64,000 bases of DNA from Sinomonas sp. ASV322 (GTDB taxonomy: Bacteria > Actinomycetota > Actinomycetes > Actinomycetales > Micrococcaceae), in NCBI RefSeq assembly GCF_030908245.1, contig NZ_JAVFJJ010000006.1, forward strand, positions 62,001 through 126,000. Direction: 5' to 3'. The notes under the pieces are model-generated. The model did not search any database. It was not told where the DNA came from and saw only the letters and a program-made list of their open reading frames with translations. Both the position numbers and the translations under genes were made by a program. The number at the start of each line of letters is the position of its first letter. Position 1 is the first letter of the stretch. Positions 1 through 64,000 of the stretch are shown here, piece by piece.

Positions 1-73
1 CAGGGGCGATTTCAGCCAAGCCCACATCGCGCCAGCGGACTACTCCATTGACGGTTACGGGCTGCTTGACCAT
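1..73 (-). CDS. N-terminus of putative ClgR-like XRE regulator (partial)
   Basis: Only the first 24 codons lie in the window; the gene runs off the left edge. The start is chosen because ATG at 73 is preceded by a strong AAGGAG ribosome site about 10 nt upstream and opens a frame that stays clear to the edge, reading MVKQPVTVNGVVRWRDVGLA. In actinobacteria the gene after pgsA-cinA is usually the XRE-type activator ClgR, which controls Clp protease genes. The helix-turn-helix itself would lie outside the window, so the identity rests on gene order and the N-terminal style. Confidence 0.45.
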   Translation of the reverse strand, partial: MVKQPVTVNGVVRWRDVGLAEIAP

Positions 74-100
74 GCGAATCAGTGCGCTCCTTGTCGTTGG

Positions 101-136
101 AAGCCGGCCTCCCGGGCTTCCGTGTCACCCATCCTA
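101..136 (-). promoter_or_regulatory. Candidate -10 element and leader hairpin upstream of the ClgR-like gene
   Basis: On the minus strand TAGGAT at 136-131 resembles an actinobacterial -10 hexamer. Downstream of it a hairpin (GGAAGCC paired with GGCTTCC, 101-123) sits in the presumed leader. No good -35 was found, so this is a weak candidate. Confidence 0.25.
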
Positions 137-220
137 GTGGTGCCGCCGCTCACGGCGACACTAACAACAACTCCCAGCTGCGATTCTTTGTTCCCCTGCG
201 GACCCCGCTCCGGGCCAAAT

Positions 221-697
221 TCACAGCTGGCTCTCAGTAAGCGCCGCCAGCAGTGCCGCGAGGGCGGCGTCCCGTGCGGCTTCCCTGATCTCGGCCCGAG
301 ATCCCGAAAAGCGGTATTCGCGCGCACTCGCGGCGCCGGGCCCAGCGATGCCCACGAAGACGGTCCCGACAGGCTTGCCATCGTGGGCCTCGGGCCCAGC
401 GACCCCCGTCGTCGAGACCGCATAGTCGGCACCGCAGGCCAAGCGGGCACCCGAGGCCATCTCCCGCGCGACCCGCGCATCCACCGAACCGGCCTCGGCG
501 AGCAACGCCGTCGACACGCCGAGGAGTCCGGACTTCACCTCGTTCGCGTAGCTCACCACTCCCCCGCGCAGCATGGCGGAGGCCCCCGGGACATCGGCGA
601 GGCTCGCCGCGACAAGGCCCGCCGTGAGGGACTCGGCCGTCGCGGCAGTAAGGCCTCGGGCGATGTAGGCCGCGACCACGTCCTGCGGGTTCACCAT
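221..697 (-). CDS. cinA: CinA C-terminal-type nicotinamide-nucleotide amidohydrolase
   Basis: 158 residues, the stand-alone CinA C-terminal (PncC) domain without the N-terminal MoaB/Mog-like half found in longer CinA proteins. The family deamidates nicotinamide mononucleotide to nicotinate mononucleotide in the cytosolic pyridine nucleotide cycle. Family features visible are TAAESLTAGLVAASLADVPG near the start, the GGVVSYANEVKSGLLGV block and STTGVAGP followed by PVGTVFVGIA. An in-frame upstream extension exists, but ATG at 697 has an AGGAG box 9 nt upstream and starts with MVNPQDVVAAYIARG, so it is preferred. The start lies 10 nt after the pgsA stop, consistent with one transcript from ftsK through pgsA to cinA. 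Confidence 0.9.
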   Translation of the reverse strand: MVNPQDVVAAYIARGLTAATAESLTAGLVAASLADVPGASAMLRGGVVSYANEVKSGLLGVSTALLAEAGSVDARVAREMASGARLACGADYAVSTTGVAGPEAHDGKPVGTVFVGIAGPGAASAREYRFSGSRAEIREAARDAALAALLAALTESQL

Positions 698-707
698 GGC
701 TGGGCTC

Positions 708-1295
708 CTAGTCCCCTCGCAGGGCCGCAGCACGGAGCCGGGCGGCCTTCACAACATAGTCGACGCCCGTCACCACCGTGACGGCCGCCGCGGCGAGCAT
801 GACGACGAAGGCCACGGGCGGTAGTGCGGGGATTGCGTCCCGCAGCGGCAGCAGGTACAGGAAGAGCGCGATGGTCTGGAGGACCGTCTTGAGCTTTCCT
901 CCCCGAGAGGCAGGCATCACACCGTAGCGGATGACGACGAAGCGCAGCACCGTGATGCCCCATTCGCGCACAAGGATGACGATCGTGATCCACCACGGGA
1001 GCTCGCCGAGCCCGGAGAGCAGGATGAGCGCCGCGCCGGTCAGGAGCTTGTCCGCAATCGGATCAGCGATCTTGCCGAAGTTCGTCACGAGGTTCCGACG
1101 GCGGGCGATCTGCCCATCGAGCTGGTCCGTGTACATCGCAACCGCGAACGCGAGCAGGGCAAACCACCGCAGCGGTCCCTGATGGGAACCGTCGGCCACC
1201 ATGAACCAGACGAACACCGGGACGAGGACGATGCGGAACATCGTGAGAACGTTGGGCAAGTTCCAGAGCTGGGACGGCCCCCTGCTAATCATCAC
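708..1295 (-). CDS. pgsA: CDP-diacylglycerol--glycerol-3-phosphate 3-phosphatidyltransferase
   Basis: 195-residue integral membrane enzyme of the CDP-alcohol phosphatidyltransferase family, making phosphatidylglycerol phosphate. The diagnostic motif is complete: D57, D60-G61, A64-R65, G74, D78 and D82 (D-x2-D-G-x2-A-R-x8-G-x3-D-x3-D), which binds the metals and CDP group. Hydrophobic segments occur around residues 15-33, 44-56, 85-105, 138-150 and 158-178. It is packed between ftsK (6-nt gap) and cinA (10-nt gap), the usual actinobacterial order. The exact alcohol acceptor is inferred from context. Confidence 0.92.
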   Translation of the reverse strand: MMISRGPSQLWNLPNVLTMFRIVLVPVFVWFMVADGSHQGPLRWFALLAFAVAMYTDQLDGQIARRRNLVTNFGKIADPIADKLLTGAALILLSGLGELPWWITIVILVREWGITVLRFVVIRYGVMPASRGGKLKTVLQTIALFLYLLPLRDAIPALPPVAFVVMLAAAAVTVVTGVDYVVKAARLRAAALRGD

Positions 1296-1301
1296 CCAAG
1301 C

Positions 1302-4283
1302 CTAGCGGCCGGTGAGCTGCCAGGCGTCTTCCCCGCCGTCGTCGTCGTCATCGTCGTAGTAGTCGACCGCCTGCGGGCGCGAGTCGAGATCCTTGGCGAC
1401 GAGGTCCTCCGCATAGGGCGAGTCGATCGCGTGCTCGCCGAGCTGGTGGTTCGCGTTCGCGTTGTCGGCGAGGGCCCGATCCGCTGGGTTCGCTGGGGAG
1501 GCGGACGACGGCGAGTCCTCGCCCCGGAGAGCTGCGAGGACGGCGGGCAGGTCGTCCGGCTTGACGAGCACGTCGCGCGCCTTCGACCCCTCCGACGGGC
1601 CGACGACGCCGCGGCTCTCGAGAAGGTCCATGAGCCGCCCCGCCTTGGCGAAGCCGACGCGAAGCTTGCGCTGGAGCATCGACGTCGAGCCGAACTGCGT
1701 TGTCACGACGAGCTCGGTGGCCTGGAGCAAGACTTCGAGGTCGTCGCCGATCTCCTCGTCGATCTGCTTCTTCTCAGGTTCTGCGGAGACATCCTCGCGG
1801 TAGGTCACCTGGAGCTGGCCCTTGACGTGCTCGACGACCTGGTGGATCTCCGACTCGGAGACCCACGCGCCCTGGACGCGCATGGGCTTGGACGCCCCCA
1901 TGGGGAGGAACAGCGCGTCGCCCTGGCCAATGAGCTTCTCGGCGCCCGGCTGATCGAGCACGACGCGCGAGTCCGTCACCGAGGACGTCGCGAACGCCAT
2001 GCGCGAGGGCACGTTCGCCTTGATCAGGCCGGTCACGACGTCGACCGAGGGCCGCTGCGTCGCGAGGACGAGGTGGATGCCGGCCGCGCGGGCGAGCTGG
2101 GTGATGCGGACGATCGAGTCTTCGACGTCGCGCGGGGCCACCATCATGAGGTCGGCGAGCTCGTCGACGATGACCAAGAGGTACGGGTATGCCCTCACCT
2201 TCCGCTCCGAACCGGGCGGCGGCACGACCTTTCCGGCCTTGACCGCCTTGTTGAAGTCGTCGATGTGCTTGAAGCCGTAGTTTGCGAGGTCGTCGTATCG
2301 GGCATCCATCTCGCGCACGACCCACTGCAACGCCTCGGCGGCCTTCTTCGGGTTCGTGATGATCGGGGTGATGAGGTGCGGGACACCCTCGTACGCCGTG
2401 AGCTCGACGCGCTTCGGGTCGACCATGACCATGCGGACCTCGTCCGGCGTCGACCGCATGAGGATCGACGTGATCATCGAGTTCACAAACGAAGACTTGC
2501 CCGCACCCGTCGCGCCGGCGACGAGCATGTGCGGCATCTTCGCGAGGTTCGCGACGACGAAGCCGCCCTCGACGTCCTTGCCGACACCCATGACCATGGG
2601 ATGGTCGGTGCGCCGCGCATTCTGGCTGCGCAGCACGTCGCCGAGCGAGACGGTCTCGCGATCCGTGTTCGGGATCTCGATGCCGATCGCGCTCTTGCCC
2701 GGGATGGGGCTCAGGATGCGCACGTCCGAGCTCGCGACCGCGTAGGCGATGTTCTTGCTGAGCGCGGTGACCTTCTCAACCTTGGTGCCCGGTGAGAGCT
2801 CGATCTCGTAGCGCGTCACGGTCGGGCCGCGGCTGAAGCCGGTCACTTCGGCGTCGACGTTGAACTGCTGGAGGGTGTTCGTGAGCGCCGCGACGACCGC
2901 GTCATTCGCCTCCGTGCGTTCCTTCGGCACCGTACCGTGGACAAGCACCTCGGATGAGGGGAGCGTGTACGTCACGTCGCCGGCGAGCTGGAGCTGCTCC
3001 GTGCGCTGGGGAATGGGCGACGGCGGGGCCATCGGCGGGCGTGGCACCGAGGGGACGCTTGCGGCGGCAACCGCGGGCGCTGCGCCCGGAAGACCCACGG
3101 CATCTGGAAGGCCCCCTGCACCCGGAAGACCCACAGCCGGGATCGCCTCCGTCGCTGCCTCGGGGCCCTTGCCCGCGCGCGCGGCGCGGATCTTCTCGAT
3201 GGCGGCCTCGGCCTGGGACCGGCCGCCCATCGAGGCGCCGTCGGCCGGGGCGCCGTCGGCCGAGAAAGCGCCAGCCGAAATGGCGCTCGCTGAAATGGCA
3301 CCGGCTGAAATGACACCGGCGAGCTGCGAGTCGCCGACAACGGCTTGCTCGTACGGCTCGTCGCCAGCGAAGCCCTCGGAAGTCGACGCGTCGTCGTCGC
3401 CCGTTTCTCTGCCGAACAGCCCGCGCTTCTTCCTGGCCTTCTTCTCGCCCTTCTGCTTCGCGGCTTCCGCGGCGCGGCGCTCGGAGTCGTAGAGGTAGCT
3501 GCGGTCGTGCCCGTCCTCGACTTCGTCGACGAAATCAACACCGACGAGATGGTCCCACGCCGAGCGGAGTCGCCGCGGAATGGCGGTGAACGGCGTCGCC
3601 GTCACGATGAGGACCGAGACCGCGATGAGGAAGGAATACATGACCACGGGCACGGCCGGGTGGACCGAGGCAAGGAGCGACGACGCGAGGAAGCCGAGCA
3701 TGCCACCCGCCCGACGGAGGCCGTCAAAGCCCTGGGTCACGGACGGGAGGCCGCCCATGACATGGGCGAGTCCCGTCGCCGAAAACGCCATGACGAGGAA
3801 GCCGATGCCGATCCGGTTGTTGCCGCGCTGGTCCTCCGGATGGCGGAAGAGGCGCACCGCGCACGCGAACAGCATGAGCGGAAGGATGAGCGCGATAAAG
3901 CCGAACGTGCCGTTCACGACCGCGTAGACGACATCCGGGAACCAGCCGTGCCAGCCCCACCAGGCAAAGGTCGCGATGAAGACGGCGAGGGCAAGGTTGA
4001 AGAGCCCGGCGCCGTCGCGGCGGATCTCGGGGTCGACGTCGCTCACGTCGGTGCCGATCCTGCGAATGCCAGCACCCACCGCGTGCGCGAGGGCCTGCCA
4101 TGCCCCGCCGACGACGCGAGCGAGCCACGGCTGCCCAGTGTCATGGCTCGTGACGGCGGCGGACCGGCCCGAGGGTCGCTTCGATCCCGGGCCCGAGCTC
4201 TTGGCGGGGCCTGTTCGGGCGGCTCGCGCCGCGGTGTTTCGTGGCGCGGTGCTTCGTGGCGCAGAGGATGTACGGGTCGCCAT
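1302..4283 (-). CDS. ftsK: DNA translocase FtsK/SpoIIIE
   Basis: 993 residues. It has an N-terminal membrane part (segments near 95-112, 122-142, 157-178, 192-230), a long low-complexity linker, and a motor domain with Walker A GATGAGKS at 590-597 and Walker B LLVIVDELADLMM around 702-714. The C-terminal winged-helix gamma domain (about 846-918) reads DNA polarity motifs. The protein pumps chromosomal DNA through the closing septum. The linker carries an imperfect ISAGA/ISASA/ISAGAFSADGAPADGA repeat (about 325-350) and two VGLPGA-type repeats. The extreme C-terminus has a seven-Asp run, which is uncommon after the gamma domain. It is the first gene of an ftsK-pgsA-cinA unit. Confidence 0.96.
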   Translation of the reverse strand: MATRTSSAPRSTAPRNTAARAARTGPAKSSGPGSKRPSGRSAAVTSHDTGQPWLARVVGGAWQALAHAVGAGIRRIGTDVSDVDPEIRRDGAGLFNLALAVFIATFAWWGWHGWFPDVVYAVVNGTFGFIALILPLMLFACAVRLFRHPEDQRGNNRIGIGFLVMAFSATGLAHVMGGLPSVTQGFDGLRRAGGMLGFLASSLLASVHPAVPVVMYSFLIAVSVLIVTATPFTAIPRRLRSAWDHLVGVDFVDEVEDGHDRSYLYDSERRAAEAAKQKGEKKARKKRGLFGRETGDDDASTSEGFAGDEPYEQAVVGDSQLAGVISAGAISASAISAGAFSADGAPADGASMGGRSQAEAAIEKIRAARAGKGPEAATEAIPAVGLPGAGGLPDAVGLPGAAPAVAAASVPSVPRPPMAPPSPIPQRTEQLQLAGDVTYTLPSSEVLVHGTVPKERTEANDAVVAALTNTLQQFNVDAEVTGFSRGPTVTRYEIELSPGTKVEKVTALSKNIAYAVASSDVRILSPIPGKSAIGIEIPNTDRETVSLGDVLRSQNARRTDHPMVMGVGKDVEGGFVVANLAKMPHMLVAGATGAGKSSFVNSMITSILMRSTPDEVRMVMVDPKRVELTAYEGVPHLITPIITNPKKAAEALQWVVREMDARYDDLANYGFKHIDDFNKAVKAGKVVPPPGSERKVRAYPYLLVIVDELADLMMVAPRDVEDSIVRITQLARAAGIHLVLATQRPSVDVVTGLIKANVPSRMAFATSSVTDSRVVLDQPGAEKLIGQGDALFLPMGASKPMRVQGAWVSESEIHQVVEHVKGQLQVTYREDVSAEPEKKQIDEEIGDDLEVLLQATELVVTTQFGSTSMLQRKLRVGFAKAGRLMDLLESRGVVGPSEGSKARDVLVKPDDLPAVLAALRGEDSPSSASPANPADRALADNANANHQLGEHAIDSPYAEDLVAKDLDSRPQAVDYYDDDDDDGGEDAWQLTGR

Positions 4284-4301
4284 GTTCCCTACGCTAACGC
4301 G

Positions 4302-4346
4302 AAGGGCCGCCGATCCCGGGGATATCCACGGGTATCGGCGGCCCTT
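4302..4346 (-). terminator. Strong stem-loop between rnj and ftsK
   Basis: A perfect 13-bp inverted repeat (AAGGGCCGCCGAT and its complement) encloses a 19-nt loop in the gap between the rnj stop and the ftsK start. No clear U-tract follows on the minus strand, so it may be a terminator of the dapA-rnj unit or a processing or attenuation hairpin. The stem itself is certain; the role is inferred. Confidence 0.6.
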
Positions 4347-4384
4347 CCTGAAGAACCTGGCTGCTGCTCAGGCTTCTCGCGCTG

Positions 4385-6076
4385 TCACGCCTCGAGGACC
4401 ACCGGAATGATCATCGGGCGTCGACGCAGCTTGCGGCTCACCCACGTGCCGATGACTCGGCGGACCACCTGCTGGAGCTGGTACGCCGTGTGGTCTGGCT
4501 TGGCAAGGATGGCCTCTTCGAGGGCCTCGTTGACCTTCGGGATGATGTCGTCGAACACGGCATCATCCTCGGCGACGCCGCGCGCGTGGATCTCCGGCCC
4601 GGAGACGACCTTGCCGGTCGAGCGGTTCACGACCGTGATCACCGAGATGAAGCCCTCGTCGCCGAGGATCCGGCGGTCCTTGAGGTCCGCGTCGGTGATC
4701 GCGCCGACGCTGCTGCCGTCGACATACACGAAGCCCACTTCGACCTGGCCAACAATCGTGGCCTTCCCGTTCGCGAGGTCTACGACCGTGCCGTTGTCCG
4801 CCAGGATGACGCTGTCCGGCTCCATGCCAGTCTCGAGCGCGAGGTTGCCGTTCGCGATGAGATGGCGCGTCTCCCCGTGCACCGGCATCGCGTTGAGGGG
4901 CTCGAGGATGTTGTAGCAGTACAGGAGCTCGCCGGCCGCCGCGTGGCCCGAGACGTGCACCTTCGCGTTGCCCTTGTGCACGACGTTCGCGCCGAGCTTG
5001 AGGAGGCCGTTGATGACACGGAAGACCGCGTTCTCATTGCCCGGGATGAGCGAGGACGCGAGAATCACCGTGTCGCCAGGGCTGACCTGAACGCGGTGGT
5101 CCCCGTTCGCCATGCGGGAGAGCGCCGCCATGGGCTCACCCTGCGAACCCGTGGACATGAGCACAAGCTGGTGGTCCGGGTAGTCGTCGATGTTCTTCAT
5201 GTCGACGAGGATTCCGGGCGGGACGTCGAGGTAGCCGAGCTTCGCCGCGATCGTCATGTTCCGCACCATCGAGCGGCCCACGAAGGCGACCTTTCGGCCA
5301 TGGTGATGGGCGGCGTCGAGCACTTGCTGCACGCGGTGGACGTGCGACGAGAAGCTCGCCACGATGATCCGCTTGCGCGCCTGGCCGAAAAGCCGGTCGA
5401 GGACCGGGCCGATCTCCTTCTCCGCCGTCGTGAACCCGGGGACGTCCGCGTTCGTCGAGTCGGCCATCAGCAGGTCCACGCCCTCCTCGCCCAGGCGGGC
5501 GAAATGGCGCAGGTCCGTGATGCGGCCGTCGAGCGGGAGCTGGTCCATCTTGAAGTCGCCGGTGTGCAACACCGTGCCGCCGGCCGTTCGGATGAACACC
5601 GCGAGGGCGTCGGGGATCGAGTGGTTGACGGCGACGAATTCGGTCTGGAACGGACCGAAGTCGAGGACCTGCCCCTCCTCGACGACGCGCAGCACGGGAG
5701 TGATGCGGTGCTCGGCGAGCTTCGCCTCAACAAGGGCAAGCGTGAGCTGGGAGCCCACGAGCGGGATGTCGCGGCGGTGCCGGAGCAGGTAGGGAACAGC
5801 CCCGATGTGGTCCTCGTGGCCGTGCGTCAGCACACACGCCACGATGTCCTGCATGCGGTCCTCGATGTAGGAGAAATCGGGCAGGATGAGGTCCACGCCC
5901 GGCTGGTTCTCCTCAGGGAAGAGGACGCCGCAGTCGACAATCAGGAGCTTGCCGTCGATCTCGAAGACGGCCATGTTGCGGCCGACCTCGCCCAGTCCCC
6001 CGAGGGGCACGATCCGGAGTGTGCCCTGCGGCAACGTCGGCGGCGTCGTGAGGACTGGGAGGGCAAGTTGGGTCAT
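4385..6076 (-). CDS. rnj: Ribonuclease J
   Basis: 563-residue metallo-beta-lactamase/beta-CASP ribonuclease with 5'-3' exo and endo activity in mRNA decay and rRNA maturation. The metal site shows HGHEDH at 85-90 and HTGD at 171-174; the beta-CASP part contains the FSSHVHRVQQVLD helix, STGSQGEP and the late SGHAAAGEL histidine block, followed by MPVHGETRHL. Length and order match actinobacterial RNase J. The gene follows dapA with a 43-nt gap, the conserved actinobacterial dapA-rnj-ftsK arrangement. Confidence 0.96.
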   Translation of the reverse strand: MTQLALPVLTTPPTLPQGTLRIVPLGGLGEVGRNMAVFEIDGKLLIVDCGVLFPEENQPGVDLILPDFSYIEDRMQDIVACVLTHGHEDHIGAVPYLLRHRRDIPLVGSQLTLALVEAKLAEHRITPVLRVVEEGQVLDFGPFQTEFVAVNHSIPDALAVFIRTAGGTVLHTGDFKMDQLPLDGRITDLRHFARLGEEGVDLLMADSTNADVPGFTTAEKEIGPVLDRLFGQARKRIIVASFSSHVHRVQQVLDAAHHHGRKVAFVGRSMVRNMTIAAKLGYLDVPPGILVDMKNIDDYPDHQLVLMSTGSQGEPMAALSRMANGDHRVQVSPGDTVILASSLIPGNENAVFRVINGLLKLGANVVHKGNAKVHVSGHAAAGELLYCYNILEPLNAMPVHGETRHLIANGNLALETGMEPDSVILADNGTVVDLANGKATIVGQVEVGFVYVDGSSVGAITDADLKDRRILGDEGFISVITVVNRSTGKVVSGPEIHARGVAEDDAVFDDIIPKVNEALEEAILAKPDHTAYQLQQVVRRVIGTWVSRKLRRRPMIIPVVLEA

Positions 6077-6119
6077 TTGTTCTTCTTTCTTGGGACAAGC
6101 CTTCAGCTAGCACCGGCCG

Positions 6120-7028
6120 TCAGGCAAAGTCCATTCCGGCTTCGGCCAGATCGGCTCGGATGAGGTCGAGCTCCGCGTCGCTGGGCTCGACGAGCGGCAG
6201 GCGGACGGTGGAGCTGGGCAGGACTCCCTGCCACGTGAGAACTTGCTTCGCAGCGACGGCGCCTTGGACGCGCGTCATGATGCCGCGGATCACAGGGTCG
6301 AGCTCGAAGTGGATCGCGCGGGCCGTCGCGAAGTCGCCCGCGAGGCCCGCATCGACGAGAGCCCGGAACTGCTTCGTGACGACGTGAGCCGTGACACTCA
6401 CGACGCCGAGCGCGCCCGCGGCCATCCACGGCAGCGTCAGGCCGTCGTCGCCCGAGTAGACGGCGAGGTCAGTCTTGGCGAGCACGCTCGTGACGGAACC
6501 GAAATCCGCCTTCGCGTCCTTGAGGCCCTTGATGTTGGGGTGCTCTGCGAGGCGGATGATGGTCTCCGGCTGGATCGGGATGCCCGAGCGGCCGGGGATG
6601 TCGTACAGCATGACCGGGAGGTCGGTGGCCGAGGCGACCGTCTCGAAATGGGCCTGAACCCCGGCCTGGCTGGGCTTGTTGTAGTACGGGGTGACGAGCA
6701 GGAGACCGTCGACGCCGAGCTCCGCCGCGCGGCGGGACAGGTTCACGGAGTGACGAGTGTCATTCGTTCCGGTGCCCGCGATGACCTTCGCGCACCCGCC
6801 CACGGCCTCGAGGACGACCTTGAACATGCCAAGGTTCTCTTCGTCGGTGAGGGTGGACGTCTCGCCGGTGGTGCCTGTCACGACGAGGCCGTCGCATCCG
6901 TCGTCGACAAGCTTGGCTGCCAGGTGACCCGCTGCGTCGTAGTCGACGTCGCCATCCTTCGTGAAAGGCGTGACCATGGCGGTCAGAAGTGTGCCGAAGG
7001 TATTCACCCGGATGTCAGAGTCAGCCAT
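6120..7028 (-). CDS. dapA: 4-hydroxy-tetrahydrodipicolinate synthase
   Basis: 302-residue TIM-barrel lyase condensing pyruvate with aspartate semialdehyde, first committed step of lysine and diaminopimelate synthesis. The Schiff-base lysine is in GLKDAKAD (K170), the catalytic tyrosine in MLYDIPGRSG (Y142), and the TGTTGETSTLT motif lies at about 51-61. ATG at 7028 is chosen over an in-frame TTG two codons upstream. The next pathway gene, dapB, is about 6.4 kb away in another transcription unit. Confidence 0.95.
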   Translation of the reverse strand: MADSDIRVNTFGTLLTAMVTPFTKDGDVDYDAAGHLAAKLVDDGCDGLVVTGTTGETSTLTDEENLGMFKVVLEAVGGCAKVIAGTGTNDTRHSVNLSRRAAELGVDGLLLVTPYYNKPSQAGVQAHFETVASATDLPVMLYDIPGRSGIPIQPETIIRLAEHPNIKGLKDAKADFGSVTSVLAKTDLAVYSGDDGLTLPWMAAGALGVVSVTAHVVTKQFRALVDAGLAGDFATARAIHFELDPVIRGIMTRVQGAVAAKQVLTWQGVLPSSTVRLPLVEPSDAELDLIRADLAEAGMDFA

Positions 7029-7087
7029 GGTCAAAACGTTACCCTGTCCGCGCTGGTCATGGAGACCGTCGGCGGCCTCAGAACGCT

Positions 7088-7837
7088 TCAGTGCCGGTAG
7101 CGTTCGAGCGCCGACCGGAAGAGGAGGGCCGAGACGACCTCGGGGCCTGTGCCCTGAGCGTGGACCATACGATGGCCGTCAGGGCCCCAGACTCCGCTCT
7201 CCCCGCACGACGGGCCGAGCGACGACTCCCCTGCAGCGTTCGCGAGAAGCGCGAAAAAGCGGCTGTCCATGGCGCGCGCCCCGAAATGCAGATCGAGCCT
7301 GCGCTCCTCGCCGACGACATAGACGGCCGACGCCGCGTAGAGGTCAGCGCCCGACGACGCGGCTTGGGCAGCGTGGGCTGGCTGGGCGACGTCGAAGCAC
7401 ACCGCGAGGGCCACATTCCACCCGTCGATGTCTGCGTGAGTGGGCCCGGCTCCAGGCTCGAAGTGGTGCTGCTCGTCGCCGTGAACGTGGGTCTTGGGAG
7501 CGATGAGCGGCACCGTCCCGGGACGCAGGAGGACCGAGGCCAGGCGCGGGGTCCCATCGGGTTCGCGCACTGCTGCACCGACGACGGCGATGATCCCCAT
7601 GTCCTCGCACGCCGATTGAATCTCGGCGAGCTCAGCCGACGGATTCGTGAGCCAGCACGCTTCGTCATCCAAGCGCGAGAGGTCGTAGCCCATGAGGGAA
7701 AGCTCAGGGAAGACCGCGAGACGGGCACCGTGCCCATCTGCGTCCTCGAGAGCCCGGACATGGCCGTCAAGATTGGCGGCGACGCCGCCTTCCTTCGACT
7801 CGTACTGCACGGCTGCGACAGTGAGCTCAGCAGTCAT
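7088..7837 (-). CDS. Carbon-nitrogen hydrolase (nitrilase superfamily)
   Basis: 249 residues, complete nitrilase fold with the Glu-Lys-Cys triad: E45 in FPELS, K115 in APKTHVHG and C147 in AVCFDVAQPAHA. The last motif departs from the common C-Y-D-x-R-F-P form, so the substrate is not one of the best-known amides. It is a soluble cytosolic hydrolase. It precedes dapA by about 60 nt on the same strand but has no evident pathway link. Substrate unknown. Confidence 0.82.
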   Translation of the reverse strand: MTAELTVAAVQYESKEGGVAANLDGHVRALEDADGHGARLAVFPELSLMGYDLSRLDDEACWLTNPSAELAEIQSACEDMGIIAVVGAAVREPDGTPRLASVLLRPGTVPLIAPKTHVHGDEQHHFEPGAGPTHADIDGWNVALAVCFDVAQPAHAAQAASSGADLYAASAVYVVGEERRLDLHFGARAMDSRFFALLANAAGESSLGPSCGESGVWGPDGHRMVHAQGTGPEVVSALLFRSALERYRH

Positions 7838-7866
7838 GCGGCAATCCTAGGCCATCGCGAGCTGCC

Positions 7867-8169
7867 TCAGTGGCGATCCGAAAGCCAGGCGAGCCGCGAT
7901 ACGGCTGCCAGATGGAGTGCTTCCGCCCATTGGGCAAGGTGTGCCGCAGCCAACGAGAACTGGACCAGCTCGGCCGGTCTCAGCACAGAGAGATCGGCCT
8001 CGCCGAGCCGGCGCGCGAGCTCGCCCACCGACGCAGATCCGACCGACGTGGGCTCGGGCGACGAGTCCTCCGGACGCCAGGCCTCGGGATCCGGGCCCGC
8101 CGACCCGTTGGACAGGTGCGGGTCGACGGGCCAGACCTTTAGTGGCCCCGAGTGCTGTGGAGCGGCCAT
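7867..8169 (-). CDS. Small DUF222-like protein under an SOS-like box
   Basis: 100 residues. The first 40 are Pro/Ser/Gly-rich and look disordered. The last 60 (from about VGELARRLGEADLSVLRPAEL) are helical and resemble the N-terminal helices of DUF222/HNH proteins such as the full-length gene at 9493-11079; the HNH part is missing. It could be a truncated copy or an independent small gene. A perfect inverted repeat of LexA type lies 11 nt upstream of the ATG, with TATATT inside it as a possible -10, and no Shine-Dalgarno is visible, so a near-leaderless mRNA is likely. Function unknown. Confidence 0.6.
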   Translation of the reverse strand: MAAPQHSGPLKVWPVDPHLSNGSAGPDPEAWRPEDSSPEPTSVGSASVGELARRLGEADLSVLRPAELVQFSLAAAHLAQWAEALHLAAVSRLAWLSDRH

Positions 8170-8179
8170 GGTCTGAAGA

Positions 8180-8203
8180 CTAATCGAATATATGTTCGAT
8201 TAG
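8180..8203 (-). promoter_or_regulatory. LexA/SOS-like palindrome
   Basis: A perfect inverted repeat with 9-bp arms CTAATCGAA and TTCGATTAG around TATATG. The core TCGAATATATGTTCGA (8184-8199) matches the actinobacterial SOS box TCGAAC-N4-GTTCGA at all but one position. It sits immediately upstream of the small DUF222-like gene and about 50 nt before the divergent membrane protein gene. Confidence 0.7.
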
Positions 8204-8252
8204 CAAGGGCGCCTTCCCTCTTCTCCCCCGGGCCGCGTGAGAGCATTGGTCC

Positions 8253-9533
8253 ATGGCCGCGCTGACTGCCCGACGGCGGCGCTCCCGCAAGCAGGCGTTA
8301 TCAGGTTCCAGCCAGCGCATCATGGGGGTGGATCTAGCCCGAGGCGCAGCGCTCCTCGCCATGATCTCGACGCATCTCCTCCCGACCTTCGCCGCCGAAC
8401 CGAGTCTCGGCGGACAGATCGTTCCCACCTTCGTCGGGCTCGTGTTCTCCGGGCGCTCCGCGGCTCTCTTCGCGGTACTCGCCGGCGTATCCCTCTCCCT
8501 TGGTCGCGTCCCCGCAGCCGCGAACCGCCCTGGGCTCGGCCTCCGCGCCGGCGTCATCGCCGTCGTCGGCCTCTCCCTCGGCGCCCTCAGCGTGAACATC
8601 GCCGTCATCCTCGTCCAGTACGCCGTGCTCTTCTGGTGCGTGATTCCGGTGCTCAGGCTCCAGACAAAGGCGCTCGGGCTCCTCGCGGGCGCCTGGATTC
8701 TCCTCGTGCCACTCGTGGCGTTCGGGCTGCGGCCTTGGCTGGTCGACGCACCAGAGCCGCTCCGTCTCGGGCACAATCCGACGTGGGTCGACCTGTTGGA
8801 GCCGCCGAAGCTCCTCGCCGACGTGTTCGTCACCGGGACATATCCCGTCGTCGAATGGTTCGGATACGTCCTCGTCGGCCTCTGGATCGGCAGACTCCCC
8901 CTTCGACGGGCCGGAACGCAGGTGGGCCTCCTCATCGGTGGCGCCGTGGCGGCCGTCTTGGCCAAGGGCGCCGAATGGGCCCTCATGGTGCCGCTGGGAG
9001 GCCGCGCTGCCCTGCTCGCGACGCCGCAAGCCAAGCAGTGGCCGCTCGAAGCGATGCTCAGGGCGAATCTCACGGGAGTCGACCAAACAGGCTCAGTGTG
9101 GTGGCTCGCAACGGCAGCGCCCCATTCGGGAACGACACTCGATCTCCTCCACACCTCGGGGACATCGGCCGCAGTCCTCGGCGCGTTCCTGCTCGTCGCG
9201 CGGGTCCGGCCGCTCGAAAGGACGCGGATCCTCGCGCCGCTCGCCGGCGCCGGCGCCATGACGCTCACGCTCTACACCGCCCACGTGTGCGCCGTGGCGT
9301 GGTCAGAGGCGGGCAACCCCCCGCAGATCTCGCGCGAAGGCCTGCTCGCGGTCCATATCGTGGCAGCCCTCGCCATCGGGCTGCTCTTCCGCGCGAATGA
9401 CTGGCGTGGCCCACTCGAGTGGGCCGCGCATGGCGTCTATCGGCTCGGTCTGGCTGGCCGAACTGGCCGGCAGCGGTCCGGCGGAGGCCGGCTCAGAACG
9501 GCGGAGGCCCGCCCTCCGAAACCGAACCGTTGA
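8253..9533 (+). CDS. Multi-spanning DUF418/DUF1624-like membrane protein
   Basis: 426 residues with roughly eight to ten hydrophobic segments. It opens with RIMGVDLARGAALLAMISTHLLP (from residue 22), typical of the DUF418/DUF1624 and acyltransferase-3-like membrane families, and ends with the GPLEWAAHGVYRLG signature that closes DUF418 proteins. Members are thought to transfer or flip acyl-type groups at the membrane, but no activity can be deduced here. The start is uncertain; an ATG at residue 24 (MGVDLARG) is also possible. The 3' end overlaps the convergent HNH gene by 41 nt. Confidence 0.75.
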   Translation: MAALTARRRRSRKQALSGSSQRIMGVDLARGAALLAMISTHLLPTFAAEPSLGGQIVPTFVGLVFSGRSAALFAVLAGVSLSLGRVPAAANRPGLGLRAGVIAVVGLSLGALSVNIAVILVQYAVLFWCVIPVLRLQTKALGLLAGAWILLVPLVAFGLRPWLVDAPEPLRLGHNPTWVDLLEPPKLLADVFVTGTYPVVEWFGYVLVGLWIGRLPLRRAGTQVGLLIGGAVAAVLAKGAEWALMVPLGGRAALLATPQAKQWPLEAMLRANLTGVDQTGSVWWLATAAPHSGTTLDLLHTSGTSAAVLGAFLLVARVRPLERTRILAPLAGAGAMTLTLYTAHVCAVAWSEAGNPPQISREGLLAVHIVAALAIGLLFRANDWRGPLEWAAHGVYRLGLAGRTGRQRSGGGRLRTAEARPPKPNR

Positions 9534-11079
9534 ACCGCGCCCGCGGCGCGGGAGGAGATGGCGCGGGAGGAGATTCGGAAGGACGTGTTGGCTTCACCGA
9601 CCGCACGGGGTACGTCGATCTCTCATATCGTGCGGGTTCGGTGTGTTGTGCGGGTTCGGTGTGGTGAGTGCGACCGAGGGGTGAGCGCCATCGGAGGTTG
9701 CCGTCTCGGGTGTGGGTGTAGGTCCAGGCGCCAATGGATTTGAGGGCGTGGTGTTTGCGGCAGAGGAAGGCGAGGTTGTGCGGGTCGGTGGTTCCGCCGT
9801 CCTGCCATTCGGTTGTGTGGTCGGGCTCGCATCGGTCGGCCGGGCGGGTGCAGCCGGGGAAGCGGCAGGTGCCGTCACGGTGGGCGAGGTAGCGGCGCAG
9901 TGCTTTCGGGGGCCGGTAGGCAGTGCGGCCGACGCCGAGGGCGGTTCCGGTGGTGGCGTCTGTGTACAGCCGCTGCCAATTCTGGGCCAGGGCCGCCAAC
10001 TGCCGGGCCGTGGAGGTGTCAATGGGTCCGTAGCCTGCGAGCTCCGCCAGCGACCAGTCCGCCCCCTGTCTCAGGTCCGCCGCCTGTGTCAGCTCCCGCT
10101 CCTGTGTCAGGTCCCCCGCCTGTGTCAGGTCCCCTGGGTGTTCTCCCAGGTGTGGCTGTTCCCCTGGGTGTAGTGGTTCGCCAGCGCGTGCGGCTCCCTC
10201 GCCGAGCAGCGTGTGGACTGGGATGGTGACGATGACCTCGGGGCGGAACGCGGGGAAGGGCTCGTCGGGGCCGGTGCCGGCCCCGAGGAGTCGTGCGGCG
10301 AGGGCATCGGCGCGGAGCTGGTCGAGGGTCTCGGGGGCGCCGCTGGCGCGGGCGGTGCGGGCGGCGGTGTCGAGGCCGTTGTAGATGGCCAAGCCTGCCT
10401 CGGCGGGCAGGTGGGCTTCGAGCGTGCACATGCCGTCCGGGTTCGGGGTGAACCAGACCCCTCGTTCCTTGAGGGCGGCATGCTTGCGCGTCGCGATGGT
10501 TTCGGGGTGGACTCGTTCGCGCATGCGGCGCAGGACCGTGCGCAGTTCCCCAGGGGCACGCCGGCGCCCGGTCCGGGTCGCTGCGCGCAGGAGGGCAGCG
10601 CGCGCGAAGTGCGGTGCGTCCTCAGCCGGAACCGAGCGGGCTGCGTCGAGGATGATCCGGGCGTGAGCGTCACTGATCTGCCCTTCTTCGAGGGCGCCCA
10701 GCACGGCCCGCTGCGTCGTGCAGAGATCGATTGCATCGTCCAGCTGCCGCGCCGCCGCTGATTCCGACACGGCGGTCGCAGTCGCGATCTCAGTCGCGGC
10801 CAAGGCGTGGACCTCTGCGCCATCGAAGCGTTCGGGTTGGCATTCGCGACGCGGCCCAAACTCCCCAGCGATCGTGTCCGCGAGGCGGGAGAAGGCCCGG
10901 TACTTCACGGCCGTGGCCCACGCGATCAGTCGGTCCGCGGCCAGGGCCGTCTCGATCGCGCCCGACGCGTCAGCGAATGCGTCGCGAGCGAGGCCGAGCC
11001 CTCCCCGGATCGGAGAACCGGGACCGGGCGCGAACCGTGGCGCGGCCGCCGGCCCGGTGCCGGATGCGGGATCCCCCAT
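9493..11079 (-). CDS. DUF222 / HNH endonuclease domain protein (13E12 type)
   Basis: About 528 residues. The N-terminal two-thirds is the helical DUF222 region; a C-terminal HNH zinc-nuclease module follows (LRRYLAHRDGTCRFPGCTRP, then CEPDHTTEWQDGGTTDPHNL and LCRKHHALK), with all expected Cys and His. Between them lies a Gln/Asp/Leu-rich stretch of degenerate six-residue repeats (DLTQxx, DNA about 10040-10145). The family is multicopy in actinobacteria and includes the M. tuberculosis 13E12 proteins. ATG at 11079 is preferred because GGGGGTGG lies 5 nt upstream; ATG at 11094 touches the SOS-like box. Role unknown, DNA-damage linked by its promoter. Confidence 0.88.
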   Translation of the reverse strand: MGDPASGTGPAAAPRFAPGPGSPIRGGLGLARDAFADASGAIETALAADRLIAWATAVKYRAFSRLADTIAGEFGPRRECQPERFDGAEVHALAATEIATATAVSESAAARQLDDAIDLCTTQRAVLGALEEGQISDAHARIILDAARSVPAEDAPHFARAALLRAATRTGRRRAPGELRTVLRRMRERVHPETIATRKHAALKERGVWFTPNPDGMCTLEAHLPAEAGLAIYNGLDTAARTARASGAPETLDQLRADALAARLLGAGTGPDEPFPAFRPEVIVTIPVHTLLGEGAARAGEPLHPGEQPHLGEHPGDLTQAGDLTQERELTQAADLRQGADWSLAELAGYGPIDTSTARQLAALAQNWQRLYTDATTGTALGVGRTAYRPPKALRRYLAHRDGTCRFPGCTRPADRCEPDHTTEWQDGGTTDPHNLAFLCRKHHALKSIGAWTYTHTRDGNLRWRSPLGRTHHTEPAQHTEPARYERSTYPVRSVKPTRPSESPPAPSPPAPRARFNGSVSEGGPPPF

Positions 11080-11095
11080 CTGATCCACCCCCATG

Positions 11096-11118
11096 AATCG
11101 AATCTATGTTCGATTATA
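11096..11118 (-). promoter_or_regulatory. SOS-like box overlapping a TATAAT -10 element
   Basis: The core TCGAATCTATGTTCGA (11098-11113) is an inverted repeat matching TCGAAC-N4-GTTCGA with one mismatch, the same deviation as the box at 8184. On the minus strand a perfect -10 hexamer TATAAT (11118-11113) abuts it, so LexA binding would cover the transcription start of the HNH gene. Confidence 0.72.
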
Positions 11119-11346
11119 GTCGGCGCGGGCCTCGCCCCGCGACCCTGTGGAGGGCCAATGCGGCCCCGGCAGACCCGGCCGGACCGCAAGCCTGCGGCGG
11201 CCACGGCCTGCCAGCCTGATGGGCCAAGCCCCGCAGCCGTTCGACCCGCGGACCTGCGCCAACCGCGCGCCCGGGGCCCGGCGGCGACCGGCACCTATTG
11301 GGGCTGGCTCATGTGGGGGCCGGCACCTGTGGGTTCGGCGTGGGCG
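11119..11346. other. Non-coding gap of about 230 bp
   Basis: Very GC-rich sequence between the HNH gene promoter and the stop of the PKD-like gene. Short open frames here show no family features. No convincing hairpin with a U-tract was found, so cassette A has no obvious intrinsic terminator. Confidence 0.5.
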
Positions 11347-11897
11347 TCAGCAGCCTTCGCCGTGGGGGTTCTGGAGGCAGTTCTCGGCGTAGAGCCTGAC
11401 CTCGGAGCGCCACACGCTCAGGGTCCTGGGCGCGGAGGGGACCGCGGCGGTGCCGGCGATACCCTGCCAGGGCCCGCCCTCGACGGAGAACTCCCCGGCG
11501 AACACGGTCGTCAGCCCGACCCGGAAGTCCCCGGTGGCCTGGTAGGCGTGGCTCGTGGCGGTCTTCTCCCCCCACCGCGCCTCGGGCACCGGCCCGCCCG
11601 GGGCCGCCGAGACCAGGGTGGTGCCGTCGCCGTAGTCGAAGCGGTGCTCGACCGGGCGCACCCGCACCCGCACCTTCCGGCCCAGCACGGTCGTCTCGAA
11701 CGACTGCACCCCCTCCCGGGAGGCACCGGCCGGCTCGGCGTACACGTTCGTCTCCGCGCCCTTGAGCGTATGCCTCCCCGGCTGCGCCCCCACCACCGAC
11801 GGCGCGATCGGCAACTCCCGCAACTGCTTTTCCGTCACGACCACCACCTCGCCACCACCCGGCCGCTGAGGCGGCTCGCCGTCGTACAGGCAATCCA
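11347..11897. repeat. Long inverted repeat, copy A (partner 57927-58475)
   Basis: About 550 bp encoding the C-terminal half of the PKD-like protein. By eye it matches the other copy in almost every base, with a handful of codon changes (for example D/E in CLYDGEPP, K/R in VVVVTEKQ, G/D in EPAGASRE). The orientation is opposite to the partner. Confidence 0.85.
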
Positions 11898-12231
11898 TGG
11901 CTTCCCGCTTGCGCTCCCCCGGGTTGGACCGCGGGGCGCTGTACCACAGCACCATCCGACCGCCCGGGCGTTCAGTGCACATCCCGTCGAAACCTGAACA
12001 GAAGGCGAACGCCTTGGTGCCGATACCCATCATGCACGTGGGCTCATAGGTGTACACGGTCGCGGCGGAGTCCTCCGCCTTCGCACTCGGAGGGCGGTAC
12101 TCCACTCGTCCCTTTGATTCAGCGTAGACCTGAGCAGAATCGCCGTTCCATTCGACCTTCGGGGGACTTGTTTCTGACGCCGCGATTGCTACCGAGACGA
12201 CGAACGCTCCCAACAGACGCTGCCCAATCAT
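11347..12231 (-). CDS. Cassette A: secreted PKD-like protein
   Basis: 294 residues from ATG 12231, whose ATGA overlaps the stop of the upstream lipoprotein gene; this overlap and a following signal sequence (MIGQRLLGAFVVSVAIAAS) fix the start. The N-terminal half (about 25-125) holds four cysteines (C-x, C, C, then DCLYDG). The C-terminal half has a PKD-like pattern: EHRFDYGDGT, then ATSHAYQATGDFRVGL. The last ~180 residues are almost identical to the protein at 57552-58475, while the first ~110 are strongly diverged. Probably exported and envelope-associated; function unknown. Confidence 0.8.
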   Translation of the reverse strand: MIGQRLLGAFVVSVAIAASETSPPKVEWNGDSAQVYAESKGRVEYRPPSAKAEDSAATVYTYEPTCMMGIGTKAFAFCSGFDGMCTERPGGRMVLWYSAPRSNPGERKREAMDCLYDGEPPQRPGGGEVVVVTEKQLRELPIAPSVVGAQPGRHTLKGAETNVYAEPAGASREGVQSFETTVLGRKVRVRVRPVEHRFDYGDGTTLVSAAPGGPVPEARWGEKTATSHAYQATGDFRVGLTTVFAGEFSVEGGPWQGIAGTAAVPSAPRTLSVWRSEVRLYAENCLQNPHGEGC

Positions 12232-12842
12232 GCCCGCCCGGCCTCTACCGTGGTCCACGCGCTATCAAACCTTGCATAGATGACCTGAGCGCCTTCGGCA
12301 GTTCCCCCTTCGTAGCTTTTGACCGCTGAACCGTCTCGGTCAAATCTCGTCGACGCCGATTCGTCGAGACTGAACAGGGCCATAACGTTTCCAACGGCGT
12401 CAATTGCCATGTTTGCCTGGAAACTGCTGACGGTTCTCCGAGGGCCGACTGACCAGCCACCATCCTGGTGGAGCTCTTTGGCTTTATCTATCTGAAACTG
12501 ACACATCTTGCACGATGGTTGCGATGATTCGCTAAGTGGACCGATGTCGCCCGTTTCTCTCGCGTACGTCACCGTGTCGAACCAGTACTGCGTGAACGCC
12601 GCGAAACCCTCTTCGGTGTTCTGCTTGGCGGCCTCGGGAAGCACGGGCTTGGGCAGGTTGCGGGCCGGGCCCTTTGAGCTCGCGGGCGTGGGCCGGGGGT
12701 CCGGCGTTGGCGTCGAGACAGTGCCCGAGGCGGTGGCTGAGCCATCAGTGGCGTCGGGCGGCCCGCCGCACGCCACAAGCGAAAGCGCGAAGACCACAAG
12801 GCCGACGGGCAGCAAGGACAACAGAACACGGCGCAGCGCCAT
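12228..12842 (-). CDS. Cassette A: DUF6318-type lipoprotein
   Basis: 204 residues. A lipoprotein signal peptide ends in the lipobox LVAC with C25 as the lipidation site. A Thr/Pro-rich linker (TPTPDPRPTPASSKGPARN) follows, then a helical domain with FAAFTQYWFDTVTYARETGD and a C-x-M-C pair. I place it in DUF6318 on these features. It has the same length as its paralogue at 56936-57550; the first ~110 residues are about 90% similar, the rest clearly diverged. It is translationally coupled to the PKD-like gene, so the two proteins probably act together on the outer face of the membrane. Confidence 0.82.
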   Translation of the reverse strand: MALRRVLLSLLPVGLVVFALSLVACGGPPDATDGSATASGTVSTPTPDPRPTPASSKGPARNLPKPVLPEAAKQNTEEGFAAFTQYWFDTVTYARETGDIGPLSESSQPSCKMCQFQIDKAKELHQDGGWSVGPRRTVSSFQANMAIDAVGNVMALFSLDESASTRFDRDGSAVKSYEGGTAEGAQVIYARFDSAWTTVEAGRA

Positions 12843-12928
12843 TAATCCCCCATATAGTCACGGTGCCAGTTTGTGACAGTGCCTAAGAACAGGCGCCCAC
12901 GATCGGTGCGGATCGATGGGCTCTTCGC

Positions 12929-12969
12929 AGTCTAACAACCCGGGCGCGAGTCGGGGAAAGTTATCCACA
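12929..12969 (-). promoter_or_regulatory. Cassette A promoter: TGTGGATAAC-N25-TAGACT
   Basis: On the minus strand TGTGGATAAC (12969-12960) is followed after exactly 25 nt by TAGACT (12934-12929), a plausible -10. The plus-strand reading of the first motif includes TTATCCACA, the perfect DnaA-box sequence. The same motif and spacing precede cassette B while the spacer sequence is unrelated. Downstream, CCGCACCG...GGGCGC is also shared by both leaders. Confidence 0.6.
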
Positions 12970-13006
12970 GCCTGCCCGGCCGGCGGCACAGCCGCGAAAT
13001 CGACCC

Positions 13007-13468
13007 TCAGCCGGCGCTTCGGTGCAGGGCAATCGCGCGACGCATCGCGGCACGAGCGCGCTTGCGGTCCCCCGAGGCGTCGTAGGCGAGGCCGAGTCGG
13101 TACCAGGTGCGCCAATCGCTCGGCGTGGCTTCGACGTCGGCCTGGAAGGCGGGGAACTCGGCGTCCGCGGCCGCGCGGACGATGCGTCCTCCCGGCGTCC
13201 TCGGAAGGTTGTCCTCAGGGAGTCCCCCCTCGGCGGCGAGCTCGCGGCCCAGCCGCTCGAGGCCCGCGCCGAACATGATCTCCCGCACGAGTGCCCACGC
13301 ACCGATGATCGGCAGGACGAGGTACCCGACACCGATCGCCTTGGCCACGAGCTGAGGGTCAGCGAGAAGGAGAATCGCCCGATTGAACGTCAGGACGAGA
13401 TAGAACACGAGCAGGAGCGCGACTCCCGCGACCCACAGCTTGGTGCGGTGCGCCTTCAGCCATTCCAC
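13007..13468 (-). CDS. Membrane protein with TPR-like C-terminus
   Basis: 153 residues from GTG 13468. Two membrane segments (about 11-31 and 45-62) are followed by a soluble tail with one TPR-like helical pair, WYRLGLAYDASGDRKRARAAMRRAIALH. It lies 4 nt after dapB and is probably co-transcribed; this small membrane protein is a common dapB neighbour in related actinobacteria. Function unknown. Confidence 0.72.
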   Translation of the reverse strand: MEWLKAHRTKLWVAGVALLLVFYLVLTFNRAILLLADPQLVAKAIGVGYLVLPIIGAWALVREIMFGAGLERLGRELAAEGGLPEDNLPRTPGGRIVRAAADAEFPAFQADVEATPSDWRTWYRLGLAYDASGDRKRARAAMRRAIALHRSAG

Positions 13469-13472
13469 GCGC

Positions 13473-14231
13473 TCACAGCCCCAGATCGAGGTAGCCGTCG
13501 AGTCCGTACGTCAGCCCCGGGTGCGCGGCAACGGAGCGGAGGCCGAGGAGGACTCCGGGCATGAAGGACGCGCGGTCGAACGAATCGTGACGAATCGTGA
13601 GCTGCTCCCCCGGCCCGCCGAGGAGAACCTCTTGGTGGGCAACGAGCCCGCGAAGCCGCACAGAGTGGACGTGGACGCCGTCGACGTCGGCGCCTCGTGC
13701 GCCGTCGAGCTGCTTCTCCGTGGCGTCGGGCGACGGCGCGACGCCGGCTTCCGCCCGCGAGGCCGCCACGAGCTGCGCGGTCCGCACCGCCGTGCCGGAC
13801 GGTGCATCGACCTTGTCCGGGTGATGGAGCTCGATGATCTCGACGGACTCGAAATACCGCGCAGCCTTCGCAGCGAAAGCGCTCGCCAGAACTGATCCGA
13901 GCGCAAAGTTCGGCGCGATGAGCACCCCGACTCCAGGATTCCCCTCAAGCAGGCCGCGGAGCGATTCGAGGCGTTCGGCCGTCCAGCCGGTCGTGCCGAC
14001 GACGGCGTGCAGGCCATGCTCGACCGCGAAGCGAACATTCGCCTCGGTCGAATCCGGGACGGTGAGATCCACGATGTAGCGGGCTCCGGCGTCGACAATC
14101 GCCTCAAGCGAATCGCTCCGGCCGAGTGCCGCGACGAGTTCCATGTCCGGGGCCGCAGCGACGGCCTTGACCGCCTCGGATCCCATGCGCCCGTTCGCGC
14201 CCAGCACTGCCACCGGAAGTCGTTCTGCCAT
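13473..14231 (-). CDS. dapB: 4-hydroxy-tetrahydrodipicolinate reductase
   Basis: 252 residues, second lysine-pathway enzyme, reducing the DapA product with NAD(P)H. The nucleotide-binding GANGRMG motif is at about 9-15; the catalytic H-H-x-x-K block appears as ELHHPDKVDAPSGTA, and the substrate loop APNFALGSVL precedes it. The short actinobacterial form is typical. The frame stays open upstream, but ATG at 14231 immediately precedes the conserved MAERLPVAVLGANGRMG start, so it is used. Confidence 0.95.
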   Translation of the reverse strand: MAERLPVAVLGANGRMGSEAVKAVAAAPDMELVAALGRSDSLEAIVDAGARYIVDLTVPDSTEANVRFAVEHGLHAVVGTTGWTAERLESLRGLLEGNPGVGVLIAPNFALGSVLASAFAAKAARYFESVEIIELHHPDKVDAPSGTAVRTAQLVAASRAEAGVAPSPDATEKQLDGARGADVDGVHVHSVRLRGLVAHQEVLLGGPGEQLTIRHDSFDRASFMPGVLLGLRSVAAHPGLTYGLDGYLDLGL

Positions 14232-14269
14232 GGGAACAAGCCTATCTGAGCCGACTTGGCCGAACGGCC

Positions 14270-14722
14270 TCACCCGAGCGCCGCGACCCACTCCTTGCCG
14301 CCGTCGTCGAAGAACTGCTCCTTCCAGATCGGCACTTCGGCCTTGACCCGATCTACGAGATCCGAGCACAGGCGGAAGGCCTCGCCTCGATGGGCGGAGG
14401 ACACGGCGCAGGCGAACGCGACATCCCCGACGCCGAGATCGCCGATGCGATGGGCGATCCACACGCGCATGGCGCGCTCAGACGGCCCGTACCGCTCGAG
14501 GTGATCCGCGACGACAGCGTCGACGACGCCGCGCAGCGTCGCCTCGGCGGTCGGATGGGCCGTGTAGGAAAGGCGGAGGACGCCTCGACCCTCGTCGTGG
14601 TCCCGCACGATCCCGGAGAAGGCGACGACGGCGCCCGCGTCCGGGGCGTCGACGGCGGCGCGCGCGGCGGCCTCGTCGAGAGGCTCGAAGGAGATGGAGG
14701 CGTGAATGATCTCAGTGTCCAT
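14270..14722 (-). CDS. moaE: Molybdopterin synthase catalytic subunit
   Basis: 150 residues. MoaE uses the C-terminal thiocarboxylate of MoaD to insert the two sulfurs into cyclic pyranopterin. The paired lysines of the active site are present with the usual 7-residue spacing (K127 in RVKAEV, K134 in PIWKEQFF), as is the SSAHRGEAF block. Its start overlaps the end of the mog-like gene by 11 nt, making it the last gene of the minus-strand molybdenum operon. Its partner moaD is on the plus strand 5 kb away. Confidence 0.94.
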   Translation of the reverse strand: MDTEIIHASISFEPLDEAAARAAVDAPDAGAVVAFSGIVRDHDEGRGVLRLSYTAHPTAEATLRGVVDAVVADHLERYGPSERAMRVWIAHRIGDLGVGDVAFACAVSSAHRGEAFRLCSDLVDRVKAEVPIWKEQFFDDGGKEWVAALG

Positions 14723-15188
14723 GGCTGCCCTCCAGCTGATCGCACAGATGAGCGATGATCGGATCGAGCACCGAAAGCCCGTCCATGACGCCCGACGGCG
14801 AGCCGGGCAGGTTCACGACGAAGGTCTTCCCTGCGGTCCCAGCGTGGCCGCGGCTCAGCGCGGCGAGGGGCGTCTTCGCCGTGCCGGCGCTGCGGATCGC
14901 CTCCATGATCCCCGGGATCTCGCGATCGAGGAGCGGAAGCGTTTCTTCAGGGGTCGCGTCGTCGGGGCTCAGCCCGGTGCCGCCACTCGTCACGACGATG
15001 GACGGACCAAGCGCCAGGAGCGCGCGGATGGCCGCTCCCACCGAGGGTCCATCAGGCACGACGGCGGCCGGAATCACGTCGAATCCGTGCTCGACCAGCC
15101 AGTCGGCGATCACGGGTGCCGAGCGATCCTCGTACACGCCCGTCGCGGCCCGCGTCGAGGCGATGACGATTCCCGCGCGGCGCGTCAC
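14712..15188 (-). CDS. mog: MoaB/Mog-type molybdenum cofactor protein
   Basis: 158 residues of the MoCF-binding fold, which adenylylates molybdopterin before metal insertion. Motifs are [17 protein letters not shown] and [16 protein letters not shown]. The start GTG at 15188 overlaps the moaC stop as GTGA and begins [23 protein letters not shown], the usual beginning of the family. MoaB and Mog cannot be separated with confidence by eye; the assignment rests on the fold. Confidence 0.88.
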
Positions 15189-15739
15189 CCGCCTACTCCG
15201 GTCCCGGCGCCGAGCGCCCAGTCCCCGCTCTTGCCCCCGCTCTTCGCGAGCACCATGACATCCGAGATCACGGCGTGCCGGTCGACGGCCTTGATCATGT
15301 CGTAGACGCCGAGCGCGGCGATGCTCGCCGCCGTGAGCGCCTCCATCTCGACCCCGGTCACGCCGCGGGTCTTGACGGTCGCAATGACGCGCACGGCGTC
15401 CATTTCGAGCTCGAAATCCACTGTCACCTTGGAGATGGGAAGCGGATGGCACAGCGGAATGAGCTCCGACGTCTTCTTGGCGGCCATGATGCCGGCGACG
15501 CGGGCGACGGCGAGCGCGTCGCCTTTGGGCAGTCCGCCCTCGGCGAGAAGCGAGAGCACCTCGCCGGTCGTGCGCAGGACGGCCTGGGCCGTCGCCTCAC
15601 GGGTCGTCTCGGTCTTGACGCTCACGTCGACCATGTGCGCGCTCCCGTCGGATCGCACATGGGTAAGGCGAGCGGCATGTTGGGGATCGTTCACGGGATC
15701 GTTCACGGGATCGTTCACGGGATCGTTCACAGCAGCCAT
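15185..15739 (-). CDS. moaC: Cyclic pyranopterin monophosphate synthase
   Basis: 184 residues. MoaC forms cyclic pyranopterin monophosphate from the MoaA product. Characteristic blocks are [23 protein letters not shown] and [11 protein letters not shown] with the catalytic Lys/Asp. The start at 15739 overlaps moeA by 13 nt. The N-terminus is odd: four perfect VNDP repeats precede the conserved domain, encoded by a 12-bp tandem repeat. Confidence 0.94.
15683..15730. repeat. Four perfect 12-bp tandem copies in the moaC 5' end
   Basis: GGGATCGTTCAC is repeated four times without mismatch (48 bp), encoding VNDP repeats close after the moaC start and touching the moeA stop region. The unit is a multiple of three, so copy-number change would not shift the frame. 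Confidence 0.9.
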
Positions 15740-17118
15740 ACTTCCACGTCGGCCCCAGCGGGCAGGTCGGTGACGTCCTCGGGGACCAGGACGAGGGCGT
15801 CGGACGTTGCGAGGGCGCCGAGGAGATGTGACCCCGGGCCCCCGACGAGGGCGACGGCGCCGTCCTCCAACCGCGCGCGCCGCACCTGGAGCTTCCCAGA
15901 AGGTGAATCGAGCGGCTCGGCAAGCGGAACCACGATTCGGCGCCGCGGCGCCGGCGCGCCGAGCAGCTCGGCAAGGACCGGCCGCACGAGGATCTCCCAC
16001 GAGACCCAACAGCTCACGGGGTTGCCCGGCAGGCCGAGGAACGGCACGCCGTGGACCGTTCCGATCCCCTGTGGCCCCCCGGGCTGCATGGCAAGGTGCA
16101 CGAAGTCGACCGGCTCGTCCGCGAGCGCGAGCTTCGTCGCCTCGAACGCGCCCTTCGAGACTCCGCCGGTCGTGACGATGAGATCGGCCCACGTCGCGGC
16201 TTCCGCGAGCGCGTCGCGAAGAGCCGTCGGCTCGTCGCTGCGCACCGCCGTCGCCCGCGCGTCGAGACCAGCCTCGCGCAGAGCCGCAGCAAGGAGCGTG
16301 CCATTCGCATCGTGGATCTGCCCAGGGAGCAGGGACGCGCCGGGCTCGGCGAGCTCGGCCCCCGTGCTCACGATGGCCACGCGCGGCGGCATCCGGACGG
16401 TCACCTCGGTGAGACCGAGCCCGGCCGCAAGCCCGAGCTGGGCCGGGCCGAGGCGGGTTCCCGCGGCGAGCACGACGGCACCCTCCGCGACATCGCTTCC
16501 GAGGCGCCGCACGAAAGTTCCCGACTCGGTCTCCGGAAGCAGGACCGGCCCGGACGCGCTGGTCGTCGACGACGTCGCGCTGGTGGTGGAAGACGGCACA
16601 GACTCCGGGAACCTGGGCGGCACGGCTCGCTCGACGGGCACGACGGCGTCGGCGCCCTCGGGCAGCATGGCGCCCGTCATGATCGGAGCGGCGTGCCCAG
16701 CGGGAAGGGGCACGGGAACAGAGCCCGCGGGAATCGACGCCGCGAGTGCGAATTCGCGGAGGGTTGCCCTGCCGTCATGAGCAGCGCCGTCATGAGCAGC
16801 GCCGCCGTGAGCAGCGCCGCCGTCAGCAGCGCCGCCGTCAGCAGCGCCGCCGTCAGCAGCGCCGCCGTCAGCAGCGCCGCCGTGAGCAGCGCCGTCGTGA
16901 GCAGCGCCGTCGGCGGCGAGCGCGAAATCGGCGGCGCGAACCGCGAAGCCATCCATCTGGGAGTTGTCGAACGGCGGCAGGCTCACGGGCGCCCTGAGGT
17001 CGCTGGCGAGGGCGAGGCCGAGCGCGTCGTCGAGCGCGCGGATCTCCGGTTCGCGGCCTGCGAGCGGCGCGAGCAGCTCGCGGATCGCGGCGCGGTGCGC
17101 GGAAACGCTTCTCCCCAT
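15727..17118 (-). CDS. moeA: Molybdopterin molybdenumtransferase
   Basis: 463 residues. MoeA inserts molybdate into adenylylated molybdopterin. Features are [18 protein letters not shown] (about 48-65), [50 protein letters not shown] and [20 protein letters not shown]. Inside the domain between residues 68 and 117 it carries a Gly/Ala/Asp/His repeat of nine 5-residue units not expected in the family, probably a surface loop. It begins 3 nt after the molybdoenzyme stop, so the cofactor genes are likely co-transcribed with the enzyme. Confidence 0.95.
16771..16912. repeat. 15-bp tandem repeat array inside moeA
   Basis: About nine copies of a 15-bp unit of the form GCAGCGCCGCCGTCA with small changes at two positions, giving GGAAD/DGAAH pentapeptides. 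The four central copies are identical. Because the unit is in frame, the array can expand or contract without breaking moeA. Confidence 0.9.
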
Positions 17119-17121
17119 GTA

Positions 17122-18774
17122 TCAGGCTCCTGCCTCGATCGTGATGCTGTGGTGCCCCGTGGCGCCGTCCGGCGGCGGAGGCGCGGACTGCTCGGTCTGA
17201 AGGGCACCCGAGCCGTCGGTAGCGCGAACGCTCAGCACATGGCGTCCGGGCGAGAGCTGGACTGTCGCTGACCATTGGTACCACGTGTCGCGCGAGATCC
17301 CGGTGCCGAGCCGCGCGGGCCGCCAGTCGCCGTCGTCGACTTTGACCTCGACGCGCGAGATCCCGCGATGCTGCGCCCACGCAACTCCGCCGAGCGCTAC
17401 CGTTCCGGCCGCCACACGCGCTCCGTCGCGCGGAGCGTCGATGCGCGAGGCGGTCTTGATCGGCCCGTGGTCCGACCAGCCGCGCGTGCTCCAGTACGCC
17501 TTGTCTGCCGCGAACGTCGTGACCTTGAGCTCCGTAATCCATTTCGTGGCCGAGACGAAGCCGTACAGCCCGGGGACGATCATGCGGACCGGGAATCCGT
17601 GCTCGGCCGGAAGGGGTTCGCCGTTCATCCCGATCGCGAGCATCGCATCCAATTCCGGGTCCATGAGGACTTCGAGCGGTGTCCCGGCCGTGAAGCCGTC
17701 GACGCTGCGCGAGAGCACCATGTCCGCCCCGGCGCGCGGCCGCGCCCGCGCGAGAAGCTCGCGGACGGGCCAGCCGAGCCAGCGGGCGTTCCCGACGAGA
17801 CTGCCCCCGACAGTGTTGGAGACGCACGCGATCGTCACGTAGCGCTCGATCATGGGCTGCGACACGAGCTCCTGCCACGCGATCGACACCGGGTTGTCGA
17901 CGAGCCCCGTGACGTCGAGCTTCCAGCCGTTCGGGTCGACGGACGGCACGACGAGCGCGGTGTCGATGCGATAGAAGTCCGCGTTCGGGGTCACGAGCGG
18001 CGTGATCCCTTTGACGTCCAGGCTTGCGTCGGGCGGAATCGGAGCCGCTGACGACGCTGGCGAGGGCAGGCGGAGCGCTTCCCGTGCTGCGCTCGCGGCG
18101 AGGGACGTGCCGCGGACGACGGCGGTGACCACGGCTCCGAGGGCGACGACGGCGGCGCTCCCCGCGAGCGCACGGACGAACCCCCTGCGAGACAGAGCCT
18201 GGGACGTCCCGGGCTGCCCCAGATCGCGGCCAGGCTCTGCGTCTCGGCCAGGCTCTGTGTCTCGGCCAGGCTCTGCGTCTCGGCCAGGCTCTGCGTCTCG
18301 GCGGAGGCGGCGCACGAGCCAGCGCACCATCCAGACCGCGACGATCCCCGCCGCGACCGCGCACGCGACCGCGAGGACGCTCACGAGCGAACGCGTTGCG
18401 ACCGCGACGACCCCGACGACGCCGATCAGGGCCGCGAGGGCTGCCCCGAAACCGGGGCGGCGCAGCTCGAGGACGCCAGCGGCGGCCCCTAGGGCAACGA
18501 GCGCAACGCCGATGGCCGTCACGAGGAACGCCTTGTCCCCCGTGCCGAACGTCTGGATCGCCCACTCCTTGGCCGCGGGCGGCGCGAAATCGACGACTGC
18601 GCCGGCGACCGCGGACACGGGGCTCAGCGAGGGGCTTGCGACGCCCGCGAGGAGCTCGCCCGTGAGGACGCCGGCGATGGCGGCCAGCACCCCGGCGGCC
18701 GCGGCCCACCACGTCGTATGACGCAGGGGATGGCCTTGCGTGAGCTCGGCTGGTCGGGACTTGATTGCTCCCAT
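17122..18774 (-). CDS. Membrane-anchored sulfite oxidase-family molybdoenzyme
   Basis: 550 residues. Four membrane segments in the first ~155 residues, a charged repeat linker, a Tat-like SRRGFVRALAG followed by another hydrophobic segment, then the oxidoreductase molybdopterin domain and a C-terminal Ig-like dimerisation domain (EVKVDDGDWRPARLG). C317 in TIACVSNTVGG fits the cysteine ligand of molybdenum. The family oxidises sulfite or reduces sulfoxides and nitrate-like substrates outside the cytosol; the substrate here is unknown. It is the first gene of the operon that also makes its cofactor. ATG 18774 is chosen because the sequence upstream lies in the divergent moaA promoter. Confidence 0.88.
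   Translation of the reverse strand: MGAIKSRPAELTQGHPLRHTTWWAAAAGVLAAIAGVLTGELLAGVASPSLSPVSAVAGAVVDFAPPAAKEWAIQTFGTGDKAFLVTAIGVALVALGAAAGVLELRRPGFGAALAALIGVVGVVAVATRSLVSVLAVACAVAAGIVAVWMVRWLVRRLRRDAEPGRDAEPGRDTEPGRDAEPGRDLGQPGTSQALSRRGFVRALAGSAAVVALGAVVTAVVRGTSLAASAAREALRLPSPASSAAPIPPDASLDVKGITPLVTPNADFYRIDTALVVPSVDPNGWKLDVTGLVDNPVSIAWQELVSQPMIERYVTIACVSNTVGGSLVGNARWLGWPVRELLARARPRAGADMVLSRSVDGFTAGTPLEVLMDPELDAMLAIGMNGEPLPAEHGFPVRMIVPGLYGFVSATKWITELKVTTFAADKAYWSTRGWSDHGPIKTASRIDAPRDGARVAAGTVALGGVAWAQHRGISRVEVKVDDGDWRPARLGTGISRDTWYQWSATVQLSPGRHVLSVRATDGSGALQTEQSAPPPPDGATGHHSITIEAGA
18230..18301. repeat. 18-bp tandem repeat in the molybdoenzyme linker
   Basis: Four copies of CCAGGCTCTGCGTCTCGG, one with a single change, encode RDAEPG repeats just before the Tat-like segment. 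The unit is in frame. Confidence 0.9.
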
Positions 18775-18810
18775 GCGTCCAGAATAGGTCCGCTGGCGTA
18801 CCGTAGATCT

Positions 18811-19881
18811 ATGACTGTCCATCTCGGCATCCCGCAAGTTCTGGGGAACCGACCGCAGTTCGAGGGGCTCAAGGACCGGTACGGACGAGTCGCGACCGAT
18901 CTGCGGGTCTCGCTCACGGACAAGTGCAATCTTCGCTGTTCGTATTGCATGCCGGCCGAAGGCCTCCCCTGGCTCGTCAAGGACGCCGTGCTCACCGCGG
19001 GGGAGATCGTCCGGCTCGTCGGCATCGGCGTCGACCTCCTCGGAGTGCGGGAGCTGCGCCTCACGGGCGGAGAGCCGCTCGTGCGCGCCGACGTCGTCGA
19101 CATCGTTGCCGCCCTGCGCGCGGCGCACCCGGGCCTGCCGATCGCCCTCACGACCAACGCCGTGGGCCTCGACAAGAAGGCCGCCCCGCTCAAGGCGGCC
19201 GGGCTCACGCGCATCAACATCTCGCTCGACACCCTCCACCCCGAGACGTTCGCCCGGCTCGCGCGTCGGCCGTTCTTCGATCGCGTGCTCGCCGGGATCG
19301 AGGCGGCCGACGCCGCGGGGCTCGGCCCGATCAAGATCAACTCCGTGCTCATGCGGGGAATCAACGACGGCGACGCCCCCGATCTCCTCGCGTGGTGCCT
19401 CGAGCGGGACTACGAGCTGCGCTTCATCGAGCAGATGCCGCTCGACGCCGACCATGGTTGGACCCGCGAGGGCATGGTCTCGGCCGCCGAGATCCGGGCG
19501 ATCCTCGGCGAGCGCTTCAGGCTCTCCCCTGACCAGAGGGCGCGCGACGGCGCCCCGGCCGAGCGCTTCGAGGTCCGGGGCCTCGAGGGAGACGCAATCC
19601 TTGGGACCGTCGGAATCATCGCCTCGGTCACCGAGCCGTTCTGCGCCGACTGCAAGCGAACCCGGATCACGGCCGAAGGCAAGGTCATGAGCTGCCTGTT
19701 CTCCCACGAGGAAGTCGACCTCCGCGGGCTGCTCCGCTCGGGCGCGGGCGACGCCGAGATCGCCTCTCGCTGGCAGGACGCGATGTGGCTCAAGCCGCGG
19801 GCCCACGGCATGGAGCACACGGGCCTCGGTGCCGCGGACTTCGTCCAGCCTGATCGCACGATGAGCGCGATCGGAGGCTGA
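18811..19881 (+). CDS. moaA: GTP 3',8-cyclase
   Basis: 356-residue radical SAM enzyme starting cofactor synthesis from GTP. The N-terminal cluster cysteines are C39, C43 and C46 (CNLRCSYC); TGGEPLVR binds SAM; the C-terminal cluster is in FCADCKRTRITAEGKVMSC; the essential C-terminal Gly-Gly is present (IGG). ATG 18811 is taken because it gives the normal N-terminus; the sequence upstream belongs to the 36-nt divergent promoter region shared with the molybdoenzyme gene. Confidence 0.95.
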   Translation: MTVHLGIPQVLGNRPQFEGLKDRYGRVATDLRVSLTDKCNLRCSYCMPAEGLPWLVKDAVLTAGEIVRLVGIGVDLLGVRELRLTGGEPLVRADVVDIVAALRAAHPGLPIALTTNAVGLDKKAAPLKAAGLTRINISLDTLHPETFARLARRPFFDRVLAGIEAADAAGLGPIKINSVLMRGINDGDAPDLLAWCLERDYELRFIEQMPLDADHGWTREGMVSAAEIRAILGERFRLSPDQRARDGAPAERFEVRGLEGDAILGTVGIIASVTEPFCADCKRTRITAEGKVMSCLFSHEEVDLRGLLRSGAGDAEIASRWQDAMWLKPRAHGMEHTGLGAADFVQPDRTMSAIGG

Positions 19882-19888
19882 CCCGCCC

Positions 19889-20170
19889 GTGATCGTCACC
19901 GTGCGGTACTACGCCGCGGCCAAAGCCGCCACCGGCGTGGAGGCCGAAGCCGTCGATGTGCCCGATGGCGCGACGCTCGTGGCCCTGCTCGCTGCCTTGG
20001 ATTCCCCCAACCGCGCGACGGCTCGCTCCCCCGAGCCCGGCGCGCCGGAACTCGGCGACGTGCTGCGCCGTTGCTCGTTCCTCGTCAACGAGGTCGCGGC
20101 GAAAGACCCGAGCCGACCCCTCGGAGACGGGGACACGGTGGACATCCTCCCGCCGTTCGCGGGCGGGTAG
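19889..20170 (+). CDS. moaD: Molybdopterin synthase sulfur carrier subunit
   Basis: 93-residue ubiquitin-like protein from GTG 19889, 7 nt after moaA. It ends in PPFAGG; the terminal Gly-Gly is converted to the thiocarboxylate used by MoaE. Core strands (VTVRYYAAAKAATG, VNEVAAKD, DGDTVDILPP) match the family. A short Pro/Ala loop in the middle makes it slightly longer than the classic 81 residues. Confidence 0.93.
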   Translation: MIVTVRYYAAAKAATGVEAEAVDVPDGATLVALLAALDSPNRATARSPEPGAPELGDVLRRCSFLVNEVAAKDPSRPLGDGDTVDILPPFAGG

Positions 20171-20240
20171 TGCCCCGTTCCCTTTCGTGATCGAGGGCGG
20201 GCTACTACCACGGGATGACGACACAGCCCCGGCCCAGGCG

Positions 20241-20268
20241 TAGTTTGGAGGGAGAATCCCTCTGGAGG
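20241..20268 (+). promoter_or_regulatory. Candidate -10, leader hairpin and RBS of the LolA-like gene
   Basis: TAGTTT (20241-20246) is a possible -10. A hairpin GAGGGA-GAA-TCCCTC (20248-20262) directly precedes the GGAGG ribosome site (20264-20268), 5 nt before the ATG. The hairpin could influence initiation; no clear -35 was seen. Confidence 0.35.
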
Positions 20269-20273
20269 TCGTC

Positions 20274-21536
20274 ATGAAGCGAATCTGGACGAGATGGCTC
20301 CCCGCGGCCGCCGTGCCCGCCGTTGTCGCGGTTGCGGCGCTGGCCGGCGGTGCGGCGGCGGTCTCTCCGCCCCCGCCGTCGACGCCGGAGCAGGTGCTCG
20401 CGCTCATGGCGTCCCACGCGTCCCGCCCGCAGTTCTCCGGGACCATCGAGGAGCGGGCCAATCTCGGCCTCCCGTCGATCCCGTCCCAGGCGCTCGGGCC
20501 AGCCACGAAGAGCTCGACGCTCGGCGCCGAGGCGGCCTTCCTCGAGCTCCTCACGACGGCGCATACCGCGCGCGTGTTCGTGAACGGACCCATGTTGGTA
20601 CGCGTCCAGGTCATGGACCAGCTCGCGGAGCGCGACTTCATTCGCGCTGGGAGCGATTGGTGGACGTTCGATTCGAAGACCAACGCCGTGACACACGCGA
20701 CGATACCCACCCACGGCATCGGCAGCGACGGAAACAACCCGGCCGAACCGGGGACAGCGCCGAAGGCCCCTGTCGTCACGCCCGATCAGCTCGCGCAGCG
20801 CTTCCTCGCCGCGGCTGATGCGAGCACGAATGTGACGCTCGGACCGTCCGTGACCGTCGCGGGCCACGCCGCCTACGAACTCGTGCTCACGCCGAAGGCC
20901 TCCGGCACGCTTGTCGGCTCGGTGCAGATCGCCGTCGAGGCGCAGACCGGGATGCCGCTCGGGGTCGACGTCTATGCGAAGGGCCAGAAGGATCCCGCCT
21001 ACCACGAGGCCTTCACGCAGCTCGACCTCAAGGCGCCGGACGCGTCGATCTTCATGTTCACGCCTCCCCCTGGCGCGACGGTGACGCAGGTGCCCGACCC
21101 CGCGAAGGAAGGCACCCAGAAGGCGCCGTCGAGCACCGCCCCGTCGAACACCGCCCCGAAGGCCCCGTCGAACACCGCCCCGAAGGCCCCGTCGAACACC
21201 GCCCCGTCGAACACAGCGCCGCCGAGCACCGCCCCGAAGGCCCCGTCGAACACAGCCCCGTCGAACACAGCGCCGCCGAGCACCGCCCCGAAGGCCCCGT
21301 CGAACACAGCGCAGGGGCCGACAATCATCGGCAAGGGCTGGGACGCCGTCGTCGTCATCCCTGCCGGCGACGTTCCCGTCGGAGTCTTGGACACCCCGCT
21401 CGTCAAGCAGCTCGCGACGCCCGTGGCGGGTGGGCGCGTGCTTTCGTCGTCCCTCCTGAACATCTTCCTGACGGACGACGGCCGGGTGATCGCGGGGGCC
21501 GTGCCGGTCGCCACGCTGATCGCGACAGCGAAGTGA
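20274..21536 (+). CDS. Exported LolA-like (DUF2092-type) protein
   Basis: 420 residues with a signal peptide (MKRIWTRWLPAAAVPAVV... through ALAGGAAA). A first domain (about 35-280) has the outline of LolA/RseB-like lipid-binding proteins: PEQVLALMASHA, FSGTIEERANLGLP, DWWTFDSKTNAVTH and ELVLTPKASGTLVGSVQIAVEAQTGMPLGV. A Pro/Ser/Thr/Asn repeat linker follows, then a small C-terminal domain. It precedes an ABC transporter gene pair by 10 nt, suggesting the three work together, perhaps on a lipid or envelope substrate. The family call is moderate. Confidence 0.7.
   Translation: MKRIWTRWLPAAAVPAVVAVAALAGGAAAVSPPPPSTPEQVLALMASHASRPQFSGTIEERANLGLPSIPSQALGPATKSSTLGAEAAFLELLTTAHTARVFVNGPMLVRVQVMDQLAERDFIRAGSDWWTFDSKTNAVTHATIPTHGIGSDGNNPAEPGTAPKAPVVTPDQLAQRFLAAADASTNVTLGPSVTVAGHAAYELVLTPKASGTLVGSVQIAVEAQTGMPLGVDVYAKGQKDPAYHEAFTQLDLKAPDASIFMFTPPPGATVTQVPDPAKEGTQKAPSSTAPSNTAPKAPSNTAPKAPSNTAPSNTAPPSTAPKAPSNTAPSNTAPPSTAPKAPSNTAQGPTIIGKGWDAVVVIPAGDVPVGVLDTPLVKQLATPVAGGRVLSSSLLNIFLTDDGRVIAGAVPVATLIATAK
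21121..21311. repeat. APSNT/APK tandem repeats in the LolA-like protein
   Basis: Imperfect in-frame repeats of GCCCCGTCGAACACC and CCGAAG blocks encode APSNTAPKAPSNT-type units (roughly ten), a flexible cell-wall-spanning linker. Confidence 0.85.
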
Positions 21537-21546
21537 CCGTGGCCAC

Positions 21547-22497
21547 GTGACCGAGTCCCCTGGGAGCCCGCTCGCCGTCCGCACGACCGGGCTCACCAAG
21601 CGCTTCGGCCGCCACACCGCCGTCGACCGGGTCGACCTCGAAGTGCCGCGCGGCGCGGTCTTCGGCTTCCTGGGACCCAACGGCTCGGGAAAGACGACGA
21701 CGATCCGCATGCTCCTCGGACTCGTCTCGGCGAGCGCAGGCCACGCCGAAGTGCTCGGGGAGGAGATGCCGACCCGCCTCATGACGGTGCTCCCGCGCGT
21801 GGGAGCCCTCGTCGAGGGGCCCGCCTTCTACCCGTTCCTGAGCGGCGCATCGAATCTGCGCCGCCTCGATACCGCAGACCTGCGCGCGCCGGCCGGGACG
21901 CGCGAGAAACGAGTCGCCGCCGCGCTCGAGCGGGTCGGCCTCACCCACGCCGCCCACAAGCGCGTCCACGCGTACTCGCTCGGCATGAAGCAGCGGCTCG
22001 GCCTCGCGGCCGCCCTCCTCGCGCCTCGGGAACTCCTCGTGCTCGACGAACCGACGAACGGCCTTGACCCGCAGGGCACGCGCGAGGTCAGGAGCCTGAT
22101 CCGATCGCTCGCGGACGACGGCACGACCGTGTTCGTCTCGAGCCACCTCCTCGCGGAGGTCGAGCAGATCTGCACGCACGCCGCCGTGCTCAGGGCCGGG
22201 AAGCTCGTTGCCCAGGGGCCGCTCGACGAGCTCCGGAACGCGGCGCGTCCGCGGATCGAGGTCCGGACCCCGGACGTCGAGAAGGCGGCAGAGGTCCTGC
22301 GCGAGCTCGGCGTCGCGACTGAGCCCGCCCCGCCGGGGACGGTCGTCGGGGCGTCGAACGGGTTGCCCGCCCCCGAGGATGTCGTCGCCGCGCTCGTCGC
22401 GGCCGGGGTGCGCGTGCGGGGCTTCTCGGCCGCCGCTGCGAGCCTTGAGGAACGCTTCGTCGAGCTCACGGGAGAGGGATTCGATGTCGCTGAGTGA
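21547..22497 (+). CDS. ABC transporter ATP-binding protein (CcmA/DrrA type)
   Basis: 316 residues from GTG 21547. Walker A GPNGSGKT is at 43-50, the signature appears as the YSLGMKQRLGLAAALL variant common in DrrA/NatA-like exporters, Walker B is LLVLDEPTNGLDP, and the switch histidine is in SSHLLAEVEQ. An extra C-terminal domain of about 80 residues is typical of this group. Its end overlaps the permease start by 14 nt, so the two are coupled. Substrate unknown. Confidence 0.9.
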   Translation: MTESPGSPLAVRTTGLTKRFGRHTAVDRVDLEVPRGAVFGFLGPNGSGKTTTIRMLLGLVSASAGHAEVLGEEMPTRLMTVLPRVGALVEGPAFYPFLSGASNLRRLDTADLRAPAGTREKRVAAALERVGLTHAAHKRVHAYSLGMKQRLGLAAALLAPRELLVLDEPTNGLDPQGTREVRSLIRSLADDGTTVFVSSHLLAEVEQICTHAAVLRAGKLVAQGPLDELRNAARPRIEVRTPDVEKAAEVLRELGVATEPAPPGTVVGASNGLPAPEDVVAALVAAGVRVRGFSAAAASLEERFVELTGEGFDVAE

Positions 22498-23338
22498 AAC
22501 GACGGCGGTCACGAGACAGCCACTGGGCGTGAGGCTCTTCGCGTCGGAGCTCTCAGTGCTGTTCCGCCGGTGGCGCACATGGGCGATGCTCGCTGCCCTA
22601 GGGGCCGTTCCCATGCTCATCGGGCTCGCCGTGAAGTTCTCCCCCAAGGGACCGCCGAGCGGCCGCGGACCGGCCTTCCTCGACCAGATCACCCACAACG
22701 GGCTCTTTGTCGGCGTCGTGGCGCTCGTCGTGAGCACCCCGCTCTTCCTTCCGCTCACGGTGGGGGTCGTCGCGGGAGACACCATCGCGGGAGAAGCCGG
22801 CCTCGGGACGCTGCGCTACCTTCTCGCGGCTCCCACGGGCCGCATCCGGCTGCTTGTTGTGAAGTACGTCTCGTCGGTCGTCTTCTGCGCCGCTGCGGCG
22901 CTCGCCGTCGTCCTCGGTGGCACCATCACGGGCGCCGTCCTGTTCCCCCTCGGCCAGGCGACGCTCCTCTCGGGCGACACGATCGGCCCGGCCGAGTCCT
23001 TCGGGCGGCTCCTGCTCATGGCGGGATACGTCACGGTCTCGCTTCTCGGCCTCTCAGCCATCGGACTGTTCGCGTCGTCGATGACTACCGTCCCCGTCGG
23101 GGCGATGGCCGCGACAGTTGTGCTCGCCGTCGTCTCCCAGGTGCTCGACAACCTCGACCAGCTCGACTGGCTCCACCCGTGGCTCTTCACGGACAAGTGG
23201 CTCGCCCTCGCCGATCTGCTGCGGCAGCCCATCTCGTGGACCTCGTTCGGCGATAACGCGCTCCTGCAGCTTGGCTATATCGCGCTGTTCGGCGCACTCG
23301 CGTATGGGCGGTTCACCACTAAGGATGTCTTGAGCTAG
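22484..23338 (+). CDS. ABC transporter permease (ABC-2 type)
   Basis: 284 residues with about six membrane helices. ATG 22484 has a GGAGAGGGA ribosome site and lies inside the end of the ATPase gene. The GEAGLGTLRYLLAAPTGRIRLLVVKYVSS block matches ABC-2 exporters. The last 4 nt overlap the convergent M16 protease gene. Confidence 0.88.
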   Translation: MSLSETTAVTRQPLGVRLFASELSVLFRRWRTWAMLAALGAVPMLIGLAVKFSPKGPPSGRGPAFLDQITHNGLFVGVVALVVSTPLFLPLTVGVVAGDTIAGEAGLGTLRYLLAAPTGRIRLLVVKYVSSVVFCAAAALAVVLGGTITGAVLFPLGQATLLSGDTIGPAESFGRLLLMAGYVTVSLLGLSAIGLFASSMTTVPVGAMAATVVLAVVSQVLDNLDQLDWLHPWLFTDKWLALADLLRQPISWTSFGDNALLQLGYIALFGALAYGRFTTKDVLS

Positions 23339-24699
23339 AGCTCGAGCCCGAAAGTCTCGGTATCCTCGAACGGCCCCACGACCGTAATCGTGCGCGGCGC
23401 GGCAGCGAGCTGAGCCGCGAGCTCGCGAACCTGGTCGGCCGTGACGGCGCGGATCTGCGCGAGCGTCTCGTCGACGTCCTGGAACTCACCCGAGACGAGC
23501 TCGGCCCGCCCGAGCCGGGACATGCGCGAACCCGTGTCTTCGAGGGCCAGGACGATGCCGCCGGAGAGCTGGCCGACGGCCTTGCGGAGCTCTTCGTCGG
23601 TCACGCCGTGTTCGGCCAGCTTGGCGAGCTCGGCGTCCATAAGGGACAGGACCTGAGGGACCTTCGCGGGCGCACAGCCGCCATACATGCCGAAATAGCC
23701 CGCGTCGGCGTACGCGGACGCGAACGAATACGTCGAATAGACGAGGCCGCGCTTCTCACGGATCTCTTGGAAGAGCCGGGAGGACATCCCGCCGCCGAGC
23801 ACGGCGTTGAGCACGCTCATGACGTAGCGGCGAGGGTCGGTCGCGGTGAGCGCTGGGCAGCCGAAGATGACATTCGCCTGCTCGACCTGGCGCTTCACGA
23901 CTGTCAAGCCGGGCCGGCCCGCAATCTCGGCAGCCGAGGTTGAGCGCCGCGGAACCGGCGCCGCGCCGTCGTCGAGCGTCCAGCCCGCGGACCGCAGCGC
24001 GTCGAGCACGAGCCGGCAGACGACGTCGTGGTCGAGCCCGCCCGCCGCCGTGACGACGAGCTCCGACGGGCGGTAGTACCGGCGGTAGTGCTCCCACACG
24101 GAATCGCGGGCGACGGCGCGGATCGCCTCGGGCGTGCCGCCGATCGGCCTGCCAAGGGGGTGCTCGCCGAGGACGGCTGCAACGAAGTGCTCGTGGGCGA
24201 CGTCCGTCGGGTCGTCGCCGTCCATCGCGATTTCCTCGAGGATGACGTCGCGCTCCTGCTCGAGCTCGTCCGGGTCGAGGACCGCAGACGTGACCATGTC
24301 CGCGATGACGTCAATCGCCATGGGGAGATCGGTGTCGAGCACGCGCGCGTAGTAGCACGTGCTCTCCTTCGCGGTCGCCGCGTTGGACTCGCCGCCGACC
24401 TCGTCGAACGCCGAGGCGATCTCGAGCGCCGTGCGGCGGCGCGTGCCCTTGAAGAGCAGGTGCTCGAGGAAGTGGGTCGAGCCGTGCTGGCCGGCGGCCT
24501 CGTCACGCGACCCGACCCCCACCCAGAAGCCAATCGATGCCGACCTCTGGCCGGGCATCGCCTCCGTGAGGACGCGGACGCCCCCGGGCAGGATGGAGCG
24601 GCGCACGAGGGCGCCCCCATCCTGCCCGAAGATCGTGGTCGACGACGGTTCGCCGTCCACGAGCTGGCCGGAGGTCAGCGGCAAGGCAACGCTTGCCAT
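23335..24699 (-). CDS. M16 family zinc peptidase (PepR/YmxG type)
   Basis: 454 residues, insulinase-like fold. The inverted zinc motif H-F-L-E-H is at 76-80, with the distal glutamate in the DELEQERDVILEEIAMDGDDP helix. It follows pnp by 3 nt, the conserved rpsO-pnp-M16 order of actinobacteria. It is cytosolic, with no signal peptide; the natural substrate is unknown in these bacteria. Confidence 0.92.
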   Translation of the reverse strand: MASVALPLTSGQLVDGEPSSTTIFGQDGGALVRRSILPGGVRVLTEAMPGQRSASIGFWVGVGSRDEAAGQHGSTHFLEHLLFKGTRRRTALEIASAFDEVGGESNAATAKESTCYYARVLDTDLPMAIDVIADMVTSAVLDPDELEQERDVILEEIAMDGDDPTDVAHEHFVAAVLGEHPLGRPIGGTPEAIRAVARDSVWEHYRRYYRPSELVVTAAGGLDHDVVCRLVLDALRSAGWTLDDGAAPVPRRSTSAAEIAGRPGLTVVKRQVEQANVIFGCPALTATDPRRYVMSVLNAVLGGGMSSRLFQEIREKRGLVYSTYSFASAYADAGYFGMYGGCAPAKVPQVLSLMDAELAKLAEHGVTDEELRKAVGQLSGGIVLALEDTGSRMSRLGRAELVSGEFQDVDETLAQIRAVTADQVRELAAQLAAAPRTITVVGPFEDTETFGLEL

Positions 24700-24702
24700 G
24701 GG

Positions 24703-26958
24703 TTACGCGTCGGCGGCCTCGACCGCCGCCTCAGCCGACTCGGCCGGAGCGGATCCGGCCTCGTTCTCCTCGATCACGGGCGCGAGCGAGAGCTTGCCAC
24801 GGTCGTCGATCTTCGTGATCTCGACCTGGACCTTCTGGCCGACCGAGACGACGTCCTCGACGTTGTCCACGCGCTTGCCGCCCGCGAGCTTGCGCAGCTC
24901 GGAGATGTGCAGGAGGCCGTCCTTGCCCGGCGTGAGGGAAACGAACGCGCCGAACGTCGTCGTCTTCACGACGGTGCCGAGGTAGCGCTCGCCGACCTCG
25001 GGGAGCTGCGGGTTCGCGATCGCGTTGATCGCGGCCCGCGCGGCCTCGGCCGAGGAGCCGTCGGTCGCGCCGATGAGCACGGTGCCGTCGTCCTCGATCG
25101 AGATGTCGGCGCCCGTGTCCTCCTGGATCTGGTTGATCATCTTGCCCTTGGGGCCGATGACCTCGCCGATCTTGTCCACCGGGATCTTGATCGCGATGAT
25201 GCGCGGCGCGAACTCGGAGAGCTCGTCCGGGCCCTCGATCGCGGCGTTGATGACCGAGAGGATGTGCAGGCGGGCCTCGCGGGCCTGCTTGAGCGCCGCT
25301 GCGAGGACCGAGGCGGGGATGCCATCGAGCTTCGTGTCGAGCTGGATGGCCGTGACGAACTCGCTCGTGCCAGCGACCTTGAAGTCCATGTCGCCGAACG
25401 CGTCCTCGGCACCGAGGATGTCGGTGAGGGCCGCGTAGCGGGTCTGGCCGTCGACCTCGTCGGAGACAAGGCCCATCGCGATGCCGGCCACGGGCGCCTT
25501 GAGGGGAACGCCCGCGTTGAGCAGCGAGAGCGTCGAGGCGCACACGGAGCCCATCGACGTCGAGCCGTTCGAGCCGAGCGCCTCGGACACCTGGCGGATC
25601 GCGTACGGGAACTCCTCGCGAGACGGCAGCACCGGCACGAGCGCGCGCTCGGCGAGGGCGCCGTGGCCGATCTCGCGGCGCTTCGGCGAACCGACGCGGC
25701 CGGTCTCACCCGTCGAATACGGCGGGAAGTTGTAGTTGTGCATGTACCGCTTGTGCGTCTCGGGCGAGAGCGAGTCGATCTGCTGCTCCATCTTGAGCAT
25801 GTTGAGCGTCGTGACGCCGAGGATCTGCGTCTCGCCGCGCTCGAAGATCGCCGAGCCGTGGACGCGCGGGAGCACCTCTACCTCGGCCGTGAGCTGGCGG
25901 ATGTCAGTGAGGCCGCGGCCGTCGATGCGGACCTGGTCGCGGAGGATCCGCTGGCGAACGACCTTCTTCGTGACCGAGCGGAACGCTGCGGAGAGCTCCT
26001 TCTCGCGGCCCTCGAACTGGCCCGCGAGCGAAGCGAGCACCTCGTCCTTGAGCTGGTCCGAAGCCGCCTCGCGCTCCTGCTTGTCCGCGATGCTGAAGAC
26101 CTGCGTGAGTCGCTCGTTCGCGGCGGCGTCGACGGCCTCGTACACGTCCTGCTCGTAGTCGAGGAAGATCGGGAACTCGGTGGTCGGCTTCGCGGCGCGG
26201 TCGGCGAGGTCCTGCTGGGCCTCGCACAGCGCGCGGATGAACGGCTTCGCAGCCTCGAGGCCCTCGGCGACGACCTCTTCGGTCGGAGCGGTCGCGCCCT
26301 CGTCCTTGATGAGGTTCCAGGAGTGGTCGGTGGCCTCGGCCTCGACCATCATGATGGCAACGTCGTCGCCGGCGATCCTACCGGCCACGACCATGTCGAA
26401 CGTCGCGTTCTCGAGCTGCGAGTGCTTCGGGAACGCAACCCACTGCGAGCCCTCGGCGTCGTGCACGAGCGCGACGCGCACGCCGCCGATCGGGCCCGAG
26501 AACGGGAGGCCGGCAAGCTGCGTGGACATTGACGCGGCGTTGATCGCGACGACGTCGTAGAGCTCGTCCGGGTTGATCGCGAGGACGGTCACGACGACCT
26601 GGACCTCGTTGCGCAGGCCCTTGACGAACGCGGGGCGCAGCGGGCGGTCCATGAGCCGGCACGCGAGGATCGCGTCCGTGGACGGGCGGCCCTCGCGGCG
26701 GAAGAACGAGCCGGGGATGCGGCCCGCGGCGTACATGCGCTCCTCGACGTCGACCGTGAGGGGGAAGAAGTCGAAGCCCTCGCGCGGGGCCTTGCCGGCC
26801 GTCGTCGCGGAGAGCAGCGCGGTCTCGTCGTCGATGTACGCCATCGCGGAACCGGCGGCCTGCTTGGCCAGACGGCCCGTCTCGAAGCGCAGGACGCGCT
26901 GGCCGAAGCGGCCGTTGTCGATGACGGCCTCGGCAAACTGGATCTCGGGACCCTCCAT
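24703..26958 (-). CDS. pnp: Polyribonucleotide nucleotidyltransferase
   Basis: 751 residues. Two RNase PH cores (first from residue 10, second with [22 protein letters not shown]), then a KH domain ([20 protein letters not shown]) and an S1 domain ([20 protein letters not shown]). It degrades RNA phosphorolytically and adds tails. The start at 26958 has an excellent AAGGGAGGTGG site. The C-terminus ends in an acidic Ala/Glu tail. Confidence 0.96.
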
Positions 26959-27115
26959 GGGAGAGCCACCTCCCTTTCATTGTCAGGCGGAGGCGGCGGG
27001 AACCCGGTCTTCGATCGAGGCCCTTGGCGCGGTGCGAAGCCGCCCGCAAGGGCCACTACCGAGGACCGCAGATTGCCGGTGCCTCCGATGGTCTAAAACA
27101 TGTTTGCGTGCTGAA

Positions 27116-27152
27116 GCGGCCCACCCATTCCCCAGAGGAAAAAGCGGGCCGC
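27116..27152 (-). terminator. Stem-loop between rpsO and pnp
   Basis: GCGGCCC and GGGCCGC arms around a loop containing a T-run on the minus strand, starting 8 nt after the rpsO stop. The U-tract after the stem is weak, so it may instead be a processing site or partial terminator in an rpsO-pnp transcript, as RNase III sites are elsewhere. Confidence 0.5.
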
Positions 27153-27159
27153 CCCAAGA

Positions 27160-27429
27160 CTATCGGCGCAGGCCGAGACGCTCGATGAGCGAACGGTAGC
27201 GTTCGATGTCGGTGTCGTGCAGGTAGGCGAGCATGCGCTTGCGACGGCCGACGAGCGCGAGCAGGCCGCGCTGCGTGTGGAAGTCGTGCTTGTGCTGCTT
27301 CATGTGCTCAGTCAAGTCCTTGATGCGCTTCGTGAGAACGGCGATCTGGACCTCGGGAGACCCGGTGTCGCCTTCCTTGGTCGCGTATTCCTCGATGATC
27401 GCCTGCTTGACGGCGGGATCCAAAGCCAT
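27160..27429 (-). CDS. rpsO: 30S ribosomal protein S15
   Basis: 89 residues, the normal S15 length, binding 16S rRNA early in small-subunit assembly. The sequence shows [33 protein letters not shown] and [13 protein letters not shown] 27429 begins [15 protein letters not shown], matching family starts. It lies upstream of pnp in the usual order. Confidence 0.97.
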
Positions 27430-27433
27430 TGAG

Positions 27434-27561
27434 CTCAGTACCTCTCGAATTGTGCCGTGCGGCCCGCGGGACGCTTCGTCCCCGGGGAACACCGAACAGG
27501 TTTCCCGGATCGGCGCGGCCCAGGCCGCCACGGACTGCAGCGAGGACCACAGAGGATTCTA
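27434..27561 (-). promoter_or_regulatory. rpsO leader with two hairpins and -10 candidate
   Basis: TAGAAT (27561-27556 on minus) overlaps the kynU stop region and is a possible -10. The leader contains GCGGCC-CA-GGCCGC (27515-27528) and a GGGAC/GTCCC hairpin near 27468-27482. S15 is known to regulate its own mRNA through leader structures in several bacteria; whether this leader does so is inference. Confidence 0.3.
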
Positions 27562-28794
27562 TCAAACAAGCTCGTCGCGAACGGCCTCGATCCCGCGCAG
27601 CGTCTCTCCGAAGCTCGTGCTGAGTGGCGAGAGCCCGAGCCTGAGTCCCTGTGGCGCCCGGAAGTCGGGGATGACTCCGCGGCCCCACAGGCGCTGCGTG
27701 ACCTCCCGGAACGACGGATGCTCGAGCGTCACGTGCCCGCCGCGCACGGCCGCGTCCGCGGGCGAGGCGAGCGTCACTCCGAGCGGCTCGAGGAGCTTGC
27801 CGTGCGCGGCGATCGCGAATTCGGTGAGCGCGATCGACTTCTCCCGGATCGCCGCGATGCCCGCCTCCTCGACGAGCTCGAGCATGCCGCGCAGCGGGAG
27901 CATCGCGAAGATCGGTGGCGTCCCGCTGATGAAGCGGCGGATGCCGTCCGCGGGCTCGTACCCTGGCCCCATCTCGAACGCGTCGCGCCGGCCGAGCCAG
28001 CCCTGGACCGGCTGCCGAAGGGCCGCGTGGTGCCGAGCGGCGACGTACGCGAACGCGGGCGAGCCGGGCCCGCCGTTGAGGTACTTGTAGGTGCAGCCCG
28101 CCGCGAAGTCGGCGCCCCACGCGTCGAGCTCCACCGGGACGGCGCCCGCCGAGTGGCACAGGTCCCACACGACGAGCGCTCCGGCGCGGTGCGCGAACTC
28201 GGTGATGGCCCGCGCGTCGGCAATGTAGCCCGAGCGGTACGCGACGTGGGAGAGGACGACGACGGCGGTGCGCTCCGAGATCGCCTCGGCGGCCTGCGCC
28301 GTGGTCACCCCGGTCAACGGGTCGGCGTCGATCCACCGCACGGTGAGTCCCCGCTCGGCGCCGATGCCCTCGACGAGATAGCGGTCCGTCGGGAAGTTGT
28401 CCGTGTCCGCCACGATCTCGGTGCGGTCGGGTCCTGCGAGCTCGACGGCAGCGCGGATGAGCTTGTACAGGTTGACGGTGGTCGAGTCGGCAATGACCGT
28501 CTGGCCAGCGGCAGCGCCGAGGCACGCGCCCCCGAGCCGATCGCCGAGGACCAGCGGCTCGTCGAGCCAGCGCTCGTCCCAGCCCCGGATCAGCCGGCCG
28601 CCCCACTCCTCCTCCGCGAAGACCCGCACATCCTCGGCCGTGCGCCGCAGCGGTCGTCCGAGCGAGTTTCCGTCGAGGTAGGACACGACGTCCGGCGACT
28701 CGACGAAGAGCTCGCGGAACCGCGCGAGCGGATCGTCGGCGTCGAGCGCCGCGGCGCGCCCGGCCAGCTCGCTCACCGGCGCCACCTCGCTCAT
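27562..28794 (-). CDS. kynU: Kynureninase
   Basis: 410-residue PLP enzyme cleaving kynurenine to anthranilate and alanine. The PLP lysine is K237 in [11 protein letters not shown]; other blocks are [20 protein letters not shown] and [13 protein letters not shown] 28794 overlaps the kynA stop as ATGA, so the two are translationally coupled. The kynurenine formamidase (kynB) that would link the two steps is not in the window. Confidence 0.94.
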
Positions 28795-29654
28795 CGGCCG
28801 ATCTCCGTCCGCACGGCGAACAGCTCGGGGAAGAACGTGAGCTCGAGGGCTTTGCGGAGGAACCCGACGCCGCTCGAGCCGCCCGTCCCGACCTTCATGC
28901 CGATGGTCCGCTGGACGGTTCGAAGGTGCCGGAAGCGCCACAGCTGGAAGTTGTCCTCGAGGTCCACGAGCTCCTCGCACGTCTCGTACGCCGACCAATG
29001 CTCCTCGGCATGGTCGTAGATCTCCTTGAAGAGCGGCACGAGCGCCTCACAGAAGGAGTGCGCGACGCGCACGTCCCGGTCGAGCACCACGGCCGGAATT
29101 GCGTAGCCCTGACGAGCGAGGTAGCGGAGGAACTCGTCGTAGAGGCTCGGAGCGTTGAGAAGCTCCTCGAGCTGCGCCTGCATCTCGGGCTCGGAATCGA
29201 AGATCGGCAGCATGTCCGCGTTCTTGTTGCCGAGGATGAACTCGACCGAGCGGTACTGCCCGGACTGGAAGCCGGAGGCATGGCCGAGGAAGCCGCGGAA
29301 CTGGGCGTATTCGTGCGGCGTGAGGGTCGCGAGGACGCTCCACTGCTCCGTGAGCGTCTTCTGGATGTGCTTGACCCTCGCGATGGCTTTGAGTGCGGCC
29401 CCGAGGTTGTCCTCGCGCAGCCACGCGCACGCACTCCGCAGCTCGTGCAGCACGAGTTTGAGCCACAGCTCCGTGGTCTGGTGCTGGATGATGAAGAGGA
29501 GCTCGTCGTGGTGCTCGGGAACGCTCACGGGGTGCTGGGCGCTCAGGAGCCGGTCGAGCTGGAGGTAGCCGCTGTAGGTCATGCGGCCAGCCAGATCGCG
29601 GACGATGCCGTCTTCGAGCGCGCGCGTATTGGGGTTTTCTGTGAGATGGGTCAC
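28791..29654 (-). CDS. kynA: Tryptophan 2,3-dioxygenase
   Basis: 287-residue cytosolic heme dioxygenase opening the indole ring of tryptophan to N-formylkynurenine. Family blocks are [44 protein letters not shown] and the heme-ligand histidine region [23 protein letters not shown]. It is the first gene of a two-gene tryptophan catabolism unit. Confidence 0.95.
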
Positions 29655-29663
29655 CCAATCAGC

Positions 29664-30248
29664 CTAGCGGGCGCGGCGGCCCCGGGGCTGCCCATCGATC
29701 CGCACGGGTTCGAGCGGCGGCTCGCGCAGTTCGGCCCAGCCGAGCAGCACGAACGCAAGGCCCCACACGCCCACCGCGAATTCGCCCACGACGTTCCCCG
29801 CCGCGTACACGGGAAGGATCACGAACGGCAGGATCCCCACTCCGAGGGGCACGAAGCGCTCCCAGCCGTGCCACGTGTGGTTCCTCAGCGCGGCGATCCC
29901 GGCGAGCACGAAGCCGACCGGAATCGCCACCGTGGCGGACGCGTAGAAGAGCGCGAGATCGACAAACGGCTCGAAGATGTTGCCGATCGCGAGGAGCGCG
30001 AGGCCCACGATGGCGAGCGCAAGGCCCGTGCGCGCGAGCACGCCTCCCCCGAACGCGTGGTCGGACCAGAGCCCAACGCAGCCGAACGCGATGAGCAGCT
30101 GCGCAACGCCGATCGCCGGTCCGACGATGGCAAAGTATGCCGTCCTGTTGGACGCGAAGAGCTCCCCCGCCTGCAGGAGGAACATGACGGCCCCGCCGAG
30201 AATCATCGCGAAGGCCGCCCAGCGGAACCAGGCTCGTGACTCGCTCAT
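29664..30248 (-). CDS. Six-helix membrane protein, unknown function
   Basis: 194 residues with about six hydrophobic helices (8-28, 38-60, 70-92, 97-120, 130-150, 155-172) and a short Arg-rich cytosolic tail. No family recognised. The start ATG 30248 lies 9 nt after the ribF stop, so it is probably part of the same transcript; kynA starts 10 nt after its stop. Confidence 0.7.
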   Translation of the reverse strand: MSESRAWFRWAAFAMILGGAVMFLLQAGELFASNRTAYFAIVGPAIGVAQLLIAFGCVGLWSDHAFGGGVLARTGLALAIVGLALLAIGNIFEPFVDLALFYASATVAIPVGFVLAGIAALRNHTWHGWERFVPLGVGILPFVILPVYAAGNVVGEFAVGVWGLAFVLLGWAELREPPLEPVRIDGQPRGRRAR

Positions 30249-30257
30249 GGCGGGATT

Positions 30258-31259
30258 CTAGGCCCCGGGCTTGGCCCCCACCAGAATCCGGCGAGCCTGA
30301 TCGACGTCGACCTTCATTTGCTCGACGAGCGCCTCGGGACCCCGATACGCGACCATGCCCCGGAGGCGCTCGACGAACTCGACAACGACGTTCTGGCCGT
30401 AGAGGTCGAAGTCGTCGGGTGACTCGTCGGGGCGGTCGAGGACGTGCGCCTCGACCTGCCGCGCGACGCCCGCGAACGTCGGATTCGAGCCGACCGAGAT
30501 CGCTGCGGGCCAGCGCGTTCCGGCGGCGTCGAGGAGCCAACCCGCGTAGATGCCGTCAGCGGGGATGTGGCCGATCGAATCGTGGGCGAGGTTGGCCGTC
30601 GGGAAGCCGAGCGCGCGTCCGCGGGCCGCGCCGTGGACCACCTCGCCGTGGATCGCGTGCGGGCGGCCGAGGATCTCCGCGGCCGTGCGGACATCGCCCC
30701 GGTCGAGGGCCTCGCGGACCCAGGTCGACGAGCAGCGCCGCTCCTCGCCGTCGTCCGCTGGCTCGGTGGGCTCGGGGTCCTTCTCCGTGAACTCCTCCAC
30801 GACCACGACGTCGAAGCCGTGCTTGCGCCCGAGCTCCTCCATCGTGCGGAGGTCGCCGGTGTTGCCGCGGCCGAAGCGGACGTCATGGCCGACGACGACG
30901 GCGCTCGCCCTGAGCCCGTCGACGAAGACGTTCTTGACGAATTCCTCGGCGGTCTGTTGGGCGAACTCGAGCGTGTAGTGGAGCACGAGCACCGCGTCGA
31001 GCCCGAACGCGAGCAGCGCCGCGATGCGGTCCTCGATGCCCATGATGAGATCGGGCGCGGTGTCGGGCCGGTGGACCTGGGCAGGGTGGGGGTCGAACGT
31101 CACCGCGACGGTCTTGCTCCCAGACTCGCGCGCCGTACGCTCGAGCTGCGCGAGAACCTGCTGGTGCCCGCGGTGGACGCCGTCGAAGTTGCCGACCGTC
31201 ACCGCCGCCGGGCCGAAATCGTCGGGGACTTCGTCAAGCCCCCGCCATATGTGAACCAT
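30258..31259 (-). CDS. ribF: Bifunctional riboflavin kinase/FMN adenylyltransferase
   Basis: 333 residues converting riboflavin to FMN and FAD. The N-terminal nucleotidyltransferase has VGNFDGVHRGHQQ (HxGH at 29-32), then SSTWVREAL; the C-terminal kinase domain has HGEVVHGAARGRALGFPTANL and VSVGSNPTF-like strands. ATG 31259 gives the normal MVHIWRGLDEVPDDFGPAAVTVGNFDG start. It follows the truB cluster as usual. Confidence 0.95.
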   Translation of the reverse strand: MVHIWRGLDEVPDDFGPAAVTVGNFDGVHRGHQQVLAQLERTARESGSKTVAVTFDPHPAQVHRPDTAPDLIMGIEDRIAALLAFGLDAVLVLHYTLEFAQQTAEEFVKNVFVDGLRASAVVVGHDVRFGRGNTGDLRTMEELGRKHGFDVVVVEEFTEKDPEPTEPADDGEERRCSSTWVREALDRGDVRTAAEILGRPHAIHGEVVHGAARGRALGFPTANLAHDSIGHIPADGIYAGWLLDAAGTRWPAAISVGSNPTFAGVARQVEAHVLDRPDESPDDFDLYGQNVVVEFVERLRGMVAYRGPEALVEQMKVDVDQARRILVGAKPGA

Positions 31260-31308
31260 CGTCCTCGCCTCGTCGCCGAATGTCTCGCGTCCCAACACTA
31301 CCGGCCCG

Positions 31309-31782
31309 CTACCGGCGAGACGGCCGGCCGACCCTGCGGGGTCGGTTGGTGTAGAGCCAGGCGAGACCGATGAACGGCAGGACGAGGGGCACGAAGCCGT
31401 ACCCGCGTCCGTAGACGCTCCACACCGTGTCCTGGGCGAAATCCTGCGGGGCGACGACGCTGATCGTGCCGACCACGAGCACGCCCACGAGCTCGACGAG
31501 CACGGCGCTGAGCGTGACGTACCAGCCCGGCACGCCGCGCCGAGCCATGGCGACAGTCGCGACGATGTAGACGACGGCGGCCACCGCGCTCAGTATGTAC
31601 GCGAGGGGCGCCTCGCTGAACTTGGTGAGGATCTGGTAGCCGGCGCGGGCAGACGCAGACAGGGCGAAGATCCCATAGATGGCCACGATGATGCGGCCGA
31701 CCCCTCGGCCCCTCGCGCTCGGCGAGTATTCGAGGTCCTGGGAATCGTCGGCAGACTTGTCAGGGGCGGTATTGTCGGCCAC
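31309..31782 (-). CDS. Four-helix membrane protein, unknown function
   Basis: 157 residues from GTG 31782, 2 nt after the stop of the next upstream gene. An acidic, Asp/Ser-rich N-terminus of about 30 residues precedes four hydrophobic segments and an Arg-rich end (NRPRRVGRPSRR). No family recognised. It forms a tandem with the following small membrane protein gene between truB and ribF. Confidence 0.68.
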   Translation of the reverse strand: MADNTAPDKSADDSQDLEYSPSARGRGVGRIIVAIYGIFALSASARAGYQILTKFSEAPLAYILSAVAAVVYIVATVAMARRGVPGWYVTLSAVLVELVGVLVVGTISVVAPQDFAQDTVWSVYGRGYGFVPLVLPFIGLAWLYTNRPRRVGRPSRR

Positions 31783-31784
31783 CT

Positions 31785-32153
31785 TCAGAACGCTCCATTC
31801 CAGATCTGTTCCATGCGGAAAAGCATCACGAACACCGTAACGGGAACGGCCGCGAGCACGACGTTGCTCCACCGGCTCTTGTCGAGGACGGCCCACCAGA
31901 AGGCGGCGATCGGCAGGACGAAAGCCGTCGCGGCGTAGCCCCAGAACTCCCACGACTCGCCCCGCACGGGCTCACCGCTGCTCTGGCGGATCGCGGCGCC
32001 GACGGCGAAGGCCACGAGGAAGAGCTCGACGGCGGCGACGGAAAGGATCGCGGCGTCGCCCGGGTACCGCTTCGTCACGGCCGCGACGAGGCAGACGACG
32101 AGAGAGATGGCGCACACCGCGACGCCGATCCAGTAGAACGGATCCGTGATCAC
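31785..32153 (-). CDS. Small four-helix membrane protein, unknown function
   Basis: 122 residues from GTG 32153, whose GTGA overlaps the truB stop, so it is coupled to truB. Four hydrophobic segments (about 5-27, 35-56, 70-90, 95-112). This kind of gene is common between truB and ribF in Arthrobacter-like genomes; no function is known to me. Confidence 0.7.
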   Translation of the reverse strand: MITDPFYWIGVAVCAISLVVCLVAAVTKRYPGDAAILSVAAVELFLVAFAVGAAIRQSSGEPVRGESWEFWGYAATAFVLPIAAFWWAVLDKSRWSNVVLAAVPVTVFVMLFRMEQIWNGAF

Positions 32154-33055
32154 TCGGCTGTCACTCCCCGTGTGTCTCCCCCGCGCGCGGCGAACACGAG
32201 CTCGGGCCTCGCTGCCTGGCCGGCGTCCTTGAGGAGCGCCACGAGGTTCCCGTCCGGGGAAAAGGCCGCGGTCACAGCGTCGCTGCCGCTGGGGGCGATG
32301 CGGCGCCCGAACGAGAGCTCCACCGCTTCGTCCGGCGTGAGCTCGCGCGACGGCAGGAGTGCTCGCGCGGCGTCGGCGAGCGGCAGGACCGAGAAGTCCT
32401 CCCCGAGCTCATCGAGCGTGCGGGCGGCGGCGATGTCGTAGGGACCGACTTGGGTGCGGCGGAGGGCCGTGAGGTGGCCGCCGACCCCGAGATCGGCCCC
32501 GAGGTCGCGGGCGAGCGCACGGATGTAGGTGCCCGAGGAGCAGCGGACGGTCGCGTCGACGTCCTGGACTCGCCCGCCGCGCTCCCGCCGGATCTCGTGG
32601 ACGTCGAACGAATAGACCGTGACGGGCCTCGACTCGAGTTCGACGCTCTCCCCTGCGCGCACCCGCGCATACGACCGCTGCCCGCCCACTTTGATCGCGC
32701 TCACGCTGCTGGGGACCTGGAGGATCTCGCCCGTGAGCCGCATCGTGGCGGTCCGAATCTGCTCCTCCGTGACGGCCGCCGCTATCGTCTCGGTGAGCAC
32801 TTCGCCTTCGGCGTCGTCCGTCACCGTGCTCTGGCCGAGCCGGATGGTGGCCGTGTAGGTCTTCGAGGTTCCCACGATGTACGAGAGGAGGCGCGTAGCG
32901 CGGTTGATGCCCACGACGAGCACGCCGGTGGCCATGGGATCGAGCGTTCCCGCGTGCCCCACTTTGCGGGTTCCGGCCAAGCGGCGGACGCGGCCGACGA
33001 CGTCGTGGCTCGTCCATCCCTGCGGTTTGTCGACGATCACGAGTCCAGAAAGCAC
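32150..33055 (-). CDS. truB: tRNA pseudouridine(55) synthase
   Basis: 301 residues. The catalytic aspartate is D39 in GHAGTLDPMATG; other family blocks are KPQGWTSHDVV, GTSKTYTATIRLG, QVPSSVSAIKVGGQRSYARVR and RCSSGTYIRALARDLG. It makes pseudouridine in the T-loop of tRNAs. It sits in the conserved infB-rbfA-truB-ribF cluster. Confidence 0.96.
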   Translation of the reverse strand: MLSGLVIVDKPQGWTSHDVVGRVRRLAGTRKVGHAGTLDPMATGVLVVGINRATRLLSYIVGTSKTYTATIRLGQSTVTDDAEGEVLTETIAAAVTEEQIRTATMRLTGEILQVPSSVSAIKVGGQRSYARVRAGESVELESRPVTVYSFDVHEIRRERGGRVQDVDATVRCSSGTYIRALARDLGADLGVGGHLTALRRTQVGPYDIAAARTLDELGEDFSVLPLADAARALLPSRELTPDEAVELSFGRRIAPSGSDAVTAAFSPDGNLVALLKDAGQAARPELVFAARGGDTRGVTAE

Positions 33056-33106
33056 GCCTCCCAGTATATGGAGCGAGCTGGTGCCCCATGCGCCAATGCT
33101 CGTGCG

Positions 33107-33589
33107 CTAATACTCCACACGGGCGGTGAACGCCGCCCACGCGTCGAAGGGCGCGGTCCTCTGGGCGAGCTCCGACCGGGCGACGGGCATACGGCTGCGA
33201 TCGTCGCCGTCGAAGTACTCGTAGAACTCAGCGTCGTCGAAGCCCGCCGCCGCCGCATCGTGCCGGTCCGCGGCGAAGTACACCGCCGAAATCCGGGCCC
33301 ACAAGGCAGCGGAGAGGCACAGCGGGCACGGCTCGCAGCTCGTGTAGAGGGCGGCACCGTGGAGGTCGAAATCACGGGTCCCCGCGGCCGCGCGGCGGAT
33401 GGCGACGACTTCCGCGTGGGCGGTCGGGTCGTTGTCCCGCGTCACGCGGTTGGTCCCCTCGAAGATCGTTCCGTCCGGCATGACGACGACGGCGCCGAAG
33501 GGGCCGCCCCCCTCGGCGACGTTCGCTGTGGCCAGTTCGACGGCGCGCTCGAGATGGCGGCGCACTGCATCCTCGTCCATGCGGCCCAT
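33107..33589 (-). CDS. Nucleoside/guanine deaminase (CDA fold)
   Basis: About 160 residues. The zinc site is HAEVVAIRRA with PCPLC in TSCEPCPLCLSAALWARI, as in guanine deaminases and TadA-like enzymes; GGGPFGAVVV and the Asp/Tyr-rich tail (DDAEFYEYF) favour a guanine-deaminase-type enzyme over tRNA adenosine deaminase. The start is ambiguous: ATG 33589 or 33580, neither with a clear ribosome site. It interrupts the rbfA-truB pair. Confidence 0.82.
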   Translation of the reverse strand: MGRMDEDAVRRHLERAVELATANVAEGGGPFGAVVVMPDGTIFEGTNRVTRDNDPTAHAEVVAIRRAAAGTRDFDLHGAALYTSCEPCPLCLSAALWARISAVYFAADRHDAAAAGFDDAEFYEYFDGDDRSRMPVARSELAQRTAPFDAWAAFTARVEY

Positions 33590-33622
33590 GGTAGCCCGGT
33601 GTGCGGACACCAGGGCGACCCT

Positions 33623-34123
33623 TTATTCAGAGTCGACGTCGACGCCGTCGAACTCGGACTCGTGCTCCGCGTCGTCGAACTCCCCGTCAAACCCGTCGTC
33701 GTGGGACTCCGGCTTCTTATAGGGATCGGCGTCGCCCGCGTGCTGGGCGCCCACCGCGAGGCGGGCCACCTCCTCGTCGCGGGCCCGCGCCTGGCGCAGA
33801 AGGTCCTCGACGTGCGACGCATTCACGGGAACCTCGTCGGCAACGAACTCAAGGGTCGGCGTGAGCCGAATCGTCAGGTTCCGGCCGACCTCGCGGCGGA
33901 GGACGCCCTTCTTGGCATCGAGGACCTCGCGGGCGCCTTCTTGGGCCGCGGCGTCGCCGAGCACGGTGTAGTAGACGGTTGCGTGCTGCAGGTCGTTCGT
34001 CACGCGCGCATCAGTTATCGTGATCGCCTCGGCGCGCTCGTCCTTGACGGCCTTGCGCAGCGCCTCGGCCACAACAACCTTGATCCGCTGGGCAAGTCGC
34101 GCAGCGCGTGCGGGATCGGCCAT
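33623..34123 (-). CDS. rbfA: Ribosome-binding factor A
   Basis: 166 residues. The KH-like core (RAARLAQRIKVVVAEALRKAV, ITITDARVTNDLQHATVYYTVLG, RNLTIRLTPTLEFVAD) is followed by a long acidic C-terminal tail from about residue 130. RbfA helps mature the 16S rRNA 5' region. A strong AGGAGGAG-like site precedes the ATG. Confidence 0.95.
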   Translation of the reverse strand: MADPARAARLAQRIKVVVAEALRKAVKDERAEAITITDARVTNDLQHATVYYTVLGDAAAQEGAREVLDAKKGVLRREVGRNLTIRLTPTLEFVADEVPVNASHVEDLLRQARARDEEVARLAVGAQHAGDADPYKKPESHDDGFDGEFDDAEHESEFDGVDVDSE

Positions 34124-34148
34124 GGGGAACTCCTCCTAAAGGGACTGG

Positions 34149-34178
34149 GAAGGGGCCCCGCGTGCGCAGGGCCCCTTC
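34149..34178 (-). terminator. Perfect 10-bp hairpin between infB and rbfA
   Basis: GAAGGGGCCC pairs with GGGCCCCTTC around a 10-nt loop, 15 nt after the infB stop. Only a short T-run follows on the minus strand, and the rbfA start is close, so partial termination or attenuation fits better than a full stop. Confidence 0.55.
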
Positions 34179-34189
34179 GTGCCGGACGG

Positions 34190-37081
<2,892 letters not shown>

Positions 37082-37252
37082 ATTTCTCCTGTCTCGGTCC
37101 GCGCCGAGCCAGGCGTGGACCGTCTACTGCTTGCTGCAGGCCTCGTCAGTCACTACTGAACGCTTCAGTGGACGAGCTGCGAGGCCGTCGGCGGCGCGCA
37201 ACAACGTGTTCATCGCTACGCACTCATCGGATGGGGACTCATCGGGTTTCCA

Positions 37253-37570
37253 TCAGATTTCTGACCCGCTTTCAGCTTGGACGGTGACCGTGCGGGCGGG
37301 GGCCTGCACGGCGGAGCCTACGAAGGCGTCGACCGCCGTGTGGTCCGCGGCACCCCTAAAGGCGCGCTGGAACGCGCGGCGTTTGACGGCTTGCGTCAGG
37401 CATACCTGATCGGGATGCAGCCAAGCACCTCGTCCAGGCAGTCGGCGGCGCGGATCGACGATGACGCGTTGAGGGTCATCGGGGTCCCGCACCAACCGGA
37501 GCAGTTCTGTCCGGGGCGCAGTCCGACGGCATCCGATGCAGGTTCGCAGTGGTTCGGCTTTGCTCCGCAC
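37253..37570 (-). CDS. ylxR: YlxR family RNA-binding protein
   Basis: 105 residues from GTG 37570, with AGGGG about 9 nt upstream. The family core is RTCIGCRRTAPRTELLRLVRD and DPRRRLPGRGAWLHP. YlxR proteins are small basic nucleic-acid-binding proteins between nusA and infB. The frame extends further upstream but without family sequence. Confidence 0.88.
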   Translation of the reverse strand: MRSKAEPLRTCIGCRRTAPRTELLRLVRDPDDPQRVIVDPRRRLPGRGAWLHPDQVCLTQAVKRRAFQRAFRGAADHTAVDAFVGSAVQAPARTVTVQAESGSEI

Positions 37571-37695
37571 GTTCCGCTGCCCCTGGGTCTGTTTCTCGCC
37601 GTCGGGCGCACGCCCGGACCTGTCTATTCTATAGCCCGCGTGGGAGGACGCGAAAAACAGGCTCCTCGCCGTGTTCGCCCGCGGAACCTCTCCGC

Positions 37696-38664
37696 TTACC
37701 CGGCCGTGTCCGACGCGATATCGATGCGCCACCCCGTGAGCTTCGCGGCGAGGCGGGCGTTCTGCCCCTCCTTGCCGATGGCGAGCGAAAGCTGATAGTC
37801 CGGCACGAGGACGCGCGCGGAACGTGCTCCCTCGTCGACGATGCTCACGGACTTCACCTTGGCAGGCGAGAGCGCGTTGGCGATGAAGGATGCGGGGTCG
37901 TCGCTGTAGTCGACGATGTCGATCTTCTCGTCGTTGAGCTCGGTCATGACGGCACGGACCCGGGAGCCCATCTCGCCGATGCATGCGCCCTTCGCGTTGA
38001 CGCCCGGGACGTTGGCTCGCACCGCGATCTTCGTGCGGTGGCCGGCCTCGCGGGCAATTGCGACGATCTCGACGCTGCGGTCCGCGATCTCGGGCACCTC
38101 GAGCTCGAAGAGCTTCTTGACGAGGCCGGGGTGCGAACGGGACAGCGTGATCGACGGCCCCTTGACGCCGCGATGCACGTCGACGACGTAGGCGCGGATG
38201 CGGTTGCCGTGGAGATACTGCTCGCCGGGAACCTGCTCCGGCGGAGGAAGGAGTGCCTCGACGGCCCCGAGGTTGACCTGGACCATGTGCGGGTTGCTGC
38301 CCTGCTGGATCTGGCCGGCGATGAGCTCGCCTTCGCGCCCCTTGAACTCGCCGAGCACGTTGTCGTCCTCGACGTCCCGGAGACGCTGGAGGATGACTTG
38401 GCGCGCGGTCGTCGCGGCGATCCGGCCGAAGCCTTCGGGCGTGTCGTCGAACTCGCCGATCGGGTTGCCCTCTTCGTCGATCTCAGTTGCCCAGATCGTG
38501 ACGTGCCCGCTCTTGCGGTCAACCTCCGCCCGGGCCTGATCGATCGCCCCCGGCGACTTGTGGTACGCGAGAAGGAGTGCCTGCTCGATCGTGGGGATGA
38601 GCTTCTCGACCGGAATGTCGCGCTCTCGCTCCAGCAGGCGCAGCGCGCTCATGTCGATGTCCAC
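37696..38664 (-). CDS. nusA: Transcription termination/antitermination protein NusA
   Basis: 322 residues: N-terminal RNA polymerase-binding domain, S1 domain (about 110-180) and two KH domains ([51 protein letters not shown]). It lacks the C-terminal acidic repeats of E. coli NusA, as is normal in actinobacteria. GTG 38664 shares one base with the rimP stop and has GGAGG close upstream. Confidence 0.96.
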
Positions 38665-39335
38665 TAGGCCTCCTCGGCGTCGGTGTCGGTGTGCATGTCG
38701 GATTCGGTATCGGACTCAGTGTCGGCTCCGAACGCCGCGAAGGCGTCTTCGGGGATCTCGTCAACGCGGGCGAACTCGACTTCTACCCGACCGCTGCGAA
38801 TGCGGGAGAACGGGAGTGCCACCGGTTCGCCCTGCTTGGGCTTGACCCCCTTGGGTGCCGGTAGATCCGGGACCAGGGTCACGCCGTCGTCCGTCACGTG
38901 GGTAAGGCGACCGGTGACGTTCTCACCTTGGATCACGTTGACTTTGACGAGGCGACCACGGGCGCGGTGCCAATGCCGCGGTTCCGTGAGCGGGCGGGCG
39001 ATGCCGGGCGACGACACCTCGAGGTCGTATGGCCGATTGTCTGCGAACGTGCCCGCGGTCCCGTCGAGGACGTCCGACAGCTCGCGCGAGATCTCGGCGA
39101 TCACGTCGAGGCCGACGCCGCCGGTTTCTTCCTGGGGCAAGTCGACGACGACGTGCACGGTGCGGTGGGCCCCGGCAACTTTGACCGAGATGCCCTCGAG
39201 GAACAGGCGGTGGGCCTGCACCGTGGGTTCGAGCAGCGCATGAAGACGCGCTTCCTCAGCAGCGAACGGCGATCCAGTGGCCTCTCGGCTCGGACGCACG
39301 TCCTGCTCGGCAGGCTCGGACCGTGGCTCAGACAT
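38664..39335 (-). CDS. rimP: Ribosome maturation factor RimP
   Basis: 223 residues. Core blocks are [40 protein letters not shown] and [30 protein letters not shown]. The C-terminal ~35 residues form an acidic Asp/Ser/Thr tail ([14 protein letters not shown]). An AAGGAGG site 8 nt before ATG 39335 fixes the start. It is first in the rimP-nusA-ylxR-infB-rbfA unit; TAGGCT at 39377-39372 (minus) is a possible -10. Confidence 0.93.
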
Positions 39336-39433
39336 GCGAGTCCGCCTCCTTGTTCTTTCGAATGTGCTCTTAGCCTATCGGCTCGTGCGGGGGCGTGGTG
39401 GGCACATGCCGCGCTCGTGGGATGATCGAGCCC

Positions 39434-42400
39434 GTGACTTCCACCACCGCCCCTACCGAACCGTCTCCGGAAGAGGGCCCGGCACTAGAACATCGGCGTG
39501 GCCCCGACGCGCCCGAAGACCTCGGTTCCGCCAACGCCGAGGCCCCCGAGCCGGGGGCGGCTGAGCACTTGGTCCCGGAGAGCGGCGAGGTGGGCGCTGC
39601 GACCGACGACGCGCCGTCCGCCGCGGAAGCGCACGACGACGAACCCGCGCCTGGGCTGCCATCGAACGAAGTTGAGGAGGGCGGGGACTCCCCCGCCGAG
39701 GAAGCCGCCGAGACGGAAGGGCAGACGCAAGAAGCGGGCGAGCCTGCGGGCGAGGCCGAACCCGAGAACGACGCCGACGAGCCGCGCGCCGAGGATTCCG
39801 ACTCCCCGACCGAGACTCAGAAAGAGTCCGCCGGATACGCGGCAGAGCACACCCCGGAAACGGGCATTCAGGGAGCTCCGACAGAGGTCAACGAGAGGCC
39901 TGAAGCCGAGGACGCAGGCGAGTCCCACGACGAGCAGGGCCCCGCCGGTCCTGCGAGCGACAACGAGGGCACCTCCGCGAGCGAAGCCGCCGACGAAACG
40001 CAGGAGGCCGCCCCGGAGGACCCCACGGCTGCCGAGCCCGCCTCGGCGCAGGAGCCCATGCCGACCGACGACGCCGACGCGCTCACCCCGGAAGCCGGCG
40101 CACAGGAAGCTCCGACGGAGGCCGACGAGGCCCTGGTGACCCAAGCCGAGGCCGCGGGCGAGTCCCACGAAGAGCAGGGCCCCGCCGGTCCCGCGAGCGA
40201 CGACGAGGGCACCTCCGCTGGCGAAGCCGCCGACGAGACGCAGGAGGCCGCCCCGGAGGACCCCACGGCTTCCGAGCCCGCCTCGGCGGCGGAGCCCACG
40301 CCGGCCGTCGACGCCCAAGTGACCGCACCCGAAGCCGACGCCGCCTCGGCGACCGAGGCCGCGTCGACCGACGACACCCCAGTGAACGAACCCGAAACCG
40401 ACGGTCCGGAAGCTCCGACGGAGGCCGACGACGCCCCCACGGCCGAGCCCGAAGCCGAACCCGAGGCACAGCCCGAGGCTGAGGCCGAGCCCGAGCCCGA
40501 ACCCGAGGCACAGCCCGAGCCCGAGCCCGAGGTGGAGGGCGAGGCCGAGCCCGAGCCACAGCCCGAAGCCGAAGCCGAGCCCGAGGCACAGCCCGAAGCG
40601 GGACACGAGGCAGAGCCCCAGGTCGAGGCTGAGGCAGAGGGCGAGTCCCCCGAAGGTCCGGACTCGGCCGGCGCCACGAGCGACGAGCTGGACGCCGCCG
40701 CGCGCGAAACGACCGACGAGACACAAGAGCCTGCGCCTACCGAACTCCCGGCGGCCGAGCCCCGCCCGGCGGCGGAGGCCACGCCGACCGACGACGCCGA
40801 CACGGCCAGCCCGGAAGCCGACGCTCAGGAACCTCCAGCTGAAGCCGACGACCGCCCCGAGGCAGAGCCCGGGACCGAGCCCGGGCCCGATGCCGAGGCC
40901 GGGGCAGAAGAGGGCGAGTCCCACGAAGAGCTGGGCCTCGCCAGCGCCACCGCCGATGGCCAGGACGCACTCGCAAGCGAACCGACCGACGAGACGCAAG
41001 AGGCCGCGCCCACAGAACCCGCTGTCAGCGAGTCCCCTGAAGCGCTCGACACATCCATCACCGAGGAAGTCACCGCCAAGGAAGCCGCCGAGGAAGCCGC
41101 CGAGGAAGCCGCCGAGCCGGAGGAGCCGGCCAAGCCTCAACAACCTGCCGACGCTCAACAACCGGCCGAGCCTCAACAACCTGCCGGGCCGGAGGAACCG
41201 GCCGAGCCGGGGGAACCAGCCGGGGAAAGGGAACCGGTCGGGCCCGAGAACGCCGCCCACGAGCCAGTTCCCGAAGCCACCGCGGCGCAGGCAGCCAACG
41301 CCACGCTCGTCGACTCCCTAGAACCCGAGTTCAAAGCCGAAGAACACGATCCTGACGGCCAGACCGTTGCTGCCGAAGCGCCGGGAGCCGAGGATTTCCT
41401 CGGCGAGGAGTCGCGCGGCGAAACGCAGGCCCATGAAGACACGCTGCCTGCCGCGACAGAGTCTGTCGAGCCAGAGCCCACCGTCCGAGAGCCTGCCGAG
41501 CACAAAGCCGAACTGTCGGACGGGCTCGAGGCCGCAGCCGACGCCGACAGCGCTCCAGACGTCGCGGAGGAAGCCCCCGAACTTGCGGCGGCACCCGTCG
41601 ACACCCGGAGCGATGCGTTGGCCGCGGCCGACGAGCCAGGGTCCGTCGCTGCGACGACATCCGTCGAAACGGCACCGGCCGAAACGGCACCAGCCGAAAC
41701 GGCACCGGCCCTGACGACCCCGACGGCGGCGACCCCGCCCGCGACTCCACGGGCCGCGATGACAAGGGCGGAGGTTCGCGCGGCAGCAGCGTCATCGCCG
41801 CGTCCGCGCCGGACGTGGCCGTTCTGGGTGCTCGGGGCCGCAACGCTCGCCGTGGGGGTGGGGAGCGCGACGTTTGTCTCGCTCCAGCCGGTTGCACCGA
41901 GCGATCCCAGCAAGAGCGAGGTCGCGCTGCGCACGGCAGAGCAGGACGCCACGCAGCTCGCAGGGCTCGCGCGGGCAGCATCCCGGGGCGCGACCCCTCG
42001 CGTTCAGTCGGCGCTCGCCGCGACGGCGACCCTGCTCGACCGCCAGGCCGCGGTCCTCTCGACGCGAACGGGCGGACCGTCGTCGTCGGCGTCGGGGGCA
42101 TCGGGAGGCCGCACAAGCACGGCGGACGCCCGGACGACCACGCCCCCGGCAGGCGCGGCCGACGTCGTCTCGCGCCTTGCAGCAAGCATCGAGGTGCGCC
42201 TCGCGGCCCTTCAGGACGTGGACGGCCCCACCGCGACGGTCCTCGCGTCGCTCGCGGCGGGACAGTCGCTGCAGGCGGAAAGCCTCTCCGTGGCTGCTGG
42301 TCTCACCCCGCAGTCACCCGCCAAGCCGGTGGCGGGCACGTCCGGGAGCCCATCAGCCAGCCAGTCTGCTCAGAGCCCCTGCCCGACTCCAACCCCTGCG

Positions 42401-42871
42401 CCGTCGCCTGCGCAACCTGCGGCGTCGTCCGGGTCGACGCTCACCTTCGGCGGCGCGCTCGCGAACGTCGAGCGCGCCGAGACGGCCGCAGCCTACGTCC
42501 TCGAAGCGGCCCTGGCCCACACCCCGGCGTCGTCCTCTGATGCCACGGCCCGCGAACAGGCCCTCGAGGCGCACCGCCATCAGCTCGACGGCATCGACGC
42601 CCTCGCGGCGGCGTCCTGCCTCGCCCTCCCGCCGCGCGAAGCGGGCTTTGCGGTCCCCGCCGAGTTCGCGGCGAACCCGAATCCGACACTCACTGCCGTC
42701 GCCCGCTCCGCCGAGGACTCGTGGGCCCAACTCGTGGGTGCCGCGCCCGCCCAGCGTCGTCGCGACGCCGCGAAGGGACTCGTCACCGCGTCGCGCCTCG
42801 CGGGCGACATCGGGGCCTTCCCGGGGCTGCCGTCCGCGGAACAGGCCGCAGGGCAGCCGACGGGCCAATGA
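39434..42871 (+). CDS. Large acidic-repeat membrane protein with C-terminal ferritin-like (DUF4439) domain
   Basis: 1,145 residues from GTG 39434 (ATG 39422 is an alternative). Residues ~1-760 are a repetitive Glu/Asp/Ala/Pro region with almost no Lys/Arg and long PEAE/EPEP runs. [20 protein letters not shown] gives one membrane helix at about 795-815; the positive charge before it predicts the acidic part inside and the C-terminus outside. A helical region (820-900) and a DUF4439-type ferritin-like bundle (about 1000-1125: [37 protein letters not shown]) follow. DUF4439 proteins are known next to rimP in related genomes, but normally much shorter. Function unknown. Confidence 0.78.
39917..40310. 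repeat. 240-bp in-frame repeat in the acidic protein gene
   Basis: Two highly similar 80-codon units beginning [14 protein letters not shown] and [14 protein letters not shown] (period 240 bp). More diverged copies occur near 40680 ([12 protein letters not shown]) and 40915 ([13 protein letters not shown]), each followed by a DETQE block. Confidence 0.8.
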
Positions 42872-42923
42872 GGCTAGGCTTGCTTCGCTGGAAGGGTGCC
42901 GAGCGGAGTGCCACAGTGGAGGC

Positions 42924-43649
42924 ATGACCACGGAAAGCACCACGGGCCTGCACCCAGAACCGCAGGGAACCGACATCGCGGCAAAGCTCAACTGGCTCCG
43001 GGCCGGGGTGCTGGGTGCGAACGACGGCATCGTCTCCGTCGCCGCCGTCGTCGTCGGTGTTGCCGGCGTCACGACGAACAACGGGCCGATTCTTGCGGCA
43101 GGCATGGCCGCGCTCGTGGGCGGCGCGATCTCGATGGCCCTCGGCGAATACGTGTCGGTGAGCAGCCAGAGGGACAGCCAGCGCCACCTCATCGCGAAGG
43201 AACGCGAGGAGCTCAAGGAGCAGCCCGAAGAAGAGTTCGAAGAGCTCGTGAACCTCTATCAGCGCAAGGGGCTGTCGCGAGGCCTCGCGACGCAGGTGGC
43301 CGAGGAGCTCACAGCGAAGGACGCGCTCCGGGCACATCTCGACATCGAGCTGGGCATCGATCCGGATGAGATCGTGAGCCCATGGCACGCCGCCTTCGCC
43401 TCGGCCATCTCGTTCCTGTGCGGCGCCGTCCTCCCCCTGATCGCGATCCTCCTTCTTCCCGAGGCCATCCGCGTTCCCATCACGTTCGCCGTCGTCCTCA
43501 TCGCTCTCGCGCTCACCGGCGCGCTCGGGGCGTGGATCGGCGGCGGCTCGCGGACGTGGGCTTCGATCCGCGTCGTGGCGGGCGGCGCGCTCGCCCTCGC
43601 GGCGACATTCGCGCTGGGCAGCCTGCTCGGAACCACAGGTATCGCCTAA
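42924..43649 (+). CDS. VIT1/CCC1 family transporter
   Basis: 241 residues. KLNWLRAGVLGANDGIVSVAAVVVGVAG and GAISMALGEYVSVSSQRD are the VIT/CCC1 hallmarks, with a charged cytosolic helix pair (HLIAKEREELKEQPEEEFEELV) and three further membrane segments. Plant and yeast members move iron or manganese; bacterial substrates are inferred. A GTGGAGG site precedes ATG 42924. It lies 52 nt after the ferritin-like protein gene, which makes a shared metal role attractive but unproven. Confidence 0.9.
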   Translation: MTTESTTGLHPEPQGTDIAAKLNWLRAGVLGANDGIVSVAAVVVGVAGVTTNNGPILAAGMAALVGGAISMALGEYVSVSSQRDSQRHLIAKEREELKEQPEEEFEELVNLYQRKGLSRGLATQVAEELTAKDALRAHLDIELGIDPDEIVSPWHAAFASAISFLCGAVLPLIAILLLPEAIRVPITFAVVLIALALTGALGAWIGGGSRTWASIRVVAGGALALAATFALGSLLGTTGIA

Positions 43650-43660
43650 GCTGCATTTCT

Positions 43661-44650
43661 GTGAGTGCGGTCATCGCGCCTGAAGACTTGGTCCGGCGGT
43701 TTTCCCGCACGGCCGCCGGTCGGTCGTGGCTCGATTCGCTCCCTGACCGCATCGAACAGTGCCTCCGCAGGTGGGGGCTGCGGCTCGACGAGGACTCAGC
43801 GGGTCCGTGGTCGGGCTTCGGCTCCATGGTCGTTGCAGTGGCACGCGGCACCGAGCCGCTCGTCCTCAAGCTCGCCTATCCGTATCCGGAGGCGTCCTCA
43901 GAGCCGGTTGCGCTCCGCCTGTGGGATGGCGACGGTGCCGTGCGCCTCGTGGACGACGACGGCGACGGCGCGCTCCTGCTCGAACGGCTCGACGGCGGGC
44001 GGCGGCTTCAGGACGTTCCGTTCCCCGAGGCCACGGCGGTGTGGGGCGACGTGGTCCGGCGGCTGTCGATCCCCGAGGACGACCGCCCCGCGTGGGCGGC
44101 TCTCGACCGGATCGACGCACGGGCGGAACGCTGGAGCGACGAGCTGCCCGAACGCTGGACGCGGCTCGATCGTCCCTTCCCGCGGTGGCTCCTCGAGGCG
44201 GCGCTCGACGTGTGCGCCACGCGCGGCGTCGTGGGCCGCCGGGGCGGCGTCGACGTCCTCGTTCATACGGATCTGCACGGAATGAACGTCCTCGGAACGT
44301 TCGACGCGGCTTCGGACGAGGGCTTCCGGGCCATCGATCCCCAGGCGGCGGTGGGCGAAGCGGAGTTCGCGGTGGCCCCGATGCTGTGGAACCGGCTTCC
44401 CGAGCTGCGGCGCGGCGATCCGTCGGAAGCCCTGCTCGAGCGCTGCCACGACCTCGCTTCGGCGGCGGGGATCGATCCGGAGGGGGCGCGCGAGTGGGCG
44501 GTTCTGCGCGAGGTCGAGAACGCGCTCTGGTACGCGGCCAAGCCGGACCACGAGGGGGATCTCGAGCGGTCGCTCTGGGTCGCGAGCGCGCTGTGCTCAC
44601 GGCCGCTCCCGGGCCTTCCCGATGTGTGGGAGCTCAAGCGCCTCGGCTGA
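43661..44650 (+). CDS. Aminoglycoside phosphotransferase-family kinase (APH(6)/hydroxyurea type)
   Basis: 329 residues from GTG 43661. The Brenner motif is HTDLHGMN (H202-N209), followed by the metal-binding AIDPQAAVGEAEFAVAPMLWNRL, the arrangement of the APH(6)/hydroxyurea kinase group; VLKLAYP supplies the ATP lysine. Members phosphorylate streptomycin-like or hydroxylated compounds; chromosomal copies are often of unknown substrate, so resistance should not be assumed. Confidence 0.85.
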   Translation: MSAVIAPEDLVRRFSRTAAGRSWLDSLPDRIEQCLRRWGLRLDEDSAGPWSGFGSMVVAVARGTEPLVLKLAYPYPEASSEPVALRLWDGDGAVRLVDDDGDGALLLERLDGGRRLQDVPFPEATAVWGDVVRRLSIPEDDRPAWAALDRIDARAERWSDELPERWTRLDRPFPRWLLEAALDVCATRGVVGRRGGVDVLVHTDLHGMNVLGTFDAASDEGFRAIDPQAAVGEAEFAVAPMLWNRLPELRRGDPSEALLERCHDLASAAGIDPEGAREWAVLREVENALWYAAKPDHEGDLERSLWVASALCSRPLPGLPDVWELKRLG

Positions 44651-44653
44651 GTG

Positions 44654-46051
44654 TCAGAGGCCCTCAGTTGCCGCGAGCGCGTCCCGGACCGCCGCGAACG
44701 CGATGTCCGCGTCCTGGCCGTCCGAGGACCAGTTGGCGACGGAGATCCGGAGGACCGCGCGCCCGTGCCAGCGGGATCCGCTCATCCACACTCGCCCGTC
44801 CCGCACGAGATAATCCGCGACCGCCTGGGTTCGCTCACCGGACCCGAACGCGAGCGTCACCTGGCTGAAGACGACGTCGTTGAGCACCTCCGCGCCCGGG
44901 AGCTCGCCGATCCGACGCGCGAGCTCGGAGGCGTGGGCGGCAAGGCCCGCGACGAGCGCGTCGACGCCCGAGCGGCCCAGCGAGCGGAGCGCGGCCCACA
45001 CGGGAACGCCCCGGGCGCGTCGGGACAGCTCGGGAACCTTCTCAAATGGGTCGCCCGGGCCGTGGTCTCCGTGGGCGTCGTGGACGAGATAGTCGGCGTG
45101 CAGGCCGAGCGCACGCCGGAGGGCGACGGCGTCCTGGCACACGACGATCCCGCAGTCGTAGGGGACGTTGAGATTCTTGTGCGCGTCCGTTGCCCACGAG
45201 TCGGCCTGCTCGGCCCCGCGCATGAGCGGCCGCGTCGCGGCGGACGCCGCGGCCCACAGGCCGAACGCGCCGTCGACGTGCACCCACGCGCCGTGCGTCC
45301 GGGCCACGTCGATGGCCTCGGGGAAGGGGTCGAACGCGCCCGAATGGAGGTTGCCAGCCTGAAGGCAGACGACGGCGGGGCCCTCCCCCCGATCGAGCGC
45401 CGCGGCGAGTGCCTCGGGCCGGATGCGTCCCTGCGCGTCGGCGGCCACGGACTCCGGCGCCCCGAGCCCGAGCATGCGCAGCGCCATGTCGATCGAATCG
45501 TGCCTCTCCGCGCCCACGAAGACCCGGACCCGCGGCCCGCCCGCGAGACCGCGCTCGTTGAGGTCCCAGCCCGCACGCTCGAGCACGCGCCATCTGGCGG
45601 CCGCAAGTCCGCTGAAGTTGGCCATGCTCGCGCCCGTCGTGAAGCCCACATCGGCTCGCGCTGGGAGACCAAGCAGCTTGACGACCCAGCGCGCCGCAGC
45701 CTCTTCGGCCGCGGCGGTGGCGGGGGTCGCAAAGCGCAGGCCCGTGTTCTGGTCCCACGCGCTCACGAGCCAGTCGGCGGCCATGGCCGCGGGGAGCGTC
45801 CCGCCGATGACCCAGCCGTAGAACCGGCCCGACGGCATGGCCATGAGGCCCGGCGCCGCGGCGGCGGCGAGGAGGTCCACCGTGTCGGCGGGATCGAGGC
45901 CGGCCTCCGGCAACTCGTCACCGAACGCCTCGGCGAGCTCGTCCGCCGTCGTCAGCGGACCGACGTGACGTGATGGAATGCTCCCTAGCCAGCGTCGCGC
46001 GTGCTCCGCGGCGCGGTCCAAAGGTTCGTCGTAGTCCTCAGGGCGCAGCAT
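44654..46051 (-). CDS. PLP-dependent group II decarboxylase
   Basis: 465 residues. PLP lysine K292 in SWATDAHKNLNVPYDCG; GFTTGASMANFSGL and HVDGAFGLWAAAS bind the cofactor. The fold is that of group II amino-acid decarboxylases (aromatic amino acid, diaminobutyrate or glutamate types). The substrate cannot be told. It is tail-to-tail with the APH gene (3-nt gap, no terminator visible). Confidence 0.88.
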   Translation of the reverse strand: MLRPEDYDEPLDRAAEHARRWLGSIPSRHVGPLTTADELAEAFGDELPEAGLDPADTVDLLAAAAAPGLMAMPSGRFYGWVIGGTLPAAMAADWLVSAWDQNTGLRFATPATAAAEEAAARWVVKLLGLPARADVGFTTGASMANFSGLAAARWRVLERAGWDLNERGLAGGPRVRVFVGAERHDSIDMALRMLGLGAPESVAADAQGRIRPEALAAALDRGEGPAVVCLQAGNLHSGAFDPFPEAIDVARTHGAWVHVDGAFGLWAAASAATRPLMRGAEQADSWATDAHKNLNVPYDCGIVVCQDAVALRRALGLHADYLVHDAHGDHGPGDPFEKVPELSRRARGVPVWAALRSLGRSGVDALVAGLAAHASELARRIGELPGAEVLNDVVFSQVTLAFGSGERTQAVADYLVRDGRVWMSGSRWHGRAVLRISVANWSSDGQDADIAFAAVRDALAATEGL

Positions 46052-46094
46052 GGCTGCATGCTACGCCGGGGCGCCCGTGGGGACAGAGGACGCG

Positions 46095-46889
46095 CTATGC
46101 GAAGTTCTCGTTCCACACGTCGAAGCCGAGCTTGACCGCGAGGGCCGCGACGACGGCGAGGAAGACCCAGCGGATGAACCTGTTCCCGCGGGAGACGGCC
46201 ATGCGGGCTCCCACGTAGCCGCCGCACATGTTGGCGGCGCCGAGCACGAGCCCGAGCCCCCAGAGCAGGGCGCCATTGGGTGCGAACAGCAGGAGCGCAC
46301 CGATGTTCGTCGCCATGTTGACGATCTTCGCCTTCGCGCTCGCCTCAAGGAACGCGTAGCCCATGCCGGACACGAGCGCGATGACGAGGAAGGACCCGGT
46401 ACCCGGCCCGATGAGCCCGTCGTAGAAGCCGATCGCGCCCCCAAGGCCGCACGCGGCCGCGAAATGGCGAGGGCCCTTGAGCCGCAGCTCGGTGTACTGC
46501 CCGAGCTGCGGCTTGACGATCGTGAAGATCGCGACGGCGACGATCGCCGCGAGAATGATCGGCTTGAACACGCGCGCGGGCAGGGCCGAGGCGAGCGCCG
46601 CCCCGCCGAACGCGCCGGCGAGGGCTACGAGGGCCATCGGGATGGCCGTGCGGAAGTCCGGCCGAACCCGCCGCGCATAGGTGGCCGCGCTCGTCGTCGT
46701 ACCGAAGACCGAGCCCATCTTGTTCGTCGCGAGCGCGTGAACGGGCGTCATGCCCGGCAGCGCGAGCAGCGCGGGAAGCTGAATGAGCCCTCCCCCGCCC
46801 ACGACGGCGTCGACCCACCCCGCGCAGAACCCCGCCACGATCACGAGGACCAGCGTCAGGAGGTCGATGGACTCAAGTCCCGAGGCCAC
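46095..46889 (-). CDS. TauE/SafE family membrane exporter
   Basis: 264 residues, about eight membrane helices in two related halves. The duplicated family motif is seen as VDAVVGGGGLIQLPAL and FYDGLIGPGTGSFLVIAL. Members export sulfite or organosulfonates. It is followed after 43 nt by the decarboxylase gene and lies 26 nt after proS. A link to the molybdenum sulfite oxidase-family enzyme elsewhere in the window is only speculative. Confidence 0.9.
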   Translation of the reverse strand: MASGLESIDLLTLVLVIVAGFCAGWVDAVVGGGGLIQLPALLALPGMTPVHALATNKMGSVFGTTTSAATYARRVRPDFRTAIPMALVALAGAFGGAALASALPARVFKPIILAAIVAVAIFTIVKPQLGQYTELRLKGPRHFAAACGLGGAIGFYDGLIGPGTGSFLVIALVSGMGYAFLEASAKAKIVNMATNIGALLLFAPNGALLWGLGLVLGAANMCGGYVGARMAVSRGNRFIRWVFLAVVAALAVKLGFDVWNENFA

Positions 46890-46915
46890 TCGCGCTACGC
46901 CGTCACGAGGGCCGG

Positions 46916-48718
46916 CTACGCACCGCGCACGGCGGCCACGACGCGGTCCACGACGTCCGCGACGGGGACGTCCTCGGCCGTGCCCGAACGGCGGTCCTTG
47001 ACCTCGAGCGTTCCCGTCGCGAGGCCCTTGCCTACCGCGATGATCGTCGGGACGCCGATGAGCTCGGCGTCGCCGAACTTGACGCCGGGCGAGACCTTCG
47101 GGCGATCGTCGAGCATGACGCTCAGGCCGCGCGCTTCGAGCTCGGCGGCGACGCGCTCGGCCTCGGCAAAGATCTCCTCGCCGCGGCCGACGGCGACGAC
47201 GTGGACGTCCGCGGGCGCGACGCTGCGCGGCCAGATGAGCCCGCGGTCGTCGTGGTTCGACTCCGCGAGCGCCGCGACGGCGCGCGTCACGCCAATGCCG
47301 TAGGAGCCCATCGTGACCGTGACCTGCTTGCCGTTCGCGTCGAGGACCTTGAGTTCAAGGGCCTCGGCGTACTTCCGGCCGAGCTGGAAGATGTGGCCCA
47401 TCTCGATGCCGCGGGCGATCTCGAGCAGGCCCGAGCCGTCCGGGGACTCGTCGCCGTCGCGCACCTCCGTGCACTCGATGACGCCGTCCCAGCCGAAGTC
47501 GCGCCCGGCGACGAGGCCGTAGACGTGCTTGCCGGGCTGGTTGGCGCCCGTGATCCACGAGGTGCCGGGGACGACGCGCGGATCGACGAGGTAGAGGAGA
47601 CCCGACTTCCCGTCGAGGCCGAGGAGCGCGTCCTCGGGGTCGAGGCCCGGGCCGAGGTAGCCCTTGACGATGAGGGGCTGGGACTTGAGCTCGTCGTCGT
47701 TCGCTGCCTCGAGGCCGATCTCGCCGGCGACGGGCAGGAACGCGCCGATGTTCGCCTCGACGCGCTTGAGGTCGACGGCGCGATCCCCCGGGACGCCGAT
47801 CACGACGAGCTGCTTTTCGCCCGTGGGAAGGGTCACGGACAGCACGACGTTCTTGAGCGTGTCCGAGGCCACCCAGGGGCGATCCGGGTTCGGGAACACG
47901 GTCTGCGAGGCCTCGACGAGGGTATCGATCGTCGGGGTGTCGGGGGTGTCGAGTACGCGCGCTTCGGGCGCGCCTGCGTAGTCGATCGAGGGCGGCACGA
48001 CCGTCGTGACGGCCTCGACGTTCGCGGCGTAGCCGCCGGGCGAGCGGACGAACGTGTCCTCGCCGATCTCGGTCGGGTGGAGGAACTCCTCGCTCTTGGA
48101 TCCGCCCATCGCCCCGGCCGTCGCCTTGACGGGGACGACCTCGAGCCCGAGCCGGTCGAAGATCCGCAGGTACGCCGCGCGGTGGGCGGCGTAGCTCGTG
48201 TCGAGGCCCTCGTCGTCGGCGTCGAACGAGTAGGAATCCTTCATGATGAACTCGCGGCCGCGCAGGAGCCCCGCGCGCGGGCGGGCCTCGTCGCGGTACT
48301 TGTTCTGGATCTGGTAGAGGCTCAGCGGGAGGTCCTTGTACGACGAGTACAGGTCCTTCACGAGGAGCGTGAACATCTCCTCGTGCGTCGGCGCGAGGAG
48401 GTAGTCGGCCTCCTTGCGGTCCTTGAGGCGGAAGATGCCCTCGCCGTACTCGGTCCATCGGTTGGTCGCCTCGTAGGGCTCCTTGGGCAGAAGCGCGGGG
48501 AAATGGACCTCTTGGGCGCCGATCGCGGCCATCTCCTCGCGGATGATCTGCTCGACCTTGCGCAGCACCGCGAGACCAAGCGGGAGCCACGTGTAGATGC
48601 CCGGCGCGGCGCGGCGGATGTAGCCGGCGCGCACGAGGAGCTTGTGGCTCGCCACCTCGGCGTCCGCCGGGTCCTCGCGCAGGGTTCGCAGGAACAGGGT
48701 CGAGAGTCGCAGGACCAC
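46916..48718 (-). CDS. proS: Prolyl-tRNA synthetase
   Basis: 600 residues, bacterial-type class II synthetase with the editing insertion. Motif 1 region ([26 protein letters not shown]), motif 2 ([25 protein letters not shown]), motif 3 near [16 protein letters not shown], and a C-terminal anticodon-binding domain. GTG 48718 is preferred over an upstream in-frame ATG because it gives the conserved [21 protein letters not shown] start. No T-box leader was recognised upstream. Confidence 0.95.
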
Positions 48719-48809
48719 GCGGGCATCCGTTCTGGCTGTGAGCCGTACAGGCTCGGGCAGGAAAAGGTCAGCTACCAATGTATCCCGTTGAATCGCGCTC
48801 AACAGTCTG

Positions 48810-48859
48810 TTGACTCGGATTCACCGCCGACCTAACCTAAATTCATCACGTGATGAATT
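48810..48859 (+). promoter_or_regulatory. Consensus-like promoter with 20-bp palindromic operator
   Basis: TTGACT (48810-48815), a 17-nt spacer, and TAACCT (48833-48838) form a textbook sigma-70/SigA promoter. One base later begins the perfect palindrome AATTCATCACGTGATGAATT (48840-48859), placed over the expected transcription start. The operon's third gene encodes a TetR-type repressor, so this is probably its autoregulatory operator. Confidence 0.85.
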
Positions 48860-48900
48860 AATCGCTCAAGGCACGGTTCGAAGAGCCAGGAGTCAGTCAC

Positions 48901-49683
48901 ATGTCTCGATCACCAGCCCACCTCGCAGGCCTTCCTTCCACCTCGACCGGCCCGTCGCCGGCCATCGAATCCGACGGCCTCGTCGTGCGGCTCCGCCGCA
49001 CCGAGGTACTGCATGGCATCGGCTTCTCCGTTCCCGAGGGCCGTGTCACGGGCCTCCTCGGCCCCTCCGGGAGCGGCAAGAGCACCCTCATGCGCACGAT
49101 CATGGGCGTCCAGCGCATCGCCTCCGGGACGCTCAGCGTCCTCGGCAGGCCCGCTGGAACCGCGTCCCTGCGCCCCGAGATCGGCTACATGACCCAGAAC
49201 GCCGCCGTCTACGGCGATCTCACCGTCCTCGACAACGTCCGCTACTTCGCCGCGCTCCACGGCAAGAGCCGCGCCGCCGCACGCGAGGCGGTCGACGCCG
49301 TCGGCCTCACCGGCCTCGAGAGGCGCAAGGCCGTCGACCTCTCGGGAGGGCAGTTCAGCCGCGTGTCCCTCGCATGTGCGCTCGTGGGCCAGCCGAAGCT
49401 GCTCGTCCTCGACGAGCCCACCGTCGGCCTCGATCCCGTGCTGCGCGTCGACCTGTGGGAGCGCTTCCGGGCGCTGGCCGATCAGGGGACCACGCTCCTC
49501 GTCTCGAGCCACGTCATGGAGGAGGCGAGCCGCTGCGACACGCTCCTGCTCCTCCGGGAAGGACTCCTCGTCGGCCAGATGACCCCGGACGAGCTCCGCG
49601 AGCGCGGCCGGAGCCAAGACCTCGAGCAGGCCTTCCTCGGCATCATCCAGTCCGGCTCCAGCCGCGAGGAGAGTGTGGCATGA
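48901..49683 (+). CDS. ABC transporter ATP-binding protein
   Basis: 260 residues. Walker A GPSGSGKS at 54-61, signature LSGGQFSRVSLA (Phe where Gln or Lys is usual), Walker B LLVLDEPTVGLDP, switch SSHVMEEASRC. An AGGAG site lies 7 nt before ATG 48901. It belongs to a three-gene operon with an ABC-2 permease and a TetR regulator, pointing to export of a toxic or signalling compound. Confidence 0.92.
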   Translation: MSRSPAHLAGLPSTSTGPSPAIESDGLVVRLRRTEVLHGIGFSVPEGRVTGLLGPSGSGKSTLMRTIMGVQRIASGTLSVLGRPAGTASLRPEIGYMTQNAAVYGDLTVLDNVRYFAALHGKSRAAAREAVDAVGLTGLERRKAVDLSGGQFSRVSLACALVGQPKLLVLDEPTVGLDPVLRVDLWERFRALADQGTTLLVSSHVMEEASRCDTLLLLREGLLVGQMTPDELRERGRSQDLEQAFLGIIQSGSSREESVA

Positions 49684-50435
49684 ACCCCCGTATGCTCATG
49701 GCGACAACGGCCCGAGTCCTCAACCAGCTCCGGCACGACGAACGCAGCATCGCGCTGATCCTCGTCGTTCCGTCGGTGCTCCTCGCCGTCGTCTACTGGC
49801 TCTTCGAGAACGAGACGCTGCCCCCCGGGGTCCCGCATACGTTCAACCGCATCGGGCCGATCATGCTCGCGATCTTCCCCTTCGTGATCATGTTCCTCAT
49901 CACGTCGATCACGATGCTGCGGGAGCGCACGTCCGGCACACTCGAGCGGCTCATGACGACGCCAATCCACAAAGCCGATCTCCTCTTCGGGTACGGGATC
50001 GCGTTCGCGGTCATGGCGGCCCTCCAGTCGGTCGTCGCGACGGGCGTGGCCTACTGGCTCTTCAATCTCGACATCAAGGGCTACGGCGGGCTCGTGGTGC
50101 TCGTCGCCGTCGTCAACGCCGTGCTCGGCGTGTCCCTCGGCCTGTTCTGCAGCGCGTTCGCGCGGACGGAGTTCCAGGCCGTCCAGTTCATGCCGGTCGT
50201 CGTCATCCCGCAGATCCTGCTGTGCGGACTCTTCGTGGCACGCGACCGCATGAACGACGTCTTCCACGCCATCTCCGACTGGATGCCGCTCACGTATTCG
50301 GTCAAGGCGCTCCAGGAGATCACGGCGAACACGGACCCGACCGCCGAGATGTGGCGCGACCTCTGGATCATGGCCGGCGTCCTGTTCGGCGTGCTCGTCC
50401 TCGCGTCGCTCACGCTGCGCCGGAAGTCGTCATGA
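49680..50435 (+). CDS. ABC-2 type transporter permease
   Basis: 251 residues, six membrane helices. The start overlaps the ATPase stop as ATGA. TMLRERTSGTLERLMTTPIHKADLLFGYGIAF is the typical loop of NatB/DrrB-like drug exporters, and LPLTYSVKALQEI-type sequence (MPLTYSVKALQEITAN) closes the family region. Confidence 0.92.
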   Translation: MNPRMLMATTARVLNQLRHDERSIALILVVPSVLLAVVYWLFENETLPPGVPHTFNRIGPIMLAIFPFVIMFLITSITMLRERTSGTLERLMTTPIHKADLLFGYGIAFAVMAALQSVVATGVAYWLFNLDIKGYGGLVVLVAVVNAVLGVSLGLFCSAFARTEFQAVQFMPVVVIPQILLCGLFVARDRMNDVFHAISDWMPLTYSVKALQEITANTDPTAEMWRDLWIMAGVLFGVLVLASLTLRRKSS

Positions 50436-50445
50436 CGAGCGCCAC

Positions 50446-51078
50446 ATGATGGCTCGCCCGAAGGGGACGTCAGACCGCCGTGCTGCGATCGTCGACGCCG
50501 CGACCCGCCTCTTCGCGGACAAGGGGTACGACGGCGTGAGCCTCCGCGAAATCGCGCGCGAGGCAGGGGTCGACGCCGCCCTCGTGCACCACTACTTCGA
50601 CGGCAAGGAATCGCTCTTCTCGGCGTCCGTCGCGCTGCCGATCGAGCCCGAGATGATCATCGGCGGGATCGAGAGTTTCGCCCTCGCCGACCGCGGACGC
50701 TTCGTGGCCCACGCGATCGTGCGGCTATGGGAGGGGCCTCAGCGCCACGCACTTGCCGCGTTCTTCCGCTCGACGATCAGTTCGACGACGCGCTCGCGGC
50801 TCCTCGCCGACGTCGCGCGTCGGCGGATCCTCGCACGGATCGCTGAGGGCATGCCGGGCGACCGCGCCGAACGCGACCTCCGGGTGTCGATGGCCGCGAC
50901 GCAAGTGGTCGGCTTCATGATCGCGCGCTATATCGTGCGCCTCGAACCGCTCGCCTCCCTGCCCGCCGACGAGGCCGAGGCGCTCCTCGCCCCAGCCATC
51001 CAGCGGCACCTCACGGGCCCGCTGCCCTCGATCAGGCCGGAGCCCCCTGAGAGTCGAGTGCGGCGAACGTCGAGCTGA
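50446..51078 (+). CDS. TetR family transcriptional regulator
   Basis: 210 residues (ATG 50446 or the adjacent 50449). N-terminal helix-turn-helix at about 13-60: AIVDAATRLFADKGYDGVSLREIAREAGVD then HYFDGKESLF. The C-terminal ligand domain is generic, of the TetR_C_17-like kind. As the last gene of the ABC operon it probably represses the operon from the palindrome at 48840. Its 3' end overlaps the convergent lipoprotein gene by 47 nt. Confidence 0.92.
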   Translation: MMARPKGTSDRRAAIVDAATRLFADKGYDGVSLREIAREAGVDAALVHHYFDGKESLFSASVALPIEPEMIIGGIESFALADRGRFVAHAIVRLWEGPQRHALAAFFRSTISSTTRSRLLADVARRRILARIAEGMPGDRAERDLRVSMAATQVVGFMIARYIVRLEPLASLPADEAEALLAPAIQRHLTGPLPSIRPEPPESRVRRTSS

Positions 51079-51802
51079 CGAGGGCCGTGACCTTGTCGAC
51101 CGACGACGGCGAATCAGCCCCGGGCGCCGCAAGGTTCACCGTCACCTCGGTCGATCCCTTGACCGCCGTGACGGAAAGCGTTGTCTGAGCGGTTCCGGCA
51201 GAATCGACAATTCCCACCGAGCCCATCGCCTTTGCCCCGGGGACGCTCACCTCCACGAGTTTGACCGAGGCATGCGCCGAAAAGCCGCCGATGCGCATCG
51301 TCACGTCCGAGCAGATCGAAGCGACGCTCGCATCCACCGGGAGCAGGCGCTCGAGCGCTTCGACCGATGGAAAGCTCACGACGTGGACGGTAAGCGAACG
51401 GGACGAGTTGGACCGGTCCGAGGCGAGCATCCCCAGGTTTGCCTCCGACACGACCTTCGACATGTCGGTCTGGAACACACGGGCGCATGCCGGGGGCTGC
51501 ACGTCGAGCAGCTTCATGGCCTCCTTGGCCTGAGGGATGATCTTGGCGAAGTCAGCCTGCCCGATGACCTGCCCGGTGATCCCCTGGTCGGCCTTGACCT
51601 TCGTGAGGGCCGCCTGAATCGCTCGATCGGAGTAGACCGCCGGAGTCGGCGTCGGGCTTGGCGTCCGACTCGCCGTCGGGCTCTGAGCGGACGACGGCGC
51701 GTTCGCGCCTTCCTGAGCTCCTGGCGCCGAGCAGGCCGAAAGCGAAAGAACAGCGACGGCGAGAGCGGTTGCGAATAAGGACGCGGGGCGCAGAATGGCC
51801 AC
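51032..51802 (-). CDS. Putative lipoprotein, unknown function
   Basis: 256 residues from GTG 51802, with a GGGGGGA site. The signal peptide ends in lipobox LSAC (C24); a Ser/Thr/Pro linker (SPTASRTPSPTPTP) follows, then an alpha/beta domain of about 190 residues with two cysteines (CARVFQTD, SICSDV). No family recognised. It is probably anchored on the outer face of the membrane. Confidence 0.75.
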   Translation of the reverse strand: MAILRPASLFATALAVAVLSLSACSAPGAQEGANAPSSAQSPTASRTPSPTPTPAVYSDRAIQAALTKVKADQGITGQVIGQADFAKIIPQAKEAMKLLDVQPPACARVFQTDMSKVVSEANLGMLASDRSNSSRSLTVHVVSFPSVEALERLLPVDASVASICSDVTMRIGGFSAHASVKLVEVSVPGAKAMGSVGIVDSAGTAQTTLSVTAVKGSTEVTVNLAAPGADSPSSVDKVTALVSSTFAALDSQGAPA

Positions 51803-51855
51803 TTGAATCCCCCCAATTGTGACTACGGTGGCGCCAGAGTACGCGGTAGGGCGAG

Positions 51856-52737
51856 CTAGAACAAGACCGTCGCGAACGTCCCGACCCGTTCGAAGCCGAC
51901 GCGCTCGTAGCAGGCCCGCGCGCGGTAGTTGTAGTCGTTGACGTAGAGGCTCACGATGGGGGCCAGTCTGCGGGCAAAGGCGACGACGGCGGCCATCCCG
52001 CCGTGGCTCAGGCCCATTCCCCGGTGGCTCGGGTTGACCCACACGCCCTGGACCTGGGTGACGGCGGAGGAGACGGCGCCAAGCTCTGCCTTGAACAGGA
52101 CCTGGCCGTCGTCGCCGAAGCGGGCCATCGAGTGGCCTTGCTGGACGAGCTGCCGGACGCGGCGGTAGTAGTTGTCGCTTCCTCCGGCCACGGGGGAATA
52201 GCCGACTTCCTCCTCGAACATCGCGACGCAGGCGGGGGCCACGGCGTCGAAATCGTCGAGGGTCGTGATGCGGACGAGCGGGTCGGGATGCACTGCCGGG
52301 CCGCCCTCGAGGGCCATGAGCGGCTGGACCGGGCGAACGTCCCGCGCCCGGCGCCCGGGGAGCTCGTTGTACAGCGCGAGGGTCGCCTCGGCTGGACCGA
52401 AAATGGAGGCGAATCTGCGATCCGCGGCACGGATGGTCTCGGCGAAGGCCGGCGCGTCAGCCTCGCCCATGCTCACGGGCACGATGTTGGCGCCCAGCCA
52501 GCACGCCGCTGTGAGCCGCCCATCGCCGTCGAACGCGCCGATGATCTCGGCGCCGCTCGCGGTCGGGCCCGCCGTGCCGGCGGCCAGGACGTGGGCCGCG
52601 ATGAAGACGTTCGCGACCGGGTCCTCGGCCGCGAGCTCGCACAGCTCGAGGGTGTCCTCGTGCTCTAGCGTCCGGACTTGCCTCTCGCCCTTACGAGACG
52701 GTGACCACGGGGCCGCCCGCTGCAGCATCTTCGCCAT
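51856..52737 (-). CDS. GNAT acetyltransferase with N-terminal DUF4081-like domain
   Basis: 293 residues. The C-terminal GNAT fold shows the acetyl-CoA loop [21 protein letters not shown] and the closing [22 protein letters not shown]; the N-terminal half is the DUF4081-type domain common in actinobacteria. The start overlaps the ispG 3' end by 47 nt; ATG 52728 is an alternative with better ribosome-site spacing. It regularly follows ispG in this group. The substrate is unknown. Confidence 0.88.
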
Positions 52738-53857
52738 CGGCCTCCCCCATCTCCTCGGCGATCTTCATCGCCTCTTCGATCAGTGTCTCCACGATCTCGC
52801 TCTCGGGAACAGTCTTGATGACTTCTCCCTTCACAAAGATCTGGCCCTTGCCGTTGCCGGAGGCCACGCCGAGATCGGCCTCGCGGGCCTCCCCCGGACC
52901 GTTGACGACGCAGCCCATCACCGCGACGCGCAGCGGGAACGTCATGCCATCGAGACCCGCCGTGACCTCCTCGGCGAGCTTGTACACATCGACCTGCGCG
53001 CGTCCGCACGAAGGGCACGAGACGATCTCGAGCCGGCGCGGGCGGAGGTTGAGGGCCTGGAGGATCTGGATGCCGACCTTGACCTCCTCCACGGGAGGCG
53101 CCGAAAGCGAGACGCGGATCGTGTCGCCGATCCCCTTCGAGAGGAGAGCCCCGAACGCCGTCGCCGACTTGATCGTGCCCTGGAACGCAGGCCCAGCCTC
53201 AGTCACGCCCAGGTGAAGTGGCCAGTCGCCGCTCTCCGCCAGCATCTCGTACGCGCGGACCATGACGACCGGGTCGTTGTGCTTGACCGAGATCTTGAAG
53301 TCGTGGAAGTCGTGCTCCTCGAAGAGGCTCGCCTCCCACACCGCGCTCTCGACGAGCGCCTCGGGCGTGGCCTTGCCGTACTTCTTGAGCAGGCGGGCGT
53401 CGAGCGAGCCCGCGTTGACGCCGATCCTGATCGACGTGCCGTGGTCCTTCGCGGCCTGGGCGATCTCCCTGACCTGGTCGTCGAACTTGCGGATGTTGCC
53501 CGGGTTCACCCGGACCGCGGCGCAGCCCGCCTCGATCGCCGCGAAGACGTACTTCGGCTGGAAATGGATGTCCGCGATGACCGGGATCTGAGACTTCTTC
53601 GCGATGATCGGCAGGGCCTCGGCGTCGTCGGCCGACGGGCACGCGACGCGCACGATGTCGCAGCCGGCCGCGGTGAGCTCGGCGATCTGCTGGAGGGTCG
53701 CGTTGATGTCCGTCGTCGGCGTCGTCGTCATGGACTGGACGCTGATCGGCGACTCGGAGCCGACCCCCACGGACCCCACACGGATCTGCCGGGTCTGGCG
53801 CCGAGGGGCGAGGACCGGCGGCGGGGCGGACGGCATTCCGAGGCTGACCGAAGTCAC
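52691..53857 (-). CDS. ispG: (E)-4-hydroxy-3-methylbut-2-enyl-diphosphate synthase
   Basis: 388 residues, [4Fe-4S] enzyme of the MEP isoprenoid pathway. The N-terminal barrel starts [21 protein letters not shown]; cluster cysteines are in [11 protein letters not shown] and [14 protein letters not shown]. The C-terminal tail is acidic. It is preceded by dxr and rseP in the same direction, so two MEP enzymes are encoded within 4 kb. Confidence 0.96.
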
Positions 53858-53905
53858 GAAGAGCTCCTTGCTTAGTGGTGCGTCGGGTCTTGAGGGCTGG
53901 GTCTT

Positions 53906-54196
53906 TTAGAACTGGGAGGCGAGCGGACCGCTCACGGGGTTCCACGCGACGGCCGAGCTGCTGGCGAGGAGTCCCTCGACCGCGAACGGGTCCTGCGCCA
54001 GAAGCGTGTCGAGGGTTTCGGCGTCGTCGGCCTTGAACAGCAGGAGCGCACCGGTGCCGTCCTCGTACGGGCCGCTTGCGAGGAGCAACCCCTTCTCTGC
54101 GATGCTTGCGAGCCAGCCCCGGTGGTCAGCGCGGACCTCGTCGCGGCGCGCGGCGGTCGAGACGTCATAGAGGTATTCAACGGCGAAGACGGTCAT
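53906..54196 (-). CDS. YciI family protein
   Basis: 96 residues, ferredoxin-like YciI fold: FAVEYLYDVSTAARRDEVRADHRGWLASIAEKGLLLASGPYEDGTGALLLF with the conserved His-Asp type pair (R-x-x-H-x-x-W). Small cytosolic protein, function not established. It lies between rseP and ispG on the same strand. Confidence 0.88.
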   Translation of the reverse strand: MTVFAVEYLYDVSTAARRDEVRADHRGWLASIAEKGLLLASGPYEDGTGALLLFKADDAETLDTLLAQDPFAVEGLLASSSAVAWNPVSGPLASQF

Positions 54197-54229
54197 GCCA
54201 CCAGACTATCCCCTCGGGACTGGGCCGGT

Positions 54230-55561
54230 TCAGCCGAAGAGCTTCACGGGCTTCACGATGTCCGCGTAGATGAGCAGGACACTCATGACGATGAGCACGC
54301 TTGCCACGGCGTACGTGAGCGGGAGGAGCTTCGCGATGTCGAACGGTCCCGGGTCCGGCTTCTTGAGCCACTTCGCGACCCGGCGCCGGACGCCCTCGTA
54401 GAGCGCCCCCGCGACATGCCCGCCGTCGAGCGGGAGCAGCGGGACGAGATTGAACACTGCGAGCGCGAGGTTGACTCCCCCGAGGATGCTGACGAGCGTC
54501 GCGATGCGCGCCGAGAGCGGGACGTCCTCGAGCGCGGCGACCTCGCCCGCCACGCGGCCGACGCCGACGACGCTGATCGGCCCGTTCGGGTCCCGCGGCT
54601 CGTTGCTGAACGCGGCCTGGGCGACGGCGATCACCCGGGCGGGCAGATTGACGACGACGCCGGCCACCTGGACGATGTTCTCGCCCACGGCGGGGAGGAC
54701 GGCCGTCGCGGGCTGCGGCGTCGTTGCCTGCTTCGAGCCGATGCCGATGAACCCGGACTCGGTCGTCTTGTAGCTGCCGTCCGAATTCTTGGCGGGCTGG
54801 CCGTCCGAACCAACGACGGCGACCTTGTTGAGCACGGGCGTGATCGTCAGGTCGACGGTGCTGTCGCCGCGCTTGACGGTGATGCCGACGGTCTTCCCGG
54901 CCGACGCACGGATCCACGAGGAAAGCTGATCCCAGCCCGTGACTTCCTTTCCGTCGAAGCGGATGACCGTGTCGCCAGGCTTGAGCCCGGCCGCGGCGGC
55001 AGGCGTCCTCTTGCACGTCGAGGTATCGGCGGGCGCCCGCTCATTGGACGCGACCATGCACGCCGAGACGCTCGCGACCTGGGTCGTCGGCTGCGGGATT
55101 CCGAACCCCATGAGGACGATCGCCATGAAAAGGATCCCGAGAAGAATGTTCATCGCGGGACCGCCGAGCATGATGATGATCTTCTTCCACACCGGAAGCT
55201 GGTAGAAGAGCCGCCCGTGGTCTTCGGGGCGCACCTCCTCATGCGCCTGATCTCGCGCAGCCTCCGCGAGCCCCTGGAAGATGCCCGTGCTCGACTGGCG
55301 CACCGATCCGTCACGCCGGTTCGGCGGGTACATCCCCACCATCTGCACGTAGCCGCCGAGTGGGAGCGCTTTGATCCCGTACTCGGTCTCGCCTTTGCGG
55401 GTCGACCAGATCGTCGGCCCGAAACCGATCATGTAGCGGGTCACGCGCACCTTGAACAGCTTGGCCGGGATAAGGTGCCCGATCTCGTGGAGGGCGATCG
55501 AGACGGCGATTCCGACGGCGACGAACACGACGCCGAGAATGAAGAGAACAGTGGGATTCAT
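54230..55561 (-). CDS. rseP: Site-2 intramembrane metalloprotease (RseP/Rip1 type)
   Basis: 443 residues. Zinc motif H25-E-I-G-H29 in the first membrane helix, third ligand in NLVPLLPLDGGH, and a periplasmic-side PDZ domain (AAAAGLKPGDTVIRFDGKEVTGWDQL). It cleaves anti-sigma factors and other membrane substrates. ATG 55561 shares one base with the dxr stop (TGATG), indicating coupling. The symbol follows E. coli; the mycobacterial orthologue is Rip1. Confidence 0.94.
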   Translation of the reverse strand: MNPTVLFILGVVFVAVGIAVSIALHEIGHLIPAKLFKVRVTRYMIGFGPTIWSTRKGETEYGIKALPLGGYVQMVGMYPPNRRDGSVRQSSTGIFQGLAEAARDQAHEEVRPEDHGRLFYQLPVWKKIIIMLGGPAMNILLGILFMAIVLMGFGIPQPTTQVASVSACMVASNERAPADTSTCKRTPAAAAGLKPGDTVIRFDGKEVTGWDQLSSWIRASAGKTVGITVKRGDSTVDLTITPVLNKVAVVGSDGQPAKNSDGSYKTTESGFIGIGSKQATTPQPATAVLPAVGENIVQVAGVVVNLPARVIAVAQAAFSNEPRDPNGPISVVGVGRVAGEVAALEDVPLSARIATLVSILGGVNLALAVFNLVPLLPLDGGHVAGALYEGVRRRVAKWLKKPDPGPFDIAKLLPLTYAVASVLIVMSVLLIYADIVKPVKLFG

Positions 55562-56784
55562 CAGCTAGCCAAACGCTCGTGGGCGCGCTTCCGTGCCCAT
55601 TCTTCGGCGGCGAGGACCGTTTCCACAGACATTTCCGAGGATCCACCGTGCTCGGACAGCACGGCCTCGACCGTGTCGACGATGTCGAGGAAGCCGATCC
55701 GGCCGTCATGGAAGGCCTCGACGGCCTCCTCGTTGGCGGCGTTGAACACCGCCGGGAACGTGCTGCCCTGCTTCGCCGCGTCCTTGGCGAGGTCGACCGC
55801 AGGGAAGGCCCGCGCGTCGAGCGGTTCGAACGTCCACGCCGTCGCCCGGCTCCAGTCGCACGCGCTCGCGGCGTGCGGAACACGGTCCGGCCACCCGAGG
55901 CCAAGCGCGATCGGCAGCCGCATGTCGGGAGGCGAGGCCTGGGCGACGATCGAACCATCCGTGAACTGCACCATTGAGTGGACGACCGACTGCGGATGGA
56001 CGACGACGTCGATCGCCTCGAGCGCGACGCCGAACAGCAGATGCGCTTCGATGACCTCGAGGCCCTTGTTGACGAGCGTCGCGGAGTTGGTCGTGACGAC
56101 CTTCCCCATGTCCCACGTCGGGTGGTTGAGCGCCTCGGCTGGCGTGACGTGTTCGAGCTGGGCCCGGCTGCGCCCCCGAAACGGCCCTCCCGACGCCGTG
56201 AGGATGAGCCGCTCGACCTCGTCTGCCCGCCCCGCGCGCAAGCACTGGGCGATCGCCGAGTGCTCGGAGTCCACGGGAACGATCTGGCCGGGCGCCGCAG
56301 CCGCCGTCACGAGCGATCCACCGACGATAAGGCTCTCCTTGTTCGCGAGCGCGAGCGTCGCGCCCGAGGCGAGCGCCGCGAGCGTGGGCCCGAGGCCGAT
56401 GCTGCCCGTGATTCCGTTGAGGACGACGTCGGCCGGCCCGCTTGCGCCGCTCCACGCGGCGATGTGGGTCGAGGCGTCGGGGCCGCCGAAGAGCTCAGGC
56501 TCGTAGTCCGTCATGCCTTCCGCCGCGGCGGCCCCGCTGATGAGGCCCCGGAGCTCGTCGATGTTCCCCTCTGCGATCCCCACCGCCTCGGCACGCGTGT
56601 GCGCCGCCTGCCGGGCAAGGAGCGCGAGGTTGCCGCCCCCGGCGCTCAGCGCCGTCACCCGGAATCGCTGCGGCGCGCCGTCGACGACGTCAATCGCCTG
56701 AGTGCCGATGCTCCCTGTCGATCCGAGGATGATGACAGAGCGCTGCTCAGCAGGGCGTTCGGCGGGCGGCTCAGGGATCTGCAT
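55561..56784 (-). CDS. dxr: 1-deoxy-D-xylulose-5-phosphate reductoisomerase
   Basis: 407 residues. NADPH motif GSTGSIGTQ at 21-29; substrate and metal residues in VDSEHSAIAQCL, LTASGGPFRG and HPTWDMGKVVTTNSATLVNKGLEVIEAHLLFG; VVHPQSVVHSMVQFTDGS and AANEEAVEAF close the catalytic part. ATG 56784 gives the standard length; the frame upstream is unrelated sequence shared with the cassette B promoter. Confidence 0.96.
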   Translation of the reverse strand: MQIPEPPAERPAEQRSVIILGSTGSIGTQAIDVVDGAPQRFRVTALSAGGGNLALLARQAAHTRAEAVGIAEGNIDELRGLISGAAAAEGMTDYEPELFGGPDASTHIAAWSGASGPADVVLNGITGSIGLGPTLAALASGATLALANKESLIVGGSLVTAAAAPGQIVPVDSEHSAIAQCLRAGRADEVERLILTASGGPFRGRSRAQLEHVTPAEALNHPTWDMGKVVTTNSATLVNKGLEVIEAHLLFGVALEAIDVVVHPQSVVHSMVQFTDGSIVAQASPPDMRLPIALGLGWPDRVPHAASACDWSRATAWTFEPLDARAFPAVDLAKDAAKQGSTFPAVFNAANEEAVEAFHDGRIGFLDIVDTVEAVLSEHGGSSEMSVETVLAAEEWARKRAHERLAS

Positions 56785-56824
56785 GGCACCATTCAACCGC
56801 AGAAGCCCGACATGTACGGCTGCC

Positions 56825-56865
56825 TGTGGATAACTCCCACCACGCTGCCATGCGACCTGTAGACT
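56825..56865 (+). promoter_or_regulatory. Cassette B promoter: TGTGGATAAC-N25-TAGACT
   Basis: TGTGGATAAC (56825-56834; complement holds TTATCCACA) and TAGACT (56860-56865) are separated by exactly 25 nt, as at cassette A, with an unrelated spacer. The leader then shares CCGCACCG...GGGCGC with cassette A and ends in a GGGGGA ribosome site before the ATG. Confidence 0.6.
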
Positions 56866-56935
56866 GCTTGAACGTCCCGGAACCGCACCGTTCTTGGGCG
56901 CTCTCTTTCGCACCGGAGAAACTTTTGGGGGACAC

Positions 56936-57550
56936 ATGGCGCTGCGCCGCGCGTTTCGCGCACTCCTGCCCACGGCACTTCTCGCTCTCCTGCTGCCCTT
57001 GTCTGGCTGTGGCGGTGCGCCGCAGGCCGACGGGCCGTCCGTCTCCGGGTCGCAGGGATCCACGCCCACCCCGGACCCCCGGCCCACGCCCGCCAGCTCC
57101 AAGGGCCCGGCCCGCAACCTGCCCAGACCCGTGCTGCCCGAGGCGGCGAAGCAGAACACCAAGGAGGGCTTCGCGGCGTTCACGCAGTACTGGTTCGACA
57201 CAGTGACGTACGGGCTTGAGACGGGCGACAGCAGCGCTCTGCGCGAGATTTCCCTGCCCGACTGCCAGATGTGCAACGGCTATATCGAACAATCGGACAA
57301 GGTAAAGCAGGGGATCGGATGGCACGTAGGTCCACGATGGACGGTCTCGACCTTCACCTCGGATATGAGCGTTGATCCTTACAAGCAAGCATTGGGATAC
57401 TTCTTCTTGACTGAATCACCGTCTGAGGACTACGACCGGTCCGGCCGTCTTACAGAACGGCTCGAGCCGGAACGAGACACACATCCGAAGGCCATTTACG
57501 CAGTCCATAAAGATGGCCGCTGGCTAGCCGCTCAAGCTGGTCAGGCCTGA
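56936..57550 (+). CDS. Cassette B: DUF6318-type lipoprotein
   Basis: 204 residues from ATG 56936 (GGGGGA site 5 nt upstream; an in-frame upstream ATG lacks support). Lipobox LSGC with C25, the same Thr/Pro linker as cassette A, then FAAFTQYWFDTVTYGLETGD and a C-Q-M-C pair. The first ~110 residues are close to the cassette A lipoprotein, the rest is diverged but colinear (GWHVGPRWTVSTF against GWSVGPRRTVSSF). The PKD-like gene starts one base after its stop. Confidence 0.82.
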   Translation: MALRRAFRALLPTALLALLLPLSGCGGAPQADGPSVSGSQGSTPTPDPRPTPASSKGPARNLPRPVLPEAAKQNTKEGFAAFTQYWFDTVTYGLETGDSSALREISLPDCQMCNGYIEQSDKVKQGIGWHVGPRWTVSTFTSDMSVDPYKQALGYFFLTESPSEDYDRSGRLTERLEPERDTHPKAIYAVHKDGRWLAAQAGQA

Positions 57551-57551
57551 G

Positions 57552-58475
57552 ATGCGCAAACTGCCGCCGGTTGCCCTGGCACTGCTGGTTTCCCTACTCA
57601 TTTCGTTTGGTTCCGGATGGACAGCAGCCGTGGCCGCGCCTTCCGAGCCCAGAATTGATTCGAAATTCAATCGAGGCGCCGTCGACATGAATGGGCAGCG
57701 AGACGGGACTATCGATATTAAGATTCCGCCACCACCCAAGGAGGCGGTCGGCCCCTTCGTGTACAGCTATCAGCCCGCGTGTAATGAGGGGCTTAGCGGG
57801 GACGCTGCAGATCTGTGCGTTGCGTTCGACGTGAAGTGTCGGGGGATGCATCCGGGAAAGGCGCAGCTCATCCGCTGGTTCCGGGCGAGCCAGTCGGACC
57901 CAAGCACCCTCGAGCGGCTAAACGAGGATTGCCTCTACGAAGGGGATCCGCCTCAGCGGCCGGGTAGTGGCGAGGTGGTGGTCGTGACGGAGCGGCAGTT
58001 GCGGGAGTTGCCGATCGCGCCGTCGGTGGTGGGGGCGCAGCCGGGGCGGCATACGCTCAAGGGCGCGGAGACGAACGTGTACGCCGAGCCGGCTGATGCC
58101 TCCCGGGAGGGGGTGCAGTCGTTCGAGACGACCGTGCTGGGCCGGAAGGTGCGGGTGCGGGTGCGCCCGGTCGAGCACCGCTTCGACTACGGCGACGGCA
58201 CCTCCCTGGTCTCGGCGGCCCCGGGCGGGCCGGTGCCCGAGGCGCGGTGGGGGGAGAAGACCGCCACGAGCCACGCCTACCAGGCCACCGGGGACTTCCG
58301 GGTCGGGCTGACGACCGTGTTCGCCGGGGAGTTCTCCGTCGAGGGCGGGCCCTGGCAGCCAATCGCCGGCACCGCCGCGGTCCCCTCCGCGCCCAGAACC
58401 CTGAGCGTGTGGCGCTCCGAGGCCAGGCTCTACGCCGAGAACTGCCTCCAGAACCCCCACGGCGAAGGCTGCTAA
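57552..58475 (+). CDS. Cassette B: secreted PKD-like protein
   Basis: 307 residues with a clear signal peptide (MRKLPPVALALLVSLLISFGSGWTAAVAA split across about 29 residues). The N-terminal half, with cysteines in QPACNEG, DLCVAFD, VKCRG and EDCLYEG, differs strongly from cassette A except for the cysteine pattern; the last ~180 residues are nearly identical to cassette A, including the PKD-like DYGDGT...SHAYQATGDF motif and the C-terminal ENCLQNPHGEGC. It ends 4 nt into the convergent phospholipase gene. Confidence 0.8.
   Translation: MRKLPPVALALLVSLLISFGSGWTAAVAAPSEPRIDSKFNRGAVDMNGQRDGTIDIKIPPPPKEAVGPFVYSYQPACNEGLSGDAADLCVAFDVKCRGMHPGKAQLIRWFRASQSDPSTLERLNEDCLYEGDPPQRPGSGEVVVVTERQLRELPIAPSVVGAQPGRHTLKGAETNVYAEPADASREGVQSFETTVLGRKVRVRVRPVEHRFDYGDGTSLVSAAPGGPVPEARWGEKTATSHAYQATGDFRVGLTTVFAGEFSVEGGPWQPIAGTAAVPSAPRTLSVWRSEARLYAENCLQNPHGEGC
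57927..58475. repeat. Long inverted repeat, copy B (partner 11347-11897)
   Basis: The ~550-bp near-identical segment begins near GGATTGCCT, in the codons for the last cysteine of the variable half, and runs to the stop codon. A 71-codon frame on another phase is identical between the copies, showing identity at nearly all silent positions too. Confidence 0.85.
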
Positions 58476-60316
58476 CCCACTTCCTCGGCTGCCAGGAGAT
58501 TCGCCTCACCAAACAGCGCAGCTTCTGGAACACCCCTGCCGGCAAAGCGGCGCAGCAGCGAACCCGCGCTGACGACGACGTCGTAGCCTCCGCCCACCGG
58601 CCACGTGATGGTTTCGGTGTGTGCGGGCTCCACCAGAACGCGAAGATCCGAGTCCCCGAAGTCATTCGCTTTCACCGTGAATTCAACCGGGTCTGCGCGA
58701 TCGTTGGTCAGCGATAACTCGAGGCCGTCACCCAACGCAGCGGCGACTCGAAGGCCGTCATTCTTCGTTCCCGCGAATCGGGCCACAAATCCGTCCGGTC
58801 CATACACAGCGAAGTCGTACCGTCCCCCGGTCGCCGCCAGCTGCCACCGATACTCGGCGGTCCCGCCGGGAGCGACGGTGAACGGCGTACCGGCGAAGGG
58901 CTTGGCGACATAGGGATAGACGGTGAAGGGGAAGGAGACCGCGCCGTCATTGCGCATTCGGCACACAACATCATCGTCAACCACCACGTCGGCCCATGGC
59001 AGATACGGAAGAGCCCGCCGCGGGCGCTCCCCCGGCTCCTGGGCGGTCCGTGCCTGCACGAAGGGCGCCGGTGGCGCAGGGGCCGAGAAGGCGCTGGCCA
59101 CGTTTGCATGGGCGACGAGTTCGGCCGTATCCGGCAATTGCGGCACCGAGTAATCGGGCGAGGAGAAGTCGAAGCACGTCATGAGATCTCCGCAGACCGC
59201 GCGGCGCCACTCGCTGATATTGGGCTCGACAACACCGGTCACAAGTTCGAGAAATCGCAACACCGACGTGTGATCGAAAACCTGCGAGTTGACCCAGCCG
59301 CCTCGCGACCAGGGCGAGATCACCCAGAGCGGCACGCGATTGCCGAGCCCGATCGGTTGGCCGTCGATGAACTCGTCCGCTGTTCCCACGGGCGGGGTGG
59401 GCGGCACCACGTGGTCGAAGAATCCGTCGTTTTCGTCGTACATCAGCAAGAAAACGGTGTGCCGCCAGACGTCCGGGTTGGCAAAGACCGACTGAAGCGC
59501 TGCGTCGACCCAGGAAGCGCCACGGGCGGGTGATGCGGCGGGATGCTCGCAGTAGTTGTACGGGGCGACGAGCCACGAGACCGTCGGAAGCGAGCCGGCC
59601 CTGCAGTCGGCGTCGAACGCGTCCCGACCCGCATCGGCGCATGCCTTGTCCCGCAACGGCCCGTCCGACTGAAACTGCACAAAGTACTCCAGCGCGTTGT
59701 CGCCGTAGTTGCCATGCTCTTCGTCCATGCCCGGCGTGTTGTAAACCCGCCACGACACGTCTGCCGCCTCGAGACGCTCAGCATAGGTGGTCCAATCACA
59801 GACCGGGTTCTCGCGCAGGGGCGTGTTGTCGGGCCAGGGACCAGATGTTCCGTCGGTACCCGGACCGACCGTTCCGCTCCAGAGATAGAGCCGGTTGGGA
59901 CTCGTCGGTCCGGCCAACGAACAGAAGTACGCGTCGCAGATGGTGAACGCGTCGGCGAGTGCGTACTGGTAGGGGATATCCGCTCGCGTGAAATAGCCCA
60001 TGGTCGTGGGGCCCTTGGCGCCAACCCACGCGTTCATCGCGCCACGGGCGATTGCCTGGTGACCGGTCTCCCAGTCATGCGGCAGCTCCTCTCCATGCTG
60101 CGCGCTCGTGGTCCGCGCATCCATGTGCCACGGCAAGAGCCGCTGGTCGGCCCGGGAACGATCCGGCTGACAGAAGACCGAGCTGCCGTCCGGGAAGGTG
60201 AGCGCTTGCTTGTCGTCGAATCCGCGGACCCCGCGGAGCGTGCCGAGGTAGTGGTCGAAGCTGCGGTTCTCCTGCATGAGGATCACGACGTGTCGAATGT
60301 CTGCGGGGAGCGTCAT
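58472..60316 (-). CDS. Phospholipase C family phosphoesterase lacking a signal peptide
   Basis: 614 residues. The start of the catalytic domain, RHVVILMQENRSFDHYLGTLRGVRGFDD, is the hallmark of phosphocholine-preferring phospholipases C and related acid phosphatases, with LLMYDENDGFFDHVVPP later as a metal block and two C-terminal beta domains (after ~470). Family members normally carry a Tat signal; here ATG 60316 comes 8 residues before the motif and overlaps the HAD stop as ATGA, and nothing signal-like lies upstream. Either the enzyme is cytosolic or its export is unusual. It is last in the ABC-HAD-PLC operon. Confidence 0.88.
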   Translation of the reverse strand: MTLPADIRHVVILMQENRSFDHYLGTLRGVRGFDDKQALTFPDGSSVFCQPDRSRADQRLLPWHMDARTTSAQHGEELPHDWETGHQAIARGAMNAWVGAKGPTTMGYFTRADIPYQYALADAFTICDAYFCSLAGPTSPNRLYLWSGTVGPGTDGTSGPWPDNTPLRENPVCDWTTYAERLEAADVSWRVYNTPGMDEEHGNYGDNALEYFVQFQSDGPLRDKACADAGRDAFDADCRAGSLPTVSWLVAPYNYCEHPAASPARGASWVDAALQSVFANPDVWRHTVFLLMYDENDGFFDHVVPPTPPVGTADEFIDGQPIGLGNRVPLWVISPWSRGGWVNSQVFDHTSVLRFLELVTGVVEPNISEWRRAVCGDLMTCFDFSSPDYSVPQLPDTAELVAHANVASAFSAPAPPAPFVQARTAQEPGERPRRALPYLPWADVVVDDDVVCRMRNDGAVSFPFTVYPYVAKPFAGTPFTVAPGGTAEYRWQLAATGGRYDFAVYGPDGFVARFAGTKNDGLRVAAALGDGLELSLTNDRADPVEFTVKANDFGDSDLRVLVEPAHTETITWPVGGGYDVVVSAGSLLRRFAGRGVPEAALFGEANLLAAEEVG

Positions 60317-60969
60317 TCGCCGACCACCGCCCGCAGCATCTCGAGGTCGACCTGGGCAAGCGATTCGAGCACCCGCCGCCGCTGGCCCCCCGCGACTGGC
60401 TCGAGCGTGGGAACCATGACGATCGCACAGCCCGCCGACTCCGCGGCCCTCACGCCGATGACGGTGTCCTCGACCGCGACGCACGCGACGGGATCCACTC
60501 CGAGGACCACCGCCGCGGCCAGATAAGGGTCCGGTGCCGGCTTCGTCACTGCGGTGTCCTCGACCGCGATCGTGGCAGCGAAGAGTTCGGCACCCAGCGA
60601 CGTCTTCACCAAGGTGAGGATACGCCGAGGTGACGCCGTAACGATCGCGGCCGGAATGTTCGCCTCACGCAACAACTCCAGCAGTGGCAGCGCGCCCGGG
60701 CGCGGCACAATCTCGTTCTCGACTCTCGCGGCGAATACGTCGTCGAGCGCTGTCGCGATCACCTCCACCGATGGGGCACCGGGACCGGCGGTGCGGCTGA
60801 GCACCTCGGCGGTGTAATCGATGGGGCGTCCGAGGATGTCGTCGTAATCCGCCGGCACGATCGGTCGCCCAATCGACTCGCCAACCTGGACGACTGCCTC
60901 GTACCACAGGCCTTCGGTATCAACGAGGGTGCCGTCCATGTCGAACAGCACCGCGGCAGGACGGGTCAC
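60313..60969 (-). CDS. HAD superfamily phosphatase
   Basis: 218 residues from GTG 60969 (GTGA overlap with the ATPase stop). DxD nucleophile D10/D12 in LFDMDGTLVDTEG, motif II in VTASPRR, motif III lysine in TKPAPDPYL, motif IV in VEDTVIGVRAAESAG. The cap is the helical type of beta-phosphoglucomutase/Gph-like enzymes. Likely a small-molecule phosphatase acting on an imported or released phosphate ester. Confidence 0.9.
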   Translation of the reverse strand: MTRPAAVLFDMDGTLVDTEGLWYEAVVQVGESIGRPIVPADYDDILGRPIDYTAEVLSRTAGPGAPSVEVIATALDDVFAARVENEIVPRPGALPLLELLREANIPAAIVTASPRRILTLVKTSLGAELFAATIAVEDTAVTKPAPDPYLAAAVVLGVDPVACVAVEDTVIGVRAAESAGCAIVMVPTLEPVAGGQRRRVLESLAQVDLEMLRAVVGE

Positions 60970-62030
60970 GAGGCCACCAGGACTGGGGCATCGTGCAAGG
61001 CGACCGACGCGCGGGCCCCCAACGGGAAGTCGCCCACCCGGTGAGCGGCGACGTCGGCAAGCAGGTCGTCGTGACCGGCATTGGCGAGACGCAGCCGGGT
61101 GTTGGCTCCGCGGAACGTCGATGCCGTCACCGTCCAGCCCTCGAGGGCCGGGTTGAGCACGAGCGATTCGGGGCGGACCAGCACGGTGACATCCTCGCCC
61201 GGCGCACGAGTCGCGCCGTCGGCGGCCACGCTGTGGCCGAGCACGCGGACGCGACCGTCCGACTCAGCGACTCCTGCGACCCGGTTCATCGTGCCCACGA
61301 ACTCGGCCACGAAGGCGGTAGAGGGCCGCTGATAGAGGGTCGCGGGATCCGCACACTGTTCGAGCCGTCCGGAGTTCATGACGGCGACGCGATCAGCCAT
61401 CGCGAGCGCTTCCTCCTGGTCGTGGGTCACGATCACGGTCGTGACCCCCAATTCGGTCTGAATCCGTCGGATCTCATCGCGCAGCTGCTCGCGCACCTTG
61501 GCGTCCAGCGCCGACAGCGGCTCGTCCAGGAGCAGGAGTCGAGGCTGGATCGCCAGTGCACGCGCGAGGGCGACGCGCTGCTGCTGGCCTCCCGACAGCT
61601 GATGCGGATACTTCTGCGCATGCGCCCCGAGGCCCACGAGTTCGAGCAACTCCACCGCCTTCGCCCGCCGAGCGCCGCGCTTGACGCCGCGAACGCGTAG
61701 GCCGAAGGCGACGTTGTCGGCCGCGCTCATGGTCGGGAACAGGCTGTAGGACTGGAAGACCATCCCCATGTCCCGCTTGGCCGCCGAGACGCCCGAGACG
61801 TCTTTGCCGCCCACGAACACGCCGCCGGACGTCGGGCGGTCGAAACCCGCCAGCAGGCGCAGCGCCGTCGTCTTGCCGCACCCCGACGGCCCCAGGAGGG
61901 CAAGCAGCTCCCCCGGCTCGACTGTCAGAGTCAGGCCGTCCAGCGCGGTCATCGAGCCGAAGACGCGCCGCACGTCGCGAAACTCGGCCGAGACTCCCGT
62001 GGCGGTCGCCCGGATCTCCGTTGTTGTCAT
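60966..62030 (-). CDS. ABC importer ATP-binding protein (PotA/FbpC type)
   Basis: 354 residues. Walker A GPSGCGKT at 47-54, signature LSGGQQQRVALARAL, Walker B LLLLDEPLSALD, and a C-terminal TOBE-type domain of about 100 residues. The type serves spermidine, iron, thiosulfate or 2-aminoethylphosphonate importers. The start overlaps the permease stop as ATGA. Confidence 0.93.
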   Translation of the reverse strand: MTTTEIRATATGVSAEFRDVRRVFGSMTALDGLTLTVEPGELLALLGPSGCGKTTALRLLAGFDRPTSGGVFVGGKDVSGVSAAKRDMGMVFQSYSLFPTMSAADNVAFGLRVRGVKRGARRAKAVELLELVGLGAHAQKYPHQLSGGQQQRVALARALAIQPRLLLLDEPLSALDAKVREQLRDEIRRIQTELGVTTVIVTHDQEEALAMADRVAVMNSGRLEQCADPATLYQRPSTAFVAEFVGTMNRVAGVAESDGRVRVLGHSVAADGATRAPGEDVTVLVRPESLVLNPALEGWTVTASTFRGANTRLRLANAGHDDLLADVAAHRVGDFPLGARASVALHDAPVLVAS

Positions 62031-62893
62031 GGCATGCCCTTCTTTGAACCCTTGACTCCGAAGCCGCTGACCAACAGCAGCGCCGCTTCGACGAGCAGCA
62101 AACTGAATACAGAGACCGCCGCCTGCTCTTGACCCGAGGCCGCGGGCAGCTGCGCGAGCCAGACCGGGAATGGCTTGGTGTACAGCAGGATGGACGCGAC
62201 GGTGTACTCACCCATCACGAGCGCGAAACACAGGAAGCCCGCGTTGACCAGGCTGGTCCGAAGCGGTGGCAGCAGCACCGAGGTGATCGTGGTCCACCAG
62301 CTCGCGCCGAGGTTGCGGGCCGCCTCCACGAGGGTCGCGAGCGGCAAAGCCTCGAGACCGGTGTTGATGGTCCGATAGACGAATGGCAGCGCCATGACGC
62401 TGTACGTCGCCACGAGGAGGAGCGGATGGTCGGTATCGCGCGCCCACTTGAGCGCGAGGAACAACGGCGAACCATCGTCGCCAGCCTGGGGTGCCACCGC
62501 CTTGTAGATGTTGCTGATGCCGACAACCAGAACAACCGGCGGAAACACGAGCGGCAACAGGCAGATGATCTCGACCACCGACTTGAGCTTCGGCAGGTAC
62601 AGATGCAGCAGGATCTGCGTGGGCACCATGAGCGCGAGTGTCAGCGCGATCGAGAAGACCGACAGCAGCAGTGAATAGACGAGCGCCTCCACGAAGCCGA
62701 TCTGGCCGGTGGGCGGCGCAGCAAAGATCTGGCCGTAGGCGTCGAGGCTGACCCCGCCGCCCGGCGTCTTCACCGTGAAATTGATCGCCGCAATCAGGGG
62801 ACCGACAAAATAGACCGCGGCAAGGGCCAGCACGAGCCAGCGTGCGCCGGCGCCCCATGAGAGACGCCGGACCGTCGTCGTCGAGCTGCTCAT
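62027..62893 (-). CDS. ABC importer permease, second subunit
   Basis: 288 residues, six membrane helices. The EAA loop is EAARNLGASWWTTITSVLLPPLRTSLVNAG. ATG 62893 overlaps the first permease stop. The closest style is the ABC permease pair of 2-aminoethylphosphonate or spermidine/putrescine systems. Confidence 0.92.
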   Translation of the reverse strand: MSSSTTTVRRLSWGAGARWLVLALAAVYFVGPLIAAINFTVKTPGGGVSLDAYGQIFAAPPTGQIGFVEALVYSLLLSVFSIALTLALMVPTQILLHLYLPKLKSVVEIICLLPLVFPPVVLVVGISNIYKAVAPQAGDDGSPLFLALKWARDTDHPLLLVATYSVMALPFVYRTINTGLEALPLATLVEAARNLGASWWTTITSVLLPPLRTSLVNAGFLCFALVMGEYTVASILLYTKPFPVWLAQLPAASGQEQAAVSVFSLLLVEAALLLVSGFGVKGSKKGMP

Positions 62894-63852
62894 GCCAACC
62901 ACCTCGAAGTGCGTCGCTGGAGCCACTGATAGATGACGGTCATCGGCAGGACGATCGCGATCATGTCGAGCGCGAGGGCCGCGCCCAGATTCTCCTGACC
63001 GGACAGCACATTGCCCGAGAGCACAGCCGCGATGCGGATCGTGACGACCGGGAAGGAAGAGTTGATCGCGTACACCGTGGCATAGGCGGAGAACGATGAG
63101 CAGAAGAGGAGCAGGAGAGACCCGAGGAAGCTCGGCAACACGACCGGCGCGGCCACCCAGCGCCAGTACTGGGCCTTGGAAGCACCGAGATTCTCGGCCG
63201 CTTCGGCCCATTGAGCCTTCAAGCCCTCGAGCGCCGGCATCATCACGAGCACCATGAGCGGGATGAGGAAGTAGAGGTAGACGAGCGTGATCCCGGCCAG
63301 TGCGGGCAGCTTGAACCCGAAACTGTCGAGCAGAGAAATGCCGAAGGCGTCTTTGAGAAAGACCGTCACGACCCCGACGTTGGCATCGAGGCTCGCGATG
63401 AACAGGAACGCGAGCGGGACGCCGCCGAAGTTCGCCGTCACCGCCGACGCGGTCGTGACGATCTGCTTGAGCGCGCTCCCCTTGCTCGTGACGACTGCGT
63501 AGGCGAGCAGGAGCCCCAGCACACCGCCGACAAGTGCGGTGATTGCGGAGAGCTCGACGCTGGTCCAGAGGGACGTCGCCTGAATCCCACTCAGCGAATT
63601 CTGCACATTGTCCACGGTGAACATCGTCTGATCGCTGTGCACGAATTGGTGCGTCGCCGGATCACGGTGAACCTCGCCGGGCACCGTCTTGACGAACGCC
63701 TGCCAGCAGATGAACAGGATCGGCAGGATCAGCGCTACCCCGGTGAAAGCGAAGAAGGGCGCAAGCCCCAACCACGCGGGCGCTGCGAACGAGCGACGGC
63801 GCCGTGGCTGGGAATCCCCAGCCACGGCCTCCGTCTCGAGATGGACTGTCAC
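62890..63852 (-). CDS. ABC importer permease, first subunit
   Basis: 320 residues from GTG 63852, which shares one base with the upstream stop. About six helices, a large extracytoplasmic loop after helix 1 (VKTVPGEVHRDPATHQFVHSDQTMFTVDN) and the EAA loop EAAENLGASKAQYWRWVAAPVVLPSFLGS. The F-T-x-D-N motif before helix 2 is common in this importer class. Confidence 0.92.
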   Translation of the reverse strand: MTVHLETEAVAGDSQPRRRRSFAAPAWLGLAPFFAFTGVALILPILFICWQAFVKTVPGEVHRDPATHQFVHSDQTMFTVDNVQNSLSGIQATSLWTSVELSAITALVGGVLGLLLAYAVVTSKGSALKQIVTTASAVTANFGGVPLAFLFIASLDANVGVVTVFLKDAFGISLLDSFGFKLPALAGITLVYLYFLIPLMVLVMMPALEGLKAQWAEAAENLGASKAQYWRWVAAPVVLPSFLGSLLLLFCSSFSAYATVYAINSSFPVVTIRIAAVLSGNVLSGQENLGAALALDMIAIVLPMTVIYQWLQRRTSRWLA

Positions 63853-64000
63853 TACTGAACCGCTGCCGCCCACGCCGAGGTGATCGCGGCCTTCGCCTTC
63901 GCGGTCTGGTCCTCAGACGGGGTGAACGGCTTCTTGTCGTCGACAGCCGGGAGCTTGTCGGCCCCGACCGCCTTGCCATTCTTCAGCATCGCAGCGAGCT
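63852..64000 (-). CDS. C-terminus of an ABC substrate-binding protein (partial)
   Basis: The frame enters from the right edge and ends at 63852 with ...AAMLKNGKAVGADKLPAVDD, then KKPFTPSEDQTAKAKAAITSA and WAAAVQ. The charged helical end and its place before two permease genes identify it as the importer's solute-binding protein; substrate specificity cannot be judged from 49 residues. Confidence 0.7.
   Translation of the reverse strand, partial: LAAMLKNGKAVGADKLPAVDDKKPFTPSEDQTAKAKAAITSAWAAAVQ

Follow-up and report, generated by a model that had tools for sequence, protein, structure and literature searches.

In agr and ComQXP loci, a variable block extends over halves of neighboring genes between conserved flanks, and these partner genes are polymorphic between strains, forming specificity groups. 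For ComQXPA, a polymorphic system with four pherotype groups has been described (PMC4008528). The window analyzed here, a stretch of 64,000 nucleotides from Sinomonas sp. ASV322, contains two inverted cassettes (A and B) that resemble such loci: two adjacent partner genes are polymorphic between strains, and a hypervariable block, inherited as a unit, lies across the adjoining gene halves between conserved flanks. In contrast to agr/ComQXP, the cassettes have no peptide pheromone gene (the partner ATG overlaps the lipoprotein stop in A, and the two genes are 1 nt apart in B), and Pfam searches of the four cassette proteins revealed neither a histidine kinase nor a regulator. They encode instead a DUF6318 lipoprotein and a secreted PKD-like protein, and several genomes carry two copies with homogenized ends. 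Among the matches listed, literature searches by title yielded no related work on Sinomonas lipoproteins and no hypervariable PKD/lipoprotein case in Arthrobacter, and those on agr and NTF2-like lipoproteins yielded nothing of this kind. On balance, we consider it more probable than not that the cassettes encode a module of two cell-surface proteins whose specificity halves are matched, with middles exchanged between conserved ends.

The initial annotation had described the inverted cassettes as encoding the same two coupled proteins, and their coordinates and reading frames were confirmed (Table 1), as was the presence in both 204-residue lipoproteins of a C-x-M-C pair (CKMC/CQMC). At further loci, the gap between the lipoprotein and partner genes ranged from −68 to +17 nt. 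Relatives were sampled as one genome per GTDB species, and 32 named loci provided 26 usable lipoprotein-partner pairs after removal of L127 and L138, which begin inside the partner gene, and of L117, L139, L141 and L142, which failed the lipobox rule. The Sinomonas set comprised 21 cassettes from 15 genomes, excluding a third, contig-split copy in G010 and a lone lipoprotein in G011 (L083); S. cellulolyticus (L117) was used only in the flank/hole comparison and in the dN/dS and allele-class analyses.

Table 1 Features of cassettes A and B, in positions of the window
Feature	Positions	Strand	Basis or content
Cassette A	11347-12842	-	DUF6318 lipoprotein and secreted partner with PKD-like domain
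Lipoprotein of A, DUF6318, 204 aa	12228-12842	-	Reading frame; Pfam PF19843, 124 bits
Secreted partner of A, 294 aa	11347-12231	-	Signal peptide, variable tail, Cys domain, PKD-like domain
Conserved 5' block of A (lipoprotein codons about 43-100)	12545-12716	-	BLASTN, 89% with 57059-57230, E 3e-58
Variable middle of A (lipoprotein C-terminal half, partner N-terminal half)	11897-12544	-	No BLASTN match to B
Conserved 3' block of A (PKD-like end of partner)	11349-11896	-	BLASTN, 96.9% with 57926-58473, E 0
Upstream element of A, TGTGGATAAC-N25-TAGACTG	12928-12969	-	Spaced pattern search
Cassette B	56936-58475	+	DUF6318 lipoprotein and secreted partner with PKD-like domain
Lipoprotein of B, DUF6318, 204 aa	56936-57550	+	PF19843, 112 bits; AF2 model, pLDDT 88.8
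Secreted partner of B, 307 aa	57552-58475	+	Reading frame
Conserved 5' block of B	57059-57230	+	BLASTN, 89% with 12545-12716
Variable middle of B	57231-57925	+	No BLASTN match to A
Conserved 3' block of B	57926-58473	+	BLASTN, 96.9% with 11349-11896
Upstream element of B, TGTGGATAAC-N25-TAGACTG	56825-56866	+	Spaced pattern search

When A and B were compared by BLASTN (E up to 1e-3), only two blocks aligned, with DNA identities of 89% over 172 nt (5' block) and 97% over 548 nt (3' block). No match was obtained across the ~650-nt middle, in agreement with the strong divergence noted there previously, and the contrast between ends and middle is therefore far beyond chance. The conservation initially ascribed to both ends holds for the partner 3' end and for lipoprotein residues about 41-100, but not for the lipoprotein start, where the first ~40 residues (signal peptide and linker) are only 42-50% identical between A and B. 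Similarly, the reported near-identity at silent sites applies to the partner 3' end (dS 0.04) but not to the lipoprotein block (dS 0.48). The four cysteines said to be kept in the variable half of the partner (77, 89, 96 and 127 of B) were indeed invariant in 27 aligned sequences.

Five other two-cassette Sinomonas genomes showed the same pattern of ends and middle, which was weakest in G001. Within-genome dS was determined for four of the six Sinomonas pairs (G001 and G010 were left out) and was 0.01-0.04 at the partner 3' end, compared with 0.25-0.84 in eight of nine between-genome pairs and 0.02 in the remaining, near-identical pair. Thus, the outer ends are homogenized between copies within one genome, in line with the gene conversion proposed earlier. 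In the lipoprotein block, dS was 0.42-0.75 in the four within-genome pairs. Estimation of dN/dS by the Nei-Gojobori method for 16 pairs and five regions each gave no measurable ratio above 1; in the lipoprotein half of the four pairs whose alleles are closest, values were 0.11-0.15. Another mechanism considered at the outset, diversifying selection in the middle, was not supported, and we rejected it as a process acting by point mutation; silent sites are saturated in many pairs, where old positive selection may have gone unseen. The consistently low ratios and the only partial homogenization of the lipoprotein block would suit a neutral mosaic of old paralogues, in which gene conversion homogenized the ends while the middles became too diverged to recombine and stayed linked, without cognate contact or selection for variety. 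Linkage would also account for the inheritance of the block.

Comparisons among relatives make this neutral explanation unlikely. Two Sinomonas species are 97-99% identical over 3.7 and 4.7 kb flanking a 397-bp hole, which covers the lipoprotein C-terminal half and the partner N-terminal tail. A hole of this kind between such similar flanks indicates an allele swap, and similar holes were found in Arthrobacter cassettes; both show replacement rather than slow drift. An allele class with a lipoprotein ending in EAG[RTG]A was present at all four recognized Sinomonas sites (4/4), and the cysteines are retained in the middles, which also speaks against neutrality. The inner block (lipoprotein C-terminal half plus partner tail) thus has a history different from that of the ends. 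Similar versions of it are present at separate chromosomal sites and in separate species, and it has been replaced as a unit where the surrounding chromosomes are nearly identical. Cassette swapping, which the initial annotation had listed among three possible causes, is supported by the 397-bp hole.

In Sinomonas, both distances and trees associated the lipoprotein half with the partner tail more closely than with other parts of the cassette. The histories of these two halves fitted each other with a dlnL of 33-35, compared with 100-220 for either of them against the Cys domain, although the AU test rejected even the best cross-tree (p = 0.017-0.022). Lipoprotein-half distances were also correlated with Cys-domain distances (r = 0.38; 0.27-0.32 as partial correlation) and, weakly, with those of the partner C-part (r = 0.31). 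The C-part data rejected the lipoprotein N-part tree (dlnL 269), though it was the least bad of four, and the two outer ends therefore do not share one common tree. Signal peptides, used as a control, may fail to show the link simply because they are short and evolve fast. The outlier G004 was dropped from the distance correlations; a further distance analysis, the cross-tree tests and the allele-class analysis omitted it as well, together with G009b, whose lipoprotein gene is interrupted by an insertion. Among 28 cassettes from other genera (excluding the duplicate L024, L147 without CxxC in the chosen frame, and the truncated L020 and L144), nearly all regions correlated, so that the contrast seen in Sinomonas is not replicated there. 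With these caveats, distances, trees and the signal-peptide control support the prediction that both inner halves changed together.

Physical contact between the inner halves is plausible; tight linkage combined with homology-limited recombination could yield the same pairing without contact. Alternatively, the middle might be an exposed face that varies under pressure from phages, predators or hosts, the halves co-varying through exposure and not through mutual binding. A surface lipoprotein with a secreted protein, alleles replaced between conserved ends and the existence of several allele classes are compatible with such variation. However, the histories of the lipoprotein half and the tail agree more closely with one another than either does with that of the Cys domain, itself variable, and dN/dS gave no sign of positive selection. 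We regard this alternative as rather unlikely, if slightly less so than the neutral one.

Both lipoproteins belong to DUF6318 (PF19843; 124.2 bits for A and 112.2 bits for B, cut-off 23.8), a family of unknown function whose name was not found in the literature searched. The lipoprotein was modeled as NTF2-like (fold predicted on B, with A in the alignment), with helices packed on a curved sheet and the whole domain aligned. Sequence searches of solved structures gave three weak matches for the lipoprotein (E 0.62-0.96) and none for the partner. The intermembrane-space domains of ARC6/PARC6, which function in plastid division, are 10-13% identical to the lipoprotein; we know of no allelic variation of the cassette kind in ARC6/PARC6, and the common fold is no indication of a common function. 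The partner of B was predicted to contain a PKD fold, but scores for PF18911/PF00801 (16.1/13.9 bits for A and 15.2/14.2 for B) were below the curated cut-offs of 27/23.5, and we therefore use the label "PKD-like". Unlike the PKD domains of ColG, PrtV and Epp, it has no protease attached. The partner tail was modeled with low confidence (10-residue blocks at pLDDT 43-60).

In the matched-halves reading, the lipidated NTF2-like domain would retain the partner at the cell surface by its N-terminal tail, with a good fit restricted to cognate halves. Recombination with incoming DNA or the other copy could use the conserved ends, kept uniform by gene conversion, as homology arms; the inner block would then be swapped with its two halves still joined. 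More speculatively, the displayed complex might meet an outside agent (phage, predator or neighbor cell) that favors rare alleles, and this advantage might maintain the several allele classes. Both the lipoprotein-tail binding and its biological role are what we infer from these patterns. Matched variable halves would also be expected if the lipoprotein neutralized a variable toxin domain of the partner in a toxin-immunity or contact-inhibition pair. In A. terricola (L137), a second DUF6318 gene in tandem is accompanied by a decayed copy of the partner, and one genus (g3) has DUF6318 arrays; both would fit such a pair. Yet Pfam, NCBIfam, PADLOC and PHROGs revealed no toxin family in the cassette proteins, the lipoprotein gene comes first, and no secretion system was noticed beside the cassette. 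Furthermore, polymorphic toxins have a constant N-terminal and a variable C-terminal part, whereas this order is reversed in the partner, in which about 125 aa on the N-terminal side vary. We consider a toxin-immunity function very improbable. The defence database gave no match, and no neighboring gene hinted at a pathway.

Switching inside a single genome, in which A and B would act as donor and recipient, has a pilin-like precedent and would draw on two inverted copies with homologous ends. Silent-cassette antigenic variation, however, relies on promoterless or headless donor copies, whereas the own genome (a 97.9% complete draft) contains two complete copies only. Further copies and headless C-terminal fragments, which the initial annotation had envisaged, were absent from this draft: the DNA search returned three pieces, all inside A or B, and the DUF6318 profile and partner protein searches gave two matches each. 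A silent archive in this genome was therefore rejected. A and B are both intact and have a common upstream element, which makes switching the least probable explanation of all. A genome-wide search for the spaced pattern forming this element gave two occurrences, one at each cassette. A second upstream element, TGTGGATAA, appeared cassette-specific within the window but occurs 24 times genome-wide, with three occurrences grouped in one 0.4-kb cluster, and is thus no proof of special regulation of the cassettes.

A broader interpretation, which we advance only tentatively, is a lock-and-key code throughout the Micrococcaceae, in which a lipidated NTF2-like receptor matches the N-terminal tail of its secreted PKD-like partner, and a specificity block of ~0.4-0.7 kb reaching across the two genes is traded as a unit among sites, strains and species, some cells holding two codes; this would constitute a new surface recognition system. 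If the matched-halves reading is correct, DUF6318 gains a fold and a partner protein together with a role that can be tested, the alleles supply a natural collection of protein pairs, both cognate and non-cognate, and the cassettes offer a clear case of adjacent genes trading facing halves while the outer halves are kept uniform. The loci could also be considered when strains of Arthrobacter and Sinomonas are typed or their interactions with phages are studied. A phage origin was rejected, as lipoprotein B had no match in phage records and the lipoprotein model none at E below 0.001 among viral structures. DUF6318 was present in 114 of the 120 family genomes searched. Carriage on plasmids was likewise rejected: among 72,556 plasmid records, the partner was found in four and the lipoprotein in three, all typed as non-mobilizable and originating from Arthrobacter and Microbacterium.

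In this window, which comes from a Sinomonas (Micrococcaceae), cassettes A and B, each pairing a lipoprotein gene with the gene of a secreted partner, are inverted relative to each other and separated by 44 kb. Both lipoproteins are 204 amino acids long and belong to DUF6318. The partner, which had no family above the cut-off in Pfam and NCBIfam, has a C-terminal part that is PKD-like by fold. Its start overlaps the lipoprotein stop in cassette A, and a single base lies between the two in cassette B. Alignable DNA between A and B is confined to two blocks, 172 nt of the lipoprotein gene at 89% and 548 nt of the partner gene at 97% identity, whereas the middle reaches 27–58% per 20-codon window (60% in the last short window). 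Across 19 Sinomonas cassettes, mean third-position GC was 0.82 and 0.92 in the ends, 0.64 in the variable C-terminal half of the lipoprotein (lipoprotein half), 0.62 in the N-terminal tail of the partner, and 0.72 in its Cys domain.

Features of the window and of related loci, and chromosomal sites of Sinomonas cassettes (G, genomes, with G000 that of the window; L, loci; a and b, cassettes within one genome)
Feature	Coordinates	Strand	Sequence or genomes
Cassette A	11347–12842	−	window
Cassette B	56936–58475	+	window
TTATCCACA, upstream of A	12961–12969		window
TTATCCACA, upstream of B	56825–56833		window
DUF222/HNH gene immediately 3' of A	9493–11094		window
Stretch without match in L077	3740–4136		L119 (G014)
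Decayed cassette, A. terricola	4876–5965		L137
Interrupted cassette G009b	5639–8230		L067
dxr-adjacent site			five Sinomonas genomes
dapB-adjacent site			G000 (cassette A), G001a, G010 (by contig ends)
Third site			three Sinomonas genomes
Fourth site			eight Sinomonas genomes
Outside these four sites			G001b, G010b, G004

The two occurrences of TTATCCACA in the window, against 0.05 expected, lie ~100–120 bp upstream of the cassettes. This sequence, which we take to be a DnaA-box 9-mer, occurs 24 times in the genome versus 2 for the reversed control, and TGTGGATAAC-N{20,30}-TAGACTG occurs in the genome only at A and B. Several Sinomonas cassette copies lack TTATCCACAGG, which was found in 43 of 147 loci (overlaps included) and, among the loci inspected, directly upstream of DUF6318.

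Named records with the cassette come from Sinomonas, Arthrobacter, Paenarthrobacter, Pseudarthrobacter, Tersicoccus and one Micrococcaceae MAG. With one genome sampled per GTDB species, the partner was present in all 15 Sinomonas genomes and in 46 of the 58 genomes searched for relatives (both counts include the window's genome), and DUF6318 in 114 of 120 family genomes versus none of 14 controls. A DUF6318 match lay ≤900 nt upstream of the partner in 41/41 loci examined, a set in which some places are counted twice and L005–L033 represent 29 loci from 29 genomes by best matches only. Of the 32 named loci, two start within the partner gene and fall outside this count. Up to 23 DUF6318 matches, part of them in tandem, were seen in genomes of genus g3 (L084–L089; G134, G016), and the order lipoprotein-partner-lipoprotein in several genera (L092, L093, L094, L103). 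In the decayed cassette of A. terricola, a second lipoprotein in tandem is followed by a partner gene without the middle.

The ends of the cassettes are homogenised between copies. Among 20 Sinomonas cassettes (six within-genome and 184 between-genome pairs), mean protein identity within versus between genomes was 0.92 versus 0.70 for the first partner C-part, 0.93 versus 0.72 for its rest and 0.83 versus 0.75 for the lipoprotein N-part, compared with 0.37 versus 0.40 for the lipoprotein half and 0.29 in both cases for the tail. The weakest within-genome pair, in G001, had 0.71 in the lipoprotein N-part, below the between-genome mean, and 0.76 in the last part of the partner. The dS of the partner C-part was 0.04, 0.03, 0.02 and 0.01 within G000, G006, G007 and G009, respectively (G001 and G010 left out), versus 0.25–0.84 in eight of nine between-genome Sinomonas pairs and 0.02 in the ninth (G003/G014). 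Both window copies share a six-residue insertion in this part, found in 0/19 other cassettes. In G010, two contigs stop within the C-part and two others start with its last 40 residues, and in G018, from another genus, a C-terminal partner piece of equal score opens two contigs; these breaks follow the pattern of unresolved repeats.

The middles, in turn, have been exchanged. Between Sinomonas sp. ASV486 (L119) and G003 (L077), which belong to different GTDB species, identity is 97.3% along a 3.74-kb flank and 98.8% along a 4.73-kb flank, and the stretch separating these flanks gives no match; similarity declines from ~3600 and returns at ~4141 inside the partner gene. S. atrocyanea DS1018 and DS1015 differ by a 266-bp hole with a 90% match on either side. 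Two Arthrobacter pairs (L130/L131, L128/L144) show a hole between the upstream match and the 3' part of the partner gene, and their downstream flanks show no alignment at the corresponding position. In A. terricola, two paralogous cassettes match at their ends only, as do two on large replicons of StoSoilB13. A. bambusae DS999 and DP-A9 are a counter-example to such swaps, matching at 87–89% through a cassette without a hole; in these same-allele strains the lipoprotein half has 85% protein identity and a dN/dS of 0.15. In strains sharing one allele, the middle is thus almost as conserved as its surroundings. Holes between matching flanks together with well-kept shared alleles indicate that the variety comes at least partly from replacement with old alleles, and that the alleles are under constraint. 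Sinomonas cassettes occupy at least four chromosomal sites; alleles whose lipoprotein ends in EAG[RTG]A are present at all four, and several allele classes occur at the dxr site and likewise at the fourth.

The facing halves share a closer history than other parts of the cassette. Distance matrices of lipoprotein half and tail correlated across the 20 Sinomonas cassettes (r = 0.53, p = 0.0005, the minimum attainable with 1999 shuffles), with partial correlations of 0.52 and 0.49 when one or the other outer end was controlled. Within the lipoprotein itself, N-part and half gave r = 0.28 (p = 0.0035), which fell to 0.09 (p = 0.22) once the C-part was controlled for. The Cys domain also correlated with the lipoprotein half (r = 0.38, partial 0.27–0.32). 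Linkage of the halves without contact between the proteins could produce shared history as well, a less likely but live alternative. For the lipoprotein half and the partner's signal peptide, which is encoded between that half and the tail, no correlation was seen (r = 0.11, p = 0.11; 19 cassettes). Among 28 cassettes from other genera the half-tail partial correlation was 0.43, but the remaining partials were likewise 0.29–0.42, so that this set does not replicate the contrast. In tree tests with 19 cassettes, fitting the lipoprotein-half data to the tail tree cost 35 log units, compared with 114 for the lipoprotein N-part tree, 220 for the Cys domain tree and 268 for the C-part tree, and the tail data lost 33 on the lipoprotein-half tree versus 81, 100 and 122 on the others. 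SH did not reject either cross-fit (0.27, 0.15), whereas AU rejected both (0.022, 0.017). Fitting the N-part data to the C-part tree cost 37 log units (SH 0.17, AU 0.013), the C-part data rejected the N-part tree outright (269; three other trees 363–795), and the Cys domain data rejected every other tree. The tests therefore describe a mosaic with at least three histories, in which the ends only loosely share one. In a pairing spotted first and counted afterwards, among alleles that are not independent, W in the tail accompanied lipoprotein ends EAG[RTG]A in 7/7 cases and F accompanied all others (12/12).

In the reading we favour, with contact between the proteins, the conserved ends would act as homology arms, the partner tail may dock on an NTF2-like sheet or pocket, and specificity would be cognate. 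The layout of the cassette works like that of agr/ComQXP specificity loci; unlike these, it has neither pheromone nor kinase and is hence not an agr/ComQXP locus. ComQXPA is described as polymorphic in one published account (PMC4008528).

Genes similar to the DUF222/HNH gene beside cassette A also follow cassettes G007a, G009a, G009b (in pieces) and G006b on the 3' side, but none follows cassette G001a, which shares the chromosomal site of A. This gene is possibly a mobile or homing element. In G009b, ORFs that we take to be IstA/IstB-like separate a truncated lipoprotein from its partner, and the nearby DUF222/HNH region contains a transposase-like ORF.
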